This document shows, piece after piece, positions 1 to 64,000 of a stretch of DNA of 64,000 bases. Both the position numbers and the translations under genes were made by a program. The notes beneath the pieces are model-generated. The model was not told where the DNA came from, ran no database searches, and saw only the letters and a program-made list of their open reading frames with translations. The first letter of the stretch is position 1; each line of letters opens with the position of its first letter. The DNA is from Haliclystus octoradiatus (lineage: Eukaryota; Cnidaria; Staurozoa; Stauromedusae; Haliclystidae), in contig OU744449.1 in NCBI GenBank assembly GCA_916610825.1, positions 26,271,732 through 26,335,731 of the forward strand, written 5' to 3'.

Positions 1-128
1 TGATCTGCAGTGTCGTGGCTGAGATCAACGACGAGCGTTTAAAATCATTGCTCTCAGCGAAAAAAGCCCTTTCTCTTGAAATAGAGGGATGGTACGGGTG
101 CCTGACACCGTCTACATTACTTACTTTA
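1..128 (+). repeat. 3' part of a tRNA-derived SINE, cut by the window edge
   Basis: The sequence matches the 3' body of the SINE described at 30436-30807, including the GGTACGGGTGCCT segment and the CACCGTCTACATTACTTACT end. The head lies outside the window. Confidence 0.7.
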
Positions 129-1235
129 TCTGTATTCCATTCGGTAGCACTTCTGAAAGCCATTTTGTAGGAATTTACAGTTAAGATAAAAAAATAATAA
201 ATATTAAGAAAAATGTCATTAAACTATTATAAAACTTATTATACATACATGATTGTGACTCAAATGAAACTAATAACATTTACAGAACTAGGACCTACTG
301 TGGATAATTCAATTTTGAAAGAATTAAGCGTACGTTTCGATTGTTTCTTCTACTAAAGAATTTCAAGCGTTGATGACTCTATTTGGGAAGTGATGTCGTC
401 TGAAGTCAAATTTGATCTTTGAATCAACTAACATTAAATTAACTTAATATAATATATAATATAATGTTATTAAGCAACAATGTTTCAATTACATATTTTT
501 GTTGAATGCCCCTCGTGATTCTTGTAGTAGGGAAAAATTCGAAATGGATGTTTAATTATTGCAATATGCTTTTCTTCGCTGTTCCCCAAAATAATGAGTA
601 GACAACAAGACATTTGATGAAATTGTTATATTATTACACCTCAGTCAAAGGGAAAATAAATGTCTTTAGCTTTGACCTATATTTAAAATATTTAAAAGGT
701 CAAAAAAAAAATGTTTTCGCTTTTGACTTAATTCCGAAACCAAACCTCTGTAGTTGTCCGAGGAGAGGATGAAGCATGGAATGCAGGTTAACTTAAATGA
801 TATTTAATTAACATTTAAACCTTGATCCAACTGTAAAATTTTATTGTAGCAAACCCTTTGTATTGTCCTGAGTACTCACAACTTCTAGAAAGTATACCGT
901 ACGTAATGCCAAACATTCAATACATTGAACTGATTTCTTTTCAGATTTGATCTCATAGCCAAATGAATAAATGTGGAAAATTAATGACTCATGTGCACTG
1001 ACTTGAGAACAAATATTTCTCAAATGTTAATATTAATTATGTATTGTTCACAGATTTAAATGAGTTGACACATCTAACTATGTCTGGAGTGTACATATTC
1101 AACATACTAGAAGTTGCAGTACCATTGAAGATAAAAGTTGTGAATGGCGCAGGTATTGTAATGATAATGTGAGAGTTGAAATAAATTTTTACAAAAAGTT
1201 GTATCTCAATCCTGAAAATGACAAAGGTCAGTCAG
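129..1235. other. AT-rich stretch, no gene recognised
   Basis: No open frame here resembles a known protein and no paired splice sites support an exon. I see no repeat family shared with the rest of the window. It may be intergenic, or intron of the fibrinogen-domain gene whose 5' exons are missing. Confidence 0.5.
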
Positions 1236-1405
1236 ATGTATGTATGTATGTATGTATGTATGTATGTATGTATGTATGTATGTATGTATGTATGTATGTA
1301 TGTATGTATGTATGTATGTATGTATGTATGTATGTATGTATGTATGTATGTATGTATGTATGTATGTATGTATGTATGTATGTATGTATGTATGTATGTA
1401 TGTAT
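1236..1405. repeat. TGTA tetranucleotide microsatellite
   Basis: An almost perfect run of ATGT/TGTA units about 170 bp long (roughly 42 units). It is open in several frames only because the repeat contains no stop codon, so the apparent ORFs across it are not genes. Confidence 0.97.
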
Positions 1406-2620
1406 TCACGTATTACATAATATTTTGCATATGCATGGTTTTAGATATACATCCAGCTTTAATTAGCTTTAATTAATACCAATACTTACAATATCTTGTT
1501 CAATTGGATTTATCTAAAACTGATTTTTAAATTAAGCGATAGATTTAGATGTCATGGATTTCAACTGCGAGACACGTGATGGGATTTTGTGGTTGTAAGA
1601 TATTGCCAATTCGTAGGGAGACTTAGTCGATTTAAAGTCAGTTTTGGCTTCCTAATTGTTACATTTTTGCTTTAGTCTGCTGCACGAAATGTTAGTAGCA
1701 ATAGAGCTGTTGCGTGAACAAGCAGAAAAATGTAGGGAACCTAATTCGAAAACATGGCTTCTTTTCAACTTCGTAATTTCAACTTCGATTTGTATGGCCT
1801 TAAAAAAGGGACCCTAAGAGTGTACATTCAATACCGCCGTATATTTCAGACCATAAAAATCAAAGTTGGAGTGAAATTGCAGAGCCGTAAATAGAATAAT
1901 AAGCAAGAAGCAATGTTATTCTGTACATTTAAAGTTAACAATGTACTTTGGGCTTACGGCGCTTAATATTCGATCATTCTGCTTCGGTGATATTCGTTTT
2001 TAAGAGGAAATTGATTCATCGCAGCCATGTCTTCGAATGAAATGGCTCTACACAAGTGTACTGCAGGCGTTTAACGTTCCGGCTTTGTACTCTCTATGAG
2101 GAAGCTAAAAGCGACTCTTGACATTCAAAGAGATTATGATGGCAATAAATATTATAACATGTACACTTAGCATTTATAGGTACCATTTATGTCTAGTACC
2201 GTACTACAATAATAGTACTATTTTATGTCTAGTGCTACTGTCACAATAGACTTATTTTTTCAATCAATACCAAGAATACATGAAAAAGATTTCATCCTGA
2301 CACTTCTAAACGTTCGTGTACACTATATGACTGTTAGATTGATGTATAGGTATAGTTACCACAAAATATGGTCAGATCTGACACTACACTCGTATGTTTG
2401 TTTTTTTAATTTATTTGTCTGATGATTGCGTAAGCATGAAACTATTAGTAACACTTATGAACAAGTATAGTCTTTGACTCCATATGTATTATAATTCTGA
2501 CTTGTTTCCCATATTTTGCTAAAAAATAAACGTCACGAGAATTTTGAAAATATTATACTATTATGATCATATACAATACTATCACTGATCATATATAACT
2601 GTATACCTGTGTTTTTATAG
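1406..2620. other. No gene recognised; probable intron or 5' flank of the fibrinogen-domain gene
   Basis: I looked on the + strand for the first half of a fibrinogen domain (the Cys-containing segment that precedes the conserved Trp of exon 2621-2893) and did not find it. Nothing else is recognisable. Confidence 0.4.
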
Positions 2621-4218
2621 TCTGGATAATTATTCAAAGGCGTGATACAGGACAACAGCCTTTCTCGCGTTCATGGAATCTATACGAAAATGGTTTTGGT
2701 TCTGTTAATGGGGAATTCTATCTTGGCAATAAATTTATTAATCATCTAACAACATTTAGACAAGCTAAACTAAAGATTGACCTTTATGACGAGATAAATC
2801 AATATCGATTTGCAGAGTATAACCATTTTCAAGTTCTTGGTGCAGAAACAAACTACACTTTACAAATCAGCGGATATAATGTGAACAATGGCGGTAAGTT
2901 CATTTAGTCAATTTTTAAAAAATCTTATCATCATTGTCGTCGTCATTTATAAATATTTGCATTGGTGCCGATTGATGCACATAATAGATAATTACAGCAG
3001 ATTATATAGTAATATCTACTACTTTGTAAAAATGACCTGTAAAACTTTCTACACGATGATCTCAAAACCGTGCGATCAAATCCGGAACATTATACATCAT
3101 TCGAAAGCCCTCTTTCATTGTTTGAACATCAAGGTGATCTTAATCATAACTTTGAATAACACATTCGTTTAAAGCTTATACAACGCTCTGCAATCTTTAC
3201 GTGTGTTCTTACTCACGATGAGGCTAATTATCTATTTAACAATAACAGGCTCAACAATGACAAATATTCAACAATAGATAAAATGACTGTATTGAGAAAA
3301 TGTTCCGGCTGTGAAAAGGTACAGAGTATTTAACATATGTTTAATATTAAGAGTCCTCTGTTGGTTTTACTAAAAAGACTTACAAAACAACACCAAGCAT
3401 GAAATCAAACGTACTTTCTAGCCACTTTTGCTCCTATATTCTACAAACATGGGCGATTTGATCCACATCGTTTACCATATGCTAGAAAAGATTCTTCAAA
3501 ACGAAAAAAAGATGTGCTCTCAGCTGTACACTCATATTTCATCAATTCAGCGCACCGACAGATAACTACTGATGCACCTGATGTCGCTGTCGGTGCTGTT
3601 TTTGAGTATAGCAGATTCAAGAGTAGTGGCAATCAATCTCTTTCTCTAACACAAGCTCTATCCTCAAGGAGCACCCGTCAGTGCTTTCAGCAGGGAACTT
3701 CAGGTTATTTAGCTGGCAATCAAGAATTGACTCTATTTCATTGTACGGCGCGGGTTTGATGTGTTCACAGATCACAAGCTACTCACGAGCATCATCACAG
3801 ATCAGATCAGAGTTTATTTCCTAGGTATGTGAACGGTCCCCGTGAAATTCCCCATAGTGTAGTGAATCAATATATCTTCGAAGATCGAGCGCAAAGGTCG
3901 CATGTCAATTTTATGCATTTCATGTCACTCTTCATCATCTTTTCATCATTTTTATTCAATATAGCAAACGCAACTGACTCACTTTATCTTCACAATGGAC
4001 AAAAGTTTTCGGCGGGAGATAAAGATATGGATTCATCAATTGTTGATCATTGTGGTAAAAAATATAACAGTGGATGGTGGTTTAAGGAATGCATGATATC
4101 AAATTTAAATGGTGTTTATGGTGAAGGAATTATATGGGCGACATGGAAAGGCTATCAAAAATCATTAACAAAAACAGAAATGAAAATAAGTTATCCACCA
4201 TTGTATTCAACACAATAA
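2621..4218 (+). CDS. Fibrinogen-related domain (ficolin/angiopoietin-like) protein, C-terminal part
   Basis: Two exons are visible: 2621-2893 (after TTTTTATAG, ending before GTAAGT) and 3965-4218 (after TTCAATATAG, TAA stop). They join in phase as GGC-G/CA-AAC. Exon 1 reads W-IIIQRR..., then GFGSVNGEFYLGN, then an LKIDLYDE segment, all typical of fibrinogen C-terminal domains. Exon 2 has the HNGQKFS motif, the calcium-site-like DKDMDSS, the Cys pair in HCGKKYNSGWWFKEC, SNLNGVYGEG and the WKGYQKSLTKTEMKI end. Such domains bind carbohydrates, acetyl groups or partner proteins outside the cell, often in innate immunity. The first ~40-50 residues of the domain and any signal peptide are not seen, so the gene starts upstream, is incomplete here, or is a truncated copy. 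There are no stops or frameshifts in what is present. The ligand cannot be inferred. Confidence 0.85.
3426..3830 (+). pseudogene. Decayed Ty3/gypsy RT-RNase H relic in the fibrinogen-gene intron
   Basis: The frame around 3550-3610 reads QITTDAPDVAVGAVFEY, the conserved start of the RNase H region of Ty3/gypsy polyproteins (usually TTDAS..GAVLEQ). Across a frame change near 3755 comes V-DVFTDHKLLTSIIT, the VFTDHKPL motif. The segment between has lost the usual spacing and the frame is broken, so it is a dead fragment. It is not the same lineage as the intact element at 51743-56221. No LTR was seen nearby. Confidence 0.7.
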
Positions 4219-4241
4219 TCTGGGAAAAACATCGATAACAG

Positions 4242-4708
4242 TCAGTGATATAACTTACAACGTTTTGGTATCTTTTTTATAGGATCTTCACGTAAGAGTG
4301 AACATTGTGAAATATTCAAGGATGATTAACATAATGTAAACATGGCATGAAATTAATAATAGTGATATAACTTACAACGTTTCGTTAACTTATTTATGAC
4401 ATCTTCGCGTAAGAGTGAACATTGTAATATATTTAAGGACGATTAACATAATGTAAACATGGTATGAAATCAATAATAGTGATATAACTTACAACGTTAC
4501 GTTATCCTCTTTATGACATCTTCAAGTAAGAGAGTGAACATAGTGAAATATTCAAGTATGATAGACATTATGTAAACATAGCATGAAATTAATAATAGTG
4601 ATATAACTTATAACGTTTCATTATCTTGTTTATGACATCTTCACGTAAGAGTGAAAATTATAAAATATTTAAGTATGATTAACATAACGTAAACATGGCA
4701 TGAAATTC
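4242..4708. repeat. Four-copy ~119-bp minisatellite
   Basis: Four imperfect tandem units start at about 4242, 4361, 4478 and 4597, each opening with AGTGATATAACTTA and containing CGTAAGAGTGAACAT and ATAATGTAAACATGGCATGA. The spacing is 119, 117 and 119 bp. The array begins 23 bp after the fibrinogen-gene stop codon, so it probably lies in the 3' UTR or just beyond. Confidence 0.9.
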
Positions 4709-5007
4709 ACAGATACCAACAGCAATGAATGTCAGTAAAGCCTCATCACATTTTGAACAAACAAACACAACATTTTTTTTAATGAATTTTCTCAACAATT
4801 CAAAATTATAATTGTAAATAAAGTGCAGCACGAAATTAAGCTCATTTGTAATAATATTAATCTCACCATATCTAAAAAAGTATGCAATTTTCCTCTCTAG
4901 TAAAGCACAGACATTGATATACTCTTTTATTGTTTTTAGTACATTCATTTATTTATATACCAAAGTATCAACTTCCCGAACATTTCGAATGGTGTTTTTC
5001 CATTACT
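4709..5007. other. No gene recognised
   Basis: AT-rich unique-looking sequence between the minisatellite and the SINE. A minus-strand open frame here (4679-4948) runs into the minisatellite and resembles nothing. Confidence 0.5.
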
Positions 5008-5017
5008 GTCAAAGCGT

Positions 5018-5393
5018 AAGTAAGTAAAAGGTAATGTAGACGGTGTCGCCCTACCGAAGGCACCCGTACCACTCCTCTATTTCTAGAAGAGTGGGTTTTT
5101 TCGCTGAGAGCAATGATTTTAAACGATCTTTGTTGATCTCAGCCGCGACACTGCAGATCAATTTCAACAGATTTCATGGCAGATAGGTATAGATTATCAA
5201 TGTGCAACGATGCACCGCAGCTACTTACAAGGCAATTCCCTCTAGACCATTCAATCCGCCGTCCTCAGATGGTACTCATTTGATGTTTCAGATTAAGTCA
5301 AGACTGAGTTGACCTTCGGGGGATTTGAACCACAGTCGATCAGATACCATCCGACATGAAGTTCGATTGCTCTGCCATCTGAGCTAATCTTCC
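5018..5393 (-). repeat. Full-length tRNA-derived SINE with 10-bp target-site duplication
   Basis: On the minus strand it begins with an A-box-like TTAGCTCAGATGGCAGAGCA and a B-box-like GGTTCAAATCC, continues through the family body and ends in a TTACTTACTTA-type tail. It is flanked by perfect repeats GTCAAAGCGT at 5008-5017 and 5394-5403, as expected for LINE-mediated retroposition. Length is 376 bp. Confidence 0.9.
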
Positions 5394-5403
5394 GTCAAAG
5401 CGT

Positions 5404-7568
5404 GATCTATCAAAAAGATCATTGCAGTACCAATGAATACGTGGAGCCTTGAGCCAAACGAAAAAAGCAAGATGCAGATACGTGCAGATAAAATATTTTA
5501 AAACATAAAGTGATCAATTTTTAAATTTGAAAATGTTAATAACATTTCAAAAATTAGTGCAAGCTATCAAAATTGACAATTTTTCATATTACATCACGAA
5601 AATCTCTCAATAATTTATAATTTATACCAAATACAACTTTCAATTTTACTTTTGCACCAATATTTCATATTTCAAATTATACCTAAAGTGGACTCTTGAT
5701 TATCTATAGGCTCTGGTTCTCACAGTATTAATGCAGGCAATCGGGAGACATAGGCAGGAATCTTTACAACCAATCTATGCGATCATGCTTAAGGCAATGT
5801 TATTCAGAATATCACATATTTTCCTTCCTACGAAACATTTCTTTTAAGGGATCAAAATGGCTTTCATGCAATATTATCATCAAAATCCAAATTATATTAA
5901 AAATTATCATAAAATTATCGAAAAGATTTACAAATAAGCCTACATATATAGAAGTTTTTACTATTTATAAATGGTCTTTAACTTATTCTCTTCATTGAGC
6001 CGACGGATATTATAATGAAGTAATTAATACATGTAAAGTCGTTCTAACTTAATCTTACTAAACTGAATTATATGTAAATGTATATAATTCATAATGTTTT
6101 ACCAACTTTGAGGCACTTCAAATGGCTGTGGAGTACCTAAAAATAATAAGTTGAATTTTCGTTTATACGATATTCCAAGGAAAACTGCTTTATAGTTCAG
6201 ATAACAACAACAACGGTCACAAAGTGATGGACGAAAATTGCAATATCCCCGGGATTCGCTTACTGGGGCAACATCACCGTTAATTAGTATAGATTCACCG
6301 GATGGTTTGGCTGCAGAGTTCTTTATCTTTAGTTTAGCAATTATTTCAGGTGATAGCTTAATTTAATTTGCTATAAAAGTCGAAAGAATTCTCATTTGTG
6401 TGGAAATCATTAACCTTTTTCGATCGACATTCTTCGCGCGACATTTATGGTGCAGTGGAAAACCGGCTTAAGTATGGCATTTGGTTTTTCCTGTGTCATC
6501 ATGTAATTGCCAAAGTTTTCGACAGTTTCTCTAAATTTCGAGACTGCTTTATAGGGATGGAAGATTCCGCTAGATTCCGCGAATTTTTTCCTAGAAGGCT
6601 TTTGAAAATCCCATTTGCTCAGCTTTAGTCATATTTAACCATTGACAATGTTCATTTGTTTATGTTATAAAACTTGATTTATGTAAAAATATAGCTGGAA
6701 TTAACAAAATAATTCTTATAACAATGTTTTTCTTTGAGTATTATTATTCCAAAGGTTGAAAAGCCTTGTCATTCCCGACACAAGCCTCTTTTCTACAGCA
6801 CCATTTCGGAGCATAAAAACATTCCTTAATAAAACAGCATTTCGTCATGTAGATATAGTTAATTTAATGTTTCAAATCCTCAAAGGATAATTGACACCCT
6901 ATAGGAATGATTTATTGTGAATGCAAGACTTTTGTATTTCTTATGACTGATGATTGTTGAATAGCACTGACTCTTGCATTATTATCGGGCATGAACTTGG
7001 GATGAACTTGTCCTAAATGTTTCTCTATATTGTACAAGTAATATCGAAGCAGCTTTCTTACTTTTTACTCTCGATATTTAAATTGCATCGCGGAGTAGAG
7101 TTTTGTCAAATTATTCTAAACTTTTGGATATCAATACAACATCATGACACGATTTGATTTATTTTACTACTTTGTTGGCATTTTTCATCTATCCAAAGTC
7201 ACTTTTTTATTTCATTTTGATGTTTGTTTGCACCATGTTTGTTTGTTATAGGCAATTACTCCAATTAATAAAACAATAATAAATCAATAGATGAATGAAT
7301 AAATTTATTTTTACGTAAAATAATTCGGTCTAGACAAAATGTCGAGAATAAAATGCAAGCAGTGCTGATTGATAATTGTGCTAACGAAGAACAGAACCAA
7401 AAGCGTGACCAGATGCATAAGCTGTAATCGAATAAGGACGAACAAGAGTGTTTGGATAGCACAATGCAATAACATTATTAATGGCATTGTTAATAGAAAT
7501 AAATAATTTTGAAATTTGATGTTCATCGGAACCAACACAATCGTCAACTAGACGTTCGCATCAAGTGT
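5404..7568. other. No gene recognised
   Basis: AT-rich, with only short open frames (for example 5777-5998 and 6398-6628) that match no family and lack convincing splice sites. No copy of the dispersed MITE families used elsewhere in the window was recognised. Confidence 0.5.
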
Positions 7569-7576
7569 TATATAAG
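7569..7576 (+). promoter_or_regulatory. TATA box of the 136-aa membrane-protein gene
   Basis: TATATAAG matches the TATAWAWR consensus. It lies 75 bp upstream of the ATG at 7644, which leaves room for a start site about 30 bp downstream and a short 5' UTR. Confidence 0.6.
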
Positions 7577-7643
7577 AAGACGATAGAGTAGAAGGAAGCA
7601 ATTGAAGTAAATCATCAAGGAGTATACAGAAGATAGATTCAAC

Positions 7644-8054
7644 ATGCCTGGTGGGCCTGATATGCCGCCGAAATGCAATACAGGCAGTGGAAAAGATGTT
7701 AGATTTCCCACCACCAATAGAAAAGTTAGAATCAGCAGCAAAGTTGTGAGATATAAACCAAAAGGGAACAGCACAGCAAAGATCATATACAAATATGATC
7801 ATAGTAAGACAAACAGTGAAGAGAAATGTGAGCAATTCATCAACTTCTACACGCAGACGAGAAACAACAGCAGTGTTAATGTAACTACAGGAATTGATGG
7901 ACACTGTCGTTGTGTTGGTGATATAGAATTCGGCGTTGCAGGTATAGTGATACTGAGCTGTGTTGGATTTATAATCACTGTAATAGTATCGCCATGGTTA
8001 ATAGCGTTGTTTTGTCCCAAAAGAGTATTAAGAAGTCTTTGCAAAAAATGTTGA
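7644..8054 (+). CDS. Intronless gene for an unrecognised 136-aa single-pass membrane protein
   Basis: The open frame runs from ATG to TGA without interruption. The first ~95 residues are polar and basic, with Lys/Arg-rich stretches (about 26-50) and N-glycosylation sequons at N42, N74/N75 and N79. A hydrophobic helix at about 97-123 follows, then a short Cys/basic tail (CPKRVLRSLCKKC) that could be palmitoylated or sit on the cytosolic side. There is no N-terminal signal peptide, so the topology (signal-anchor or tail-anchored-like) is uncertain. The frame is bracketed by a TATA box at 7569 and AATAAA at 8213, giving a compact ~630-nt transcription unit. I do not recognise the family. It could be a lineage-specific gene or a retrocopy. 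Minus-strand frames on the same DNA are less convincing. Confidence 0.6.
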   Translation: MPGGPDMPPKCNTGSGKDVRFPTTNRKVRISSKVVRYKPKGNSTAKIIYKYDHSKTNSEEKCEQFINFYTQTRNNSSVNVTTGIDGHCRCVGDIEFGVAGIVILSCVGFIITVIVSPWLIALFCPKRVLRSLCKKC

Positions 8055-8212
8055 TTTAACTAAATATTACAATGATTGGAAAACACGAAAATGATTGTTG
8101 ATTGGAAGATATGGAAAATGAATATTATTGAATGACATTGAAAGGATATGAAAATTAAATCATGCATGTTCATGTATTGGCTCTTTTGCCTCCTGGCCGT
8201 TGAGGACAATGC

Positions 8213-8218
8213 AATAAA
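8213..8218 (+). other. Poly(A) signal AATAAA of the 136-aa gene
   Basis: Canonical hexamer about 160 bp after the TGA at 8054, followed by a T-rich stretch. Confidence 0.6.
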
Positions 8219-8581
8219 GTTATAATTGAAGTTACTTGTGTATTTTTTGTCACCTCCATGCTGATCATAACTACAATCCTATAGCTTTGCATGTCGTGCG
8301 TCAACGATGCAATTTATTTACGATAGAATAGTCTATATAATAATAATATACTATTTCGTTTTGCCTCATCCTATGTAGTCTGCGTGCAGACCCACTGTTA
8401 TGTTTTCTAGTTATGTGGTAAGTTCACATAAAATATTTCCGAGAAAACATTTACTTGTTTCAAGCACAAAGAATTCCAATATAGCATTGTTTTCACACGG
8501 GGAATCTCCTGACTGAGTTAATTCAATTTGAGTCAGATCTAGCATGAATTTTGAATCCCAAAAATATAGAGGGGAACATTA

Positions 8582-8751
8582 AGCCCTGGCCAAATGACTT
8601 TTTTTATTTCGCTAACATTCATCGGATTTTGTTGAGTTCATTTTCGTCAACATCTTGAGGGTGGCCAAATGACTTTTTATTTTCTCAACATTCATCAGAT
8701 TTTGTTGAATTCAACAATGTTGGCGAAATAAAAAGTCATTTGGCCGGGGCT
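8582..8751. mobile_element. Harbinger-like MITE with TTA duplication
   Basis: Terminal inverted repeats AGCCCTGGCCAAATGACTTT and its complement (GTCATTTGGCCGGGGCT) bracket 170 bp, and the same GGCCAAATGACTTTTTATTT segment recurs internally. TTA flanks both ends (8579-8581 and 8752-8754), the usual PIF/Harbinger target. A decayed relative lies at about 19330-19400. Confidence 0.7.
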
Positions 8752-8837
8752 TTAGTTGTCACATTTGCACTTAGTTCTGTTGACAAATCATTTAGAGGAA
8801 GCAAGCTCGATCACAGCGCAAGCCACTAGCAGTACTG

Positions 8838-8919
8838 ACACCAAAACCATGAAAAGAATCATGAAATTTCATTTGTGTTTTCATTACATTTTCATGGCAT
8901 TTTCATGGTTTTGGTGTTG
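8838..8919. mobile_element. Small palindromic repeat with CACCAAAACCATGAAAA ends
   Basis: CACCAAAACCATGAAAA at the left is mirrored by TTTTCATGGTTTTGGTG at the right. A longer, more diverged relative lies at 10848-11032 in PARN intron 20. The superfamily is not clear. Confidence 0.55.
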
Positions 8920-9476
8920 GTAGAGTAGGGAAGGCACGTTAATCAGCCATATAGGAAAGGGCATCTAACAATTCCTCTTGGTATTAGAACAAACGGATTA
9001 CCACACTCAGGGTGAGTTACCTGTCTGATGGAAATATATCACATAGGGGAGAGCCCACTTTCCCGTGTCAAAAAGAGACGGATAATTTTAAAACAATTTA
9101 CAGCAGCATGTACTTTCTGGGTTCTTTGAAAATGAATGATCTTCGGATTCTTCGTCAGTTGCCACTGCAAACATAAATATCAATAGTGATCAGATCAGAC
9201 TTTTACCATTTCCAGAGTGTTAACCAGAATATAAAAACAGCGAGAAGGGAATTTAAGCAATCCAAGGGACAATAGTGACCAGAGGGCCGCTACGATTTCA
9301 GGCTGAAACCGGCTTTTAGATGGTTTTCAAACGTTTGCCTTCAATTTTCAAGTTCCAGACACTGAAATCTAGATAATGCAAACCATTGACGTACTACAGC
9401 ATTTTCTAATGAAAATGTCTAGATGAAACCAAGATCTTGAAAACCATTACATCATCAATGTCTAAATTTTTGACAA
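8920..9476. other. Probable 3' flank of PARN; nothing recognised
   Basis: No open frame or repeat family was identified. I found no canonical AATAAA on the minus strand shortly after the PARN stop, so the end of the PARN transcript is undefined. Confidence 0.4.
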
Positions 9477-12400
9477 TCATATTCTCAAAATGACGATTGG
9501 ACTTTCAATAAAGTTTGAAATGGGATTAGATTGTGTAATATTTAGAAAAGGTTTATACTGGAAGACTTCCAGCTGTGTGGTGAAATCGGTGACGTAATTA
9601 CGATACGATAAATTAACTAACTTACGTTCTCCTTCTTCTATATCATCTTCGTTAATAATTTTCTTTGCTTTCACAACTGGAGTAACATCATCATTAATAT
9701 CATCATCATTGCTGAGTAATCTTTTACGAGTTGTGTTATCATGTGATTCATTCGTTTTAACATGTAAATGATTATCATCATCATCATGTAATTCATGGTA
9801 ATCAGCATACGTTTGGATTTGATATGGTCCTCTTGGTGGCTGACACACTAGTTCATCATATACTGGAATTAAAGACGAAGGAAGCACTTGTTTAAATTGT
9901 ATTAAGATATTACAGTGAAACCTGTAGTATATAACAGCCAGCTACGAGAGGTAGACAGATTGACCATTATAGACAGGTGGCCTTTATATGCAGGTCTGAT
10001 TCAATAGAAAATACTATTTTGGACATTGCAAGAGTGACCACTATAGACAGGTGGCCGCTTTATAGAGGTGACCGTTATAACAGGTTTGAATGTATAATGA
10101 ATTGTCAACATTTTGAACAGGAAAAATACAAGAACATTTTTCTTTATTCATTCTCATTAAGGCAAAAATATTTTACTTGATTTGAGTTTTGTTTTTTTAC
10201 TTATTTCAAGCAAACCTTGTTGCTTGATAATGGAAGAAGAATATTGAACAATCACTTTTTGCTGAAAGCAAGAAATTTCGGCTCAGAAGAAACGAAATTG
10301 ATCTAGCATCAAGCATAGTCGTCTTGCTAGAATTAAAATTTTATGAAAAATTTGTGCATAGGGAAAATACAAGAACATTTTCCTTAACTTATCTTCAAGG
10401 CAAGAATATATCATTTGATAGTGTTATTCTTAGTTATTTCAAGAAAAACTTATTTTACATCGATTATCAATTATCAAGCACTTCAATGCCTTGCAAATCT
10501 AAATTGTTTGACGTTTGAGCATGAACATTGTACTATAATTATTAGAATAAACAAGAATTTTCGGCTCAGAACAAATGACATAAATCTTGACTGAAGCAAA
10601 ATTTTCTTGCAAGAATTGTAATTTCCTGAAAAAATCATGAAAAGTTCATGAAGTCTTTAATAGTGCACCCATGACTAGTTCATAAACTCAGATTGTTTAA
10701 AGGTTTTCACGTAAAAGAATATCTAACTATTTTATTTACCTTTCTGACTATTTTCATCCTTCGCTAGAGAAGCATAAGCAGAAGTGTCTGATATCCATGT
10801 AACATACACATAACCTATAGAAAAGAATAAAACAACAATTTACACTATCAACACCAAAACCATGAAAACAAAATGGAAATTTAAAAAGGGAAAACCACAA
10901 ATTTTTAAGCCATGATAAAGTTTGAAAACCATGAAAACATCCATATTCACGATATTAAAATGTGAAAATGCTTTGAAAATGCCATGAAGACGCAATGAAA
11001 TTTCACGATTTTTTCATCGTATTGGTTTCAGTAGTGCAAAAAAGCATGTCAGAGATGGCGAATCATTCATGTTTAATATTTTTGTTGTTGAGTTTATCAT
11101 TTATCCTCAAACCGAATATACATTTTTACTTTTGTGTAATTAGAAAATCTTATTTTTAATCAAATCTTAATATTGACGGAAAACATCCGTCTTACAAAGT
11201 ATAGTACACGCAATAAAGCATTGTAGCATATAAAAAAATTACATACAAAATGTATTACGTATGGCAGAATATAGTATGGTACACTACAATAAGTTCTGTG
11301 TCATAATACCATTAAATTAACCTGAAAATGTACAGATGTTAAAAATAGACTGAAAATAGATTGAAAATAAGGATAAAAGGTAAAAAAGACTGAAGTCTGC
11401 CAAATGACTGACAAATGATATATCTGATTTATACGTACACATGCAACAAAATAATTGAGAGCATGAAAACATTTCAAGGCCAACATTTCTAGAAAGTTAA
11501 CAATAATCTGAACTCGATTTTACATGCTCTTTTTTAAAAAAAGTTATCTATAGTAGCTTTTTATACCGCATTCTAGAGGAAAAATACTATCGGTAGTGCG
11601 TTTTGAACAATATATATTTCAAAAAGCTAGTCATTCGCAATTCAACAATATTAATAATCTTGAGCATGCTACACCATTCACATTCTCACAATTGTTTAGC
11701 CAGTGCCATCTATTTACAAGAGTTGGGACACGCTTCCATGTGCCGCTATCGTCTCCAATTGGACAGATACCAGTCACGTGATTTTTGGACGCCATCTTTG
11801 TTCTTTCGGAAACAGGTTCTCAATCATTTCAAATGAAACGCGCGATAAAATACAATACAATATGGTTGAAACAAACACACAACATTCTCCTGCACATGCG
11901 CACTGTTAAAAACGTGCTCAGGTCCAGGCAAAAAGAAACAAAAATGGCATGAGTGTCCCAACTATTGTAAATAGATGGCTCTGGGTTTAGCCGGCGACGG
12001 AGACTAACAAAGTATTCAAATTAGTTAATTTGGCATCTTTATCAGGTATTAAGTATTTACCATAAGGAGAAAATACATCTGAAATATCTTCAGTCCTCCA
12101 ACGTGATGGAAATTCAAGGTGAAACACATGACGTCTTTCTGGGACATCTGAAAATGTTAAAATAATGTAACTTATAGTTCCTACTGCGAAAAAAATTCAC
12201 AAACTGTTAATCAACATTTTACACTCTTCTATGGAAGTGCAGAGTCCGACAAAAAGGTTCAACCTTCTGGAATCCTAGAGGCATTTGAAGGTTTTCTCCT
12301 AATAATATTTTTGTTGTCCACCAGTGACTACCTGCCTCTGATTGGGGGGATTCCCAATAGTCTACATTCAGGTTACTGTACAAGCAGCCCTTGATACAAT

Positions 12401-15400
12401 AGAAAGAGCGACGCTATCATTCATAAATCTGAAACAATAGGGAAATCTAAAATCCACATAAAAATTCTATAAAAACTTCTCTGTTTCTTGTCTAGAGTCA
12501 ATTTTTGTTGTAGAGTTCACCTATAATGAATTTACAAACCAGTTTACAGTCAGAAACCGCTCAATGTATATGTTTGGTGATTTCGTCATGCTTTCGTGGA
12601 TTAGCAGAATCATTGAAAACAATAGAATCAAAGACGCTCAGGATCATGAAGCTCACATGCTGCTGCATATATCAAAGTGTTAAGAAGGCTATGACAATGA
12701 ATCATGGAATATAAATTGATTATTGAAAGGTTTACAAGAAAACTAGACTAAAACAAGAAACGGTAAAAAATGAGCATATTTCTTTAAAACACTCCTATGT
12801 AATTTGCCTAGAGAAACCTGTCCTTTAGATCTGCTTGTGTCGCACTGTCTGCAACTTTGGAATACCCGACGTGCAATATGTTTGGAGCACAAATAGATGA
12901 ATTTAGAGAAAATACTGCTGCTGTATGAACTTCAATGAACTTGTATCAATAAACACATCAAACAACATATGCTGAAAACATTTGATGTAAAATATCAAAC
13001 ATTGAAATCAGATAATAAATTATGCAGATAGAAATTGACAATGATACTCACTATCTTTACTGTCCATTGTCACATAATTAAGATCTTGAATTCGCATAAT
13101 GAAAATCCTGCAAACATATTAGATTTGTGATGATCTCAAAATCACAACAAATTTACAATCTTGTCATCGATACACATATTAAGTGTACACCATAAGCTGT
13201 CAACTGTGAATTACTTATTTATCATTTATGACCTGTGCTGACTTTTTATCAGCATAATCAATGCGCAACATAAGTAAACTACAGTAGAAACTCTCTATAG
13301 CGGCACTCCCAAGGAACTTCAAAAAGGTATGTTATAGGCGATGTGCCATTAAAGCCAATAATTTATAAGAATATAGATACTAAATTTCACAAAATTTCAA
13401 CATCAGTTAAATTCAGTATGTTCCCTAGTGAAAAACAGTTCAGGAGTTCATGAACATTTCCTAAAAATTGGATGCCATTTAACGTTCATGTTCTGTTCAT
13501 GAACTCCTCAATTGTTTTTCGCAGGGGTAATAGGAACTTTCTATACCGGTTAGTAATCTTTAAGAGTTGACTTTAATTTTGGATATTTGAAAAAACAAAC
13601 ACCAGTGAACAATTAACATCAATTTCACATTTTTCAAAATAACTTGTATACTATAAGTTATGGATAAACTGACTACTATAGACAGGCGTTCTTTATATCA
13701 GGTTTGGCTGTTTTGCTACCGAAAAACAGTTTAGTAGTTCATGAACTGTTCATGAACTGTTCATGACCTCCTAAACTGTTTTTGCAGAGGCTTGATTCAT
13801 AATTTTCAACATAGCATTCCTGTAATTCTATATCTCTCACCTGTTTAGATATGAATTTAGAAATGAGTTATCGAGATCTATTTGCGTTGTTTGCTTTGTG
13901 ACATTACCTGAGAGTAAAATAAATAACATATACGTGAAATGATGGCATAATTTACTGTGGATTCTGTTTTATAAAGTCTACGAATTACCCTAATAAATAA
14001 TAAATTCAAAAACTTAACGTTCATAATCAAAAACAGGCACATTTGATTCTTATATAACCATAGATAAGGTTAATTTTCCAGCAGGGGGAGAAAAACACTT
14101 TTCAGTGCCTGAGACCACATAATTTTGCCTTAAAAATGTCTGCAAATACTTCACTGAAAATTTTCCTGGTTAAGCAATTCAAACTGATCTAATTTACACA
14201 CAAAGAATTAGTTTCATTCTTATCCAACTCTTATTCAGTTTCATTAATAAACTACATGGATAGATTCAGAATACTTTTAAACCTTAAAAAACGTGACTAG
14301 AGGAGTTCCATTCTTGTGCCTGCGACCACTAGTTCTAGTGGTCCCAAGATTTTCTACCCCTGCTTTTCAGATGGAAGAGTTCGTTGGCTACCGATTTTGC
14401 AGTATTTAAACATGGTCAATTAAATCAAGAATGATAAATTTGATCTCAAGAAGGAAATGCTTAGTAAGTCGTTGACAAATTCTTATAACTAATCCTAGTT
14501 TTATTGTAATACAGTTAAACCTGTTATAATGGTCACCTATATACAGTGGTCACTCTTGCAATGTCTAAAATAGTATTTTTCTATTGAATCAAACCTGTAT
14601 ATAAAGGCCACCTGTCTATAGAGGTCAATTTATCTACCTGTTGTAGCTGGCTGTTATATACAGGTTTCACTGTAATTAAAAAATGAACTGTTATGTTTCT
14701 TTATTGTATATCAGTCATATGAAAACAAAACAAGTAGCTTATTAGGTTTCTGAATAACCCTTGAAAAAAGCAGTTCAGGAGTTCATGAACGTTGAATGGT
14801 CTGAAATTTTTATGAACAATTTATGAACAGTTCATGAAAATTGAGGCCGCCATTTAACGTTCACGAACTGTTCATGAACTACTGAACTGTTTTTCGCAGG
14901 GGAAATGATGATGACGATGATGATGATGATAATGCAGTTATGAAATGATAATGCACTTATGAATCATAGCTTTCTGCTAATTGATTTAAATAAATAATAC
15001 TAGCTAACGTACATGTGAATTCTCGGAGAGACGGATTTAATATTAATATTCCTTAACCTATTTCCACTTGGCAATTTGACGTTAGTGCAGTGGTCAAGGT
15101 GTAGGAGCTCAGCCAGCAGGGTTTCGGATCCAATCCCTGACCGAGATGCACAATTGGTTAGCAGCAGGTGCCTTTAAACCGATACACACTCAAAAAAATA
15201 CTCACCAACAAAACAACTACGACCCTGGTCAAAAAAAGTTACAAACTTTGTTTTGTTAAAAAGATTAATAATTAAAATTATTACTTACATAAGAAAAGCG
15301 ATAAGCCAGCAAAACTATATCCAGTTATATAAGCATCGTAGGCTGCTTCATGAAGACGATCTTGTCCGTTATTATATACCGTAAAGCCTTGAGCAAGGGC

Positions 15401-18400
15401 TAAGAGAAAATAAAAACATTTATCATTGTATTCATCTGAGTAACTGATTAAAATATTATCTAGTAAACAATCAAGTCCAGGTCTAAGTGCGCGTACAATA
15501 AACGAAAACTTCAAGTCAAAATTAAATAAACCTTTTCAAAATCAAAAGAAGTAGTTTTAAATAAAAGAATATTATAGATTAACTATTGCTCGATTAAAAG
15601 ATATGACAATAAAAAAACTAAAATAACTAATTTATAAATTCAATGCTAACGTTTTTGATTACTTAAGAAACATGTTTTATTAATTACAAAGTAGTTTGTA
15701 TTTCAATGGCAAATGCTGTGAATGCATTCATTTTTCAAGAATAATCTATAGATAACTGGACATTTTTATTTTAATCGACTTACCAACCAATCCTCGTTGA
15801 AATGGCTCATCTTCGATTCGTGTTTTAACATCTGCTAAATTTGTCGCCAGTACATATTCCTGCAATAACGATATCAAAACAATAGAAGAATGTGGCCGAG
15901 CAATGGGGGATGATATAACTATGTGTACTATATTATTATTTCTTATGGAAACATGAGTAATAAAAAATAAAAATAATATAATGTTTAAATTTAAATAAAT
16001 TCAAGTAATTTCAACAAGTAAATTTGGATTTTTCTAAAAATCTTGCATTATTTTTGAGCAGAGCGCAGTCAAACCTGTTACAACGGTTACAATTTTACAA
16101 TGGCCACATGTCTATGGTGGTCACTCTTGGAATATTCAAATGATTCAACCGCGTATATAGATATACCAGTATCCACAAAAAGGTTTTACCTTCTAAAATC
16201 TTCCTAAAAAGTTTTTCTTGAAATTTTCTTATGAATTCTGCCACAAAACGTAACCAAAGATTCATTGCATCAAATCGAAAAGTCAGAACAAATATTAAAA
16301 TATCGAGTTATGAATCATGATAACATTCCAATTGGATTGTAGTGTTTCGATTGCATTTCATGGCTACCGCAGATTGCATTGGATGAAAATTAAAATAAAT
16401 TGAATTACTGTTACCTTGATGGGTGGCATTGACGCTAGTAATTTTGTATCCATAATTCTACAAATAGAGATAAAAAATATTTCGATTGAATTGTTTATCA
16501 GCTTTAATCAGAAAGATGTTTTGTAAAAATGTGTTACAATAGAAACATCTCAATATTATTAAAATGACTTTTAAAAACAACATTAATGCTCTCCAATAAT
16601 CAGATAACATGCGAATAATGTGAATATATGACAGTGAAAACAAATCGTAATTCTAACCTTGGAAACACTGTCTGCACAACTTGCTTGAATTCTGAAAAAC
16701 TCTATACAATACAAATCAACAACAAATAAAAAAAATCAAATGATATATGCAGAATAATTCTTTACAAATTTTCTTTCATAGCAAAGGCCAATCTGTCGAC
16801 CTTACATATTTCAAGCTTAAATGGGATGCATAGATAATTTATACCAGCACTTTGTATCGCAGCTTTTATTTGTAACGACGTATGTGTAATGTCATCGACA
16901 AGCAACTTATAAATATAGTAAAACCTGTCATAGCGGTCACTTCTATACAGCAGCGACCTGTCTATAGTGGTCACTCTTGCAATGTCTAAAATTGTATTTT
17001 CTATTGAATAAAACCTGTATATAAAGGCCACCTGTTTATAATGGTCAATTTATCTACCTCTCGTAGCTGGCTGTTATATACAGGTTTCACTGTATTTGGA
17101 AAAATAAATAATGATAACAAATGAATAAATCAAACAAAGATTAGTCAAGTTTTACTGTTATACATAGCTCTACTTAACTGTATCAAACACTCTCTTAAAC
17201 GGTTTGCATATTATTCTTATTCTTATTATAATTAATATAGTACAAACATTCTAATAAATGAATATCATCAAAATGTCAATAGCAGTAATTGAACCAACCC
17301 TGCGAAAATAGTTCAGGAGTTTATGAACAGTTCATGAACAGTTCATGAACGTTAAATGGCCCCAAATATTCATGAACTGTTCATGAACTGTTCATGAACT
17401 CCTCAACTGTTTTCGTAGGGGCAGAGATCTTGCCATAAGAATGTGAGACAATGGTGTTGATAACTACTTCAGCAACTTGCGATTCAAGCAGCTAGCAGAG
17501 ATTTGAAAATCATACAGATTACGCCCAGGAATGAGTACCACTATACTCAAGGTCCGACAAAATTTTTAGCCTTCTGGAATCCTAGAGGCATTTCAAAATT
17601 TTCGCCAAATTTTTTTGTTGGTTTTTGACCAATTATAATCATCAAAAATACCAGTTTTCTTCGGAATTTGCTTTAACCTTTAGGAATCTAGGATTCTAGG
17701 ATTCCTACTTTTGTCGGACCCTGACTATACTACAAAGAACTATCCTCAGGCAGAGTTCATCTATTAACAATTCCTTACCTGTGGCAAAGGCGTTATGAAT
17801 TGATTAATTGTTAAAAGAACATCAAGTAACATGTTATGACCCACAATAATCTTTTTCTGAAAAATGAATTCAAAAAATATAATGTGCTACAATTTAAAAT
17901 GGATGTACAGTAGAGAAAACAACTTTCGTATTTGCGGCACTTTTGCAACGTAGCAGTCGACGCTGGGAATTGAAAATAGTTTGTTTCGAAACCTGAAATT
18001 CTATAACTTCCACTTCCAATTTATGCATCGTTTAGGGAACGAATTTAGCTGATTTTTGGATAGTAACTGCTACTAATATCAACCCCTGCGAAAAACAATT
18101 CAGGAGTTCATGAACAGCTCATGAACAGTTCATGAACGTTAATGGCCCCAATTTTCCTGAACTGTTCATGAACTGTTCATGAACAGTTCATGAACCCTCA
18201 CAGACAGTTCACGAACAGTTCATGAAAATTTGTGGCCATTTAACGTTCATGAACTTTTCATTAACTGTTCATGAACTCCTGGACTGTTTTCGCAGGGGAA
18301 GTGCTGCCGTTTGAGGCTCTTCCTCCCACAATGGGTTTTCTCTCTATTGTAAATATTATTATTAGATATAGATCTAGATTAGATAATATTATTATTGCGT

Positions 18401-20960
18401 GTGTTTTTCATTAAACGCTTCAATTGTGTCTGATTCTGCTGATTGAGTACAGTAGATGCATGAAACTTGAATGAACAGTTTATTGTAACAGCTTTTTTCT
18501 ACTACAACTGCTGAGTTATTACAATGATTATTATCACAGTTCCAAAAAGCAATCACCTTTTGAAAGTAACTTTGATAATTGATTATTAACAAGGAATGAA
18601 AAAATATATATATAATAGGCGTAATTAATGAAATGTCAGATAAATTTGGATATAATCTACTACCGAACACAGGTTTGGGACGGGTCCACAATTGAAAATA
18701 AAGTTGATGGTTTTGAATATTTATGAAGTTTTGAGGAGAAACAACACCTTCAAGTCAATAGACACTCTGAATCCCAAAATTATAGATCAGTTTGAGTAAC
18801 GCATTACAGTAAAACCTGTTATAACGAACACCTCTATACAGCGACCACCTGTCTATAGTGGCCACTCTTGCAATGTCTAAAATAGTATTTTCTATTGAAT
18901 AAAACCTATATATAAAGGCCACCTGTGTATTGTGGTCAATTTATCTACCTCTCTTAGCTGGCCGTAATATATACAGGTTTCACTGTACATTATTATGTAG
19001 TAGTCGAACAAACGATATTATTGAATATCAGAATCGAGAAAAAAACTTACTGATTTTGACAATATATCAATAATCTTGCTAAAACCAACAGCCATCTCAA
19101 ACTGGTCCTGAAGCACAAATGAATAACAAATTGAAATACGAACAGAATAATTAAACTTTATTTAGTCAGCAGCGAAAAACAGTTCAGGAGTTCAAGAACA
19201 ACTCATGATAAATAGTTTATGAATCTTAAATTGTCCAAACTTTTCATGAACAATTCATGAAAATTGGGGTCATTTAACGTTCATGAACAGTTCATGAACT
19301 CCTGAACTGTTTTTCACAGGGGCTTTGGTAATGCCCTGGTCAAATAATTTTATTTCTCCCACATAATGTTGTTGAAATAGAAAGTCTTTGCCCCATCCCC
19401 ACAAGATGTTAGCAAAATAAGGACAAAACTAGACACAAGAATTGAAGGGTGATTTGTAGTGTGCACTGAAAAATAAAAATAGCTCCATGCATGTGAAATT
19501 GCACACTTTCAACACTACGGATCAATAGAATTGTGAAAAACTTATGAATAAATTAATAGGATTCTATCAAAAGTGCATAGTCAATCTCTAATAATCTCCA
19601 CAAAAATGTTAATCTCTGCTTTGTAATTCAATTTAATGCTCATATATATGATGCTATGAAATTATATTTTATTCAAAAAAAGTGAAAACAGATTTTTAAC
19701 AAAAATTAAAACCAACACTTTATGAAAAGTGTGCTGTTCCATGTTAATGAATTTTCAAACAGTTTTCATGAGCTGTCCAAGTACACTTTTCATGACATCA
19801 AGTTGTGAAGTTGCTGATAAACAGCTCATAAAATTCAACAACATGCAATTTTGAATTTCACGAGCAGTTAATGAAGTGTGTGAACTGTCAAAAAGTTCAT
19901 TTTCATAGAATCATAGGAAGTTTAGGATCTTTCGATCAAAATTCTCAATTAAATTCATTATATATCTGATGCTCTAGCTTATTACTCCAGATGCAAACAA
20001 AACCCAGAGTTCATCAACTGTTCACAATACTCATGAACTGTTTATGAACATCCTATATAGCGTTCAAGGTTCGATGATCTTCTTCCGGGATTCAAATTTT
20101 TACTCCACAAATTTTTGGATGTTAAATCGTGTAAACGCTGTAGCAGCTTATGATGGTGATAATTGTTATAAGAACATATTAAACACTACAACTTTTTACT
20201 CAACTTCCTAACTTTCACTCAAAAAACAAAAGCAAACGATTTTCCCTGTTAGAGTTCCAGAATCCTCCATTTTATCAAACCTTGAAAACAGTCCATGAAT
20301 AATTTATGAACATCCCATAAACTGTTGATGAACTGTGACTTAGTTCTGTTTTTCATGAACAGTTTATGAGCTGTTTGGGGAAATTAACACTTGCGAGTTT
20401 ACCCAGTGATTAGGGTTCATAAAAAGTCAACTTACTAGATCTTCAGCATTTTTGGCCTTCTGCATGGCTTTTTTTTCTTCGGCTGTTACACATGACAATT
20501 TCATAACTTTGACATTCTAAAAGAAAATTTGAAAACATAAACAATAAACCCATAAAACCAATCTGTATTCTATATTCCGAGGTTGGGGTTTGATAGCACG
20601 TTAGGTCCATACATGTTATTTGTATCTGTCTGTAATTGTGTCCATGTCATCGAAATAAACAAGCATTTGTGCTTACGGCGTGACAGCTAACGAGGGATGC
20701 GGATAATTTATTTTAATTTCACAATGATCACCTTTTGAAACTTGGTTAATAGCATCAACAAGGATGTCCCATTATTGATTCTCAAAGAAATTAATTATAA
20801 TTAAACTTATTTGACTGAAGAGGCTTGTTCTATTGGTAGATATCAACAAATCAAATAAAAATGATAACAAAAAAACATGATGAATTTATAGCAAAAAGTA
20901 TAACAATGACATATTTACAGGCAGTTAGACATTACACTACTGAAAATAAATCAGTATTAT

Positions 20961-20993
<33 letters not shown>

Positions 20994-23900
20994 TTTTATA
21001 GCGCCTATATCATTTTCTCTAAGCGCTTTACAATATCTAAGTGTAAAAAAAAAAAAATAAAAATTTACAATTAACATCATATTAGTTTCGAACTTTAGTA
21101 AAATTAAAAAGTAAAAGTAAACGATAATGATTAATACACATTTATGTGCCTAAAATATAGTGTCAATAAAATAAAGTTGAGTTATTAACTGCCAAAAGCT
21201 ACACAAAACAAATGTGTTTTCAATTTACTTTTGAACACATCTAGTGATGCACTACATCTAACTACTTCCGGTAACTTGTTCCACAAAAATTTCTGTACAT
21301 TTTCACCAGCGTTATCTTTTTCAGTACTTTTTCAGTATATTTTTCAGTATATTTTCAATACTTTACAAACTTATAATAGTGTTAAGTATCTATTTTAATA
21401 ATATCATACCTTTTCGTTCCTACACGTTTCTGCTTGGATGCAATCAGGAAATCTGAAAGTTTTAGAAGACTTTCAATCAAATTTCATAATTAAATTGGAA
21501 ATTGTGACGATTGGCACAAAATTAACTTCCGCAGACTGTACCAGAAATACAGCAAAACTTCCCCAGATATATCTGCATATATACGCAAGCAGAATTTGAT
21601 GCTGTTCAGAAAATGAGTACCAACGTAAAAACAGTTCATGGCAATGAAAATTGGGCCATTGAACCTTTATATGAACTGTTCATTAACTGTTTACAACATG
21701 CTCATGTACAGTTAATGAAATTCTGTAAAGTTCATGAACTGTTGATGAGCAACTCAGAATGTTCATGAAAATTTCATAAACTAAACAAGTTTTTTGCAGG
21801 GGTAATACCTAGGATGAATAAAATTTTGGTCCAGAAAGGCTTCGATTCTTTTATTTCGCTTTCTGTCTCAAATAACATAAGAAAATATGTTTTATGGCTT
21901 TCCTTTTCAATATCTAATTTAATCGGTGTTTTATTTCAACTTAGCAAGGTATCACAAACGTATTAGCCCTCCAAGAAGCGGGAAACATTTGGTTTACAAA
22001 ACAGTGAAACATTTGGAAAAATTGTAACCAAATTTGCTAAAATTTGACTTGTAGTTTTGAAGCTTGAGTCAAGACCAAAAGGCAAACTTGACATACAATC
22101 GATAATTACGAAAAATGTCTGTGCACCGATGAGGAATCAAACCAGTGCAAACAAATATGATCTATTAGCTAAGTAGTGGATCATTATCATTTAATATTTG
22201 CAATACCTTCTTTCCACAGCTTCGTAAATCAACCTCCGGTTAAAACTAGTTGAAAAAAGAAATAATGATGAAAATCGTAGATTGTTGTTGCTTGGTTAAG
22301 AGTTAAACAAATATTTTGTTAACTAAATAAAATGAATCGAATTATCAAATGTGAAGCAATACTTTCTCCATCTATATTAGTAGTCAATGTTAATATTGAT
22401 GATATTACATGTGGATATTATAATAACTTACGATGAACTCGGAGATAATATAAGGAATTTTTCATCCGGACTCTTCAAAAGGTTGTTGGCTTTATCGCTA
22501 AAAATGTAAAACAAAAAACACAATTGTATCAATAATACGCATTGAAAGTTGTTGCATGAAATATTTAAATCCAAATGCTGCTGTAATTATTAGTTTTTAC
22601 GACTAAATTATTTTCTTTCTTATTAAGTCTAAAGCTACAGATTGGCTAATTCAAATAATCAGGTCATTCGCTCCAGACCATAAACTGATTTTGAAACTCA
22701 ATAAACTTTGAGAATGATCCAACTAATAGGAAAATGAAATCTCGTTTTTATGTTAGTAAATTTACTCAAACGTACATCTAAAAAGTTGAAGTTTGCACAA
22801 CGTAAAACACTTTGTCGGCCCCTGCTCCTAGCATCGTAGATCTCCACCAAAAACAAGGAATAACTTACCAAACATCTTCCACATATTTCTTTTGTGACGC
22901 AGGTATAGGTGTAGTTGGTATTGGTTTCTTCTGTACCTTTTGTGGCGTAGTTGGCTCCGAAGGAGTTCCATTGCTTGTATATTTAAAACGGGTACTACGA
23001 TGATGATCTTCATCAGATGGGTACATATACGATAAACCTTGATAAAGAAAACTTCAAGATAATTATGATGAGACGATTGTTGTGTATTGCATAACGCATC
23101 TGCGTTTATAGTGTGATGACCAGATGTCTAGACATCTCGAGGATAAGGGTATGACTCCCCTGAAGAGGGTTTTTCAAAAATGAGCCCGATTATTCTGATA
23201 AGGGGCCATCCATAAAGTACGTACTCAGTAAACATTCCAATATTCAACACCCCATTCTACTGCACAAAGCTGTACGTTTAAAGATACCCCCTTCTATGTA
23301 TTTACTAACAATTTTGCAACCCCTGCATTATTACAAAATTTAACTTTCTTGTTTCTAAAAGTATACAAGTGCAACTATTTCTGTAAAAATGCAAATCTTT
23401 ACGCTTAAAAGTGGATTTTCAGTTTAATTTTTCTGCAATAAAATCAATTTAATCAGCATAAAACTGATAATAATGTTTAGAAGCCCTAATACAATAAACT
23501 GAAACCTTGTGTTCTGTTTTCGAAGTAAATACTGAAAATTGTCCAGGATTTATTTTGATATACGCAGACATTTCGTAGCAAGATGACAATTTTATTCAAA
23601 AGGCAAAAGCGAAACAAACACAAACCAAAACAGATTAAACAATGAGATCAAAACTTGCTCTCCTCCTTGGAATAAAGTTTTGCGCTAAAAGGTTTTACGA
23701 AACGAGGAGGTCAGTACAGGTTTCAGAGCAAAGGGGTCAAGTTGTGAAGTTGATTCAAATGGTTCCGACTCCATTTCTTATCTTTGTAAATCAACTCTTA
23801 ATAGGAAATATAAAAAACCTGGATGCTTACCTCCTTTAACCCATTTATTGAAATCAAACCCTTGCTTCCCTAGAAACTCCAAAGCTGAGTTCTGAAAAAG

Positions 23901-26900
23901 AGACATATCATTGTAAGTTAATAGATGCACTATGAATATATACTGCAAGTTGCTGCACAATTTATAAAATAGTTTTCAAGTTGTCAAATTAATTATTTTT
24001 GATTGTTCTTTTGATGAAATATTTGATTATGTTGTTCTATTTGTAGGCTAATTGGTTGGTTGTAAAGTGTTGGACAATAGCAAACGAAAATAACACTTTG
24101 CCCATGCCGCTTTCTTGTTTTTGTGGCCACATTTACACGGACACTGCTTTTCGATTCAATTAAAATAGAGAAATTTGGTTTACTGAGTGATAATAATCCC
24201 CAATTAAGTGCAACTTGTAAGCGTGGAAAATCGCACAACAGAATAATAGACCCTATAGCTTCAAAAACCTTACATCATAGGCCTACAATATAAACTGATA
24301 CTGACTGTTAGAAAAACAGAGACAACCAATAGTTTTTGTCTATAATAGGATTATCATAAATTACGTTATATAGGATTATATCAATCAGAAATGATGTTAT
24401 ATATTCAAATTTAATAGCATGCGTCCAAAGCATTTCATTCTTCTTGGCATAACACTGTGAAAATAACTCTTGAAAACTGGATAATGTAAAACAGGTTATT
24501 TAACATGAAGGCCTACAAACCTAACCTGTGTAGGCTACAGTTCACAAACACTGGCATCCTGAACAGATTTTGAATTTTCCCGAAGTTTTTAAAGCATTCA
24601 TGAATTTGGCTTCTGACCCCAGTCATATTTTTTTGCAAGGAGAGCAATCGCTTCTTGTAAACACGAATTGCTACATACTCAGGAAGTCTTTGTAAAATGT
24701 GGTCTAAAACGTATCATGTATCAAAGAATTTACATCGTTATATTATCACCTGACATTCAAACGTAACATTCTCTTCTTGTCTGTTGAAAGGTCTTTTGAA
24801 AACATAAAAATTGAATGGCCTTGCAATATATCTGAAAGATAAAAAATGTAAAACAGTCTTAAATTATTACTTTGGAAAAATCTTTGAAGAAATTGATATT
24901 CAACATAAGGTAATTGTTGGCAAAATACACAAATATCCTAAGTCTAAAGCTAGAAATGTGAAAGCATGTATATGTGGGTGTCTAGTTTTCCGCTGTTTTC
25001 CTTGAAACTATTCAAGTTTTAAATTAGCCCAATTTGTAAAGACTCATTGCGATTTTTCTATATAACACTTAGTGTTCAACAATAAATTAAATAACGTAGG
25101 AATCTTATTTGAGACAACAAGCTAGAAGTCTTTAATGCAAATTATATTTATGGATATTATAATAATAGGCCTAATATAATAATATTACATTTTCAGTACA
25201 TTACAAATATAATATTACGAATAGCAACACCCTACGCATAAGTGCTTGTTTATTTGGGGGACATGAACATATTTACAGACAAATACAAACAAGTGTGCAC
25301 TGACAAGATATTGGAATTCGGCCTCCAGCATCGAGTCCGGACACTCTTCCACTAAGCTACCAGTGCACATTATTATGGATTTCTTCTATTCAATAAAGTT
25401 ATTGAAAATGTATGTTATCTAGGAACCATATAAATTGAATTAGTCTCACTTTTTGCTTGCTTCATCCCAGCAAAATGGACAAATACCATATTGAGTAATT
25501 GAAAATTTGGCAGATCCCTGCAATCAAGGCAATAGTTTACATACAATACAATGCCAACAACGGATTAACCCATAATAGGCAGCATAAGGAGACAGCCTAC
25601 GACGAGGCAGCCCCTGCAAAAAAAGTTCAGGAGTTCATGAAGAATTCATGAATATTAAATGGCCTAAATTCCATGGACTTTTTCATGAACAGTTCATGAA
25701 CCCTCACATAGAGTTCATGCCCATGAACATTAAATGGAGCCAAATATTGAACTGTTGCTATTGTGCTAATATATTTCAAACGTGACTATTAGTAATCTTA
25801 GCAATAACATTCCTACAAAATTAAATAGATGGTGTATAAGCTAATGAAATGAAAAATTTTAATTGATTATTTAAAATATCAAAATATTTACATTTCCTAT
25901 AAAGTAGAGGATTCAAAAAATACATCGAAAAGCGTAGTTTCCAATGTGAAAACGCTTTTATCAGACAATTGTGAGGCGTCAACATCAAAAAAATTATCGA
26001 AAAGGTGCTAGCCGCTTTGCAGTTGACAGTTTGAAATGGGCTTGAAACAATCAGGAAGTTTATGTAATATGTAAACTTATTTATTCGGAATAAATTATGA
26101 TCCAGTAGGCTAACAATGATTATTGACGATTGTAAGTTTTGCATCGAGCTTCCCTTCATTACGCTCAAAATCGGAATTTGAATATTTCAATCTGTCAGAT
26201 CCCCAGTCCAGTTGTTGGACTACAAGACAATTAAGGTATTGTTACCGCCCTTCATTGCTGAGAAACATGAAACAATAAAACTTTATGAATTGTTGTTACA
26301 GATGATATTTTCACGTGTAAAATTATGATACTTTTTTGTGTATGAAATAACAACTTTTCAAATACGGCTTTCCTCAACGGCAGAACCATGCATACCACTG
26401 ATAATTATATGATATCAAATCATTGTGAAGCTATAATAAACAGATATTAAGTAAAAGCTTTCCCTGTTACTTGTTGTTTCACAGGTTTTATTGCGACGTT
26501 AAGACGATGAACTAAACAATTAAAAATGTGCAATATTTTATTATTGCAAAGCTAGAAAAAAGCATAAACCATTAGGCCTACAATACAATACAATGTTACA
26601 CGTATAACAATAATACCTTTCTAAGAATCTGATATCGATCTTCCGGAGTGTCAAGTGTACAAGCCCCAGCGCGTCTATTCAAACCTGAAACACATATCAT
26701 ATTGATCAAGGAGTATAAGCCTAATTTGGGGGAACTGATCATGGAATTATAAAAGGAATATTGATTACATTGTTTTAGAATTTCTTACCAGTGAACTCTG
26801 TGTCTATGGCAATAAATGTGGCATTGCTCACAGCTTCTCTGAAAAGTGGGAGGGCTTGTGCAAAATCTGAATAATAAAATAAAGAAAATAGACAAGGAAT

Positions 26901-29395
26901 GTTACTCTATTTATATATTTATTTATAGCAGTTTATCAATTACAGTGAAACCTGTATATAACGACCAGCCACGAGAGATAGATAAATCGACCACTATAGA
27001 CAGGTGGCCTTTATATACAGGTTTGATTGAATAGAAAATACTATTTTAGACATTGCAAGAGTGACCACTATTGACAGGTGGCCGCTGTATAGAGGTGACC
27101 GTTATAACAGGTTTGACTGTATCATCATCATCATCATCTTTATTTATTGATCATGAAATATTCTTTACAAAGGGACGGATATACTTTTTGAAGCCTATGC
27201 ACTTATCTAAAAAGGTCTAAAAAGTGTTAATTGAAATAGGCACCCTATAAGAGTTGGCACAAGAGCACAAATCAAATTTTGGATATCTAGGCCTAACGAG
27301 ATAACATTTGTTACATTTACGCTTACCAAAATAGTTTTAAAAGATTTCTCAAATGTGAAAATTGGTCCGAGTTTCTCCTAAACAATGTCAGCAATGTTTA
27401 CTGATAAATCTCGCGTTTACAAAAAAAGATAGCGTCTTTGCAAAAATGTTTCTCTGTTTGCTAAAGATCTACAGTATTATAAATGGTTTTAGTTTTTCAT
27501 AACTTTTTTGAGTTAAACAATAAATTAAATAAATTTGTGGTAAACATAAATGTATGTATGTTGATTGTTGGCCACTTTTGCAGCAACCTAGTTTGCAGGT
27601 TGCTTGATTTTGTTGGATCCTGTATAGGCCTATAGGCCTATCGCTCTACTTTGTGTGGAATCAGGGCAAAACAATCTTTCTAAATCCCCTCTTTCACGGG
27701 CTTCTCTCTTGCAGTTAAATTAAATTAATAAAATTTCTGTTATCGAAGCTTTCTGCTAATTTTCCAAACTTCTACTATAGCCTAATGCTCGAGAGTCAAT
27801 TAGGTGGTAGGCTATGCTGAGTATAGCAATTTTCGCCAAGATTTCGGGGGAGACAAAGCAAATTTGTTTGACGTTTGACCGAAATTGATCAGAACCTCGA
27901 GGGCATCTCAGGGGCGGCATTGCCATACTCTACAGACTCTGTTCCTAAAAAATCTCAATACCAATAGAAATTGTTCGTTCGAAGCTTCCATGATTTAAAT
28001 GTTTTTTTAACCTACTACAAAAGCTATACATATATACCTTGTATTCAATGAGGCTAGGGCACACTTGGGCCTACAAAGTACTGTGAACAGTAATTTGATT
28101 TGTCTTATTATTGCTTGAATTCTCTTTTACATTTACCGAGTGATCGTTTGCAATCACCCCTCTGCGCTAGCGCTACGCTACCTGACTGACTATGGTTATA
28201 TCATGTATTCGTGAAATGAACCCGCTCCGCTGGGTGAAACTTTAAAATGATTTGAAAATGAAAATAATAGAAACCTTAATTGCTAGAAGTTAGCCCAAAT
28301 GATAAATAAACAATAGAACTGAATGTCAGTCGGATGTGAAATACGAAGCGTAACGAACATGAGCATGTAATTCGTTCTTTCTGTGGAGCCGCAAGAGAAA
28401 TCCTACGAAAAAAATACGCTTCGGACCGTCAATTAAAAGAATATAAAGATACGGACACGAAACATGGCCTATGTTGTGACAAATAATTATATGATAGCCT
28501 ACCCCACGAAAAGTTTGGTTTTGATACGTTTACCAGGAGAAGCGTGAATCTCGAATACTGCTAATACAGACAGACATACATCAACGTTTATATAGTAGAT
28601 GATGTATAATTGTAGGCCTATAGGATAGGCCTATCTATGTTTGAAAAATAATTCTTACAAGCCCTATGTAGATCGTCTTGCCTACCTCAACCTTGAGTCT
28701 CTAGAATTATGCCGCCTTAAGTTTGATCTTCACATGGTCTTTAGAATTTTGAAAAACTTGATTGATTTGGCTCCAGATGAATTTTTCACTATTAAACATT
28801 CCAAATATTCCTTGCGTGGACATTCACTGACGCTGTACCCAACTAAATCATTTAACTATGACTGTTGCAAACATTACTTTGCAAATAGAATAATCAAGCC
28901 ATGGAACCCTCTTCCTGAAGAAGTTATATCGTCTTGTTCTTTACAAACATTCAAATTTAAACTTAATCACGTTAATTTATCACAGTTCTGTAACTTTTCC
29001 TTTGCCTGTTAATTATTTCTGATAATATAGTTTTCTTTATATATATATACTTTTTTTTTTAAAGGTCACATGTAAGTGAGGATACATTTAAAAATATCCT
29101 CCTTTGTTTATTTGCCTGTTAGCCATTGTGCTACAAAATACATACATACATACATACATACATTGTACGATTGAATCTTCTCAACTTTTACTCACTTTCT
29201 TTAGTTACCTCCATTGCAAATATAAGGATGTGTCAGTATCGTTATTTCAATCCTCTTTACTACATCAATTAAAGAAAAATAGGATCTAACCATTTGTTTA
29301 ACAGTTTTTCTTTCAAACAATCCTAGTTTCTGTTTTGGATTCCTACCGTTCAGCCAGCAGTTTAGTAAAATCTTGATTGTTGAATGGCGGCTCAT
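9477..29395 (-). CDS. PARN: Poly(A)-specific ribonuclease PARN, 22 exons, 635 aa
   Basis: PARN is a DEDD-family 3' exonuclease that shortens poly(A) tails and trims small RNAs. Exons 5' to 3': 29347-29395, 26789-26866, 26617-26684, 25450-25517, 24750-24831, 23831-23891, 22869-23037, 22432-22497, 22207-22245, 21410-21452, 20436-20516, 19051-19107, 17779-17856, 16658-16701, 16415-16457, 15784-15859, 15289-15399, 13841-13907, 13052-13107, 12061-12147, 10740-10814, 9477-9886. All phases agree and the total is 1,908 nt (human PARN 639 aa). The four catalytic acids are present: D38 and E40 (AIDTEFTG), D299 (VGHNMLLD) and D389 (LHEAAYDAYITG). The R3H-equivalent region is about 150-240 and the RRM about 447-499 (VTWISDTSAYASL). 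YQIQTYADY and an acidic, Lys-rich tail follow. The N-terminus, start and C-terminal tail are the least certain parts. PNLDC1 was considered, but the RRM and tail favour PARN. Confidence 0.95.
9913..10092 (+). mobile_element. Tc1/mariner-like MITE, complete, TA-flanked
   Basis: Reference copy of the family. CAGTGAAACCTGTA at the left and ACAGGTTTGAATG at the right are imperfect inverted repeats, flanked by TA on both sides. The interior carries GACCACTATAGACAGGTGGC twice. No coding capacity. It lies in PARN intron 21. Confidence 0.75.
10848..11032. mobile_element. Diverged copy of the CACCAAAACCATGAAAA palindrome
   Basis: Shares both ends with 8838-8919 but has a longer, decayed centre. Located in PARN intron 20. 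Confidence 0.45.
11701..11983. mobile_element. hAT-like MITE, 283 bp
   Basis: Ends CAGTGCCATCTATTTACAAG and the complement of CAGAGCCATCTATTTACAAT form ~30-bp inverted repeats. The flanks TGTTTAGC (11693-11700) and GGTTTAGC (11984-11991) match at 7 of 8 positions. CAG-type termini plus an 8-bp duplication indicate hAT. Sits in PARN intron 20. Confidence 0.7.
12240..12325. mobile_element. Solo end of the hAT-like CAGGGTCCGAC MITE
   Basis: CAGAGTCCGACAAAAAGG and the following CCTTCTGGAATCCTAGAGGC match one end of the element at 17548-17723. The other end is not found. PARN intron 19. Confidence 0.5.
13423..13527. mobile_element. GTTCATGAAC palindromic MITE, PARN intron 18
   Basis: About 105 bp. 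The left terminus has decayed to CCCTAGTGAAAAAC, while the right end is intact (TTTTTCGCAGGGG). The centre retains CCATTTAACGTTCATG. Confidence 0.8.
13719..13791. mobile_element. GTTCATGAAC palindromic MITE, short form
   Basis: Only the terminal segments and three GTTCATGAA units remain (73 bp); the AACGTTAAATGGCC core is absent. Second copy in PARN intron 18. Confidence 0.7.
14512..14672 (-). mobile_element. Tc1/mariner-like MITE in PARN intron 17
   Basis: Reverse orientation to the copy at 9913-10092: CAGTTAAACCTGTTATAA at the left and ACAGGTTTCACTG at the right, flanked by TA at both ends. Confidence 0.75.
14763..14902. mobile_element. GTTCATGAAC palindromic MITE, PARN intron 17
   Basis: 140 bp with both arms. 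The left CCCCTGCG end is lost and the right end TTTTTCGCAGGGG is intact. Confidence 0.8.
15085..15185 (+). repeat. Possible tRNA-like SINE fragment
   Basis: GTGCAGTGGTCAAGG and GGTTTCGGATCCAATCC are spaced like RNA polymerase III A and B boxes, but the B box is imperfect and no second copy was found in the window. Confidence 0.25.
16917..17092 (-). mobile_element. Tc1/mariner-like MITE in PARN intron 13
   Basis: Ends AAAACCTGTCATAGCGG and ACAGGTTTCACTG, with TA at the right edge; the left tip has diverged. A half copy lies at about 16071-16150. Confidence 0.7.
17298..17421. mobile_element. GTTCATGAAC palindromic MITE, PARN intron 13
   Basis: 124 bp with both termini present (CCCTGCGAAAATAG and TTTTCGTAGGGG) and two GTTCATGAAC units on each side of the CGTTAAATGG core. 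Confidence 0.88.
17548..17723. mobile_element. hAT-like MITE with perfect 8-bp duplication
   Basis: Reference copy of the CAGGGTCCGAC family, 176 bp. Ends CAAGGTCCGACAAAAT and TTTTGTCGGACCCTG; the perfect duplication ACTATACT is at 17540-17547 and 17724-17731. Interior sub-terminal repeats read GGAATCCTAGAGGC and its approximate complement. Inserted in PARN intron 13. Confidence 0.85.
18083..18298. mobile_element. GTTCATGAAC palindromic MITE, long reference copy
   Basis: 216 bp in PARN intron 12. It opens CCCCTGCGAAAAACA and closes TTTTCGCAGGGG. Each arm carries the order terminus, CAGGAGTTCATGAAC, repeated AGTTCATGAAC units and AACGTTAAATGGCC, then the mirror image, so one strand could fold over nearly its whole length. 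AA flanks both ends. There is no coding capacity. Copy number of the 11-bp unit varies among family members. Confidence 0.9.
18807..18985 (-). mobile_element. Tc1/mariner-like MITE in PARN intron 12
   Basis: CAGTAAAACCTGTTATAACG at the left and ACAGGTTTCACTG at the right, TA on both sides. Lies 65 bp from PARN exon 12. Confidence 0.78.
19171..19322. mobile_element. GTTCATGAAC palindromic MITE, PARN intron 11
   Basis: 152 bp with both arms; the left tip CCCCT is missing. It lies 63 bp upstream (on the transcribed strand) of PARN exon 12. Confidence 0.82.
20575..20695. repeat. Fragment of a second SINE-like family
   Basis: The reverse complement contains AAATGCTTGTTTATTT, GACATG and TTACAGACAGATACAAA, which recur at 25225-25300. 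A GTTTGATAGC segment looks like part of a tRNA-type head. Confidence 0.4.
20955..21330. repeat. AAT microsatellite followed by an AGCGC...AAGCGCTTTACA repeat
   Basis: (AAT)n at about 20961-20990 leads into TTTTTATAGCGCC and CTAAGCGCTTTACA, then, about 150 bp on, AAATGTGTTTTCAATTTACT and GGTAACTTGTTCCACAAA. From memory, this arrangement (AT-rich simple repeat, AGCGC...GCGCTTTACA, then GTTCCA) belongs to a dispersed retroelement 3' module in many marine animals. Single copy here, in PARN intron 10. Confidence 0.5.
21623..21802. mobile_element. GTTCATGAAC palindromic MITE, diverged, PARN intron 9
   Basis: 180 bp. The right end TTTTTTGCAGGGG is sharp; the left end is eroded to CGTAAAAACAG and internal units carry many substitutions. 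Confidence 0.65.
25225..25378 (-). repeat. tRNA-like SINE fragment
   Basis: On the minus strand an 8-bp stem GTGCACTG...CAGTGCAC encloses a D-arm-like TAGCTTAGTGG and an anticodon-arm-like TCCGGACTCGATGCTGGA. The T-arm/B box (GGCCGAATTCC) is degenerate, so a working tRNA gene is unlikely. The neighbouring TGCTTGTTTATTT body is shared with 20575-20695. PARN intron 4. Confidence 0.45.
25611..25756. mobile_element. GTTCATGAAC palindromic MITE, 3' end lost
   Basis: The left terminus CCCCTGCAAAAAAAG is clear; the right terminus is missing after about 25756. PARN intron 3. Confidence 0.65.
26943..27119 (+). mobile_element. Tc1/mariner-like MITE in PARN intron 1
   Basis: CAGTGAAACCTGTATATAAC and TTATAACAGGTTTGACTG bracket 177 bp, flanked by TA. 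It is the best preserved member of its family here. The right TA abuts an (ATC)n run and a TTTATTTATTGATCATGAAA segment (27121-27180) that looks like a LINE 3' end on the minus strand. Confidence 0.82.
27121..29346. other. PARN intron 1, distal part
   Basis: Apart from a LINE-tail-like piece at 27121-27180 and the LINE fragment at 28641-29165, I see no recognisable element in this stretch. It contains no exon I could support. Confidence 0.5.
28641..29165 (+). mobile_element. 5'-truncated LINE, C-terminal end of the reverse-transcriptase ORF
   Basis: The frame 28641-29012 encodes about 120 residues with the C-terminal signature of CR1/jockey-type non-LTR polyproteins: a LESLELCRLKFDLHMVFRIL segment, then RGHSLTL, then FANRIIKPWNPLPEEV and a closing LQTFKFKL. 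The RT catalytic core is absent. An (ACAT)n tail ends the copy at about 29165. It sits antisense in PARN intron 1 and is dead on arrival by 5' truncation. Confidence 0.75.
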
Positions 29396-29595
29396 GTAGT
29401 GCAGCCTCTCTTTCCAAGAATTCTAAATAGCCATCTTCTAAATACCTCTTTCTTCAGTTTTGATGTTGCTATGGTGAATATAGTTTGATGTCGTCATTGA
29501 CAACAATTAGCACGAGTGTAGTTATTACAAATGATGTTTTAATGTTAATAAACGAAGATTAATTAGGTGTATAGCTGCATTCTAAAGGTTTTATA
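29396..29595. promoter_or_regulatory. Shared divergent promoter of PARN (-) and CFAP52 (+)
   Basis: Only 200 bp separate the two start codons, so both 5' UTRs and core promoters must lie here or overlap the neighbouring first exons. No TATA box is placed convincingly for either gene, as is common for housekeeping and ciliary promoters. Confidence 0.65.
29465..29478 (+). promoter_or_regulatory. Candidate RFX X-box upstream of CFAP52
   Basis: GTTGCTATGGTGAA fits the ciliary X-box consensus RTHNYYWTRRNRAC at 13 of 14 positions (last base A instead of C). It lies about 118 bp before the CFAP52 ATG, in the distance range known for RFX targets among ciliary genes. The left half-site is strong, the right half weaker. 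Confidence 0.5.
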
Positions 29596-32500
29596 ATGGC
29601 TATGGATGATGGAAAGTTAGATCTTGTTTCAACGATTGGGTTTGCTGGTAAAAACATTTTTTTTTTGTCTAAAATATTTAGTCAAAAGTTGTGATTTAAT
29701 TCTTTTTTTAATTTTGATAATATTCGGTTAGCCTAATGAAAATACGAAAATGATTAGGAAAAGCTTAAGAAGAAATTCTTACCTATGAACTATGTCTATA
29801 TTCCAAAAAGAATTATGGATATTATAGAAAAAGAGTCAGCAAAAATAATCTATATTGGACTCACAGATAACAATCTTCCTTGTCAGTACAGTACAATCAT
29901 ACAATGTAGCAGCACAAAGTTATAGTCTAGACAGATAATTTTTGTTTATTGTTATTGTTTGATAATTATTGTTATCATTCATGAATCATAAATAAATAAT
30001 AATATAAGTTCATTTTGATAAAAGATCTGATAAGAGATCGATTGAAATTCAAATATATGTATCAGTTACGCAGTACAGAATGTGATGCAGATAATTAAAG
30101 CGATTTGCAGGGACGCCTGAGTGAAAATTGAGCGCTTGAGATTAAATTAAATTTAAATGAAATCCTACGTAGAAAAGTCTGCTGTGCTCCTGAGATCTCA
30201 GACGCACACAACAAACTTCTCAGTCTAGTTGTGGCACAAATTTTTAATGTGATTTGCTGAGCACCGAGTGAAAATCGAGAGGCAGGGGCAGGCAGCGAAA
30301 AAGGGCAATATAAAAAAATCAAACAACTTTGTGAAGTATTTGTGATTATCATGAACAGTTCATGAACAGTTCATATGAACGTAATAAATATGTAAAGCTG
30401 TTCATCAATAGCCTATGAACATTCCATGGACAGTTGGTGATTAGCTCAGATGGCAGAGCAACCGAACTTCAGATCGTATCATATCTGATCGACTGTGGTT
30501 CAAATCCCCCTCAGGTCAACTCAGCCTTGACTTTATCTGAAACATCAAATGAGTACCATCTAAGGATGGCGGATGGAATGGTTCAGAAAAAATTGCATTG
30601 TGAGTAGCTGCAGCGCATCGTTGCGCATTGACAATCAAGGTCTATCTGCCATGAAATCTGTTGAAATTGATCTGCAGTGTCCCGGCTGAGATCTAAGGAG
30701 CGTTTAACATCATTGCTCTTAGCGAAAAGCGCCACTCTTATAGAAATAGAGGAGTGGTACGGGTGCCTTCTTGGGTAAGGCAACACCGTCCACCTTACTT
30801 ACTTTTTATGGACAGTTCATAAAAAGTTAATGATGGTCAAAGTTTTCGTAATTTTTATGATTCTTTTCATGAACCTTTTATGAGCTTCCCAATAGACTAT
30901 GTTCAAAAGTGTTTTCTTTGATTTTGATTTTATCTCAATACTAGCTATAACATTTTATCGTTTATAGGAAATGTCCCAGGAGGACTCCTTGTTCATCCAG
31001 ATGGTAATCATGTCATCTATCCACTTGGAAATACAATTATAATAGAAGATTTGAGAGATAGCTCGCAATCATTTCTTAATGGACATACTAATAATGTATC
31101 ATGTATCGCGTTATCAAAAAGTGGTAAATTATTAGCGTCAGGTCAAGTGACGCATATGGGGTTTAGTGCAGATATTATCGTTTGGGATTTTCAATCACGT
31201 AAACTTTATTGTCAATTAGTATTGCATAAAGTAAAAATGGAGGCATTGGCATTTTCTGCAAATGATATTTATCTGGCATCTCTTGGTGGACAGGATGACG
31301 GAAGGTATTCAATATCTTACAGGAGATGATTCCAATTGATAAAAATTCACAAATCTATGTACAGTTCATAGTTCATGAACAGCTTGTGAAAATTTCTCAG
31401 ACATGAAAAGTTCATGAACATTTTGGCAATTCCACATTCATGAACCAATAAACTTTTTTCACAGGGAATCATATTTTACGTCAAAACCTACTAAAAGTTG
31501 TAATGGATAACAATAATGTATAAATGTAATACTGCATTTTGATCCTGCTCACACAAGGCCGTTACGGCCAGAATTATGCTACTTCAAGTTTCACTCCATA
31601 AGGTGATCATCAGGTGATTTATTTCAACTATTAACAAGTACAAGTAATTAGTTGAGTTCATGATGAACTGATCTTGAACCTAATGAACTCTTTGGAAACA
31701 GTTCATGAACAGTTCATGAACTTTCCAAACTTTTCTGAGCTGCATATTATTATTATTATTATTATTATTATTATCATTTTTATTATTTTATAAGCAGTTC
31801 ATGTAGGATTCATGAACTTTAAATGGCATAATTTTCGGGAATATTTTCCATAAACAGTTCATGAAAATTAGATCACTTAACGTTCATGAACTGTTTTCAC
31901 AGGTTTAACTCAACAATTACTTTGTTCCTATTTTAGTGTCATCATCTGGGATTTGAAAAGAAAAGAAGCGATATGTGGATCACAGGCGGCAGTTTTAAGT
32001 GCTGGTATAACATACTGTGTTACGTTTGCAAAACAAAGTGATAACATCTTTGTCACAGGTGGAAAGTAAGTTTTTAACTTACATATTATCGATGAAAAGT
32101 TCAATAAACACAGGAACATTCATAAAGTATATTTTATAAAGTATAAAGTATAAAAATTTATAGTAGTATAAGATTATGATGTATTCTGTAAAAAAATATT
32201 GAATTCTAATAAAATCTATGCTTATTTTTATATGACAGTAAGACATTAAGAGTATGGGAACTTGATGTACAAAACCGTATCATTCGTCCAATGGATTGTA
32301 ATATGGGACAATTGAAGCGCATTGTAAAATGTTTACAGGTAAGACTTTGCTGAAATCTTTACTTAAAGACACCCTTGTGAAGCACAAATTATATGAATTC
32401 CTCAATGGTTTATGAAATATGTGTTCTTTTAACCACCTGTCCTATGAGAGAACATTTGAGTTAACTGCTCATGAATATCATGAACCGTTTTTAAAAGGGG

Positions 32501-35500
32501 TCGTATAGAGCCAGGCAATGCATAAGGTTTGCAGAACTTCTGAAAGAAATTAATTTTTATTTCTAATTCACATCAAAATAGTGTTATGACAATATTTAAG
32601 AACTTTCTCAAATCAAAAGTCACTCAAAAGTCAAATATTTAACAATCCCATGTATATCATGAGTCAATGTTAATCAATCAATAACAAAGACGTTGTATGG
32701 CCCCTCCCGAAGTTAGACGTTTCCCCTGCAAAAACAGTTCAGGAGTTCATGAACTGTTTATGAAAATTTGTGGACATTGAACGTTCATGAACTGTTCATG
32801 AACTCCTGAAATGTTGTTTGCTGGGGTTACCTTTGTGAATAATACCTTAAATATAAAATAGAAATATAACAATAGTAGCGAAAACAGCAAATTTGTTCTA
32901 TCATCATTTTAGGTATCTGAAGATGATCGGTATGTCTATTGCGGTACAACAAGTGGAGATATATTGCAGGTAAGGCTTGCTAAAAGCATGTATTACAGAT
33001 ATGTAGGTCTCGTGTAAATGCTAGTACATATTTGTAAAATGCCAAACAATAGTAAACATTGCATATAGCAGACAGTCAAAGAAGATGAGCCACATGTCAT
33101 AATTAAGATTTGAAAATGCATACAGTATATTAGAAGCTGAAATCTATGATTTAGAAATTTGTGAATTGACTATAGTATTACAGAAGTGCACTAACCCTTT
33201 AAAAATAACTCATCTCATGAATTCTCATGCGATAGAATGCGTTGAATTCATGAACTGTTCATGAACATTGAACACATTATAAACAATTCATGAAAACTGG
33301 GTCATTCAAAGATTGTGAACTGCTTCAACAGGTGTTGCGGCGCATCGTTGTGCGCATCGTTGTGCGCATCGTTGTGCGCATCTGTCGTTTTAAAAACGGT
33401 TCTTGTGAGAAGCTGCGGCGCATCGTTGCGCATTGACAATCAACACCTATCTGCCATGAAATCTGTTGAAATTGATCTGCAGTGTCGCGGCTGAGATCAA
33501 CAAAGAGCGTTTAAAATCATTGCTTCCAGCGAAAAAAGCCACTCGTCTAGAAATAGAGGGGTGGTACGGGTGCCTTCGGTAGGGCGACACCGTCCACACT
33601 ACTAACAGGTGTTGCTAGTGAACAGTCCATGCACTTTTCAAATTAATTTCAAAAAAGAGTGTAATTTCACTGTCATAAATTTTCGATCAAATGTAAGGAT
33701 TTTAAGAACTCAGTAGAGTCAGTACATAGGAAATTGCTGTTCATAAAATATTCCACTTTTCTTCTCAATAGATCAACTTGAAAACAAAGCTTCTGTGTCA
33801 TTATGGTCCTAGCAAGGATAAATTTAGTCTTGGCGTATTGTCTCTGGCGTTGCTAAAAACTGGTGATATATTATGCGGAGCTGGTGATGGGACGGTTGCA
33901 ATTGTTAGAGGTGAAAACTTCAAGAAAATCAAGTAAGATTAATATTTTTTTCAATGCAAAACATTCTGCAATGAACATTGAAATATTGATTTAGTTATGG
34001 GCACTTCCACCAACCCTATGAAAACATCCCCTGCAAAAAGCAGTTCAGGAGTTCATGAACAGTTCATGAACCCTCACTGACAGTTTATGAACATTTGAGG
34101 CCATTTAACGTTCATCCTTAACTGTTCATCAGCTCTTGAATTGTTTTTTCAGGGGCTAGTTTCTGTAACGTAAAGTTTCGTGCTTAAATATGCAACCATC
34201 CAATTGTAATAAATGAATCTTAAAATTGTTTAATGATTGCATAAAGTGTAAAACTTTCAGTTACAGAAATGATAATGAAGTATTGGTATTAGCCGCGCTG
34301 TCAAATAACATTGAGTACAGTACTATTCATCTGCTCATTAGATAACCCATTATTATTAGTATAAAACAATATATTCACAAATAAAAAATAACAAAGGATA
34401 ATATGCATATATTATAATCAATTTTCTAGGACGGCAAAAATAGAAGGAGGTATTACATCATTAGCATTGCGAGGACATGGTCACCAGGTAAGAAAGGAAT
34501 TGAAGGGTAACCTCTGCAAAAACAGTTCAGGAGCTCATGAACAGTTCATGAACATTTCATGACGTTAAATGGCTCCAATTTCATGAAGTGTTCATGAAGT
34601 GTTCATGAACCCTCATAGACAGTTTACAAGCAATTCTTGAGTAGTTCATGACCAACTTATGAAATATTTTCAGACATTTAGTGTTCATGAACTGTTCATG
34701 AACTCCTGAATTGTTTTTCGCAGGGTAAACACATCAACAGTACCTGGTTCCACCTGAATAACCTTATTCCTTACAAATCTTTTTTTAATTAGTTTTTTGC
34801 AGGGACACTTCTCTCACAAATTTACAAATTCGATTTCACATCTTTTTCTAATTCAATCGTCACTAGCTGTCACTATGGTAGTGTCTTGGATGTAGCATTT
34901 CCATTGTAAGTTATTTGTATGATGAAAATTAAGAACACATTATACCAAAGATAGTCTTTGTTAAACACAGTTCTAGAATGTTAAAATAGGGACAAGCTTG
35001 AAGGGAATTGTGTTCACACCCTGAATAAGTAATTGTTTTCTCTTTTTTGAAGGGGGGAGATTTGTGAAAGTATAGATTAGAAGTATACATTCAAACATGA
35101 TATAACGGTCACCTCTAGACAGTGGTAATATGTCTATAATATTTATAGTGTTAATAGTATGTCTAAAATAGTATCTTCCGTATAGAATCAACCCTGCATA
35201 TACAGGACACCTGTCTATAGTGGTCACTCTTAGTATGTCTAAAATAGTGTTTTCTATTGAATCAACCCAGTATATAAAGGTGCACATTATATCATGACAT
35301 ATTTTATGTAAATGTGCACTGTGCAGAACTTAAATTGTTTAATATTTGGCCCAATCCCTGTGAAAAACAGTTTAGGAGTTCATGAACAGTTCACCCCTGC
35401 GAAAAAAAATTCAGGAGTTCCTGGACAGTTCAGGAACGTTAAATGGCTCCAATTTTCCTGAACCGTTTATAAAGTGTTCATGAACTATTCATGAACAGTT

Positions 35501-38500
35501 CATGAGCCCTCACAGACAGTTCATGAACAGCTCAAGAACATTAAATAGCTCCAATTTTCCTGGACTGTTCATGAACTTCTGAAATGTTTTCGCAGGGACA
35601 TGTACAGTTTGTGAACGTCAAATGGTTCAAAGTTTTGGTGAACTCATAAATTGTTCATGAACTGTTAGTGAAGGTTCATGGTAATTGGGGTCATTTAACG
35701 TTCATGAACAGTTTATTTTGCAGGGGCATATTTCGAACTTCTTTTTGAATGTTAATTTTTGACTCTTAAAAAATTGAATAAAACTCATTTCACTAATTTT
35801 TTGTTGTAGTGGTAGTTCAGAATTATTTGCTACATGTTCTAAAACTGATATTAGAGTATGGAATGCTCAAACAAGCAAGGAGTTATTACGCATTGTTGTA
35901 CCAAACATGACGTGTAATGGTATTGAATTTATGAGGGATGGAAAAAGTATAATTAGTGGTAAGCTGAAGTAAAAACCTTATTGAGTAATCTCAGTACCAT
36001 CAACCGTGCAAAAAAACAGTTCAGGAGTTCATGAATGTTAAATGACCCAAAATTTTCATGAACTGTCATGAACTGTTCACAAAAATCAGGGCCATTTAGT
36101 ATTCAATGAAATTTCCATGAACTGCTTGCGAACTCCAGATCTGTTTTTTGCAAAGGCATAACTTGTGATATGAAATTTGTCAATGAATATTCATTCTAAA
36201 TGACACAAAGATTCATAGCAATTTGATTGGTCAAGACATGTGCGCTCGTTTTCAGATTAAGTCGTCATGACACAACAACAATAAAGGCCTGGGTAATAGA
36301 TGTGACTTTGTTGTATAACGTTAAATAATAGTTTTTGAACTCTTTTGCGATTTTGTTTCATGATCAAGTTATGAGGTGGCGGAGTAAATCCTTGATTTTA
36401 TTAAATATAATCTAATATTAAATATAATATAAATATATTGAATCAAATATTAAATATATTTTGAATACCTTCATAGCAAAATAAAATAATAATCAATCGA
36501 GCAAGGTTAAACAGTATCTATTCAAAGCATTATCTGTTTGAAGCAGCTTTGTACAAACACTAATCTGTCAATATATTCAATATTATAGCATGGGACGATG
36601 GTAAAATCCGGGCGTATACACCTCAGACAGGCAGACTTATTTATGCAATACACGATGCACATAACAAAGGTGTCACTGCCGTAGCAACAACATCAGATTG
36701 CGCTAAAATAATCAGTGGTGGCGGAGAAGGACAAGTGAGGGTTTGGAGAGTTGGTATCAATGGTAGTTCCTATTCAATGTTAGATGCAATGAAAGAACAC
36801 AAAGGTATTATAACTAAACCTACTAAAAGTCTATAACAGCCACCTCTTTACTGCTCCGATGGCCACACCAGCTATATTCAACTTAGTAATTTATCTAGAT
36901 AGTATAGATGGCAGTCAAAAGCAGCCCATCCGAAAATCAGTTCAGGTGTTCATGAACAGTTCATGAATGTTAAATGGCCTCATATTTTCATGAACTGTTC
37001 ATGAACTGTCCGTAAAGGTTCACAAACTGTTCAAACTGTTCATGTACTTCTAAAATGACCTTCACAGGGGCTATAACTAAACCTACTAAAAGCCTATAAC
37101 AACCACCTCTTTACAGCTCTAATGGCCACTCTAGCAAAATACAACTTGGTAATATTTTATTGAATCAACCCTGTAAAGTTCACATGTCTATAAGGAGTCA
37201 GTTTATTTAGATCGTATAGGTGGGACTCAAAAGCAGCCCCTGCGAATAATAGTTCAGGTGTTCATGAACAGTTCATGGACAATAACTGGCCCCAATTTTT
37301 ATAAACATCCAAATTGTTTTTCACAGGGGAGATTCCACTGTCGGCATTTTATGAAGAATTGTCCAATTCTTAATAGAAAAGAGACAATATTCAGCTCCTT
37401 TGTTTGTCCAAGCCATTACAACTTTGGGCAGCAATTTTTCATCATTATAACTAATGTAAAATTGTTTTTGTACTTAAAAGGGACGGTCACCTGCATCAAA
37501 GTGAGCAAGAATGATAAAGAGGTAATAAATGACAGCCATATACTGTTCCTGTGAAAATTAATTCAAGCAAGCCAGATGGCATTCTCAATCTTATCATGAA
37601 CATTTCACAAATAGTTGATATGCTCAATTCTAGGGTACTAAGTGAAACACAATGCAGAATTCATCAAACGTTGAATAGTTCATCAACTTTGTGAGAAATT
37701 TATCAACACCTCAGCAGCAATTCAAAAAATATGTGATGATCAATATTAATAAAACTCGAATTATTGAACAAGGTTTCAAAGCAATCATTTTGTTCACCTG
37801 AGTCACAGTTTGTTAAAGCCGAATTACGACAATCAAATTATTTTAAAATCACAAATTGAAAAAAGTTTGTGCGGCATTTTGTTGACAGTGTTTTAATACT
37901 AGGCTTTACTGAAAGTTTCACTGTTATATTTTATAATTATTTCTAGTGTCTCACGTCAAGTACTGATGGAACGTGTATAATATGGGACATTGTGTAAGTT
38001 GTCAATCAGAGTTGACTCATGAAAAATCAAAGCTCAAATGTTTTACTTTAACTTGTTGTGCTAAGTACCTTGATTACTTTGCGGAGTTTTTCGATAAACA
38101 GATAAAATTTTTTAAAAAATAAGCATTCGAAAGAGTGACCTTTGAAAATTAATCTTGAAAAACGAAGTTTCGAAGTTAAGTGATGTCAATCTTTTTCCAC
38201 AAAATGACTTTTTCTAATCGAGACGAGGGAGCGGGATAAGATTACAACAGCTATCGAGCATTCGTTCATAATCGTGTTGTTGCTATGGATGAATGCTCGA
38301 CAGTTGTGGTGATCTTATCGCGCTCACTCGTCACTTAGTACAACATTAGCTACAACATTTGAGCTTTATTTTTTGATGAGTCAACCATATTATATTCAAT
38401 TTTTTTTATACATACAATTTAAAAATCTAATCGCCGCACAATTTAAAACATTTAATTATATATTTTCAGGCGTTACGTTCGTAACCAAATTATCTTTGCG

Positions 38501-40302
38501 AATACTATGTTCAGTGCAATCTGCTACCGGCCTGATGAAAGCCAAGTGATTACAGCAGGGACGGATAAAAAGGTGAATGATTTACTGTAGTTGATGTAAC
38601 CAGTGCTTTGAGTGTAAACAACTCCCATTGCATTCCCCTGTAAAAAACAGTTCAGGTGTTCATGAACAGTTCATGAATGTTAAATGGCCAAATTTTCACC
38701 AACTCCCTTCATGAACAGTTCATGAAAAACGTTCATGAAAATTAATCCATTTAACAAACGCTCGTGAATTGTTTTCAAAGGAGATCAATTGGATTAATAT
38801 AATTAATGAAATGCGATTAAGCAGGCTACTCTTACGCTGCATTAACAACTAGTATACACATGGTCCAAATAAATATTTTACATTTTATTGAACCATTCTT
38901 GTGAATATAGAAGCATTCTGTCCATTTTAAAATATGTGATTCTAAATTATGTTTATATTTATTAGATTGGTTACTGGGAAACATATGACGGTTCACAGAT
39001 TCGTGAATTAGAAGGAACAAAGAGCGGAGCAATAAGTGGAATGGATATATCACCTGATGGAACACTCTTTGTAACAGGCGGACAAGATAAATTACTACGG
39101 GTATGCCATCTAGAAACCTTACAAATATCTCTACTGTTACAGGTCAAACAGGGCTGGCATAATTTATCCAATTTTTTGAGAGAAACCTCAAACTAGAGGC
39201 GTTCGTTTCTTAATTAGAATGGCATCTTCATCCATTGAGCTGAAACTTTGTTAAATACAAACGAGACATGATGAAGTTATAAGAAGGCTATCTTCAATCT
39301 GAGGCCTGATCTTTATGGGTGATTACCTCAGTTGGCAGAGCAACCGAACTTCAGATCGTGTCATATCTGATCGACTGTGGTTCAAATCCCCCTGAGGTCA
39401 ACTCAGCCTTGACTTTATCGGTAGCATCAAATGAGTACCATCTAAGGATGGCGGATGGAATGGTTCAGAAGGAATTGCATTGTGAGTAGCTGCGGCGCAT
39501 CGTTGCGCATTGACAATCAAGGCCTATCAGCCATGAAATCTGTTGAAATTGATCTGCAGTGTCGCGGCTGAGATCTAAGGAGCGTTTAAAATCATTGCTC
39601 TTAGCGAAAAGAGCCACTCTTCTAGAAATAGAGGAGTGGTACGGGTGCCTTCGGTAGGGCGACACCGTCGACATTACATTCCTCTTACAACAAGACCCAT
39701 ATCTGGGTCGCTGAACTCAGTACTGGATCTCAAGTAGTGTATTTGATATCATTTATCACATACTGTATTTGATATCAACAGCTATCGAGCATTCGTTCAT
39801 AAGAATGAAATATTCAAAAATCAAATTTGAAAAGTTAAAATATCCAGCAGATAAAGTGTTTATCGATAATATAGTTTACGAAAGCTCATGTGAAAAAATT
39901 TGTATAGTTCATTAACTGTTTCTGAACTTCATCTAACTCTAAACTCTTCATCAAAATGTTAATGACTGCTTATAAAATGTTCATGAGCAGTTCCTGAAGG
40001 TTTATAGAGTTCATGAATATTTCATGGAACGTTAATGAAATGTTCATGAGCTCTTCGCAACTAGTTAAAAACAGTCATATAAAGTTCATAAACTATATTT
40101 ACAGGAGCATATTTCAAAAGAATGATTAATTTCTTTTATATTCTTTTGAATCTAGGTATGGAAATATAATGACGGGGAAGCAACACATGTTGGTTCTGGT
40201 CATAGCGGTGATATCACCAGAGTTAAAATTTGTCCAAATCAACGTCATATTGTCAGTGTCAGTACAGATGGAGCTGTTCTCAGATGGAAATGCCCAGAAT
40301 AG
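29596..40302 (+). CDS. CFAP52: Cilia- and flagella-associated protein 52 (WDR16), 15 exons, 614 aa
   Basis: CFAP52 is a WD40-repeat protein inside axonemal doublet microtubules of motile cilia. Exons: 29596-29647, 30968-31304, 31937-32065, 32239-32338, 32913-32969, 33772-33932, 34430-34487, 34793-34905, 35810-35958, 36589-36804, 37481-37521, 37947-37993, 38470-38572, 38966-39100, 40156-40302. Every junction keeps phase and the total is 1,845 nt; human CFAP52 is 620 aa. Diagnostic segments include ASGQVTHMGFSADIIVWDF, LGGQDDG, GQLKRIV, PSKDKFSLGVL, VPNMTCNGIEFMRDGKSII, AWDDGKIRAYTPQTGRLIY, SGGGEGQVRVW and GHSGDITRVKICPNQ, covering about a dozen WD repeats in two propellers. The short N-terminus (MAMDDGKLD) lacks the first few human residues. 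Intron 8 carries nested MITEs and introns 1 and 6 carry SINEs. Regulation by RFX is suggested by the X-box at 29465. Confidence 0.97.
30349..30890. mobile_element. Diverged GTTCATGAAC MITE split by a SINE, CFAP52 intron 1
   Basis: CATGAACAGTTCATGAACAG at 30353 and related units up to 30435 continue after the SINE at 30818-30890. The termini are not clear. Confidence 0.5.
30436..30807 (+). repeat. Full-length tRNA-derived SINE, reference copy
   Basis: 372 bp in CFAP52 intron 1. The head has a D-arm (GCTCAGATGGCAGAGC) and B box (GGTTCAAATCC) typical of tRNA-derived Pol III promoters. The body includes AAATTGATCTGCAGTGTC and GGTACGGGTGCCTTC, and the tail is TTACTTACTTTTT. Perfect duplications ATGGACAGTT lie at 30426-30435 and 30808-30817. 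It landed inside an older GTTCATGAAC repeat. Confidence 0.9.
31360..31467. mobile_element. GTTCATGAAC palindromic MITE, CFAP52 intron 2 (first copy)
   Basis: Left end eroded; right end CTTTTTTCACAGGGA recognisable. Confidence 0.6.
31746..31785. repeat. ATT microsatellite
   Basis: About 10 ATT units in CFAP52 intron 2, just left of the second MITE copy. Confidence 0.9.
31793..31903. mobile_element. GTTCATGAAC palindromic MITE, CFAP52 intron 2 (second copy)
   Basis: Arms retain AACTTTAAATGGC and CACTTAACGTTCATGAACTG; closes CTGTTTTCACAGG about 30 bp before exon 3. Confidence 0.65.
32723..32826. mobile_element. GTTCATGAAC palindromic MITE, CFAP52 intron 4
   Basis: 104 bp, CCCCTGCAAAAACAG to TTGTTTGCTGGGG, flanked by TT on both sides. 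Ends 86 bp before exon 5. Confidence 0.85.
33339..33603 (+). repeat. 5'-truncated SINE with 12-bp duplication and internal 12-bp tandem repeat
   Basis: The duplication AACAGGTGTTGC at 33327-33338 and 33604-33615 is perfect. The tRNA head is missing. The copy begins with GCGCATCGTTGT repeated about three times, a unit that occurs once in full-length members, then continues with the normal body. CFAP52 intron 5. Confidence 0.85.
34029..34155. mobile_element. GTTCATGAAC palindromic MITE, CFAP52 intron 6
   Basis: 127 bp; CCCCTGCAAAAAGCAG at the left and TTGTTTTTTCAGGGG at the right. Confidence 0.82.
34511..34726. mobile_element. GTTCATGAAC palindromic MITE, CFAP52 intron 7
   Basis: 216 bp long form; left CCTCTGCAAAAACAG, right TTGTTTTTCGCAGGG. 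It starts 23 bp after the exon 7 donor and ends 66 bp before exon 8, so it makes up most of this intron. Confidence 0.82.
35090..35285 (-). mobile_element. Diverged Tc1/mariner-like MITE, CFAP52 intron 8
   Basis: Contains TATAACGGTCACCTCTA and a duplicated ACCTGTCTATAGTGGTCACT block; termini are degraded. Confidence 0.55.
35356..35726. mobile_element. Outer GTTCATGAAC MITE interrupted by a younger copy
   Basis: The left part is 35356-35393 (CCCTGTGAAAAACAG...GTTCA) and the right part 35601-35726 (TGTACAG...TTTTGCAGGGG). Removing 35394-35600 restores a normal family member. Confidence 0.8.
35394..35598. mobile_element. Inner, nested GTTCATGAAC MITE
   Basis: 205 bp, CCCCTGCGAAAAAAA to TTTTCGCAGGGA, inserted after GTTCA of the outer element. 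CA occurs on both sides (35392-35393 and 35599-35600), consistent with a 2-bp target duplication. Confidence 0.8.
36005..36156. mobile_element. GTTCATGAAC palindromic MITE, CFAP52 intron 9
   Basis: 152 bp, left end truncated to GTGCAAAAAAACAG, right end CTGTTTTTTGCAAAGG. Starts 47 bp after the exon 9 donor. Confidence 0.75.
36924..37070. mobile_element. GTTCATGAAC palindromic MITE, CFAP52 intron 10 (first copy)
   Basis: CCCATCCGAAAATCAG to CCTTCACAGGGG. It and the next copy are each preceded by a similar mariner-MITE scrap (CCTATAACAACCACCTCTTT), so the pair may be a segmental duplication. Confidence 0.72.
37237..37329. mobile_element. GTTCATGAAC palindromic MITE, CFAP52 intron 10 (second copy)
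   Basis: 93 bp short form, CCCCTGCGAATAATAG to GTTTTTCACAGGGG, preceded by the same AAAAGCAG sequence as the first copy. Confidence 0.75.
38011..38385. mobile_element. 375-bp inverted-repeat element in CFAP52 intron 12
   Basis: GTTGACTCATGAAAAATCAA at the left mirrors the right end (TTGATGAGTCAAC), and inner arms pair ACAGCTATCGAGCATTCGTT with GAATGCTCGACAGTTGTGG. No coding capacity; superfamily unknown. A scrap (CAACAGCTATCGAGCATTCG) recurs at 39778-39797. Confidence 0.65.
38635..38782. mobile_element. GTTCATGAAC palindromic MITE, CFAP52 intron 13
   Basis: 148 bp, left end CCCCTGTAAAAAACAG intact, right end decayed (TTGTTTTCAAAGGAG). Confidence 0.75.
39317..39676 (+). repeat. Full-length tRNA-derived SINE, CFAP52 intron 14
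   Basis: Very similar to 30436-30807 along its whole length, with D-arm ACCTCAGTTGGCAGAGC and the same B box. The TTACTTACT tail is worn and no clear target duplication was found, so it may be older. Confidence 0.85.
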
Positions 40303-40414
40303 AAAGAGAAAACTAATCTATTCGTTAATACTTGTTCAGAAAATAATTGTACATAAATATATTAAAACATCACATAGCACTAAAACTTGTTTTAATGTGA
40401 TTGTAGCAATATAC

Positions 40415-40420
40415 AATAAA
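40415..40420 (+). other. Candidate CFAP52 poly(A) signal
   Basis: AATAAA 113 bp after the CFAP52 TAG. Confidence 0.55.
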
Positions 40421-40530
40421 TTTTCATTAGATGTAAAAGAAGATTATATTTCTACATTTTAGTTAAAAATCAATTTAAATTTAACACATAATTTCAATTA
40501 AATTTAATACTTTCTGTTGTTTTGATTTCC

Positions 40531-40698
40531 TTGCGAAAAACAGTTCAGGAATTCATGAACAGTTCATCGTGAACACTGTTCATGAACGTTAAATGGCCTC
40601 AATTTTCATCACGAACAGTTCATGGACAGTTAATGAAAATTGGGGCCATTTAATGTTCATGAACTGTAGATGAAATCCTGAACTGTTTTTCGCAGCGG
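40531..40698. mobile_element. GTTCATGAAC palindromic MITE just downstream of CFAP52
   Basis: 168 bp, GCGAAAAACAG to CTGTTTTTCGCAGCGG with two full arms. It is the only clear copy in the window outside a gene body. Confidence 0.82.
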
Positions 40699-41261
40699 AG
40701 GTCAGATAAAATATTTTTCCTTCCGGGATTCTAATTCTTGACTGCAAAATGTTTCACGTTGATTTCATTATGCAAATGGTTTACAGTTTTTATTTGGAGG
40801 TTATTGCCCACTTATTGCCATGCAAATATGATAAAAACTGCACTTTTTCATTCATCTCCCACAGAAAAAAAAGGAAATTCTTCTTCTTCTGATTGTGAAA
40901 CCTTGAATATAGCTATTTCCTCCTCTTCCTTCTGAAATTGTGCTAGCCTTCGGTGATTCTCAGTTCCAGAATCCCAGATTTTATTGAACCCTGCAGTCTC
41001 AGGTTTGGATTCCACTACACTTTCTGATAGGATCGTACCAGATAAGCACAGCCTAAACAGTACAAATTTTATTCAGTCTTTGTTTCGTATCATGAAACTT
41101 AGTCGCTCACAGACCCTCGCTTGTTTGTTTCAAGACACAACAAAACTTGTGAATAAAATCCATGTACAGACGTTTTACCCATGGAGTACCTCTAACTAAG
41201 ATGGTAGATAATACACTCAACATAATCTATATCTATAAACGTCAAAGTCTGTGTGTATGTG
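40699..41261. other. Intergenic, with a worn hAT-like MITE end
   Basis: The complement of 40937-40997 reads CAGGGTTCAATAAAATCTGG then GATTCTGG, a diverged end of the family at 17548-17723. The short open frames 40738-40935 and 40984-41199 match nothing known. Confidence 0.4.
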
Positions 41262-42122
41262 ATTGATTGATTGATTGATTGATAGCAGTTTATTAAAGAC
41301 ATATAAACAGTTTACAGTTTTAAGATTAAGGTATTATATTTATTTACATTGGTTATTTAATTACGCTAATGCTGCTTCTTGATGTCTGACTAATATTTTC
41401 TATATTGATATAATGTATTTTTGTATTTTGTATTTTGTATTGGTTTGATAATATAGGATTACATAATTATACTTCTGTTAATTTATTTCTAATTGTACTT
41501 TTGAATTGATTGTAAGGTAAAGAATTATAAGCGGAGTACTTTTGAAGGAGCTTCGCTCCTCGAAAAGAGAAACTGCGTTTTCCACGATCGGTTGTGACCC
41601 GAGGTAGGCGTGGTTCCCCTTTCCGTCTAGTGTTGTATACAGTTGTAATGTCCGAAGTAATAAGTTCTTTTGCTAAAATTGTTGTTCGAATTTCATCTTC
41701 CTGGAATACATTTAACCAATTTAATTGTTCTAAGTTAACGTTCATTTGTGTAAATTTTCGTTTACAAAGTACAATTTTTGATGCTTTATTAGTGACATCA
41801 CGTTGGAATTTTTTCAATAATGTTTCGCAACAGCAGCTCCAGACAGGTAATGCATACAATGCTGGCTGAATTATCATTGATTCTACTATTGATTTCAGCA
41901 TTTCCAATGGTAGATCATCTTTAACTTTTTTGATGTTATGTAGTCGAATTCTTGCTGTTTTGATAATGTTTGTGATGTGTTGTCTGTAGCTGTGCTGATC
42001 GTCAAAAGTAACTCCTAGGTTCTTCGCACATGATACATAATCAATAGAGTTGTTGTTTAATGTTATGATAGGGTTGATACTAGATGTTTTTACTTGCTTG
42101 TGGCCTATACACATAGCTTTTG
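41262..42122 (-). mobile_element. 5'-truncated LINE, C-terminal end of the reverse-transcriptase ORF
   Basis: The minus frame 41467-42120 encodes the region after the RT core of a jockey/CR1-type element: the KNLGVTFDDQHSYRQHI motif, an ALPVWSCC segment, then a closing SLPYNQFKSTIRNKL. The stop is at 41467-41469 and a TCAA-type tail lies at 41262-41284. A (GT)n tract replaces the 5' part, and the apparent N-terminus of the longer frame is just the repeat read as poly-Thr/His. It differs from the LINEs at 28641 and 57946. Confidence 0.75.

Positions 42123-42187
<65 letters not shown>
42123..42187. repeat. GT dinucleotide microsatellite
   Basis: About 32 uninterrupted GT units at the broken 5' end of the LINE fragment. 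Confidence 0.97.
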
Positions 42188-42191
<4 letters not shown>

Positions 42192-43048
42192 CTGTCGCGA
42201 CTTGTTTTTCGTTTTTCTCTGTCAATTGTTACGTAAAAATTTCGAAAAACATATCATTAGAATCAACGTCATCCCGCAAGTTTAATGACGCTTTTAGTTG
42301 TTATATACCATTCCTTATTTCCTGCATCGAAAGAAAACATATCTTTATTTTGTAATCCAACGTTGTGTGACAACAACAAAGCAATTTGCCCTTCTCAATT
42401 TCACACGCATCATTGACCATTCTCTATTGTTCTCACGATTATTCTATTATTCTATTGATGAAATAGGTCAATCAAATTCTAAATCTAAGTAACGGAGACT
42501 TGCAGTCTTGAAAACGAATGAATCAACCCAGCAGCGCGGGGTACTCATTGCTAGTTAATGATAAAATTCAAAAAGTGTAACAAAACAATTTTCTCTCGTC
42601 TTGCAAGTAGAAGCTTGTTTTGTATATTATTTTTCAATAAAGATCACGGGCCTGTGTTATAATTGATTAATTGATGAGAAAAATTTTCAGCATAACTAAT
42701 ATCTGCAGGTTCATAAAAAAACAAATAGATGCATCAAGTTCAAACATCAAGATCAATAGGTTATGTGATCCTCCAATACTCGGCATGAAATATTGAATAA
42801 TTTTAATATAAAGACAAGATATGAAGGAGACGGTCTATCTTATTGCTTGCCTTAAATTAAGCAAATTCATCAAGTGAAAACGTTCTAATTAAGACATAAT
42901 TTCAAACAAAGATCACTTTGAACTATTATTATTTAAACATAATTTATTCATTTTAACTTTCAAATGTTCCTTGACTATTTAAACAACAATCAATAAGATA
43001 AACTAATTATCATTTGTTATAAAACTACTTACATTGTCTAGAACTACA
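42188..43048. other. Intergenic region downstream of MRPS7, nothing recognised
   Basis: No gene, exon or repeat family could be supported. It should contain the MRPS7 3' UTR. Confidence 0.45.
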
Positions 43049-46000
43049 TTACCACCATCTGTAATTAGCATATGCTCTGTTTGTTTCAGCTTGTTTGTGT
43101 AATTCCTGCTTCCTTTGAATAACTGTGCCCTAAAATGGAAACAGAATAAACTGTGTTATGAATAAAGCTAGGGCCAAATGGAAGAACATTTTTCACAGAA
43201 CATTTCCACAAATGTTCTGTGTTCTGTCGCCGAACATCGACATGGTACCAAACGATAGAACATTTGAAACCAATTCAACAAAGATTGCTTTTGTTCTATT
43301 GAGATTGCTCCTATATTTGAGAACATGATCCTTTTTTCCTATGTTTTCTGTCAATGCCATCAGGAATTCAATAGTCAGAAAATTTATGATTGTAATATAA
43401 AAAGCAATATTTAAATGAAATGTTGTCCTCGGCAATGGATCTAAATACAGTTTTAGCAGTTCATTTGAGAAAGCTGCAAGCTGAAAAATGCTACGTTTGC
43501 CATCATTGTGGACGAGAGTGGCTGTAAATAACATTTGTGTCCGAATTAGTTCAAAAAGTTTTCAATTTACTAAAATTGAAATACTATATAGAGATAAACA
43601 GAAAAGCTAACTATAGCTTCCAATACTTTTAATGTGAGATTATTCCTTGTGGTTAACATAGATGTCTGCCTCCACGACCTTTAACCCGCTACTAGGCAAC
43701 AACCAATCAAAGAGCAGAGACGAGAATAGCATGAGACGCAGGGTCTTCAACATACCACTGCTTCCGCAGAACATTCAAATGTTTCGACTCCTAGTCGAAA
43801 ACAAATTTGTCCGATGAAAATTGGACAGAACAGAATGTTCTGTTCGGTAAACCTGCCAATCATTCATGTTCGTTGGATGTTCTATGAAAATGTTCGTCCG
43901 ATTGGCCCAAGCTTAAAGTGCACATGACACCAAAAAATTTTATTCCGGAATCAAGTAGCCCATGCAAAATAAATAGGAATGGCGGCAATAATTTTTCGAT
44001 TTGGACTCTTATAAGCGGAGATATTTAATTTTGAAAGTACCATATTTCAGAAGTAGTGCTCCTTCGAAAGTCGGAACTCATGCCGGAATGACAAGAGAGC
44101 CCACTATGGAAAAATAACCAAGTCTAGACTTCAAAAAATCGTAACTTTTTTCTCGTGAAAAAGAAATGGTCCACTTTCCAGAACAGATATGCCCATATCT
44201 TCGGGACACCTTGTTGGCCATATATGATTGAAATTGAACGTAAAATGTAGAGTTTAGAAAGGTTTTATTAGACTTCGATGGAGTTTTTCTGTCAAAAAGG
44301 TGTTAAAACACTGGATTAACGCATGTTATGCATCAGGGTGTTGACTACTAAAACAGCGGCAAAACGCTTTGTATTCACTTCGCCGCGGATGATGATCTAA
44401 ACATCTATAAAATTCATTGCGTTATTTTGGTCGATCTCCCGCAGCTTAACGTCAGTGCTTCACTGATTTGTTAGCTTCAATCTCAATGATTGGCTATTAA
44501 AAGCCATTGCATGACCTCCTGTTTGCCTTTCAGCAGACGCGTTTCTTCAACAAAAACACAAATACAGAAAAATGAAATCGACACACGCAAGGTGTTTAAT
44601 ATCATACCTTAATCTAGTTTTATATTCGACGGACAACGGCTGTTGTCGACTTCTTCACAAAGCTATCCTGTCTAAGAATGATATTTAATCAATGAATTTA
44701 ATATGCTGAAGATGTTTTTATCTGATATATAAAATACAATATTATATCACAAAAGACTTTGATATATTGACGACACGGAGAGGTGTCTTACATTTGGGCA
44801 TGATTTGGGGAATGATGGATATAATATTTCACTGAAACCAAAACATTTTGTACAGTTTGGACACATATATGGACAGTTTTACATTAATTTTGACTTTCAA
44901 ATTCAACTTCATTGTTCATGTAATTTACATTTTATGTTGACGAAGGCTAAGTGTTATTCGTGAAATTATACCGTACAGTAACAAATAATATGATGTTGCA
45001 TTGTTTTTCGTTTCGAGCACTTCAGTGTGTGAATCATCGCTGCAGATACACATGACGAGTAGAACCGCCTTCAATGTCTGTATTATATTTACCTCGACCC
45101 TGAAATAATTCGAGTAAGCCCAGTGCATATCAGCATATGAGTCTTGTTCAAGCGTCAGAATCAAATCATGACGATCATCACGAATAACATTTAGCCTTCG
45201 TCAACATAAAATGTAAATTACTTGAACAATGAAGTTGGATTTGAAAGTCAAAATTAATGTAAAACTGTCCATATGTGTGTCCAAACTGTACAAAATGTTT
45301 TGGTTTCAGTGAATTATTATATCCATCATTCCCCAAATCATGCCCAAATGTAAGACACCACTCCGTGTCGTCAATATATCAAAGTCTTTTGTGATATAAT
45401 ATTGTATTTTATATTTCAGATAAAAACATCTTCAGCATATTAAATTCATTGATTAAATATCATTCTTAGACAGGATAGCTCTGTGAAGAAGTCGACAACA
45501 ACCGTTGTCCGTCGAATATAAAACTAGATTAAGGTATGATATTAAACACATTGCGTGTGTCGATTTCATCTTTCTGTAATTGTGTTTTTGTTGAAGAAAC
45601 GCGTCTGCTGAAAGGCAAACAGGGGGTCATGCAATGGCTTTTAATAGCCAATCATTGAGATTGAAGCTAACAAATCAGTGAAGCACTGACGCTAAGCTGC
45701 GGGAGATCGACCAAAATAGCGCAATGAATTTTATAGACGTTTAGATCATCATCCGCGGAGAAGTGAATACAAAGCGTTTTTGCCGCTGTTTTAGTAGTCA
45801 ACACCTTGATGCATAACATGCGTTAATCCAGTATTTTAACACCTTTTTGACAGAAAAAATCCATCGAAGTCTAATAAAACCTTTCTAAACTCTACATTTT
45901 ACGTTCAATTTCAGTCATATATGGCCAACAAGGTGTCCCGAAGATATGGGCATATCTGTTCTGGAAAGTGGACCATTTCTTTTTCGCGAGAAAAAGGTAA

Positions 46001-49000
46001 CGATTTTTTGAAGTCTAGACTTGGTTATTTTTCCATAGTGGGCTCTCTTGTCATTCCGGCATGAGTTCCGACTTTCGAAGGAGCACTATTTCTGAAATAT
46101 GGTACTTTCAAAATTAAATATCTCCGCTTATAAGAGTCCAAATCAAAAAATTATTGCCGCCATTCCTATTTATTGTGCATGGGCTACTTGATTCCGGAAT
46201 AAAATTTTTTGGTGTCATGTGCACTTTAATAGGGTTAAGGCTGTCAGAGGAAAAGAGGATAAACCGGTTCATAAAGTATTCATGAACTTTCTGTGACTGT
46301 AGCATTTAAATTCTGAACAATTTTGACTTTTGACCGTTATAGAAGGTGATGGATAATAATTATGCCATTAGGAGTTAGATTTGCACAGCTTCAATGTCTT
46401 ATACATACACACAAACATATACCTGGTGGTTATAGCAATCTAAGAACTCTTTTGCCAATCTTTCATACATATTTACTGTCATGGGAACGTTTTGTTTTCT
46501 AGCTGCATGAATTGTCCATTTGATAGCTAAATGTTGACGTCGATTTGCTGTGAGTGGAGTTGGTACCTATGATAAATTTAATATTTGTATAAAATTTTGA
46601 ATTTCTTGTCAGGCAGCTGATAGTCCAGTCAATGTTTAATATAATAAAAAGTTTCTTTAAATAACATTTTATAACACAAGATAGTGATATAAAATACAAG
46701 TAATTGTGGACAACATTTTAGATATATTCATGATATCCATCATTAGGTCAAAAAAAAGGAAATTACTTACAACTATATATATAGTACTAAAAACTTAGTA
46801 TATTCTACTCCTTCTATTAATTCTATAAAAGAAGTTTTGTATAGATTGGATCCGTCTGAGTGTTGAGGATCTGTCTTCTCTCCGAATCGCAAGCATTTCA
46901 TTCACAACAATCAAACCGAATTTCTTATTTCCTCACAACGGAAAATAGATGTTCTGAGACACTCACAGTTTTATCATGTATTTTTACGTGTCTCTCGACA
47001 GCCAAGCTTGATGATGATGATGGATATTATGAATATATCCTAAACGTTGTCCACAACTACTTGCAGTTTTTTATTGCTTTAAGTTGTCATATAATATCTA
47101 AGATAGCTCAAAAGGCCTTACCTATCACAAATTGCAACAAAAGATATCTTTATCTAAAAAAATGAGCAGAAAGGCCTGCTCTATAACGTACTAAAAGTTT
47201 ATAAAAATCCAAGCATTATATTTACCCGAATTTTAAACTGTTCTATTTCAAAGGCTTGAAAATATAAGGTTGGCACTTAAATTCAAATAAACACGTTAAC
47301 ACAACTAGAAAGTCTACACAAAACATCAGAAAAAATCCACTGTGATTCAATAGCAGCAATAAGTTGACAATTGCAAAATAAAATGCACAGCTTTGCATTC
47401 AATTGAACCACATAGAATGAATCTCATAAATGAAATTGGAGTTAGTGGTGTGTTAAATTCTATATTGACAGGACTACTATCAAATTCTTGACGTTTTCAT
47501 AAACAGTTATAGATAATTAATGCTTACCGGAAAATTTTTTCCACCTTTATGCATTGTTTGTATGCCAACAATCGGTTTGGCATTTTCGATAGCTTTGTGA
47601 AAAATTGCCAAAGGATTAATTTCTATAGATGTTGGATCTTTCGATGTTTCTCGTCTGATAAATTAAAATAACAGAAATGAAAGGATTCAGCCTCGTCAAA
47701 GCCAAAGTACAGAATTACATATTAGCTAATCAAGTGTCAATGAGATCCCAGGGAGCAGGGTCGAAAACCAAGCAGCAGGGAAGGCAGTGAAAAAAGGTAA
47801 TGTTTCAATTCAATTTTCTAAATTGGTCTTGCATCATATATTGGCATATAATGGTGAATAATTAGGCCTACATCAAGAATCAACAGCTTTTGAACGAATC
47901 ACAAAGAAATTGTACAGAAGTTCCTTATACTAGTTTGTAACTCAATGTATCATGTTGTTTATATGTCTTTAAAAACACTATTATCTATCTACGATGAATA
48001 AATAATTAGTTTTGGGATGCAATGCAAGAGAAAAATTTAATTTTCACAATAAAACCCTGAACAATTAGTAGGCCTATTAACTTATAATTTGTGATACAGC
48101 ATTAAATTTGATTGAAAAGCAATTGCACTATCTAGGAATTTAAGAGCATTTCCTGCCAAACAAAATGCAAGGACAGGGAGGTCAGCTGCTCCATCTGCCC
48201 GTGGCTTTGGCGCCACTGTCACCCCTGTGAAAACAGTTAAGGTGTTCATGAACAGTTCATGAACAGTTCATGAACGTTAAATGGCCCCGAATGGGTCTAT
48301 ATATATATATAACTTATAACTTACATATAACTAGTAACTTATAAGTTATAACTTACATGTAACATATATAAAATAATAAAATAGTCTATATATATAGTCT
48401 ATATATACTGCTCAGTGTACGTGAAAAGTCGGGATTCCAGGATCTATGGTCCTGGAAGTCTGAACTTAACTGGCCAAAAATCAGGAGTTTGTAATTTTTG
48501 TAAAACAAATTTAGTAGAATTTTAATAGATGCATTCTGGTTTCAGAAAACTCTTCTGATTCTGAAGATCATGATCCAAATATTTTTATATTTTGAAATGA
48601 GCAATATGATTCATTCTGGATACGTTTATAAATCAGAAACACAAATTGGATAACGCCATTTAATTAATACTTACAATCGAAGCTGTCTTGTTTTAATCTC
48701 AATAAATGTCTGTAAACACAAGTAATACATATTTAGAAAGATAAGGTTGCAAAGTTTTGATTCTTAGAGTAAGCACGACTAGTTCAAATACTTATAGATA
48801 TTGATTTAATTTTGTTAGATTAGAAAACCTATATTCTACGTTAAACAATTGTGCCTAAGCTTAATGCTTAGATAAATTCTCCTCGCACTGAGATTCCATT
48901 TTTTTCATTCACATGCCAGAAACGAATATACAGTACAAGACTATAGAGCTGAGACAATTAAGTTGAACGAAATAATGTATAGTGAAATCTATATAGAGTA

Positions 49001-50564
49001 GTCAGGTAAAGGGTCTGACAAAAAATGGGATCCTGGGATCCTAGATGCCGGAAGGCTAGAGCAAATTCAGAAGAAAAATTGATAAATAGGTCAAACCTCA
49101 ACAAATAAATCAGAAGCAAATGTTGAAAATGTCGTAACATTCTGGAAGGCTAAACCTTTTGTCAGACACTGGTCAAGTATAAGATTGGAGGACAAGTCAT
49201 GTTTTATATACAGGATTGATTAAAATAGAAGAACGTTTTTCTCTTATATAATTGGAATGGCCACTGTAGATAGGTGGTCATTACACACAGGTGTTCATTA
49301 TGATTTGACTGTAGGTTAGGTATACCTTTTTTAAAATATTTCTTGATAATATTTTCTTGCCATCCCACATCATGCAGTTGACAAATTTACTAGAAAATAG
49401 ACAGAAAGATATATAATTTAGAGAATTTACGTGGTCTTTGTTGCTCTATTACTGCTTGATGTCATAAATAGGCTACAGAACTATTTATATTGATAATAAT
49501 CATACAAAATCAGACATTCATATTTGCTGCCAATAATTTCACGCCTTTGACGACTATCAAGCAATTTAATCTATGACAAATGGATCTACTTGTATTTTTA
49601 TAATATAATATAGAATTACCCCATTATCAGGGTCCGACAAAATTGGGGATTCTGGGATCCTAGATCCCGGAAGGCTAGAGAAAATCCAAACGAAAGTTTA
49701 TAATTTTCTGATTTATAGGCCAAACATCAACAAAAAATTCAGAAGAAAATTTAGAAAATGCTTTAAGATTCGGGAAGGCTAAATCTCTTGTCGGACACTG
49801 CACATTATTTTTCGAATTGGCTGTGAGTTAAACCATAAGAGAATAGTTTGAAGGCTGTGAATTATTATTGATATCTTACTTTACAAGTTCATCATGAAAT
49901 ATTGAGGTGCTGAAAAATGAATCTGAAGCTCTTGTTCTTTCAAATGTTTCAGCATCTTCAACAACTCTACGGAAAAGAAAAAAGAATAGCCTACAACTAC
50001 TTTATTTGTGGAACAACATATAATGTTTGCACGAAATAAACTGTTAATGTTTGTCTGTTTGATTGTTTGTTAATGTTTTTCTGTTTGTTTGTTTGTTTGT
50101 TTGTTAATGTTTATCTGTTTGTTTGTTTGTTAATATTTGTCCAAAATATACATCTGACTATGCTTTACAATTGGCAAAACAATAATCGGTTAACAATTGA
50201 CAGAATCACAATTGAAACATTTCTACATTATTGTAATATGTGAAAACTGTTTTAATTAGTCCTGCAGCCTATGCTAATATATAGAAAAATGTTTAGTGCA
50301 TTTCTCGAATTAAATAGGGAACAATTATATTTATGTGATTAAAGGACATTAATTATTCATAAATACATACACTTTATTCGAATGAGATGATAGTCCAGCA
50401 GTGCTACAACTTCTTGATGTAATTAGGCTCCTGTAAGACAACAAAACGATACAAATATAAGCATAAGAAATCCTGTTTTCAGCTCTTTCTTAGGAGATCT
50501 TACAACTACGGAATCAGAGCAATCTGCATCCAGAATTAAAATAAAGTCCCGGCAATTACGACAT
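43049..50564 (-). CDS. MRPS7: Mitochondrial small-subunit ribosomal protein uS7m, 8 exons, ~200 aa
   Basis: uS7m binds the 3' major domain of small-subunit rRNA in the head of the mitoribosome. Exons 5' to 3': 50560-50564 (5 nt, tentative), 50371-50430, 49880-49966, 49326-49389, 48675-48709, 47528-47654, 46423-46566, 43049-43129. Phases agree throughout. Family landmarks are KFVNCMMWDGKKILSRNIL, NPLAIFHKAIENAKPIVG, MHKGGKNF, RRQHLAIKWTIHAAR and the invariant end RKQELHKQAETNRAYANYRW-W. The first ~20 residues are Ser/Arg-rich without acidic residues, as in mitochondrial presequences. The protein is about 40 residues shorter than human MRPS7 (242 aa), mainly at the N-terminus. The ATG-TC first exon is supported only by phase and a GTAATT donor. 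Intron 7 (3.3 kb) holds two large DNA elements. Confidence 0.93.
43166..43913. mobile_element. Harbinger-like 748-bp element with TAA duplication, MRPS7 intron 7
   Basis: Left end AGCTAGGGCCAAATGGAAG and the complement of the right end (AGCTTGGGCCAATCGGACG) pair, and GAACATTTTTCACAGAACAT pairs with the matching inner right arm. TAA flanks both sides (43163-43165, 43914-43916). No transposase is encoded. Confidence 0.6.
43917..46225. mobile_element. 2.3-kb foldback element with ~1.05-kb inverted arms, TTAA-flanked
   Basis: The arms 43917-44962 and about 45179-46225 are near-identical inverted copies; matching positions sum to almost the same value from tip (AGTGCACATGACACC) to inner edge (GACGAAGGCTAA), so few indels have accumulated. 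The ~215-bp centre is unique. TTAA borders both ends (43913-43916 and 46226-46229), a piggyBac-type target, although the tips do not begin with the usual CCC. No protein is encoded; open frames across it are shadows. When MRPS7 is transcribed, intron 7 could form a kilobase-long hairpin. Confidence 0.85.
48222..48289. mobile_element. Half copy of the GTTCATGAAC MITE, MRPS7 intron 5
   Basis: One arm only: CCCCTGTGAAAACAG through AACGTTAAATGGCCCCGA, then it stops at a TATA-rich run (48298 on). The mirror arm is absent. Confidence 0.78.
49009..49171. mobile_element. hAT-like MITE, MRPS7 intron 4 (first copy)
   Basis: AAGGGTCTGACAAAAA to TTTTGTCAGACACTG. The 8-bp flanks GTCAGGTA (49001-49008) and GTCAAGTA (49172-49179) differ at one base. 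Confidence 0.78.
49215..49314 (+). mobile_element. Partial Tc1/mariner-like MITE, MRPS7 intron 4
   Basis: ATACAGGATTGATTAAAATA, TTGGAATGGCCACTGTAGA and a TATGATTTGACTGTA right end are recognisable; the left third is missing. Confidence 0.5.
49628..49800. mobile_element. hAT-like MITE, MRPS7 intron 3
   Basis: CAGGGTCCGACAAAATTGG to TCTTGTCGGACACTG, 173 bp. The flanks CCCATTAT (49620-49627) and CACATTAT (49801-49808) match at 7 of 8 positions. Confidence 0.82.
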
Positions 50565-51742
50565 GACAACGACTGCAAAATTTAGCAAAGCCAGAACGTC
50601 TTCATAACATGTTTCAAGACGTTAAAAATCAGAAGCATGGGTCGTAGTCAAAATGATGATGAATTATACTGTATTTCTGGCCCAGCAATGCCAGAAGTTA
50701 GTGATGGGTCCGATTCATCGATTAATCAAATAATCGATTATTTTTCGTGAATCGATTATGAAATTGAGAATCGATAAATCGTAATGAAAACTTTTTGTTT
50801 CTTTACGGTATAATTGTACAATATAATAGTTTATTATTTATATTGAAGTGTTCTGTTCTTTCTAAATGTAGATCTTTTTAGTTGAAAACATAGCTTCTTC
50901 GATATATTCCTTTCCAATTAAACATTCTTTGAATAGGTCATTTAATTGTTTGTTTACATCGCGAAGCATTGTAATTCAAATCCGTTAATTATTTGCCATG
51001 CCATTTGACAACATTGATATTGTCTATTGTTATCATGAAGAGGTCATCATCACCTTTCCAGCGTTATGATAAAAACATGTCTGAGAACATGTGGGGGTAA
51101 GGATAGTTATTTTAACTCAAATCATTCTGTTGTTCAATCACTCAAATTGTTCTTAATTCTTAACATAAACAAAGTTTATTTTGGAATAATTAATTTGATT
51201 CAATATTTGCATGTTATTCTATTTTTTTCAATAAAGAAAATGGCTTCGAAATATAGGCCTACTAGCGCTTTAGATGAAAAACAGAAACACTCGACTGAGA
51301 AAATACATATTGAAATACAAAATATTATACATAATAAAATTCTCACAAACATATTTGGAATGAATTCATTTTATTTATTTGATAGAGAAAACGCCATTGA
51401 TGTAATCCTTATCATGAACAATTTCCGAAGAAATAAAATACAAAAGTCGTAAGGGACACTATTATTACTATTTATCTACAGAACATTATCTTTCCGTCCG
51501 CGGAGAAGGTAAGCATCTGTTGCAACGCCCCTGCGTCTGCAGGTGAATATTTGCGATCACTGACCACCCCCGAGACCGAGACTGGCCGGTCTGTAAAGCA
51601 TGGCAGATTCACACCCGAGATGAACATTTTTCTCGCGATTGCCGCCCCTGAAGCTGCAGATTTCATCAAAAATTGCTACTAAAAATGAATTTGTTGTCAT
51701 TTCCTTGATACTTTTTGCCGAAATGATGGATTTTTGCGCCCC
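50565..51742. other. MRPS7 upstream region with a possible hAT terminus
   Basis: At 50702-50800, GTGATGGGTCCGATTCATCG and repeated ATCGATTA motifs resemble the sub-terminal region of some hAT transposons. No transposase follows. The + frame ending at 51452 (from MASKYRP at about 51240) and the minus frame 51472-51669, in a locally GC-richer patch, are not recognised. Confidence 0.35.
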
Positions 51743-51947
51743 TGTTGAGCTTCGAGTCTCAATCCAAATACTGTGTATGATAGATCATAGATAAAGACAC
51801 AGATAATACAAATGTTTCATAATAACTTTAAGATGTATATTCATATATAATCGCGTGTTCTTCGCACCGCATACTTCACATTCTAATTCTAGCATCAATG
51901 TCCTACATATTTAATTAAGAGGCTGAGAATCGAAATGAGGCACAACA
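51743..51947 (-). repeat. 3' LTR of the Ty3/gypsy element
   Basis: 205 bp, TGTTGAGC...GGCACAACA as written on the + strand, giving TGTTG...CAACA ends on either strand. By eye it is identical to the other LTR. CCCC precedes it here and follows the other LTR, a likely 4-bp duplication. Confidence 0.95.
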
Positions 51948-51962
51948 CTTGCCCCTTCTTCT
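51948..51962 (-). other. Polypurine tract
   Basis: AGAAGAAGGGGCAAG on the minus strand directly abuts the 3' LTR, where plus-strand synthesis is primed. Confidence 0.75.
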
Positions 51963-52070
51963 AAAGTAAATTAAAATTTAATAAATTGTCATATAAGTAA
52001 AGTCAATTAATAAGATATAAGAATTTAAATAAAACCTTCACGGTTAAACCAAGTTATTAAAACGGTTCCG

Positions 52071-55000
52071 TTAATGAGTAGTAGGATCTGATGGATCAAA
52101 ACGAGTTGGAGCTTTCACGATTCGTCCACTGCGTGTTCTTTGAGATGCATCTGAGACGGTTTGCTCACTTGTTCTTAACGGTGTAATCACTTGAGCACGT
52201 GCCCGTATTAAATTTCGACCTGATTCAGTGCACACCTCAACGCGGCGAGAAGTGGCTGATTGTACATGTCCACGAATAGGACTATTTATGTCATTAATAT
52301 TTCTAATCGCAACTCGCTCACCAACGTTTGGCTGAACAAGTGGAGCAATTTTTTTTGTTGAATCATGCGCTAATTTCATGACGGCTTTAGCGGTGCGCTG
52401 ATGACGTTCATTGATAATTTTATTTTCGATCATAGCTGGAATTGGAGTTATGGGTTTACGACCCATTAACGCATGTAATGGAGAAGTTCCTATTGTGCGA
52501 TGATAAGTAGTACGTAGTATATATAGCGCGCGTCTTAAACGATGTTTGTCATTTAAATGGTCCAAACGATGCCAACGACGCTTGAAAGTGCGATGGAATC
52601 GTTCTATCATACCGTTTGATTTTGCATAACGCGGTGCAGAATGTCGAATTCTAACACCCCATGATTTACAGAATGATTTGAAATCATCGGAAGTGAATTG
52701 TGGACCATTGTCACTCATGATTTCAAAAGTTGGGCCATGCATTGAAAAAATAGCCTCAAGCGCATCTATAATCTCAGAGGCCTTCTCTTTTCGCAAAGGA
52801 TATACTTCTGGAAAGCGGGATCCATAGTCCACCACAGACAAAAATGGTTTTCGATCAACGTGGAATATATCTGTGGCAATTGTGTGCCATGGAGGTAGAA
52901 TTGCTGATGGCTGAAGTTCAAGATCAGGAATTCTTTCTTGAAATTCTTTGCAGCTGTCACAATGATCTAAGGCAGACTTCACATCGCTTGACAATCCCGG
53001 CCACCAAACAGAACTTAGTTGGGCAAGTGTAGATTTAACACCGAGATGACTATCATGTGCTAGTTTCACAAGATTTTCACGTAATGATGATGGAATAACA
53101 ATTTGATTTCCTCTTAGAAGTATTCTCGGCTCATTTAATACAGTTAAATTGTGTCGTTCTTTAAAATAGCAATCAAGTGACTCAGGTAAACCTGACCAGT
53201 CATTTGTTTCAATGGAGTTAATGACACGAGACAATGCATTACTATGGGTGGTTTCTTTCGAAACGTCATCTAATGTTACAAATTGATGTTGTTGTATAAT
53301 GTTTTCATCGTCATCTTCATCATCATAAGTATTTATAGCTGCTATTTCATTAATTTCTTGTGTTGATAATAATAATGTACCTGCAGATTCCAAAGTGACA
53401 AACGCTACTTGGTTGTACTCTGCTTCTGTTAACTCAGGTGTACTGTCGTGTGCTGGTGACCGCGATAGAGTATCCGGTAATCGGTTCATCGGTTCTTTTG
53501 CCGGTTTATAAAGGATCTCGGATCCAAATGGTGCAAGACGTAGCATCATCCGCTGAAGTCGCGGTGGTATAGCATCTAACGGTTTAGTCCATATTGCTTC
53601 TAAAGGCTTATGATCAGTCCAAAATTCGCAAGTGCCGCCGATAATAAACTGTCGGAATCGATTTGCTCCGAACACTATTGCTAAAAATTCTCTTTCCATC
53701 TGTGAATATTTCTGCTCTGTAGTCGTGAGCGAGCGACTGGCCGTTAACACAGGTTTCCACTCATTATCGTGCAGCTGTAATAATACTGCACCTAAACCAT
53801 AAGGGCTTGCATCGGACAGAATTGCAGTTTCTGCATCTGGCGCATAAAACGACAAAGTTTTAGTTGCAGCACGACGTAAACATTCTTTGACAACAGTCCA
53901 AGCGTTATGAACAGCATCAACATTAAATTCGCCTTTCAAAATATCTCTAATTGCTTTGACGTGCGTAGATAAATCAGGCAGAAATTTCTGCATGTAATTA
54001 AGCATACCTAGAAGGCGCCGAGCCTCGGTTATGTTATTAGGTGGTGACATGTCTAACGCTTCAGTAATTTTAGATGTATCTGGGGATATTCCACTAGCAG
54101 ATATAGTATGCCCTAAATACATTAATTTATCCTGTGCTATTTTACATTTTGATTTATTTAGTTTAGCACCAATGGTTTTCAAACGAGCCATTACAATAGC
54201 TAATCGTTCGTCATGTTCTTTCCGGTCATTACCATACACTAATATGTCATCTATGTAGACACGACAGCCGGATAGATCCGATAAGTGATCTGACATTGTG
54301 CGTTGGAAAATCTCGGGTGCCGAACTGACACCGAACGGAAGTCGTAAATAACGATAATTACCGCGATGAGTGGCTATTGTAGTCAACTCAGATGACGCTT
54401 CGTCTAATTTTATTTGATTAAACCCTGATTCTAAATCGAGGGTAGAGAATATTGTTGCGCCATGTAAATTTGCGAAAAACGATTCCGCTGTAGGAATAAC
54501 AAATCGTTCACGACTAATGCACTCATTCAATTTTCTAAAATCGCCGCAAATTCGTGGCTTTCCGTTCTTTCTCCATGCAACTACGATAGGTGATAGCCAT
54601 TTAGTAGGGCCCGTCACTCGTTCAATAATTTTCATTTCTATCATTCTGTCTAGTTCCTCAGAAACAGGATTATGAAGCCTAAACGCTAATTTTCTGGCTC
54701 CTTGAATAACTGGACGACTATTATGTTTAATTGCGATTGTTGCAGCACCAATAGTTCCTAACGGCTCAACGGCATTTATTTCTACAGCAAACTCTGTAGG
54801 CAGCGATAAAGGCTGACCTCCGAGCTCTAAATAATCGTGATACGCTAACAACGGGCATTTTAAATTATCTATTGTCTTAGCCGCAACAGAAATAGATTTA
54901 TGCTGTGGTGTTGCAGACAATTTTATTGTACCTTGAGCTGTAACACGAATTGGTTTACTGTTCCAAGGCCTGACATGGGCATCTTTGAGGGAAATAAAAT

Positions 55001-55970
55001 CCTTGGAATCTTTTAAATATTCGTTAGGCACCATTGTACATGTCGAGCCAGGGTCAATAAGAAATTGTATTGGCTTACCTCTAGACCACAGCGTTACATA
55101 CGCCCTTTTGCCTGGCTTTGTAGAATCTACTGCAAATGAGCTGTCATCAGTGTCAGAACTGTCAGTGTGCAACGCAGCTGCTTGTGGCCTACGTTTGTTG
55201 TCCGATTTTCTGCCTTTTCTTTTGTCAATCCTTTTAGATTCTTTTTCAAATGATCTTTTATCTTTGCTACTCTTTGATCTGCATACAATTGCAAAATGAT
55301 TTTTACGATCACAATTCGTGCAGGTTTTTCCGTAAGCAGGGCATTGTCCGTATATATGCTGTCTACCGCAGTATTTACAATTGTCAGATGTCGTTGCGGC
55401 AGCCAAATCTGTCACAATAACTGGTTTTACAGTCTCGAATGTAGATATTAGTTTAGTACATTCTGCAATTGTCAGAGTATCTACATTCTGCTGCATGATA
55501 AGTCTTTTTGCGTCTGCAGAGTTTAGTCCTCGTATTAGTAAATCTCGTAATAATAACTCTCCCGTAAGCGTCGCATCCGTGTATCCAGTCTCCTCGTACA
55601 CAGAACGTAATGACTGTAGAAATTCGTGAATGGGTTGATCAGTCCCTTGTTTTAAATCTAATAACTTGCATCTATAACTGAGATGTCTCCTTTGTGGTTT
55701 TAACACAGTTTCCAATCCAGACAAAATGTTGTCTACTGTTTCGGGCGTGTCAGCCGTAAACGTGATATTTGTTTGTGCAAATTTTCTAAAATCTTCACCA
55801 GCCACGTTATATAAAATCGCGACTTGCTTTGCTGGAGTTTTCAGATCTAAATCAGTTGCAGCCATGTAAATATTGAACATAGACTTCCAATTTATGAATT
55901 TGTCATACGCATTGTGTTGTTTGGGGTTGAAAAATTCCGGTAGCTTTCCACGGAATTGTGCCATAATCAT
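52071..55970 (-). CDS. Gag-Pol polyprotein of a Ty3/gypsy retrotransposon, 1,299 aa
   Basis: One frame encodes, in order: a Gag-like region (about 1-195); two zinc knuckles at C198-C210 (CX2CX3HX4C, one residue shorter than usual) and C217-C230 (CX2CX4HX4C); a Lys/Arg-rich linker; an aspartic protease with LIDPGSTC at about 304-311; reverse transcriptase with YIDD at 572-575; RNase H (LSDASPYGLGAVLLQ, later TDHKPLEAI); and integrase with an HHCC zinc finger (HDSHLG, then CDSC) and the D, D, E catalytic set (ATDIFHVD, MSDNGPQFTS, GMIERFHRTFK). The tail has an RTRSGRIVKAPTRFDP-like motif common in such elements and no clear chromodomain. The protease has Pro where Ser or Thr is usual (D-S/T-G). 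There is no frameshift between gag and pol, so all products would come from one precursor. Confidence 0.95.
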   Translation of the reverse strand: MIMAQFRGKLPEFFNPKQHNAYDKFINWKSMFNIYMAATDLDLKTPAKQVAILYNVAGEDFRKFAQTNITFTADTPETVDNILSGLETVLKPQRRHLSYRCKLLDLKQGTDQPIHEFLQSLRSVYEETGYTDATLTGELLLRDLLIRGLNSADAKRLIMQQNVDTLTIAECTKLISTFETVKPVIVTDLAAATTSDNCKYCGRQHIYGQCPAYGKTCTNCDRKNHFAIVCRSKSSKDKRSFEKESKRIDKRKGRKSDNKRRPQAAALHTDSSDTDDSSFAVDSTKPGKRAYVTLWSRGKPIQFLIDPGSTCTMVPNEYLKDSKDFISLKDAHVRPWNSKPIRVTAQGTIKLSATPQHKSISVAAKTIDNLKCPLLAYHDYLELGGQPLSLPTEFAVEINAVEPLGTIGAATIAIKHNSRPVIQGARKLAFRLHNPVSEELDRMIEMKIIERVTGPTKWLSPIVVAWRKNGKPRICGDFRKLNECISRERFVIPTAESFFANLHGATIFSTLDLESGFNQIKLDEASSELTTIATHRGNYRYLRLPFGVSSAPEIFQRTMSDHLSDLSGCRVYIDDILVYGNDRKEHDERLAIVMARLKTIGAKLNKSKCKIAQDKLMYLGHTISASGISPDTSKITEALDMSPPNNITEARRLLGMLNYMQKFLPDLSTHVKAIRDILKGEFNVDAVHNAWTVVKECLRRAATKTLSFYAPDAETAILSDASPYGLGAVLLQLHDNEWKPVLTASRSLTTTEQKYSQMEREFLAIVFGANRFRQFIIGGTCEFWTDHKPLEAIWTKPLDAIPPRLQRMMLRLAPFGSEILYKPAKEPMNRLPDTLSRSPAHDSTPELTEAEYNQVAFVTLESAGTLLLSTQEINEIAAINTYDDEDDDENIIQQHQFVTLDDVSKETTHSNALSRVINSIETNDWSGLPESLDCYFKERHNLTVLNEPRILLRGNQIVIPSSLRENLVKLAHDSHLGVKSTLAQLSSVWWPGLSSDVKSALDHCDSCKEFQERIPDLELQPSAILPPWHTIATDIFHVDRKPFLSVVDYGSRFPEVYPLRKEKASEIIDALEAIFSMHGPTFEIMSDNGPQFTSDDFKSFCKSWGVRIRHSAPRYAKSNGMIERFHRTFKRRWHRLDHLNDKHRLRRALYILRTTYHRTIGTSPLHALMGRKPITPIPAMIENKIINERHQRTAKAVMKLAHDSTKKIAPLVQPNVGERVAIRNINDINSPIRGHVQSATSRRVEVCTESGRNLIRARAQVITPLRTSEQTVSDASQRTRSGRIVKAPTRFDPSDPTTH

Positions 55971-56000
55971 ACACAGTATAATAATACTTAAAAATATATC

Positions 56001-56016
56001 CTATCAGCTGCGCCAA
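56001..56016 (-). other. Candidate tRNA primer-binding site
   Basis: Immediately inside the 5' LTR the minus strand reads TTGGCGCAGCTGATAG. TGG at position 2 would pair with the CCA end of a tRNA primer; the tRNA species is not identified. Confidence 0.55.
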
Positions 56017-56221
56017 TGTTGAGCTTCGAGTCTCAATCCAAATACTGTGTATGATAGATCATAGATAAAGACACAGATAATACAAATGTTTCATAATAAC
56101 TTTAAGATGTATATTCATATATAATCGCGTGTTCTTCGCACCGCATACTTCACATTCTAATTCTAGCATCAATGTCCTACATATTTAATTAAGAGGCTGA
56201 GAATCGAAATGAGGCACAACA
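56017..56221 (-). repeat. 5' LTR of the Ty3/gypsy element
   Basis: Second 205-bp LTR, no difference from 51743-51947 seen. It should carry the promoter of the element. Confidence 0.95.
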
Positions 56222-57180
56222 CCCCTGAAGTCAAATTTGATCAGTTGCCGCCCCTGCCCCTCATTTTTTTGGCGCTGCCGCCTCCGCAATCTCGTCAAGA
56301 TTGCCATCATTTGCAGACTGGGAGACTGGCATGTAATTATGCAGAAAATTTGTAAGATTTGAATAACTTTTAACGAAAATGGTATCAAATTTTACAAAGT
56401 CGGCTAGTCGGTGAGTTGGCTTTTCTCCCTCACCCGTCCAACAGAGACAGAGTAGAGTCAGTTTCAGATCAGCTAATTTATCCAGGCCTTCCAAGTCTCA
56501 CTGCTTTGCCGTGTGTCTCACGCTTTCACACTGAATCTCACGGTCTCACGGCAAAATCCAATCTTGTGAAAATGTCTTTAAATTCTTTGTAGGCCTATAA
56601 ACTCTTTGAGAATCTAATTAATGTTCAACAGGTTAATTTATACTCTGTTGGATCATTCTGTGTGTTGTTTCTAGACTAATTTCATGTTTTGTCTACATTC
56701 CATACACTACACTACAATTTCAAGGGTCAACATTCCATAGTGGAATCCATATATGTTACGCCGGATATATCCGGTGTAGAATTGAGTTGGTTTTACGCCA
56801 ATTAGGTTTCTTTGGTGTGGATATTTAATAATTTTCTATAGTTTTCAACTAAATTTGGGATTTTTGGCCGTATTCTAGAATACTGACTTGGCCTGGCGTA
56901 ATTTTGGAGTAAATATCCGGCTTTCCAAATTCAAGGATTCTACTATGGTCAACATTATCCCAAAAGTTGTCGTAATTTTTCGTTTAAAGCCATTTTGTAT
57001 CCATGACAAAGTACATCCCCTAGACCCCCTAGAATTGGGCAATTCTTTCAGGGAAGCCTCTATATTTTATCCTCAGCTTACAGAATTTCAGAAATCTCAC
57101 TATTTTTTTCAAATCTGAAGTTGGATTGGATGGAAGGTCTGATTTATCATTAATCATTATCAATGTATTTCAAATAACAG
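56222..57180. other. No gene recognised
   Basis: Contains GCCGCCCCTG-type sequence similar to that left of the retrotransposon (around 51640), and a GCCGGATATATCCGG palindrome near 56760. The open frames 56261-56494 (-) and 56888-57118 (+) match nothing known. Confidence 0.4.
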
Positions 57181-57318
57181 GATTATACTGATGCTTACCG
57201 TGGATATGAAGAAGATAGACATCTTGATATTAGTCGCCAGTTTGAGCCCATCATAGATCTTATTTTGCATCCAATGTCACTTTCTCCCAGTTCCACTTCA
57301 CTTTACCTCCACTTCTGA
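57181..57318 (+). CDS. Possible terminal exon of an unidentified gene
   Basis: After an AATAACAG acceptor, 45 codons run to TGA with a protein-like composition (DYTDAYRGYEEDRHLDISRQ at its start). AATAAA occurs near 57448. No upstream exon was found and the family is unknown. It might instead be 5' UTR of DCXR or chance. Confidence 0.25.
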   Translation, partial: DYTDAYRGYEEDRHLDISRQFEPIIDLILHPMSLSPSSTSLYLHF

Positions 57319-57566
57319 CTTTCCAACGAAATTTCTTGTTTCTCCGCCGCCCTTTATCAGATACCTCTTGTTCACGCAGAGGAAATACGAGGCACAGCAA
57401 CATTTCCACTAACTGTAGCTTGGTGAGCCTTATGTCAAAGCGCTTGTAAATAAAAAAAACTTTGTTTTTCGTATGTTTTTGGTGGTTGTATTAATTTTCT
57501 CTTGGTATTATTTCTTCCACTTCACAGGAATTAAGGTTACATTGCATTGCCTAGTGTGATTGAAAT

Positions 57567-58645
57567 ATGGAAATATCCTTTATTGGAAAGAAAGCACTCG
57601 TTACTGGTGCAGGAAAGGGTAAATTCATATACAACAAACGGCATTGCAACATTAAATATTGTAATAAATCTAATTACTTACACCCTGTGGCTGTAAGCCT
57701 AGTCTGACTGAAGGCTGTATTTATGTACAGATATAGTGTTACAGTATTTTACTATTTTACTGCGTAGGAAGTCCTTCGTCTATCTCCTTAATCTTATAGT
57801 CAATATCAGTGGGTAGGGCTAATGCTACCAAACGAATAAGCGATCACTTTTGAAATTTGCACCTTCACGGATAGGTAGCCTAGGTAGGATGCAAATGTTC
57901 GAGAATCCTGAATTTGGCAGAAATTTTTTTTGCTTTTTTGCTCTAGGAAAATACCTAGGCACTCTAATAGACAATACCCTATCTTTCGACAAACATGTCA
58001 TAGCAATTAATAAGAAAATCAATAGAAGCTTGGGCGTTTCGAAATACGTGAGACGCTTCATACCGCAAGAAGCAGCTAGAACTATTTATAACACCATTGT
58101 TTTGCCACACTTTGACTACTGCGCTGTCGTATGGGGGAACTGTAAAACCGAACATCTAGATCGCCTCCAGAGATTGCAAAACAGAGGAATGAGGACAGTG
58201 CTCCGTTGTAACTATCGCACTCGTGTCTCTGATATGCAAAGTCAACTAGATTACAGAATAACACCGCATCAACTAATGTTCACTCATAAAATTAAATTCA
58301 AACTAGCTCCTCCTTTGCTTTCCGACTTTTTCCAACTGCCGTATTCCACCAGAACAAGATCTCACGCCCACAATGACATTTACATCAAGTCGAGCCATCG
58401 TCATTCATTTCAAGACGCTGGTGCGCATAAGTGGAACGATCTACCGTCTGCAATGAAGGAAGTCCAAAGCAGGCCTACTTTCAAACGTCTCCTTGAGAAG
58501 CACTTACGTTCTTAGTATACTTTACACTTACCACTCTTTCCTGTTATTTATGCCTGTTTTTTTACTTAATGTCTGTTTTCCTGTCAACTTAGCTATGAAT
58601 CAGTCCTTTGAAAAAAAGTTTGTATAACTTAAAGGTTCTGAATAA

Positions 58646-58685
<40 letters not shown>

Positions 58686-61600
58686 GGTTGCTTAACATTT
58701 TTTATTCTTTCTGTAGAAAGGGAAAAATTCCGCCCAACTTCTAGACATTATATACTCTGTCAATGGAAGCCAATCTAGGGGGCTCTGCTAGGGCGGTACC
58801 CACAAAATATTCGTCTGTGCAAGCAAGGCTTTGAAGGATTTTTGCTTTGTGGGCTGAGAAACCGATTTTTAAATTGACGAGAGATAAATATATTGACCTC
58901 TATAGACAGGTGGCCTTTATATACAGGTTCGATTCAATGGAAAATACTATTTTAGACATTGCAAAAATGGCCACTGTAGACAGGTTGCCGCTGTATAGAG
59001 GTGACCGTTATAACAGGTTTGACTGTAGTTAGTTTAAATATCTAGGTAGGCTCTATTGTATTGGTAAGACAACTGTAATGCTGTAGCCTCATCGTAACGT
59101 ATGATTGGAGTTGAGGGCCGTTGTGGAACGAGGCTAACCTGAAACGATATGATAAATATGACAAAAGCTCTTATTATATCTTTGTTAACTCTAGGTTTAG
59201 GACGTGATATTTCTAAACTGTTAGTCAAATGTGGAGCAACTGTTTATGCGCTTACAAGAACTCAATCTGATCTTGACTCTCTAGTAAAAGAGGTGAGAAA
59301 AATAGTGTAGCCTACGTCAATATTTTTTGTTATTATTAAAATAGGTTTTTGTTTCTGTAACAGGTATAATGTTTATAGTAATAAAAGCCACCTGTAAAAC
59401 ACAGAAAATGCAGCAGATTACAGATCCTAAAATAATAAAAATCGAACATTTGTGAACCTGCATATAATAAACAAACAAACAAGCCTAGTTTAGGAGTTCA
59501 TGAACAGTTCATGAACTATGAAAAAAAACAGAATTCTCAAAGGACAAGTCTTACTTCCCACTGCTTCAAGATCAGCATAATAGGCCCACAGAAGTGAGAA
59601 TTGAACAAGTCAATATAGGCCTACAGTTTTGATTAATTAGAAAAGTTCTTTTTGCAGGCTTATAGATTACTGACTTGACCATTTTTCTAACCAAACTATT
59701 CAAAGTCTGTTATATCTACCGTTCACAGGAGCCTTTAATTATTCCAATTTGTGGTGATATCTCAGATGTTTCATCAATGCAACATCTCTTTAAAGACATC
59801 AACGACATTGAACTGTTGGTTAATAGTGCTGGTGTTGCAATTCTTGAAAGTTTTCTCAATGTATCTCAAGATTCATATAATAAGTAAGTACACATGAGAT
59901 ATGCCTTTAAGCAAATTGTTCAGCTAATGATTTATTTTAAAGTTATTTTATGGTTTATCTCAAACAACTACATGACACATACATATATAGAAAAATTAAT
60001 TATGGAATATCAATACAGACTATAACTTATAGGGTCAAAACCATGTGGAAAACAATTCAGGAGTTCATGAACAGTTCATGGATGTTAATTTGCCCCAAAT
60101 TTTCATGAACTGTTCATTTAGATCAGGAGTTTAGGAACAGTTCATGAGCAGTTCATGAAAATTGGTGCCATTTAACGTTCATGAACTGTTCATGAACTCC
60201 TGAACTGTTTTTCGCAGGGGAACCCATTTCGAATTCATAAGCATGTGTTTGTATGTGGTCCAGTTTTCCACTGTTTTCTCCGTCACTTTTCAAGCAAGAT
60301 ATTTGAGTTCTTTAGGTGTATCATTAGATTTGTTGCTTTCTGTTGTGATTTTTATTTAACATTTTCCTTCTTACCTATTTACCATTTACCTATTTCACAA
60401 TGTTCTAACTGCCCCTGCAAAAAACAGTTCTTGAGTTCATGAACAGTTCATGAACGTTAAATGGCTCCAATTTTCCTGAACTGTTCATGAACTGTTCATG
60501 AACTCCTGAACTGTTTTCACAGGGCTTTAGCCTATCTATTTTACAGCTTTCACTTTCAACATTAAATCTCATTTCAAGAACCAGACATGATAATTCAAAT
60601 TTCAAAAGTTGTCTGAAATCACGGATATCTAGATATTTGTAATTGACTTCAATATGAAAAGGCAATATCTAGAGTTCACAAGTGTGAAAATAGTCTGAAA
60701 TCCTAACTTATTTTATTTTCAATTTTTCTAACCAGGATAATGGATATTAACGTCAAAGGTCTACTTTTCATATCTCAGGTAAGTCTTGATCAATACTTTT
60801 TCAAACAGTACACAAGAAGAGGTCATTGATATTTGTAACGTTTGTTTAAACTTATGAAGTAAATGAGCTATTTTTGAGCAAGTAAAGCTGTTCTGCAATA
60901 ATTGAGCGCTATCATGGTGCCTAGAATTTTACAGGTCTGAAAATTAGTTTGCAATAAAACACAAAAATGTATGTTCCTGTCCTCAAATGATTTATTGCCC
61001 AATTATTTAGAGATTTACAAGAGATTGAACAGGGGGATTGTTTTTCTAGCTGTTTTCACACTACTGTTGTGTATGTTCGCGTGAAATTGCCCAATTGTTT
61101 TCGTGGAAGTAGGCCTACATGTTTTTCATTTTTTCACGTTTATGAACCAGTTTATGAACTGTTTTTGAATGTTAATCAAGGTTTGTCAAATGGTTCAGTC
61201 ATCTGTAATCCTAGAGGCATTTCAAAATTTTTTCTCAATGTTTTTGTTCAAGTTTCCTGTGTGAAAATTTCATGAACTGTTCATGAACTGTCCATGAACG
61301 TTGAATGGTGCCGTTTTCATGAACTATCGTGTAAAAATGTAATCAAAATGCCTGGAATTAGTTCATGAACTGTTATTATAGAACTCAGTTCATGAAAATT
61401 TGGCCATTGACTCATTAAGATATCAATTTTCTTCTGAATTTGTACTAACCTTCGAAGATCTAGAATTCCTGAATTCCTACTTTAGTCGCACCCTGATGTT
61501 CATAAACCCGCAGACAGAAATGTTGATAAGCTGTTCATTAAAAATTTCACAGAGGAAGTTTCTACTTATGTTAAAATATTTCCCTTTTTTTTTTGTCCAA

Positions 61601-63998
61601 AGATAATTGCCAAGAAAATGATAGCCAATGGCAAGGGAGGATCGATTGTTCATCTTTCTAGTCAAGCATCTCAAGTTGGATTGAAGGATCACACAGTGTA
61701 CTGTAAGTGTGCTTGAATTTGTTATTTTCCATTCTCCTGTTCATGCACATTTCCGTTGCGGATTTGTGAGAAGTTCAGAAATAATCAGAAGCAGTTCATA
61801 GAAATTTGATAAACCAGTTCATGACATGAAATTGCCCAAATTTTCTTGAATTGTTTAGTTACAATTTTTGATCTGAATGTTATGTAACTGTTTGTTAAAC
61901 GTATATTTGACAGTTAACGGATATTGCATGGAATGCTCAAAAGTTCATGAACTATTCAGAGGTCCATTTGGTGTTTGAATGGGTTTGTAGAGTTGCATGG
62001 TGGTTATGCTTGTTGAATATTTAATGAAAAAAAGTAAATAATTCCGCTTTTTGTTTTGTGTGTAAATATATAAATGTAGTGATGTCACCGAACATCACGT
62101 CCAAACTCTCTTTACTAATATTGTTGTAAATAATACTTTTATCAAAAAATGGGACACAATATATTCGGAATACGATGTTCAAGGCAAATTTTGATTGTGA
62201 AAGAGTCCATTGCGATGTGTTAAACCGCAACAATGACTTGCACGGCATTTTGTAAATTAGGCATTCAATTATACTGCAGCATTGTTTTAGAACAGAAAAC
62301 GGGTGGTTAATTTTCATTTGTTTGTAATTTAATTTAGGTGCCTCAAAGGGAGCAGTAGATCAGTTGACGAGGATTATGGCACTGGAGCTTGGACCTTACA
62401 AGGTATTGCAATGGTGTCATTGAAAGAAAAATTTGTGTTGGTTTGTGTGTATTATGTTTTGACATCATAGCTATTGCTTCCTTGCCCGGATAGATAATCT
62501 TGCAAAATCGAGATCATAGAATGAACAGAACAATTCATGTCATGGAAATGCGTCTAATTTTCCTTTTGCATTTAATTTCCTTGGAAATACATCTAATGGT
62601 GCCTTTTGCTTGACTTTATTATTATTTAACGCTCTGCTATTTACAAGCATTGAGCACTGTTCAACTGCCAATTTAATTTTTTTATTAATTTGATACATAT
62701 TATAATTTCCCTGTTATGTATTTTGAACTGCACGGATTTATCCCCTGCGAAAAACAGTTTGAAAATTCATTAACAGTTCATTAACAGCTCATTAACAGTC
62801 TGTGAATGTTAAATGGCCCCAATTTCCATGAAAAGTCCATGAACTCTGCTTAAAGTTCATGAAAAATTCATGAAAGTTGGGAGTCTTTAGCTTTCACGAA
62901 CTTTTGATGAACTGTGCACGAACTCCTGAACTGTTCGCAGGGATGTTTTTTTATGGTTTATAATTTTATATATTTTACTTATAGCTTATCATTGCCCTGG
63001 ATGATAATGAAGAAAATATTTCCAATTTGAAATTAGTTGTTTGTGCAGTCCACTGCTCTTTGTTAATTGTTGCCGATAGCTTTGCTGTACATGTACAGTA
63101 TATGTTTTGAAATATATTGTCTAGTTCTATTATGTAGACTGAGTTTTTTTAATCCTTTTCACATGCACATATCTATGTTTGTTATTCTATAGATCCGTGT
63201 GAATGCTGTTAACCCTACTGTTGTCCTAACTGATATGGGACGTCTGGCATGGGAAGACCCAGCTAAAGGTGGACCTATGTTAGATAAAATACCTCTAGGC
63301 AGATTTGCAGGTATGAATATGATGGCGTACACACAGCATGCACATTGCAGCTTAGGCATCTAGTAGGCCAGTAACTGATAGAGATTTTTAAATCAAGAAC
63401 TCATGAGTACAGTAGTATAAATCTCATGGAGACTATGTAAGGGCCTAGGTGCGGTTACACAATTTATATCGACACAGTCAGATGCAAGTTTTTGTGAAGC
63501 TTCAAACAATTCCAAAAACAATTTTCTGGCTTCAAAATATTCAGACAACTGAAAAAAAAAAACAGAAATTGAATCTTTGTTCATTATTCAGAAATTTAAC
63601 AAAGAAAAATCTACAAAATAAATTAACATAATCCACCAGCTCCGGCCCATGCTCCATACTGGCAAAGAATTCACTCCAATGTTGCTCCTGTTGGAATATG
63701 GATACTTCCGCTGCGAAAAAAAGTTCAGCAGTTCATGAACAGTTCATGAACGTTAAATGGCCCCAATTTTCATGAGCTCCTGAACTTTATTTTGCAGGGG
63801 TTCTGTTAGCTCTCAGACGCCTCCTCATATTAGGCAATCTCTAAAACCCTATATATAACCTGCTTGATATCTTGAAGGTCTATTTTTATTGCAGAAATGG
63901 AAGACGTCAGCCACGCTGTTGTGTATTTACTCAGTAATAAAAGCAAAATGATCAATGGAGTTACTTTACCAGTTGACGGTGGGTTCTTAGCAACATGA
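57567..63998 (+). CDS. DCXR: L-xylulose reductase / dicarbonyl reductase (SDR family), 8 exons, 244 aa
   Basis: DCXR is a short-chain dehydrogenase that reduces L-xylulose to xylitol and alpha-dicarbonyls with NADPH. Exons: 57567-57618, 59195-59292, 59729-59883, 60736-60778, 61603-61702, 62338-62402, 63193-63310, 63895-63998. Phases agree and the total is 735 nt, giving exactly 244 aa as in human DCXR. The cofactor loop is TGAGKGLG (13-20) and the NADPH-specifying basic residue is in [12 protein letters not shown]. The catalytic tetrad sits at the human positions: N107, S136, Y149, K153. [27 protein letters not shown] and the closing PVDGGFLAT are family signatures. NSAG replaces the usual NNA/SAG. 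Intron 1 carries a LINE end and a mariner-type MITE; introns 3, 6 and 7 carry palindromic MITEs. The stop is only 2 bases from the window end, so the 3' UTR is not visible. Confidence 0.96.
57946..58684 (+). mobile_element. 5'-truncated LINE end in DCXR intron 1
   Basis: The frame 57946-58515 encodes about 190 residues from after the RT core of an L2/CR1-like polyprotein: [43 protein letters not shown] and [11 protein letters not shown] before the stop. After AATAAATGATGATG it ends in a (GAT)n tail at 58647-58684. The frame is open, so the insertion is fairly young, but it lacks the catalytic part. Confidence 0.8.
58880..59025 (+). mobile_element. Tc1/mariner-like MITE, 5' end lost, DCXR intron 1
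   Basis: TATATACAGGTTCGATTCAA to CAGGTTTGACTG, followed by TA. The first ~35 bp are missing. Lies 169 bp before exon 2. Confidence 0.65.
60043..60220. mobile_element. GTTCATGAAC palindromic MITE, DCXR intron 3 (first copy)
   Basis: 178 bp with both arms; left tip degraded to GTGGAAAACAATTCAGG, right tip TTTTTCGCAGGGG intact. Confidence 0.82.
60412..60524. mobile_element. GTTCATGAAC palindromic MITE, DCXR intron 3 (second copy)
   Basis: 113 bp, CCCCTGCAAAAAACAG to CTGTTTTCACAGGG, with cleanly preserved arms; probably one of the youngest copies. Confidence 0.85.
61190..61497. mobile_element. Worn hAT-like MITE with a GTTCATGAAC element inside
   Basis: The outer ends (CTGTAATCCTAGAGGC at 61202 and TTTAGTCGCACCCTG at 61481) belong to the CAGGGTCCGAC family. 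Between them, 61268-61410 consists of GTTCATGAAC units. Suggests insertion of one family into the other; DCXR intron 4. Confidence 0.5.
62742..62942. mobile_element. GTTCATGAAC palindromic MITE, DCXR intron 6
   Basis: 201 bp, CCCCTGCGAAAAACAG to CTGTTCGCAGGG, AT on both flanks. Many units read CATTAACAG instead of CATGAACAG. Confidence 0.8.
63708..63800. mobile_element. GTTCATGAAC palindromic MITE, DCXR intron 7
   Basis: 93 bp short form, CCGCTGCGAAAAAAAG to TTTTGCAGGGG, TT on both flanks. Ends 94 bp before the last exon. Confidence 0.85.
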
Positions 63999-64000
63999 AA

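Follow-up and report, generated by a model that had tools for sequence, protein, structure and literature searches.

A High-Copy Palindromic Repeat, Very Probably a MITE Family, in Haliclystus octoradiatus

Introduction

The window analyzed here, a stretch of 64,000 nucleotides from Haliclystus octoradiatus (assembly GCA_916610825.1, contig OU744449.1, positions 26,271,732 to 26,335,731), is interspersed with short palindromic repeats lying mostly between the exons of a few genes. This raises the question of what kind of element they are, by what means they spread, and whether they are drawn to introns. An original prediction, made from the letters of the window, had named them a MITE family concentrated in introns.

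Copies in the Window

The profile used here was built from 28 full-length copies found in this genome, including the window copy L009; L032, which is without its left end, was kept out. Searching with nhmmer at E ≤ 0.001, this profile marked 35 intervals, copies as well as fragments, which amount to 4622 bp or 7.2% of the window. About 25 copies had originally been claimed, and the coordinates of these were right; the larger number of intervals arises because the profile takes in old fragments. Several window copies appear older. Copy-free parts were 1–13422, 25758–30348, 40699–48221 and 48293–59485, and the two stretches originally described as empty (1–9476 and 50565–57566) both fall inside them. 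The copies, all placed by nhmmer with the profile and listed without strand, are as follows.

13423–13527: palindromic MITE copy, PARN span
13720–13790: MITE copy, PARN span
14758–14902: MITE copy, PARN span
17298–17421: MITE copy, PARN span
18083–18298: full-length 216-bp copy, PARN span, with AA/AA target duplication (also from flanks and fold)
19170–19322: MITE copy, PARN span
19760–19883: old fragment, PARN span
20007–20063: old fragment, PARN span
20285–20383: old copy, PARN span
21630–21802: old copy, PARN span
25611–25757: MITE copy, PARN span
30349–30449: old copy, 5' of first verified CFAP52 exon
30807–30889: old copy, 5' of first verified CFAP52 exon
31359–31466: MITE copy, CFAP52 intron
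31661–31742: fragment, CFAP52 intron
31790–31895: fragment, CFAP52 intron
32723–32826: MITE copy, CFAP52 intron
33246–33324: fragment, CFAP52 intron
34028–34155: MITE copy, CFAP52 intron
34511–34725: 215-bp copy, CFAP52 intron
35356–35716: adjoining or nested copies merged as one interval, CFAP52 intron
36014–36154: MITE copy, CFAP52 intron
36925–37070: MITE copy, CFAP52 intron
37237–37306: short copy, CFAP52 intron
38635–38773: MITE copy, CFAP52 intron
39902–40057: old copy, last verified CFAP52 intron
40529–40698: 170-bp copy downstream of last CFAP52 coding exon, outside CFAP52
48222–48292: half copy 5' of the MRPS7 exon (47.5–47.7 kb), intron or flank
59486–59517: fragment, 5' of first verified DCXR-like exon
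60041–60220: MITE copy, DCXR-like intron
60412–60524: MITE copy, DCXR-like intron
61267–61410: MITE copy, DCXR-like intron
61790–61958: old copy, DCXR-like intron
62742–62942: MITE copy, DCXR-like intron
63709–63817: MITE copy, DCXR-like intron

Element Structure

The window contains 131 matches to GTTCATGAAC with at most one mismatch, whereas shuffled sequence would give 3.5. The profile consensus is a near-perfect palindrome of 217 bp (self-palindromy 0.976, or 97.6%), which runs from CCCCTGCGAAAAACAGTTCAGGAG through AGTTCATGAAC units and GTTAAATGGC to a central unit set and is then repeated as its mirror image. The body consists of 11-bp AGTTCATGAAC palindromes, and is bounded by inverted terminal repeats, CCCCTGCGAAAA..TTTTCGCAGGGG, as in other MITEs. 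The window copy at 18083–18298 (216 bp), folded as single-stranded DNA, gave z = −17.4. Together with the self-palindromy of the consensus this fold bears out the earlier description of a palindrome made of palindromes, and the shared CCCCTGCG ends and the core GTTAAATGGC mirrored as GCCATTTAAC were both seen. Exact CCCCTGCG ends occurred nine times in the window, one of them (at 51528) not within any copy.

The small size of a MITE was found in 92 of 95 complete copies, which are non-coding and 66–250 bp long, and the palindromic body leaves no space for a transposase. Having 11-bp units on both arms and a short central domain, the element also shows foldback structure, a membership which is one of structural class only and is uninformative on the transposase. 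The unit AGTTCATGAACT resembles two head-to-head AGTTCA half-sites, a possible likeness to nuclear-receptor elements. Rfam at gathering thresholds gave no match in the whole window, ARAGORN found no tRNA in it, and literature searches for the unit or end sequences listed no paper with a related title.

Target Duplication

The 95 complete copies came from the window and from fetched loci of the same genome, with repeats of the same flanks removed. An exact 2-bp direct repeat flanked 68 of these, while shuffled pairings averaged 11.8 and never exceeded 21. Repeats of 3 bp were present at three copies and of 4 bp at two (shuffled mean 0.6, maximum 3), and none was present at any length from 5 to 10 bp. 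The duplicated dinucleotides were of 11 kinds, with TA (14), AT (12), AA (12), CA (8), TT (7) and TG (4) followed by the rarer AG (3), CT (3), TC (2), GA (2) and AC (1). The remaining 27 copies had no exact 2-bp duplication, several of them having mutated ends. Median divergence from the consensus was 3.7% and the minimum 0, in a set mostly chosen for similarity or exact ends. The 68 targets showed a weak symmetric preference for a pyrimidine-purine step at a distance of about 5 bp from the duplicated dinucleotide on both sides, and G at the first base of the dinucleotide (C at the second) accounted for only 4%.

The variable 2-bp duplication is the signature of cut-and-paste insertion in which the target is cut with a 2-bp stagger and little preference for particular bases, and therefore of a non-autonomous cut-and-paste element. 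The MITE reading of the original prediction is thereby strengthened, and a high-copy, non-autonomous DNA transposon family of this kind is very probably the best explanation of the repeats. With its foldback-like structure the MITE family is ordinary in kind and, as a MITE family, one of many. A dispersed minisatellite or stem-loop that spread through slippage, with no transposon, would agree with the varying number of 11-bp units and with the existence of a 70-bp tandem expansion (below), but both ends of the element are fixed and most copies carry exact flanking duplications, and we consider such an origin hardly credible.

Unit-Number Change

The commonest copy lengths were 217 bp (nine copies), 206 bp (eight) and 228 bp (eight); neighboring unit centers were mostly 11 bp apart and lengths stepped by 11 bp. 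A copy of 545 bp (L050:989–1533) carries a 70-bp internal unit in approximately six tandem copies and is a possible satellite seed. Slippage and hairpin-mediated rearrangement had both been suggested as the source of unit-number variation. The 11-bp length steps and the 70-bp expansion are consistent with the former, and the change can fairly be read as slippage or unequal exchange. The two arms within a copy were 0.888 alike against 0.882 expected if mutating independently, and because this likeness matches independent mutation neither arm-to-arm hairpin correction nor hairpin-mediated rearrangement is supported. The near-total build of the element from one short palindrome makes unit-number change traceable base by base.

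Genome-Wide Abundance and Chromosome Position

The assembly comprises 262 Mb in 33 contigs, nine of them large, and the window lies approximately 2.7 Mb from the end of the 29.0-Mb contig C5. Genome-wide there were 4876 exact unit dimers (18.6 per Mb), of which the window has 13 (203 per Mb), and 572 exact 33-base ends; the reversed control patterns of both were absent from the genome. Copies were found on all nine chromosome-sized contigs. C3 and C9, considered as copy-free contigs, are explained by their sizes of only 37 and 11 kb. In 20 random 1.5-kb stretches searched with the profile at the looser E of 0.01, five copies were detected in two stretches, covering 2.2% of bases, a rough share about three times below that of the window.

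Exact 54-base ends lay in the outer fifths of chromosomes in 34 of 57 cases (22.8 expected), and in 31 of 52 when thinned to one per 200 kb (p = 0.003). The outer-fifth share of transposase places, for scored matches on large contigs, was 31% for PF02992 and 24% for PF13359. A noteworthy feature is that the MITE leans to chromosome ends, the reverse of what the genome's CACTA and PHIS transposase matches show. On C7 (3521831–3562421), five MITE copies of the same orientation and near-equal score were observed within 41 kb; a segmental duplication is likely there, because L034 and L035 share identical 24-bp flanks.

Placement Relative to Genes

PARN, CFAP52, MRPS7 and a DCXR-like L-xylulose reductase were confirmed in the window, with verified exon-to-exon spans of 11990 to 26870 (PARN), 30928 to 40299 (CFAP52) and 59666 to 63986 (DCXR-like). 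The PARN span rests on a CAF1 match in 26778–26906 and an RNA_bind match in 11990–12190, because a search of 26599–26784, taken by eye for a PARN exon, found nothing. Gene spans make up 47% (verified) to 59% (generous limits) of the window, less than the approximately 70% originally stated. All clear copies but one had originally been placed in introns. Within the verified spans of PARN, CFAP52 and the DCXR-like gene lie 30 of the 35, and within the generous limits 34; the copy at 40529 is indeed outside CFAP52, that at 48222 is in an intron or flank, and those at 30349, 30807 and 59486, just 5' of first verified exons, are probably intronic. None of the 35 overlaps any of 18 exon segments. 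When the 35 positions were rotated round the window, p was 0.029 (verified) or 0.026 (generous), and since rotation respects the clumping of copies the intron bias in the window is modest.

Beyond the window, four clusters on C1 were picked for density, and three of these lie in recognized genes (THADA, EFL1 and a Calx-beta gene); for EFL1 (the L070 cluster) the Pfam matches were below Pfam's cut-off and the identification is backed by a PDB search. In the fourth cluster, two minus-strand frames were scanned without a Pfam match. An exon detector based on codon usage was not strong enough to tell introns from other sequence, with window copies passing its threshold of 8 in only 7 of 35 cases, and exon-like segments in the flanks were scanned with Pfam instead. 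These scans covered 28 loci chosen only by similarity to one window copy, excluding L009 (the window copy) and L035 (which has the flanks of L034). The copy flanks (75.2 kb, 63 segments) had approximately five conserved cellular exons, the random stretches (29.3 kb, 21 segments) four, and the gene bodies of the window (35.9 kb, 24 segments) ten when members were taken singly. For the counts of five and four, overlapping WD40 families were merged, the alignments listing families and not members; retroelement families were dropped (Peptidase_A17 and RVT_1 from the copy set, RVT_1 from the random set), and some of the matches kept were weak (NDH2_C 0.006, CAP 0.0016, Ig_2 0.0014). Exon density in copy flanks gave p = 0.28 against random stretches and p = 0.0095 against gene bodies, in a test that is weak by its small numbers and weak detector and that long introns would escape. 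By the latter value, most of the sampled copies do not seem to lie in gene bodies with the exon density seen in the window.

The predicted concentration in introns therefore holds in the window and in the dense clusters, but similarity-chosen copies were no richer in exons than random stretches; it is local and unproven for the genome. Specific intron targeting, or an intron-making introner, is favored by the 30 to 34 of 35 copies in gene spans, by the three clusters in THADA, EFL1 and the Calx-beta gene, and by ends that read TTTTTCGCAG and are acceptor-site-like. The clusters, however, were selected for density, the 28 sampled copies speak against it, and window copies sit inside larger introns with no exon overlap. 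We regard either as unlikely.

Search for a Partner Transposase

The original prediction recognized no source transposase, and our searches of the genome with end patterns, PF02992 and PF13359 again found no autonomous element with the same ends. MITE ends without a following unit were present at 34 places (33 read, the 34th being L016), all of them MITE copies or truncated ends. The truncated end without MITE body at L087/L118, followed as an autonomous lead, proved false: it stands beside exons that are PSME4-like by eye, for which Pfam returned no family in any of the three frames on that strand. With a looser end pattern, 62 places were found against 2 for the reversed control; some of the 62 form small subfamilies, and none lay within 6 kb of a transposase match.

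Compared by definition, the Tc1/mariner duplication of TA accounts for only 14 of 68 duplications, the ISL2EU duplication of AT for 12 of 68, with CCCC in place of GG ends, and the TTAA of piggyBac stands against 4-bp repeats at 2 of 95 copies. For hAT, P and Mutator, 7–10 bp would be duplicated, against 0/95 at each length from 5 to 10 bp. The variable 2-bp duplication misfits all of these, as well as PIF/Harbinger, as currently defined (for all but P, in PMC4482050, PMC10045372, PMC12730594 and PMC4079207). It agrees with CACTA/EnSpm (CMC), where 2 bp (2–5) are duplicated, but the CMC termini are CAC..GTG (CA..TG) and those of the MITE CCCC..GGGG. No superfamily compared has both these ends and this duplication.

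CACTA elements carry subterminal repeats, which counts in favor of a CMC MITE moved by a CACTA transposase of the same genome, a reading we hold to be possible though doubtful. PF02992 (Transposase_21) gave 51 genome matches at E ≤ 1 (34 over the cut-off alone, 36 with neighbors) and none in 14 control genomes. The 2-bp duplication fits the accounts of CMC elements in passages of PMC6004678 and PMC12730594, which allow 2-bp duplications and give the termini as CAC or as mostly CA..TG, respectively. The elements CMC-NA_1 and CMC-NA_2, as described in PMC6004678, resemble the MITE in 2-bp duplication, terminal inverted repeats and lack of coding capacity, but begin CAC and end GTG. Against a CACTA source stand the CCC..GGG ends and the one CACTA family whose end was mapped. 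One PF02992 family had 17 genome-wide matches of the same short stretch; when its upstream end was followed with short probes from copies, two copies were alike as far as CACTACCAACC and differed beyond. The mapped family begins CACTACCAACCG, with starts at C1:16408278 and C2:13717962, and is an ordinary CACTA element that does not share the MITE ends. This family, with its CACTACCAACC start, carries ACCGTGAAA-like subterminal repeats. Weakly unfavorable, too, is that none of 244 MITE ends among the matches listed (33-mer ends from C1 only) lay within 6 kb of the 42 PF02992 places (those of the 51 on large contigs, adjacent pieces merged), where few were expected (random mean 0.43).

With respect to the PHIS group (Harbinger, ISL2EU and relatives), at least 150 PF13359 matches were present (150 scored of 414 candidates), several with the same score, and one of 14 control genomes had matches. 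Duplications of 0–4 bp are possible in this group according to parts of PMC10045372 and PMC12730594, and ISL2EU resembles the MITE in its short duplication of 2 bp. The ISL2EU duplication is, however, specific for AT, with usually GG ends, and that of PIF/Harbinger is TWA (PMC4482050, in part), whereas the MITE has any of 11 dinucleotides and CCCC ends. Of the same 244 listed ends, none lay within 6 kb and three within 12 kb of the 148 PF13359 places on large contigs (of 150), with random means of 1.73 and 3.68, a comparison that is likewise weak. PHIS membership is very improbable.

Proposed Mechanism

A transposase supplied in trans by another element would cut at the CCCC ends and join these to a target whose strands are cut with a 2-bp stagger. 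Spaced by about one helical turn, the 11-bp AGTTCATGAAC palindromes may form arrays of sites bound by the transposase or by a helper protein, so that the element would consist of two such arrays joined head to head. Reading the units as helical-phase binding sites would have a precedent in Galileo, a member of the P superfamily (PMC4168063), whose terminal tandem repeats hold extra transposase binding sites (PMC4079207, citing Marzo et al. 2013). Tetris of Drosophila virilis has an 8–10 bp duplication and was suggested to be a Mutator element, the authors having found no autonomous copies according to the relevant part of PMC4079207. As there described, Tetris and Galileo resemble the MITE in being non-coding and mostly inverted repeats with tandem units of variable number, and in expansion to satellite-like arrays; the MITE differs in its 2-bp duplication, total length of about 217 bp, 11-bp palindromic unit and thousands of copies.

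Slippage or unequal exchange would add or remove whole units. The dense intronic blocks are best read as copies that inserted and survived at sites where distal chromosome regions tolerate them, rather than as intron targeting. More speculatively, and with little likelihood in our judgment, the MITE might represent an undescribed lineage with CCCCTGCG ends and a variable 2-bp duplication, whose transposase would bind 11-bp palindromes in helical phase; the MITE would then be a pure binding-site array, seeded by the thousand into introns of the gene-rich chromosome fraction.

Other Repeats in the Window

Between CFAP52 and MRPS7 lies a large inverted repeat (43913–46229) with arms of approximately 1.05 kb that are 97–98% complementary and 214 nt apart, which looks like another foldback-type element. 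A second dispersed repeat was observed at eight places (9959–10095, 14535–14629, 16067–16133, 16765–17049, 18805–18940, 26986–27122, 35159–35280 and 58892–59031), alike over up to about 140 bp with 76–91% identity to the copy in 16765–17049. A third, of approximately 200–250 bp and 81–93% identity, was observed at five (1–120, 5020–5242, 30591–30798, 33403–33602 and 39468–39716). On the minus strand, 52074–56000 holds an LTR-type retroelement with one open frame of 1309 aa and RNase H and integrase domains (Pfam).
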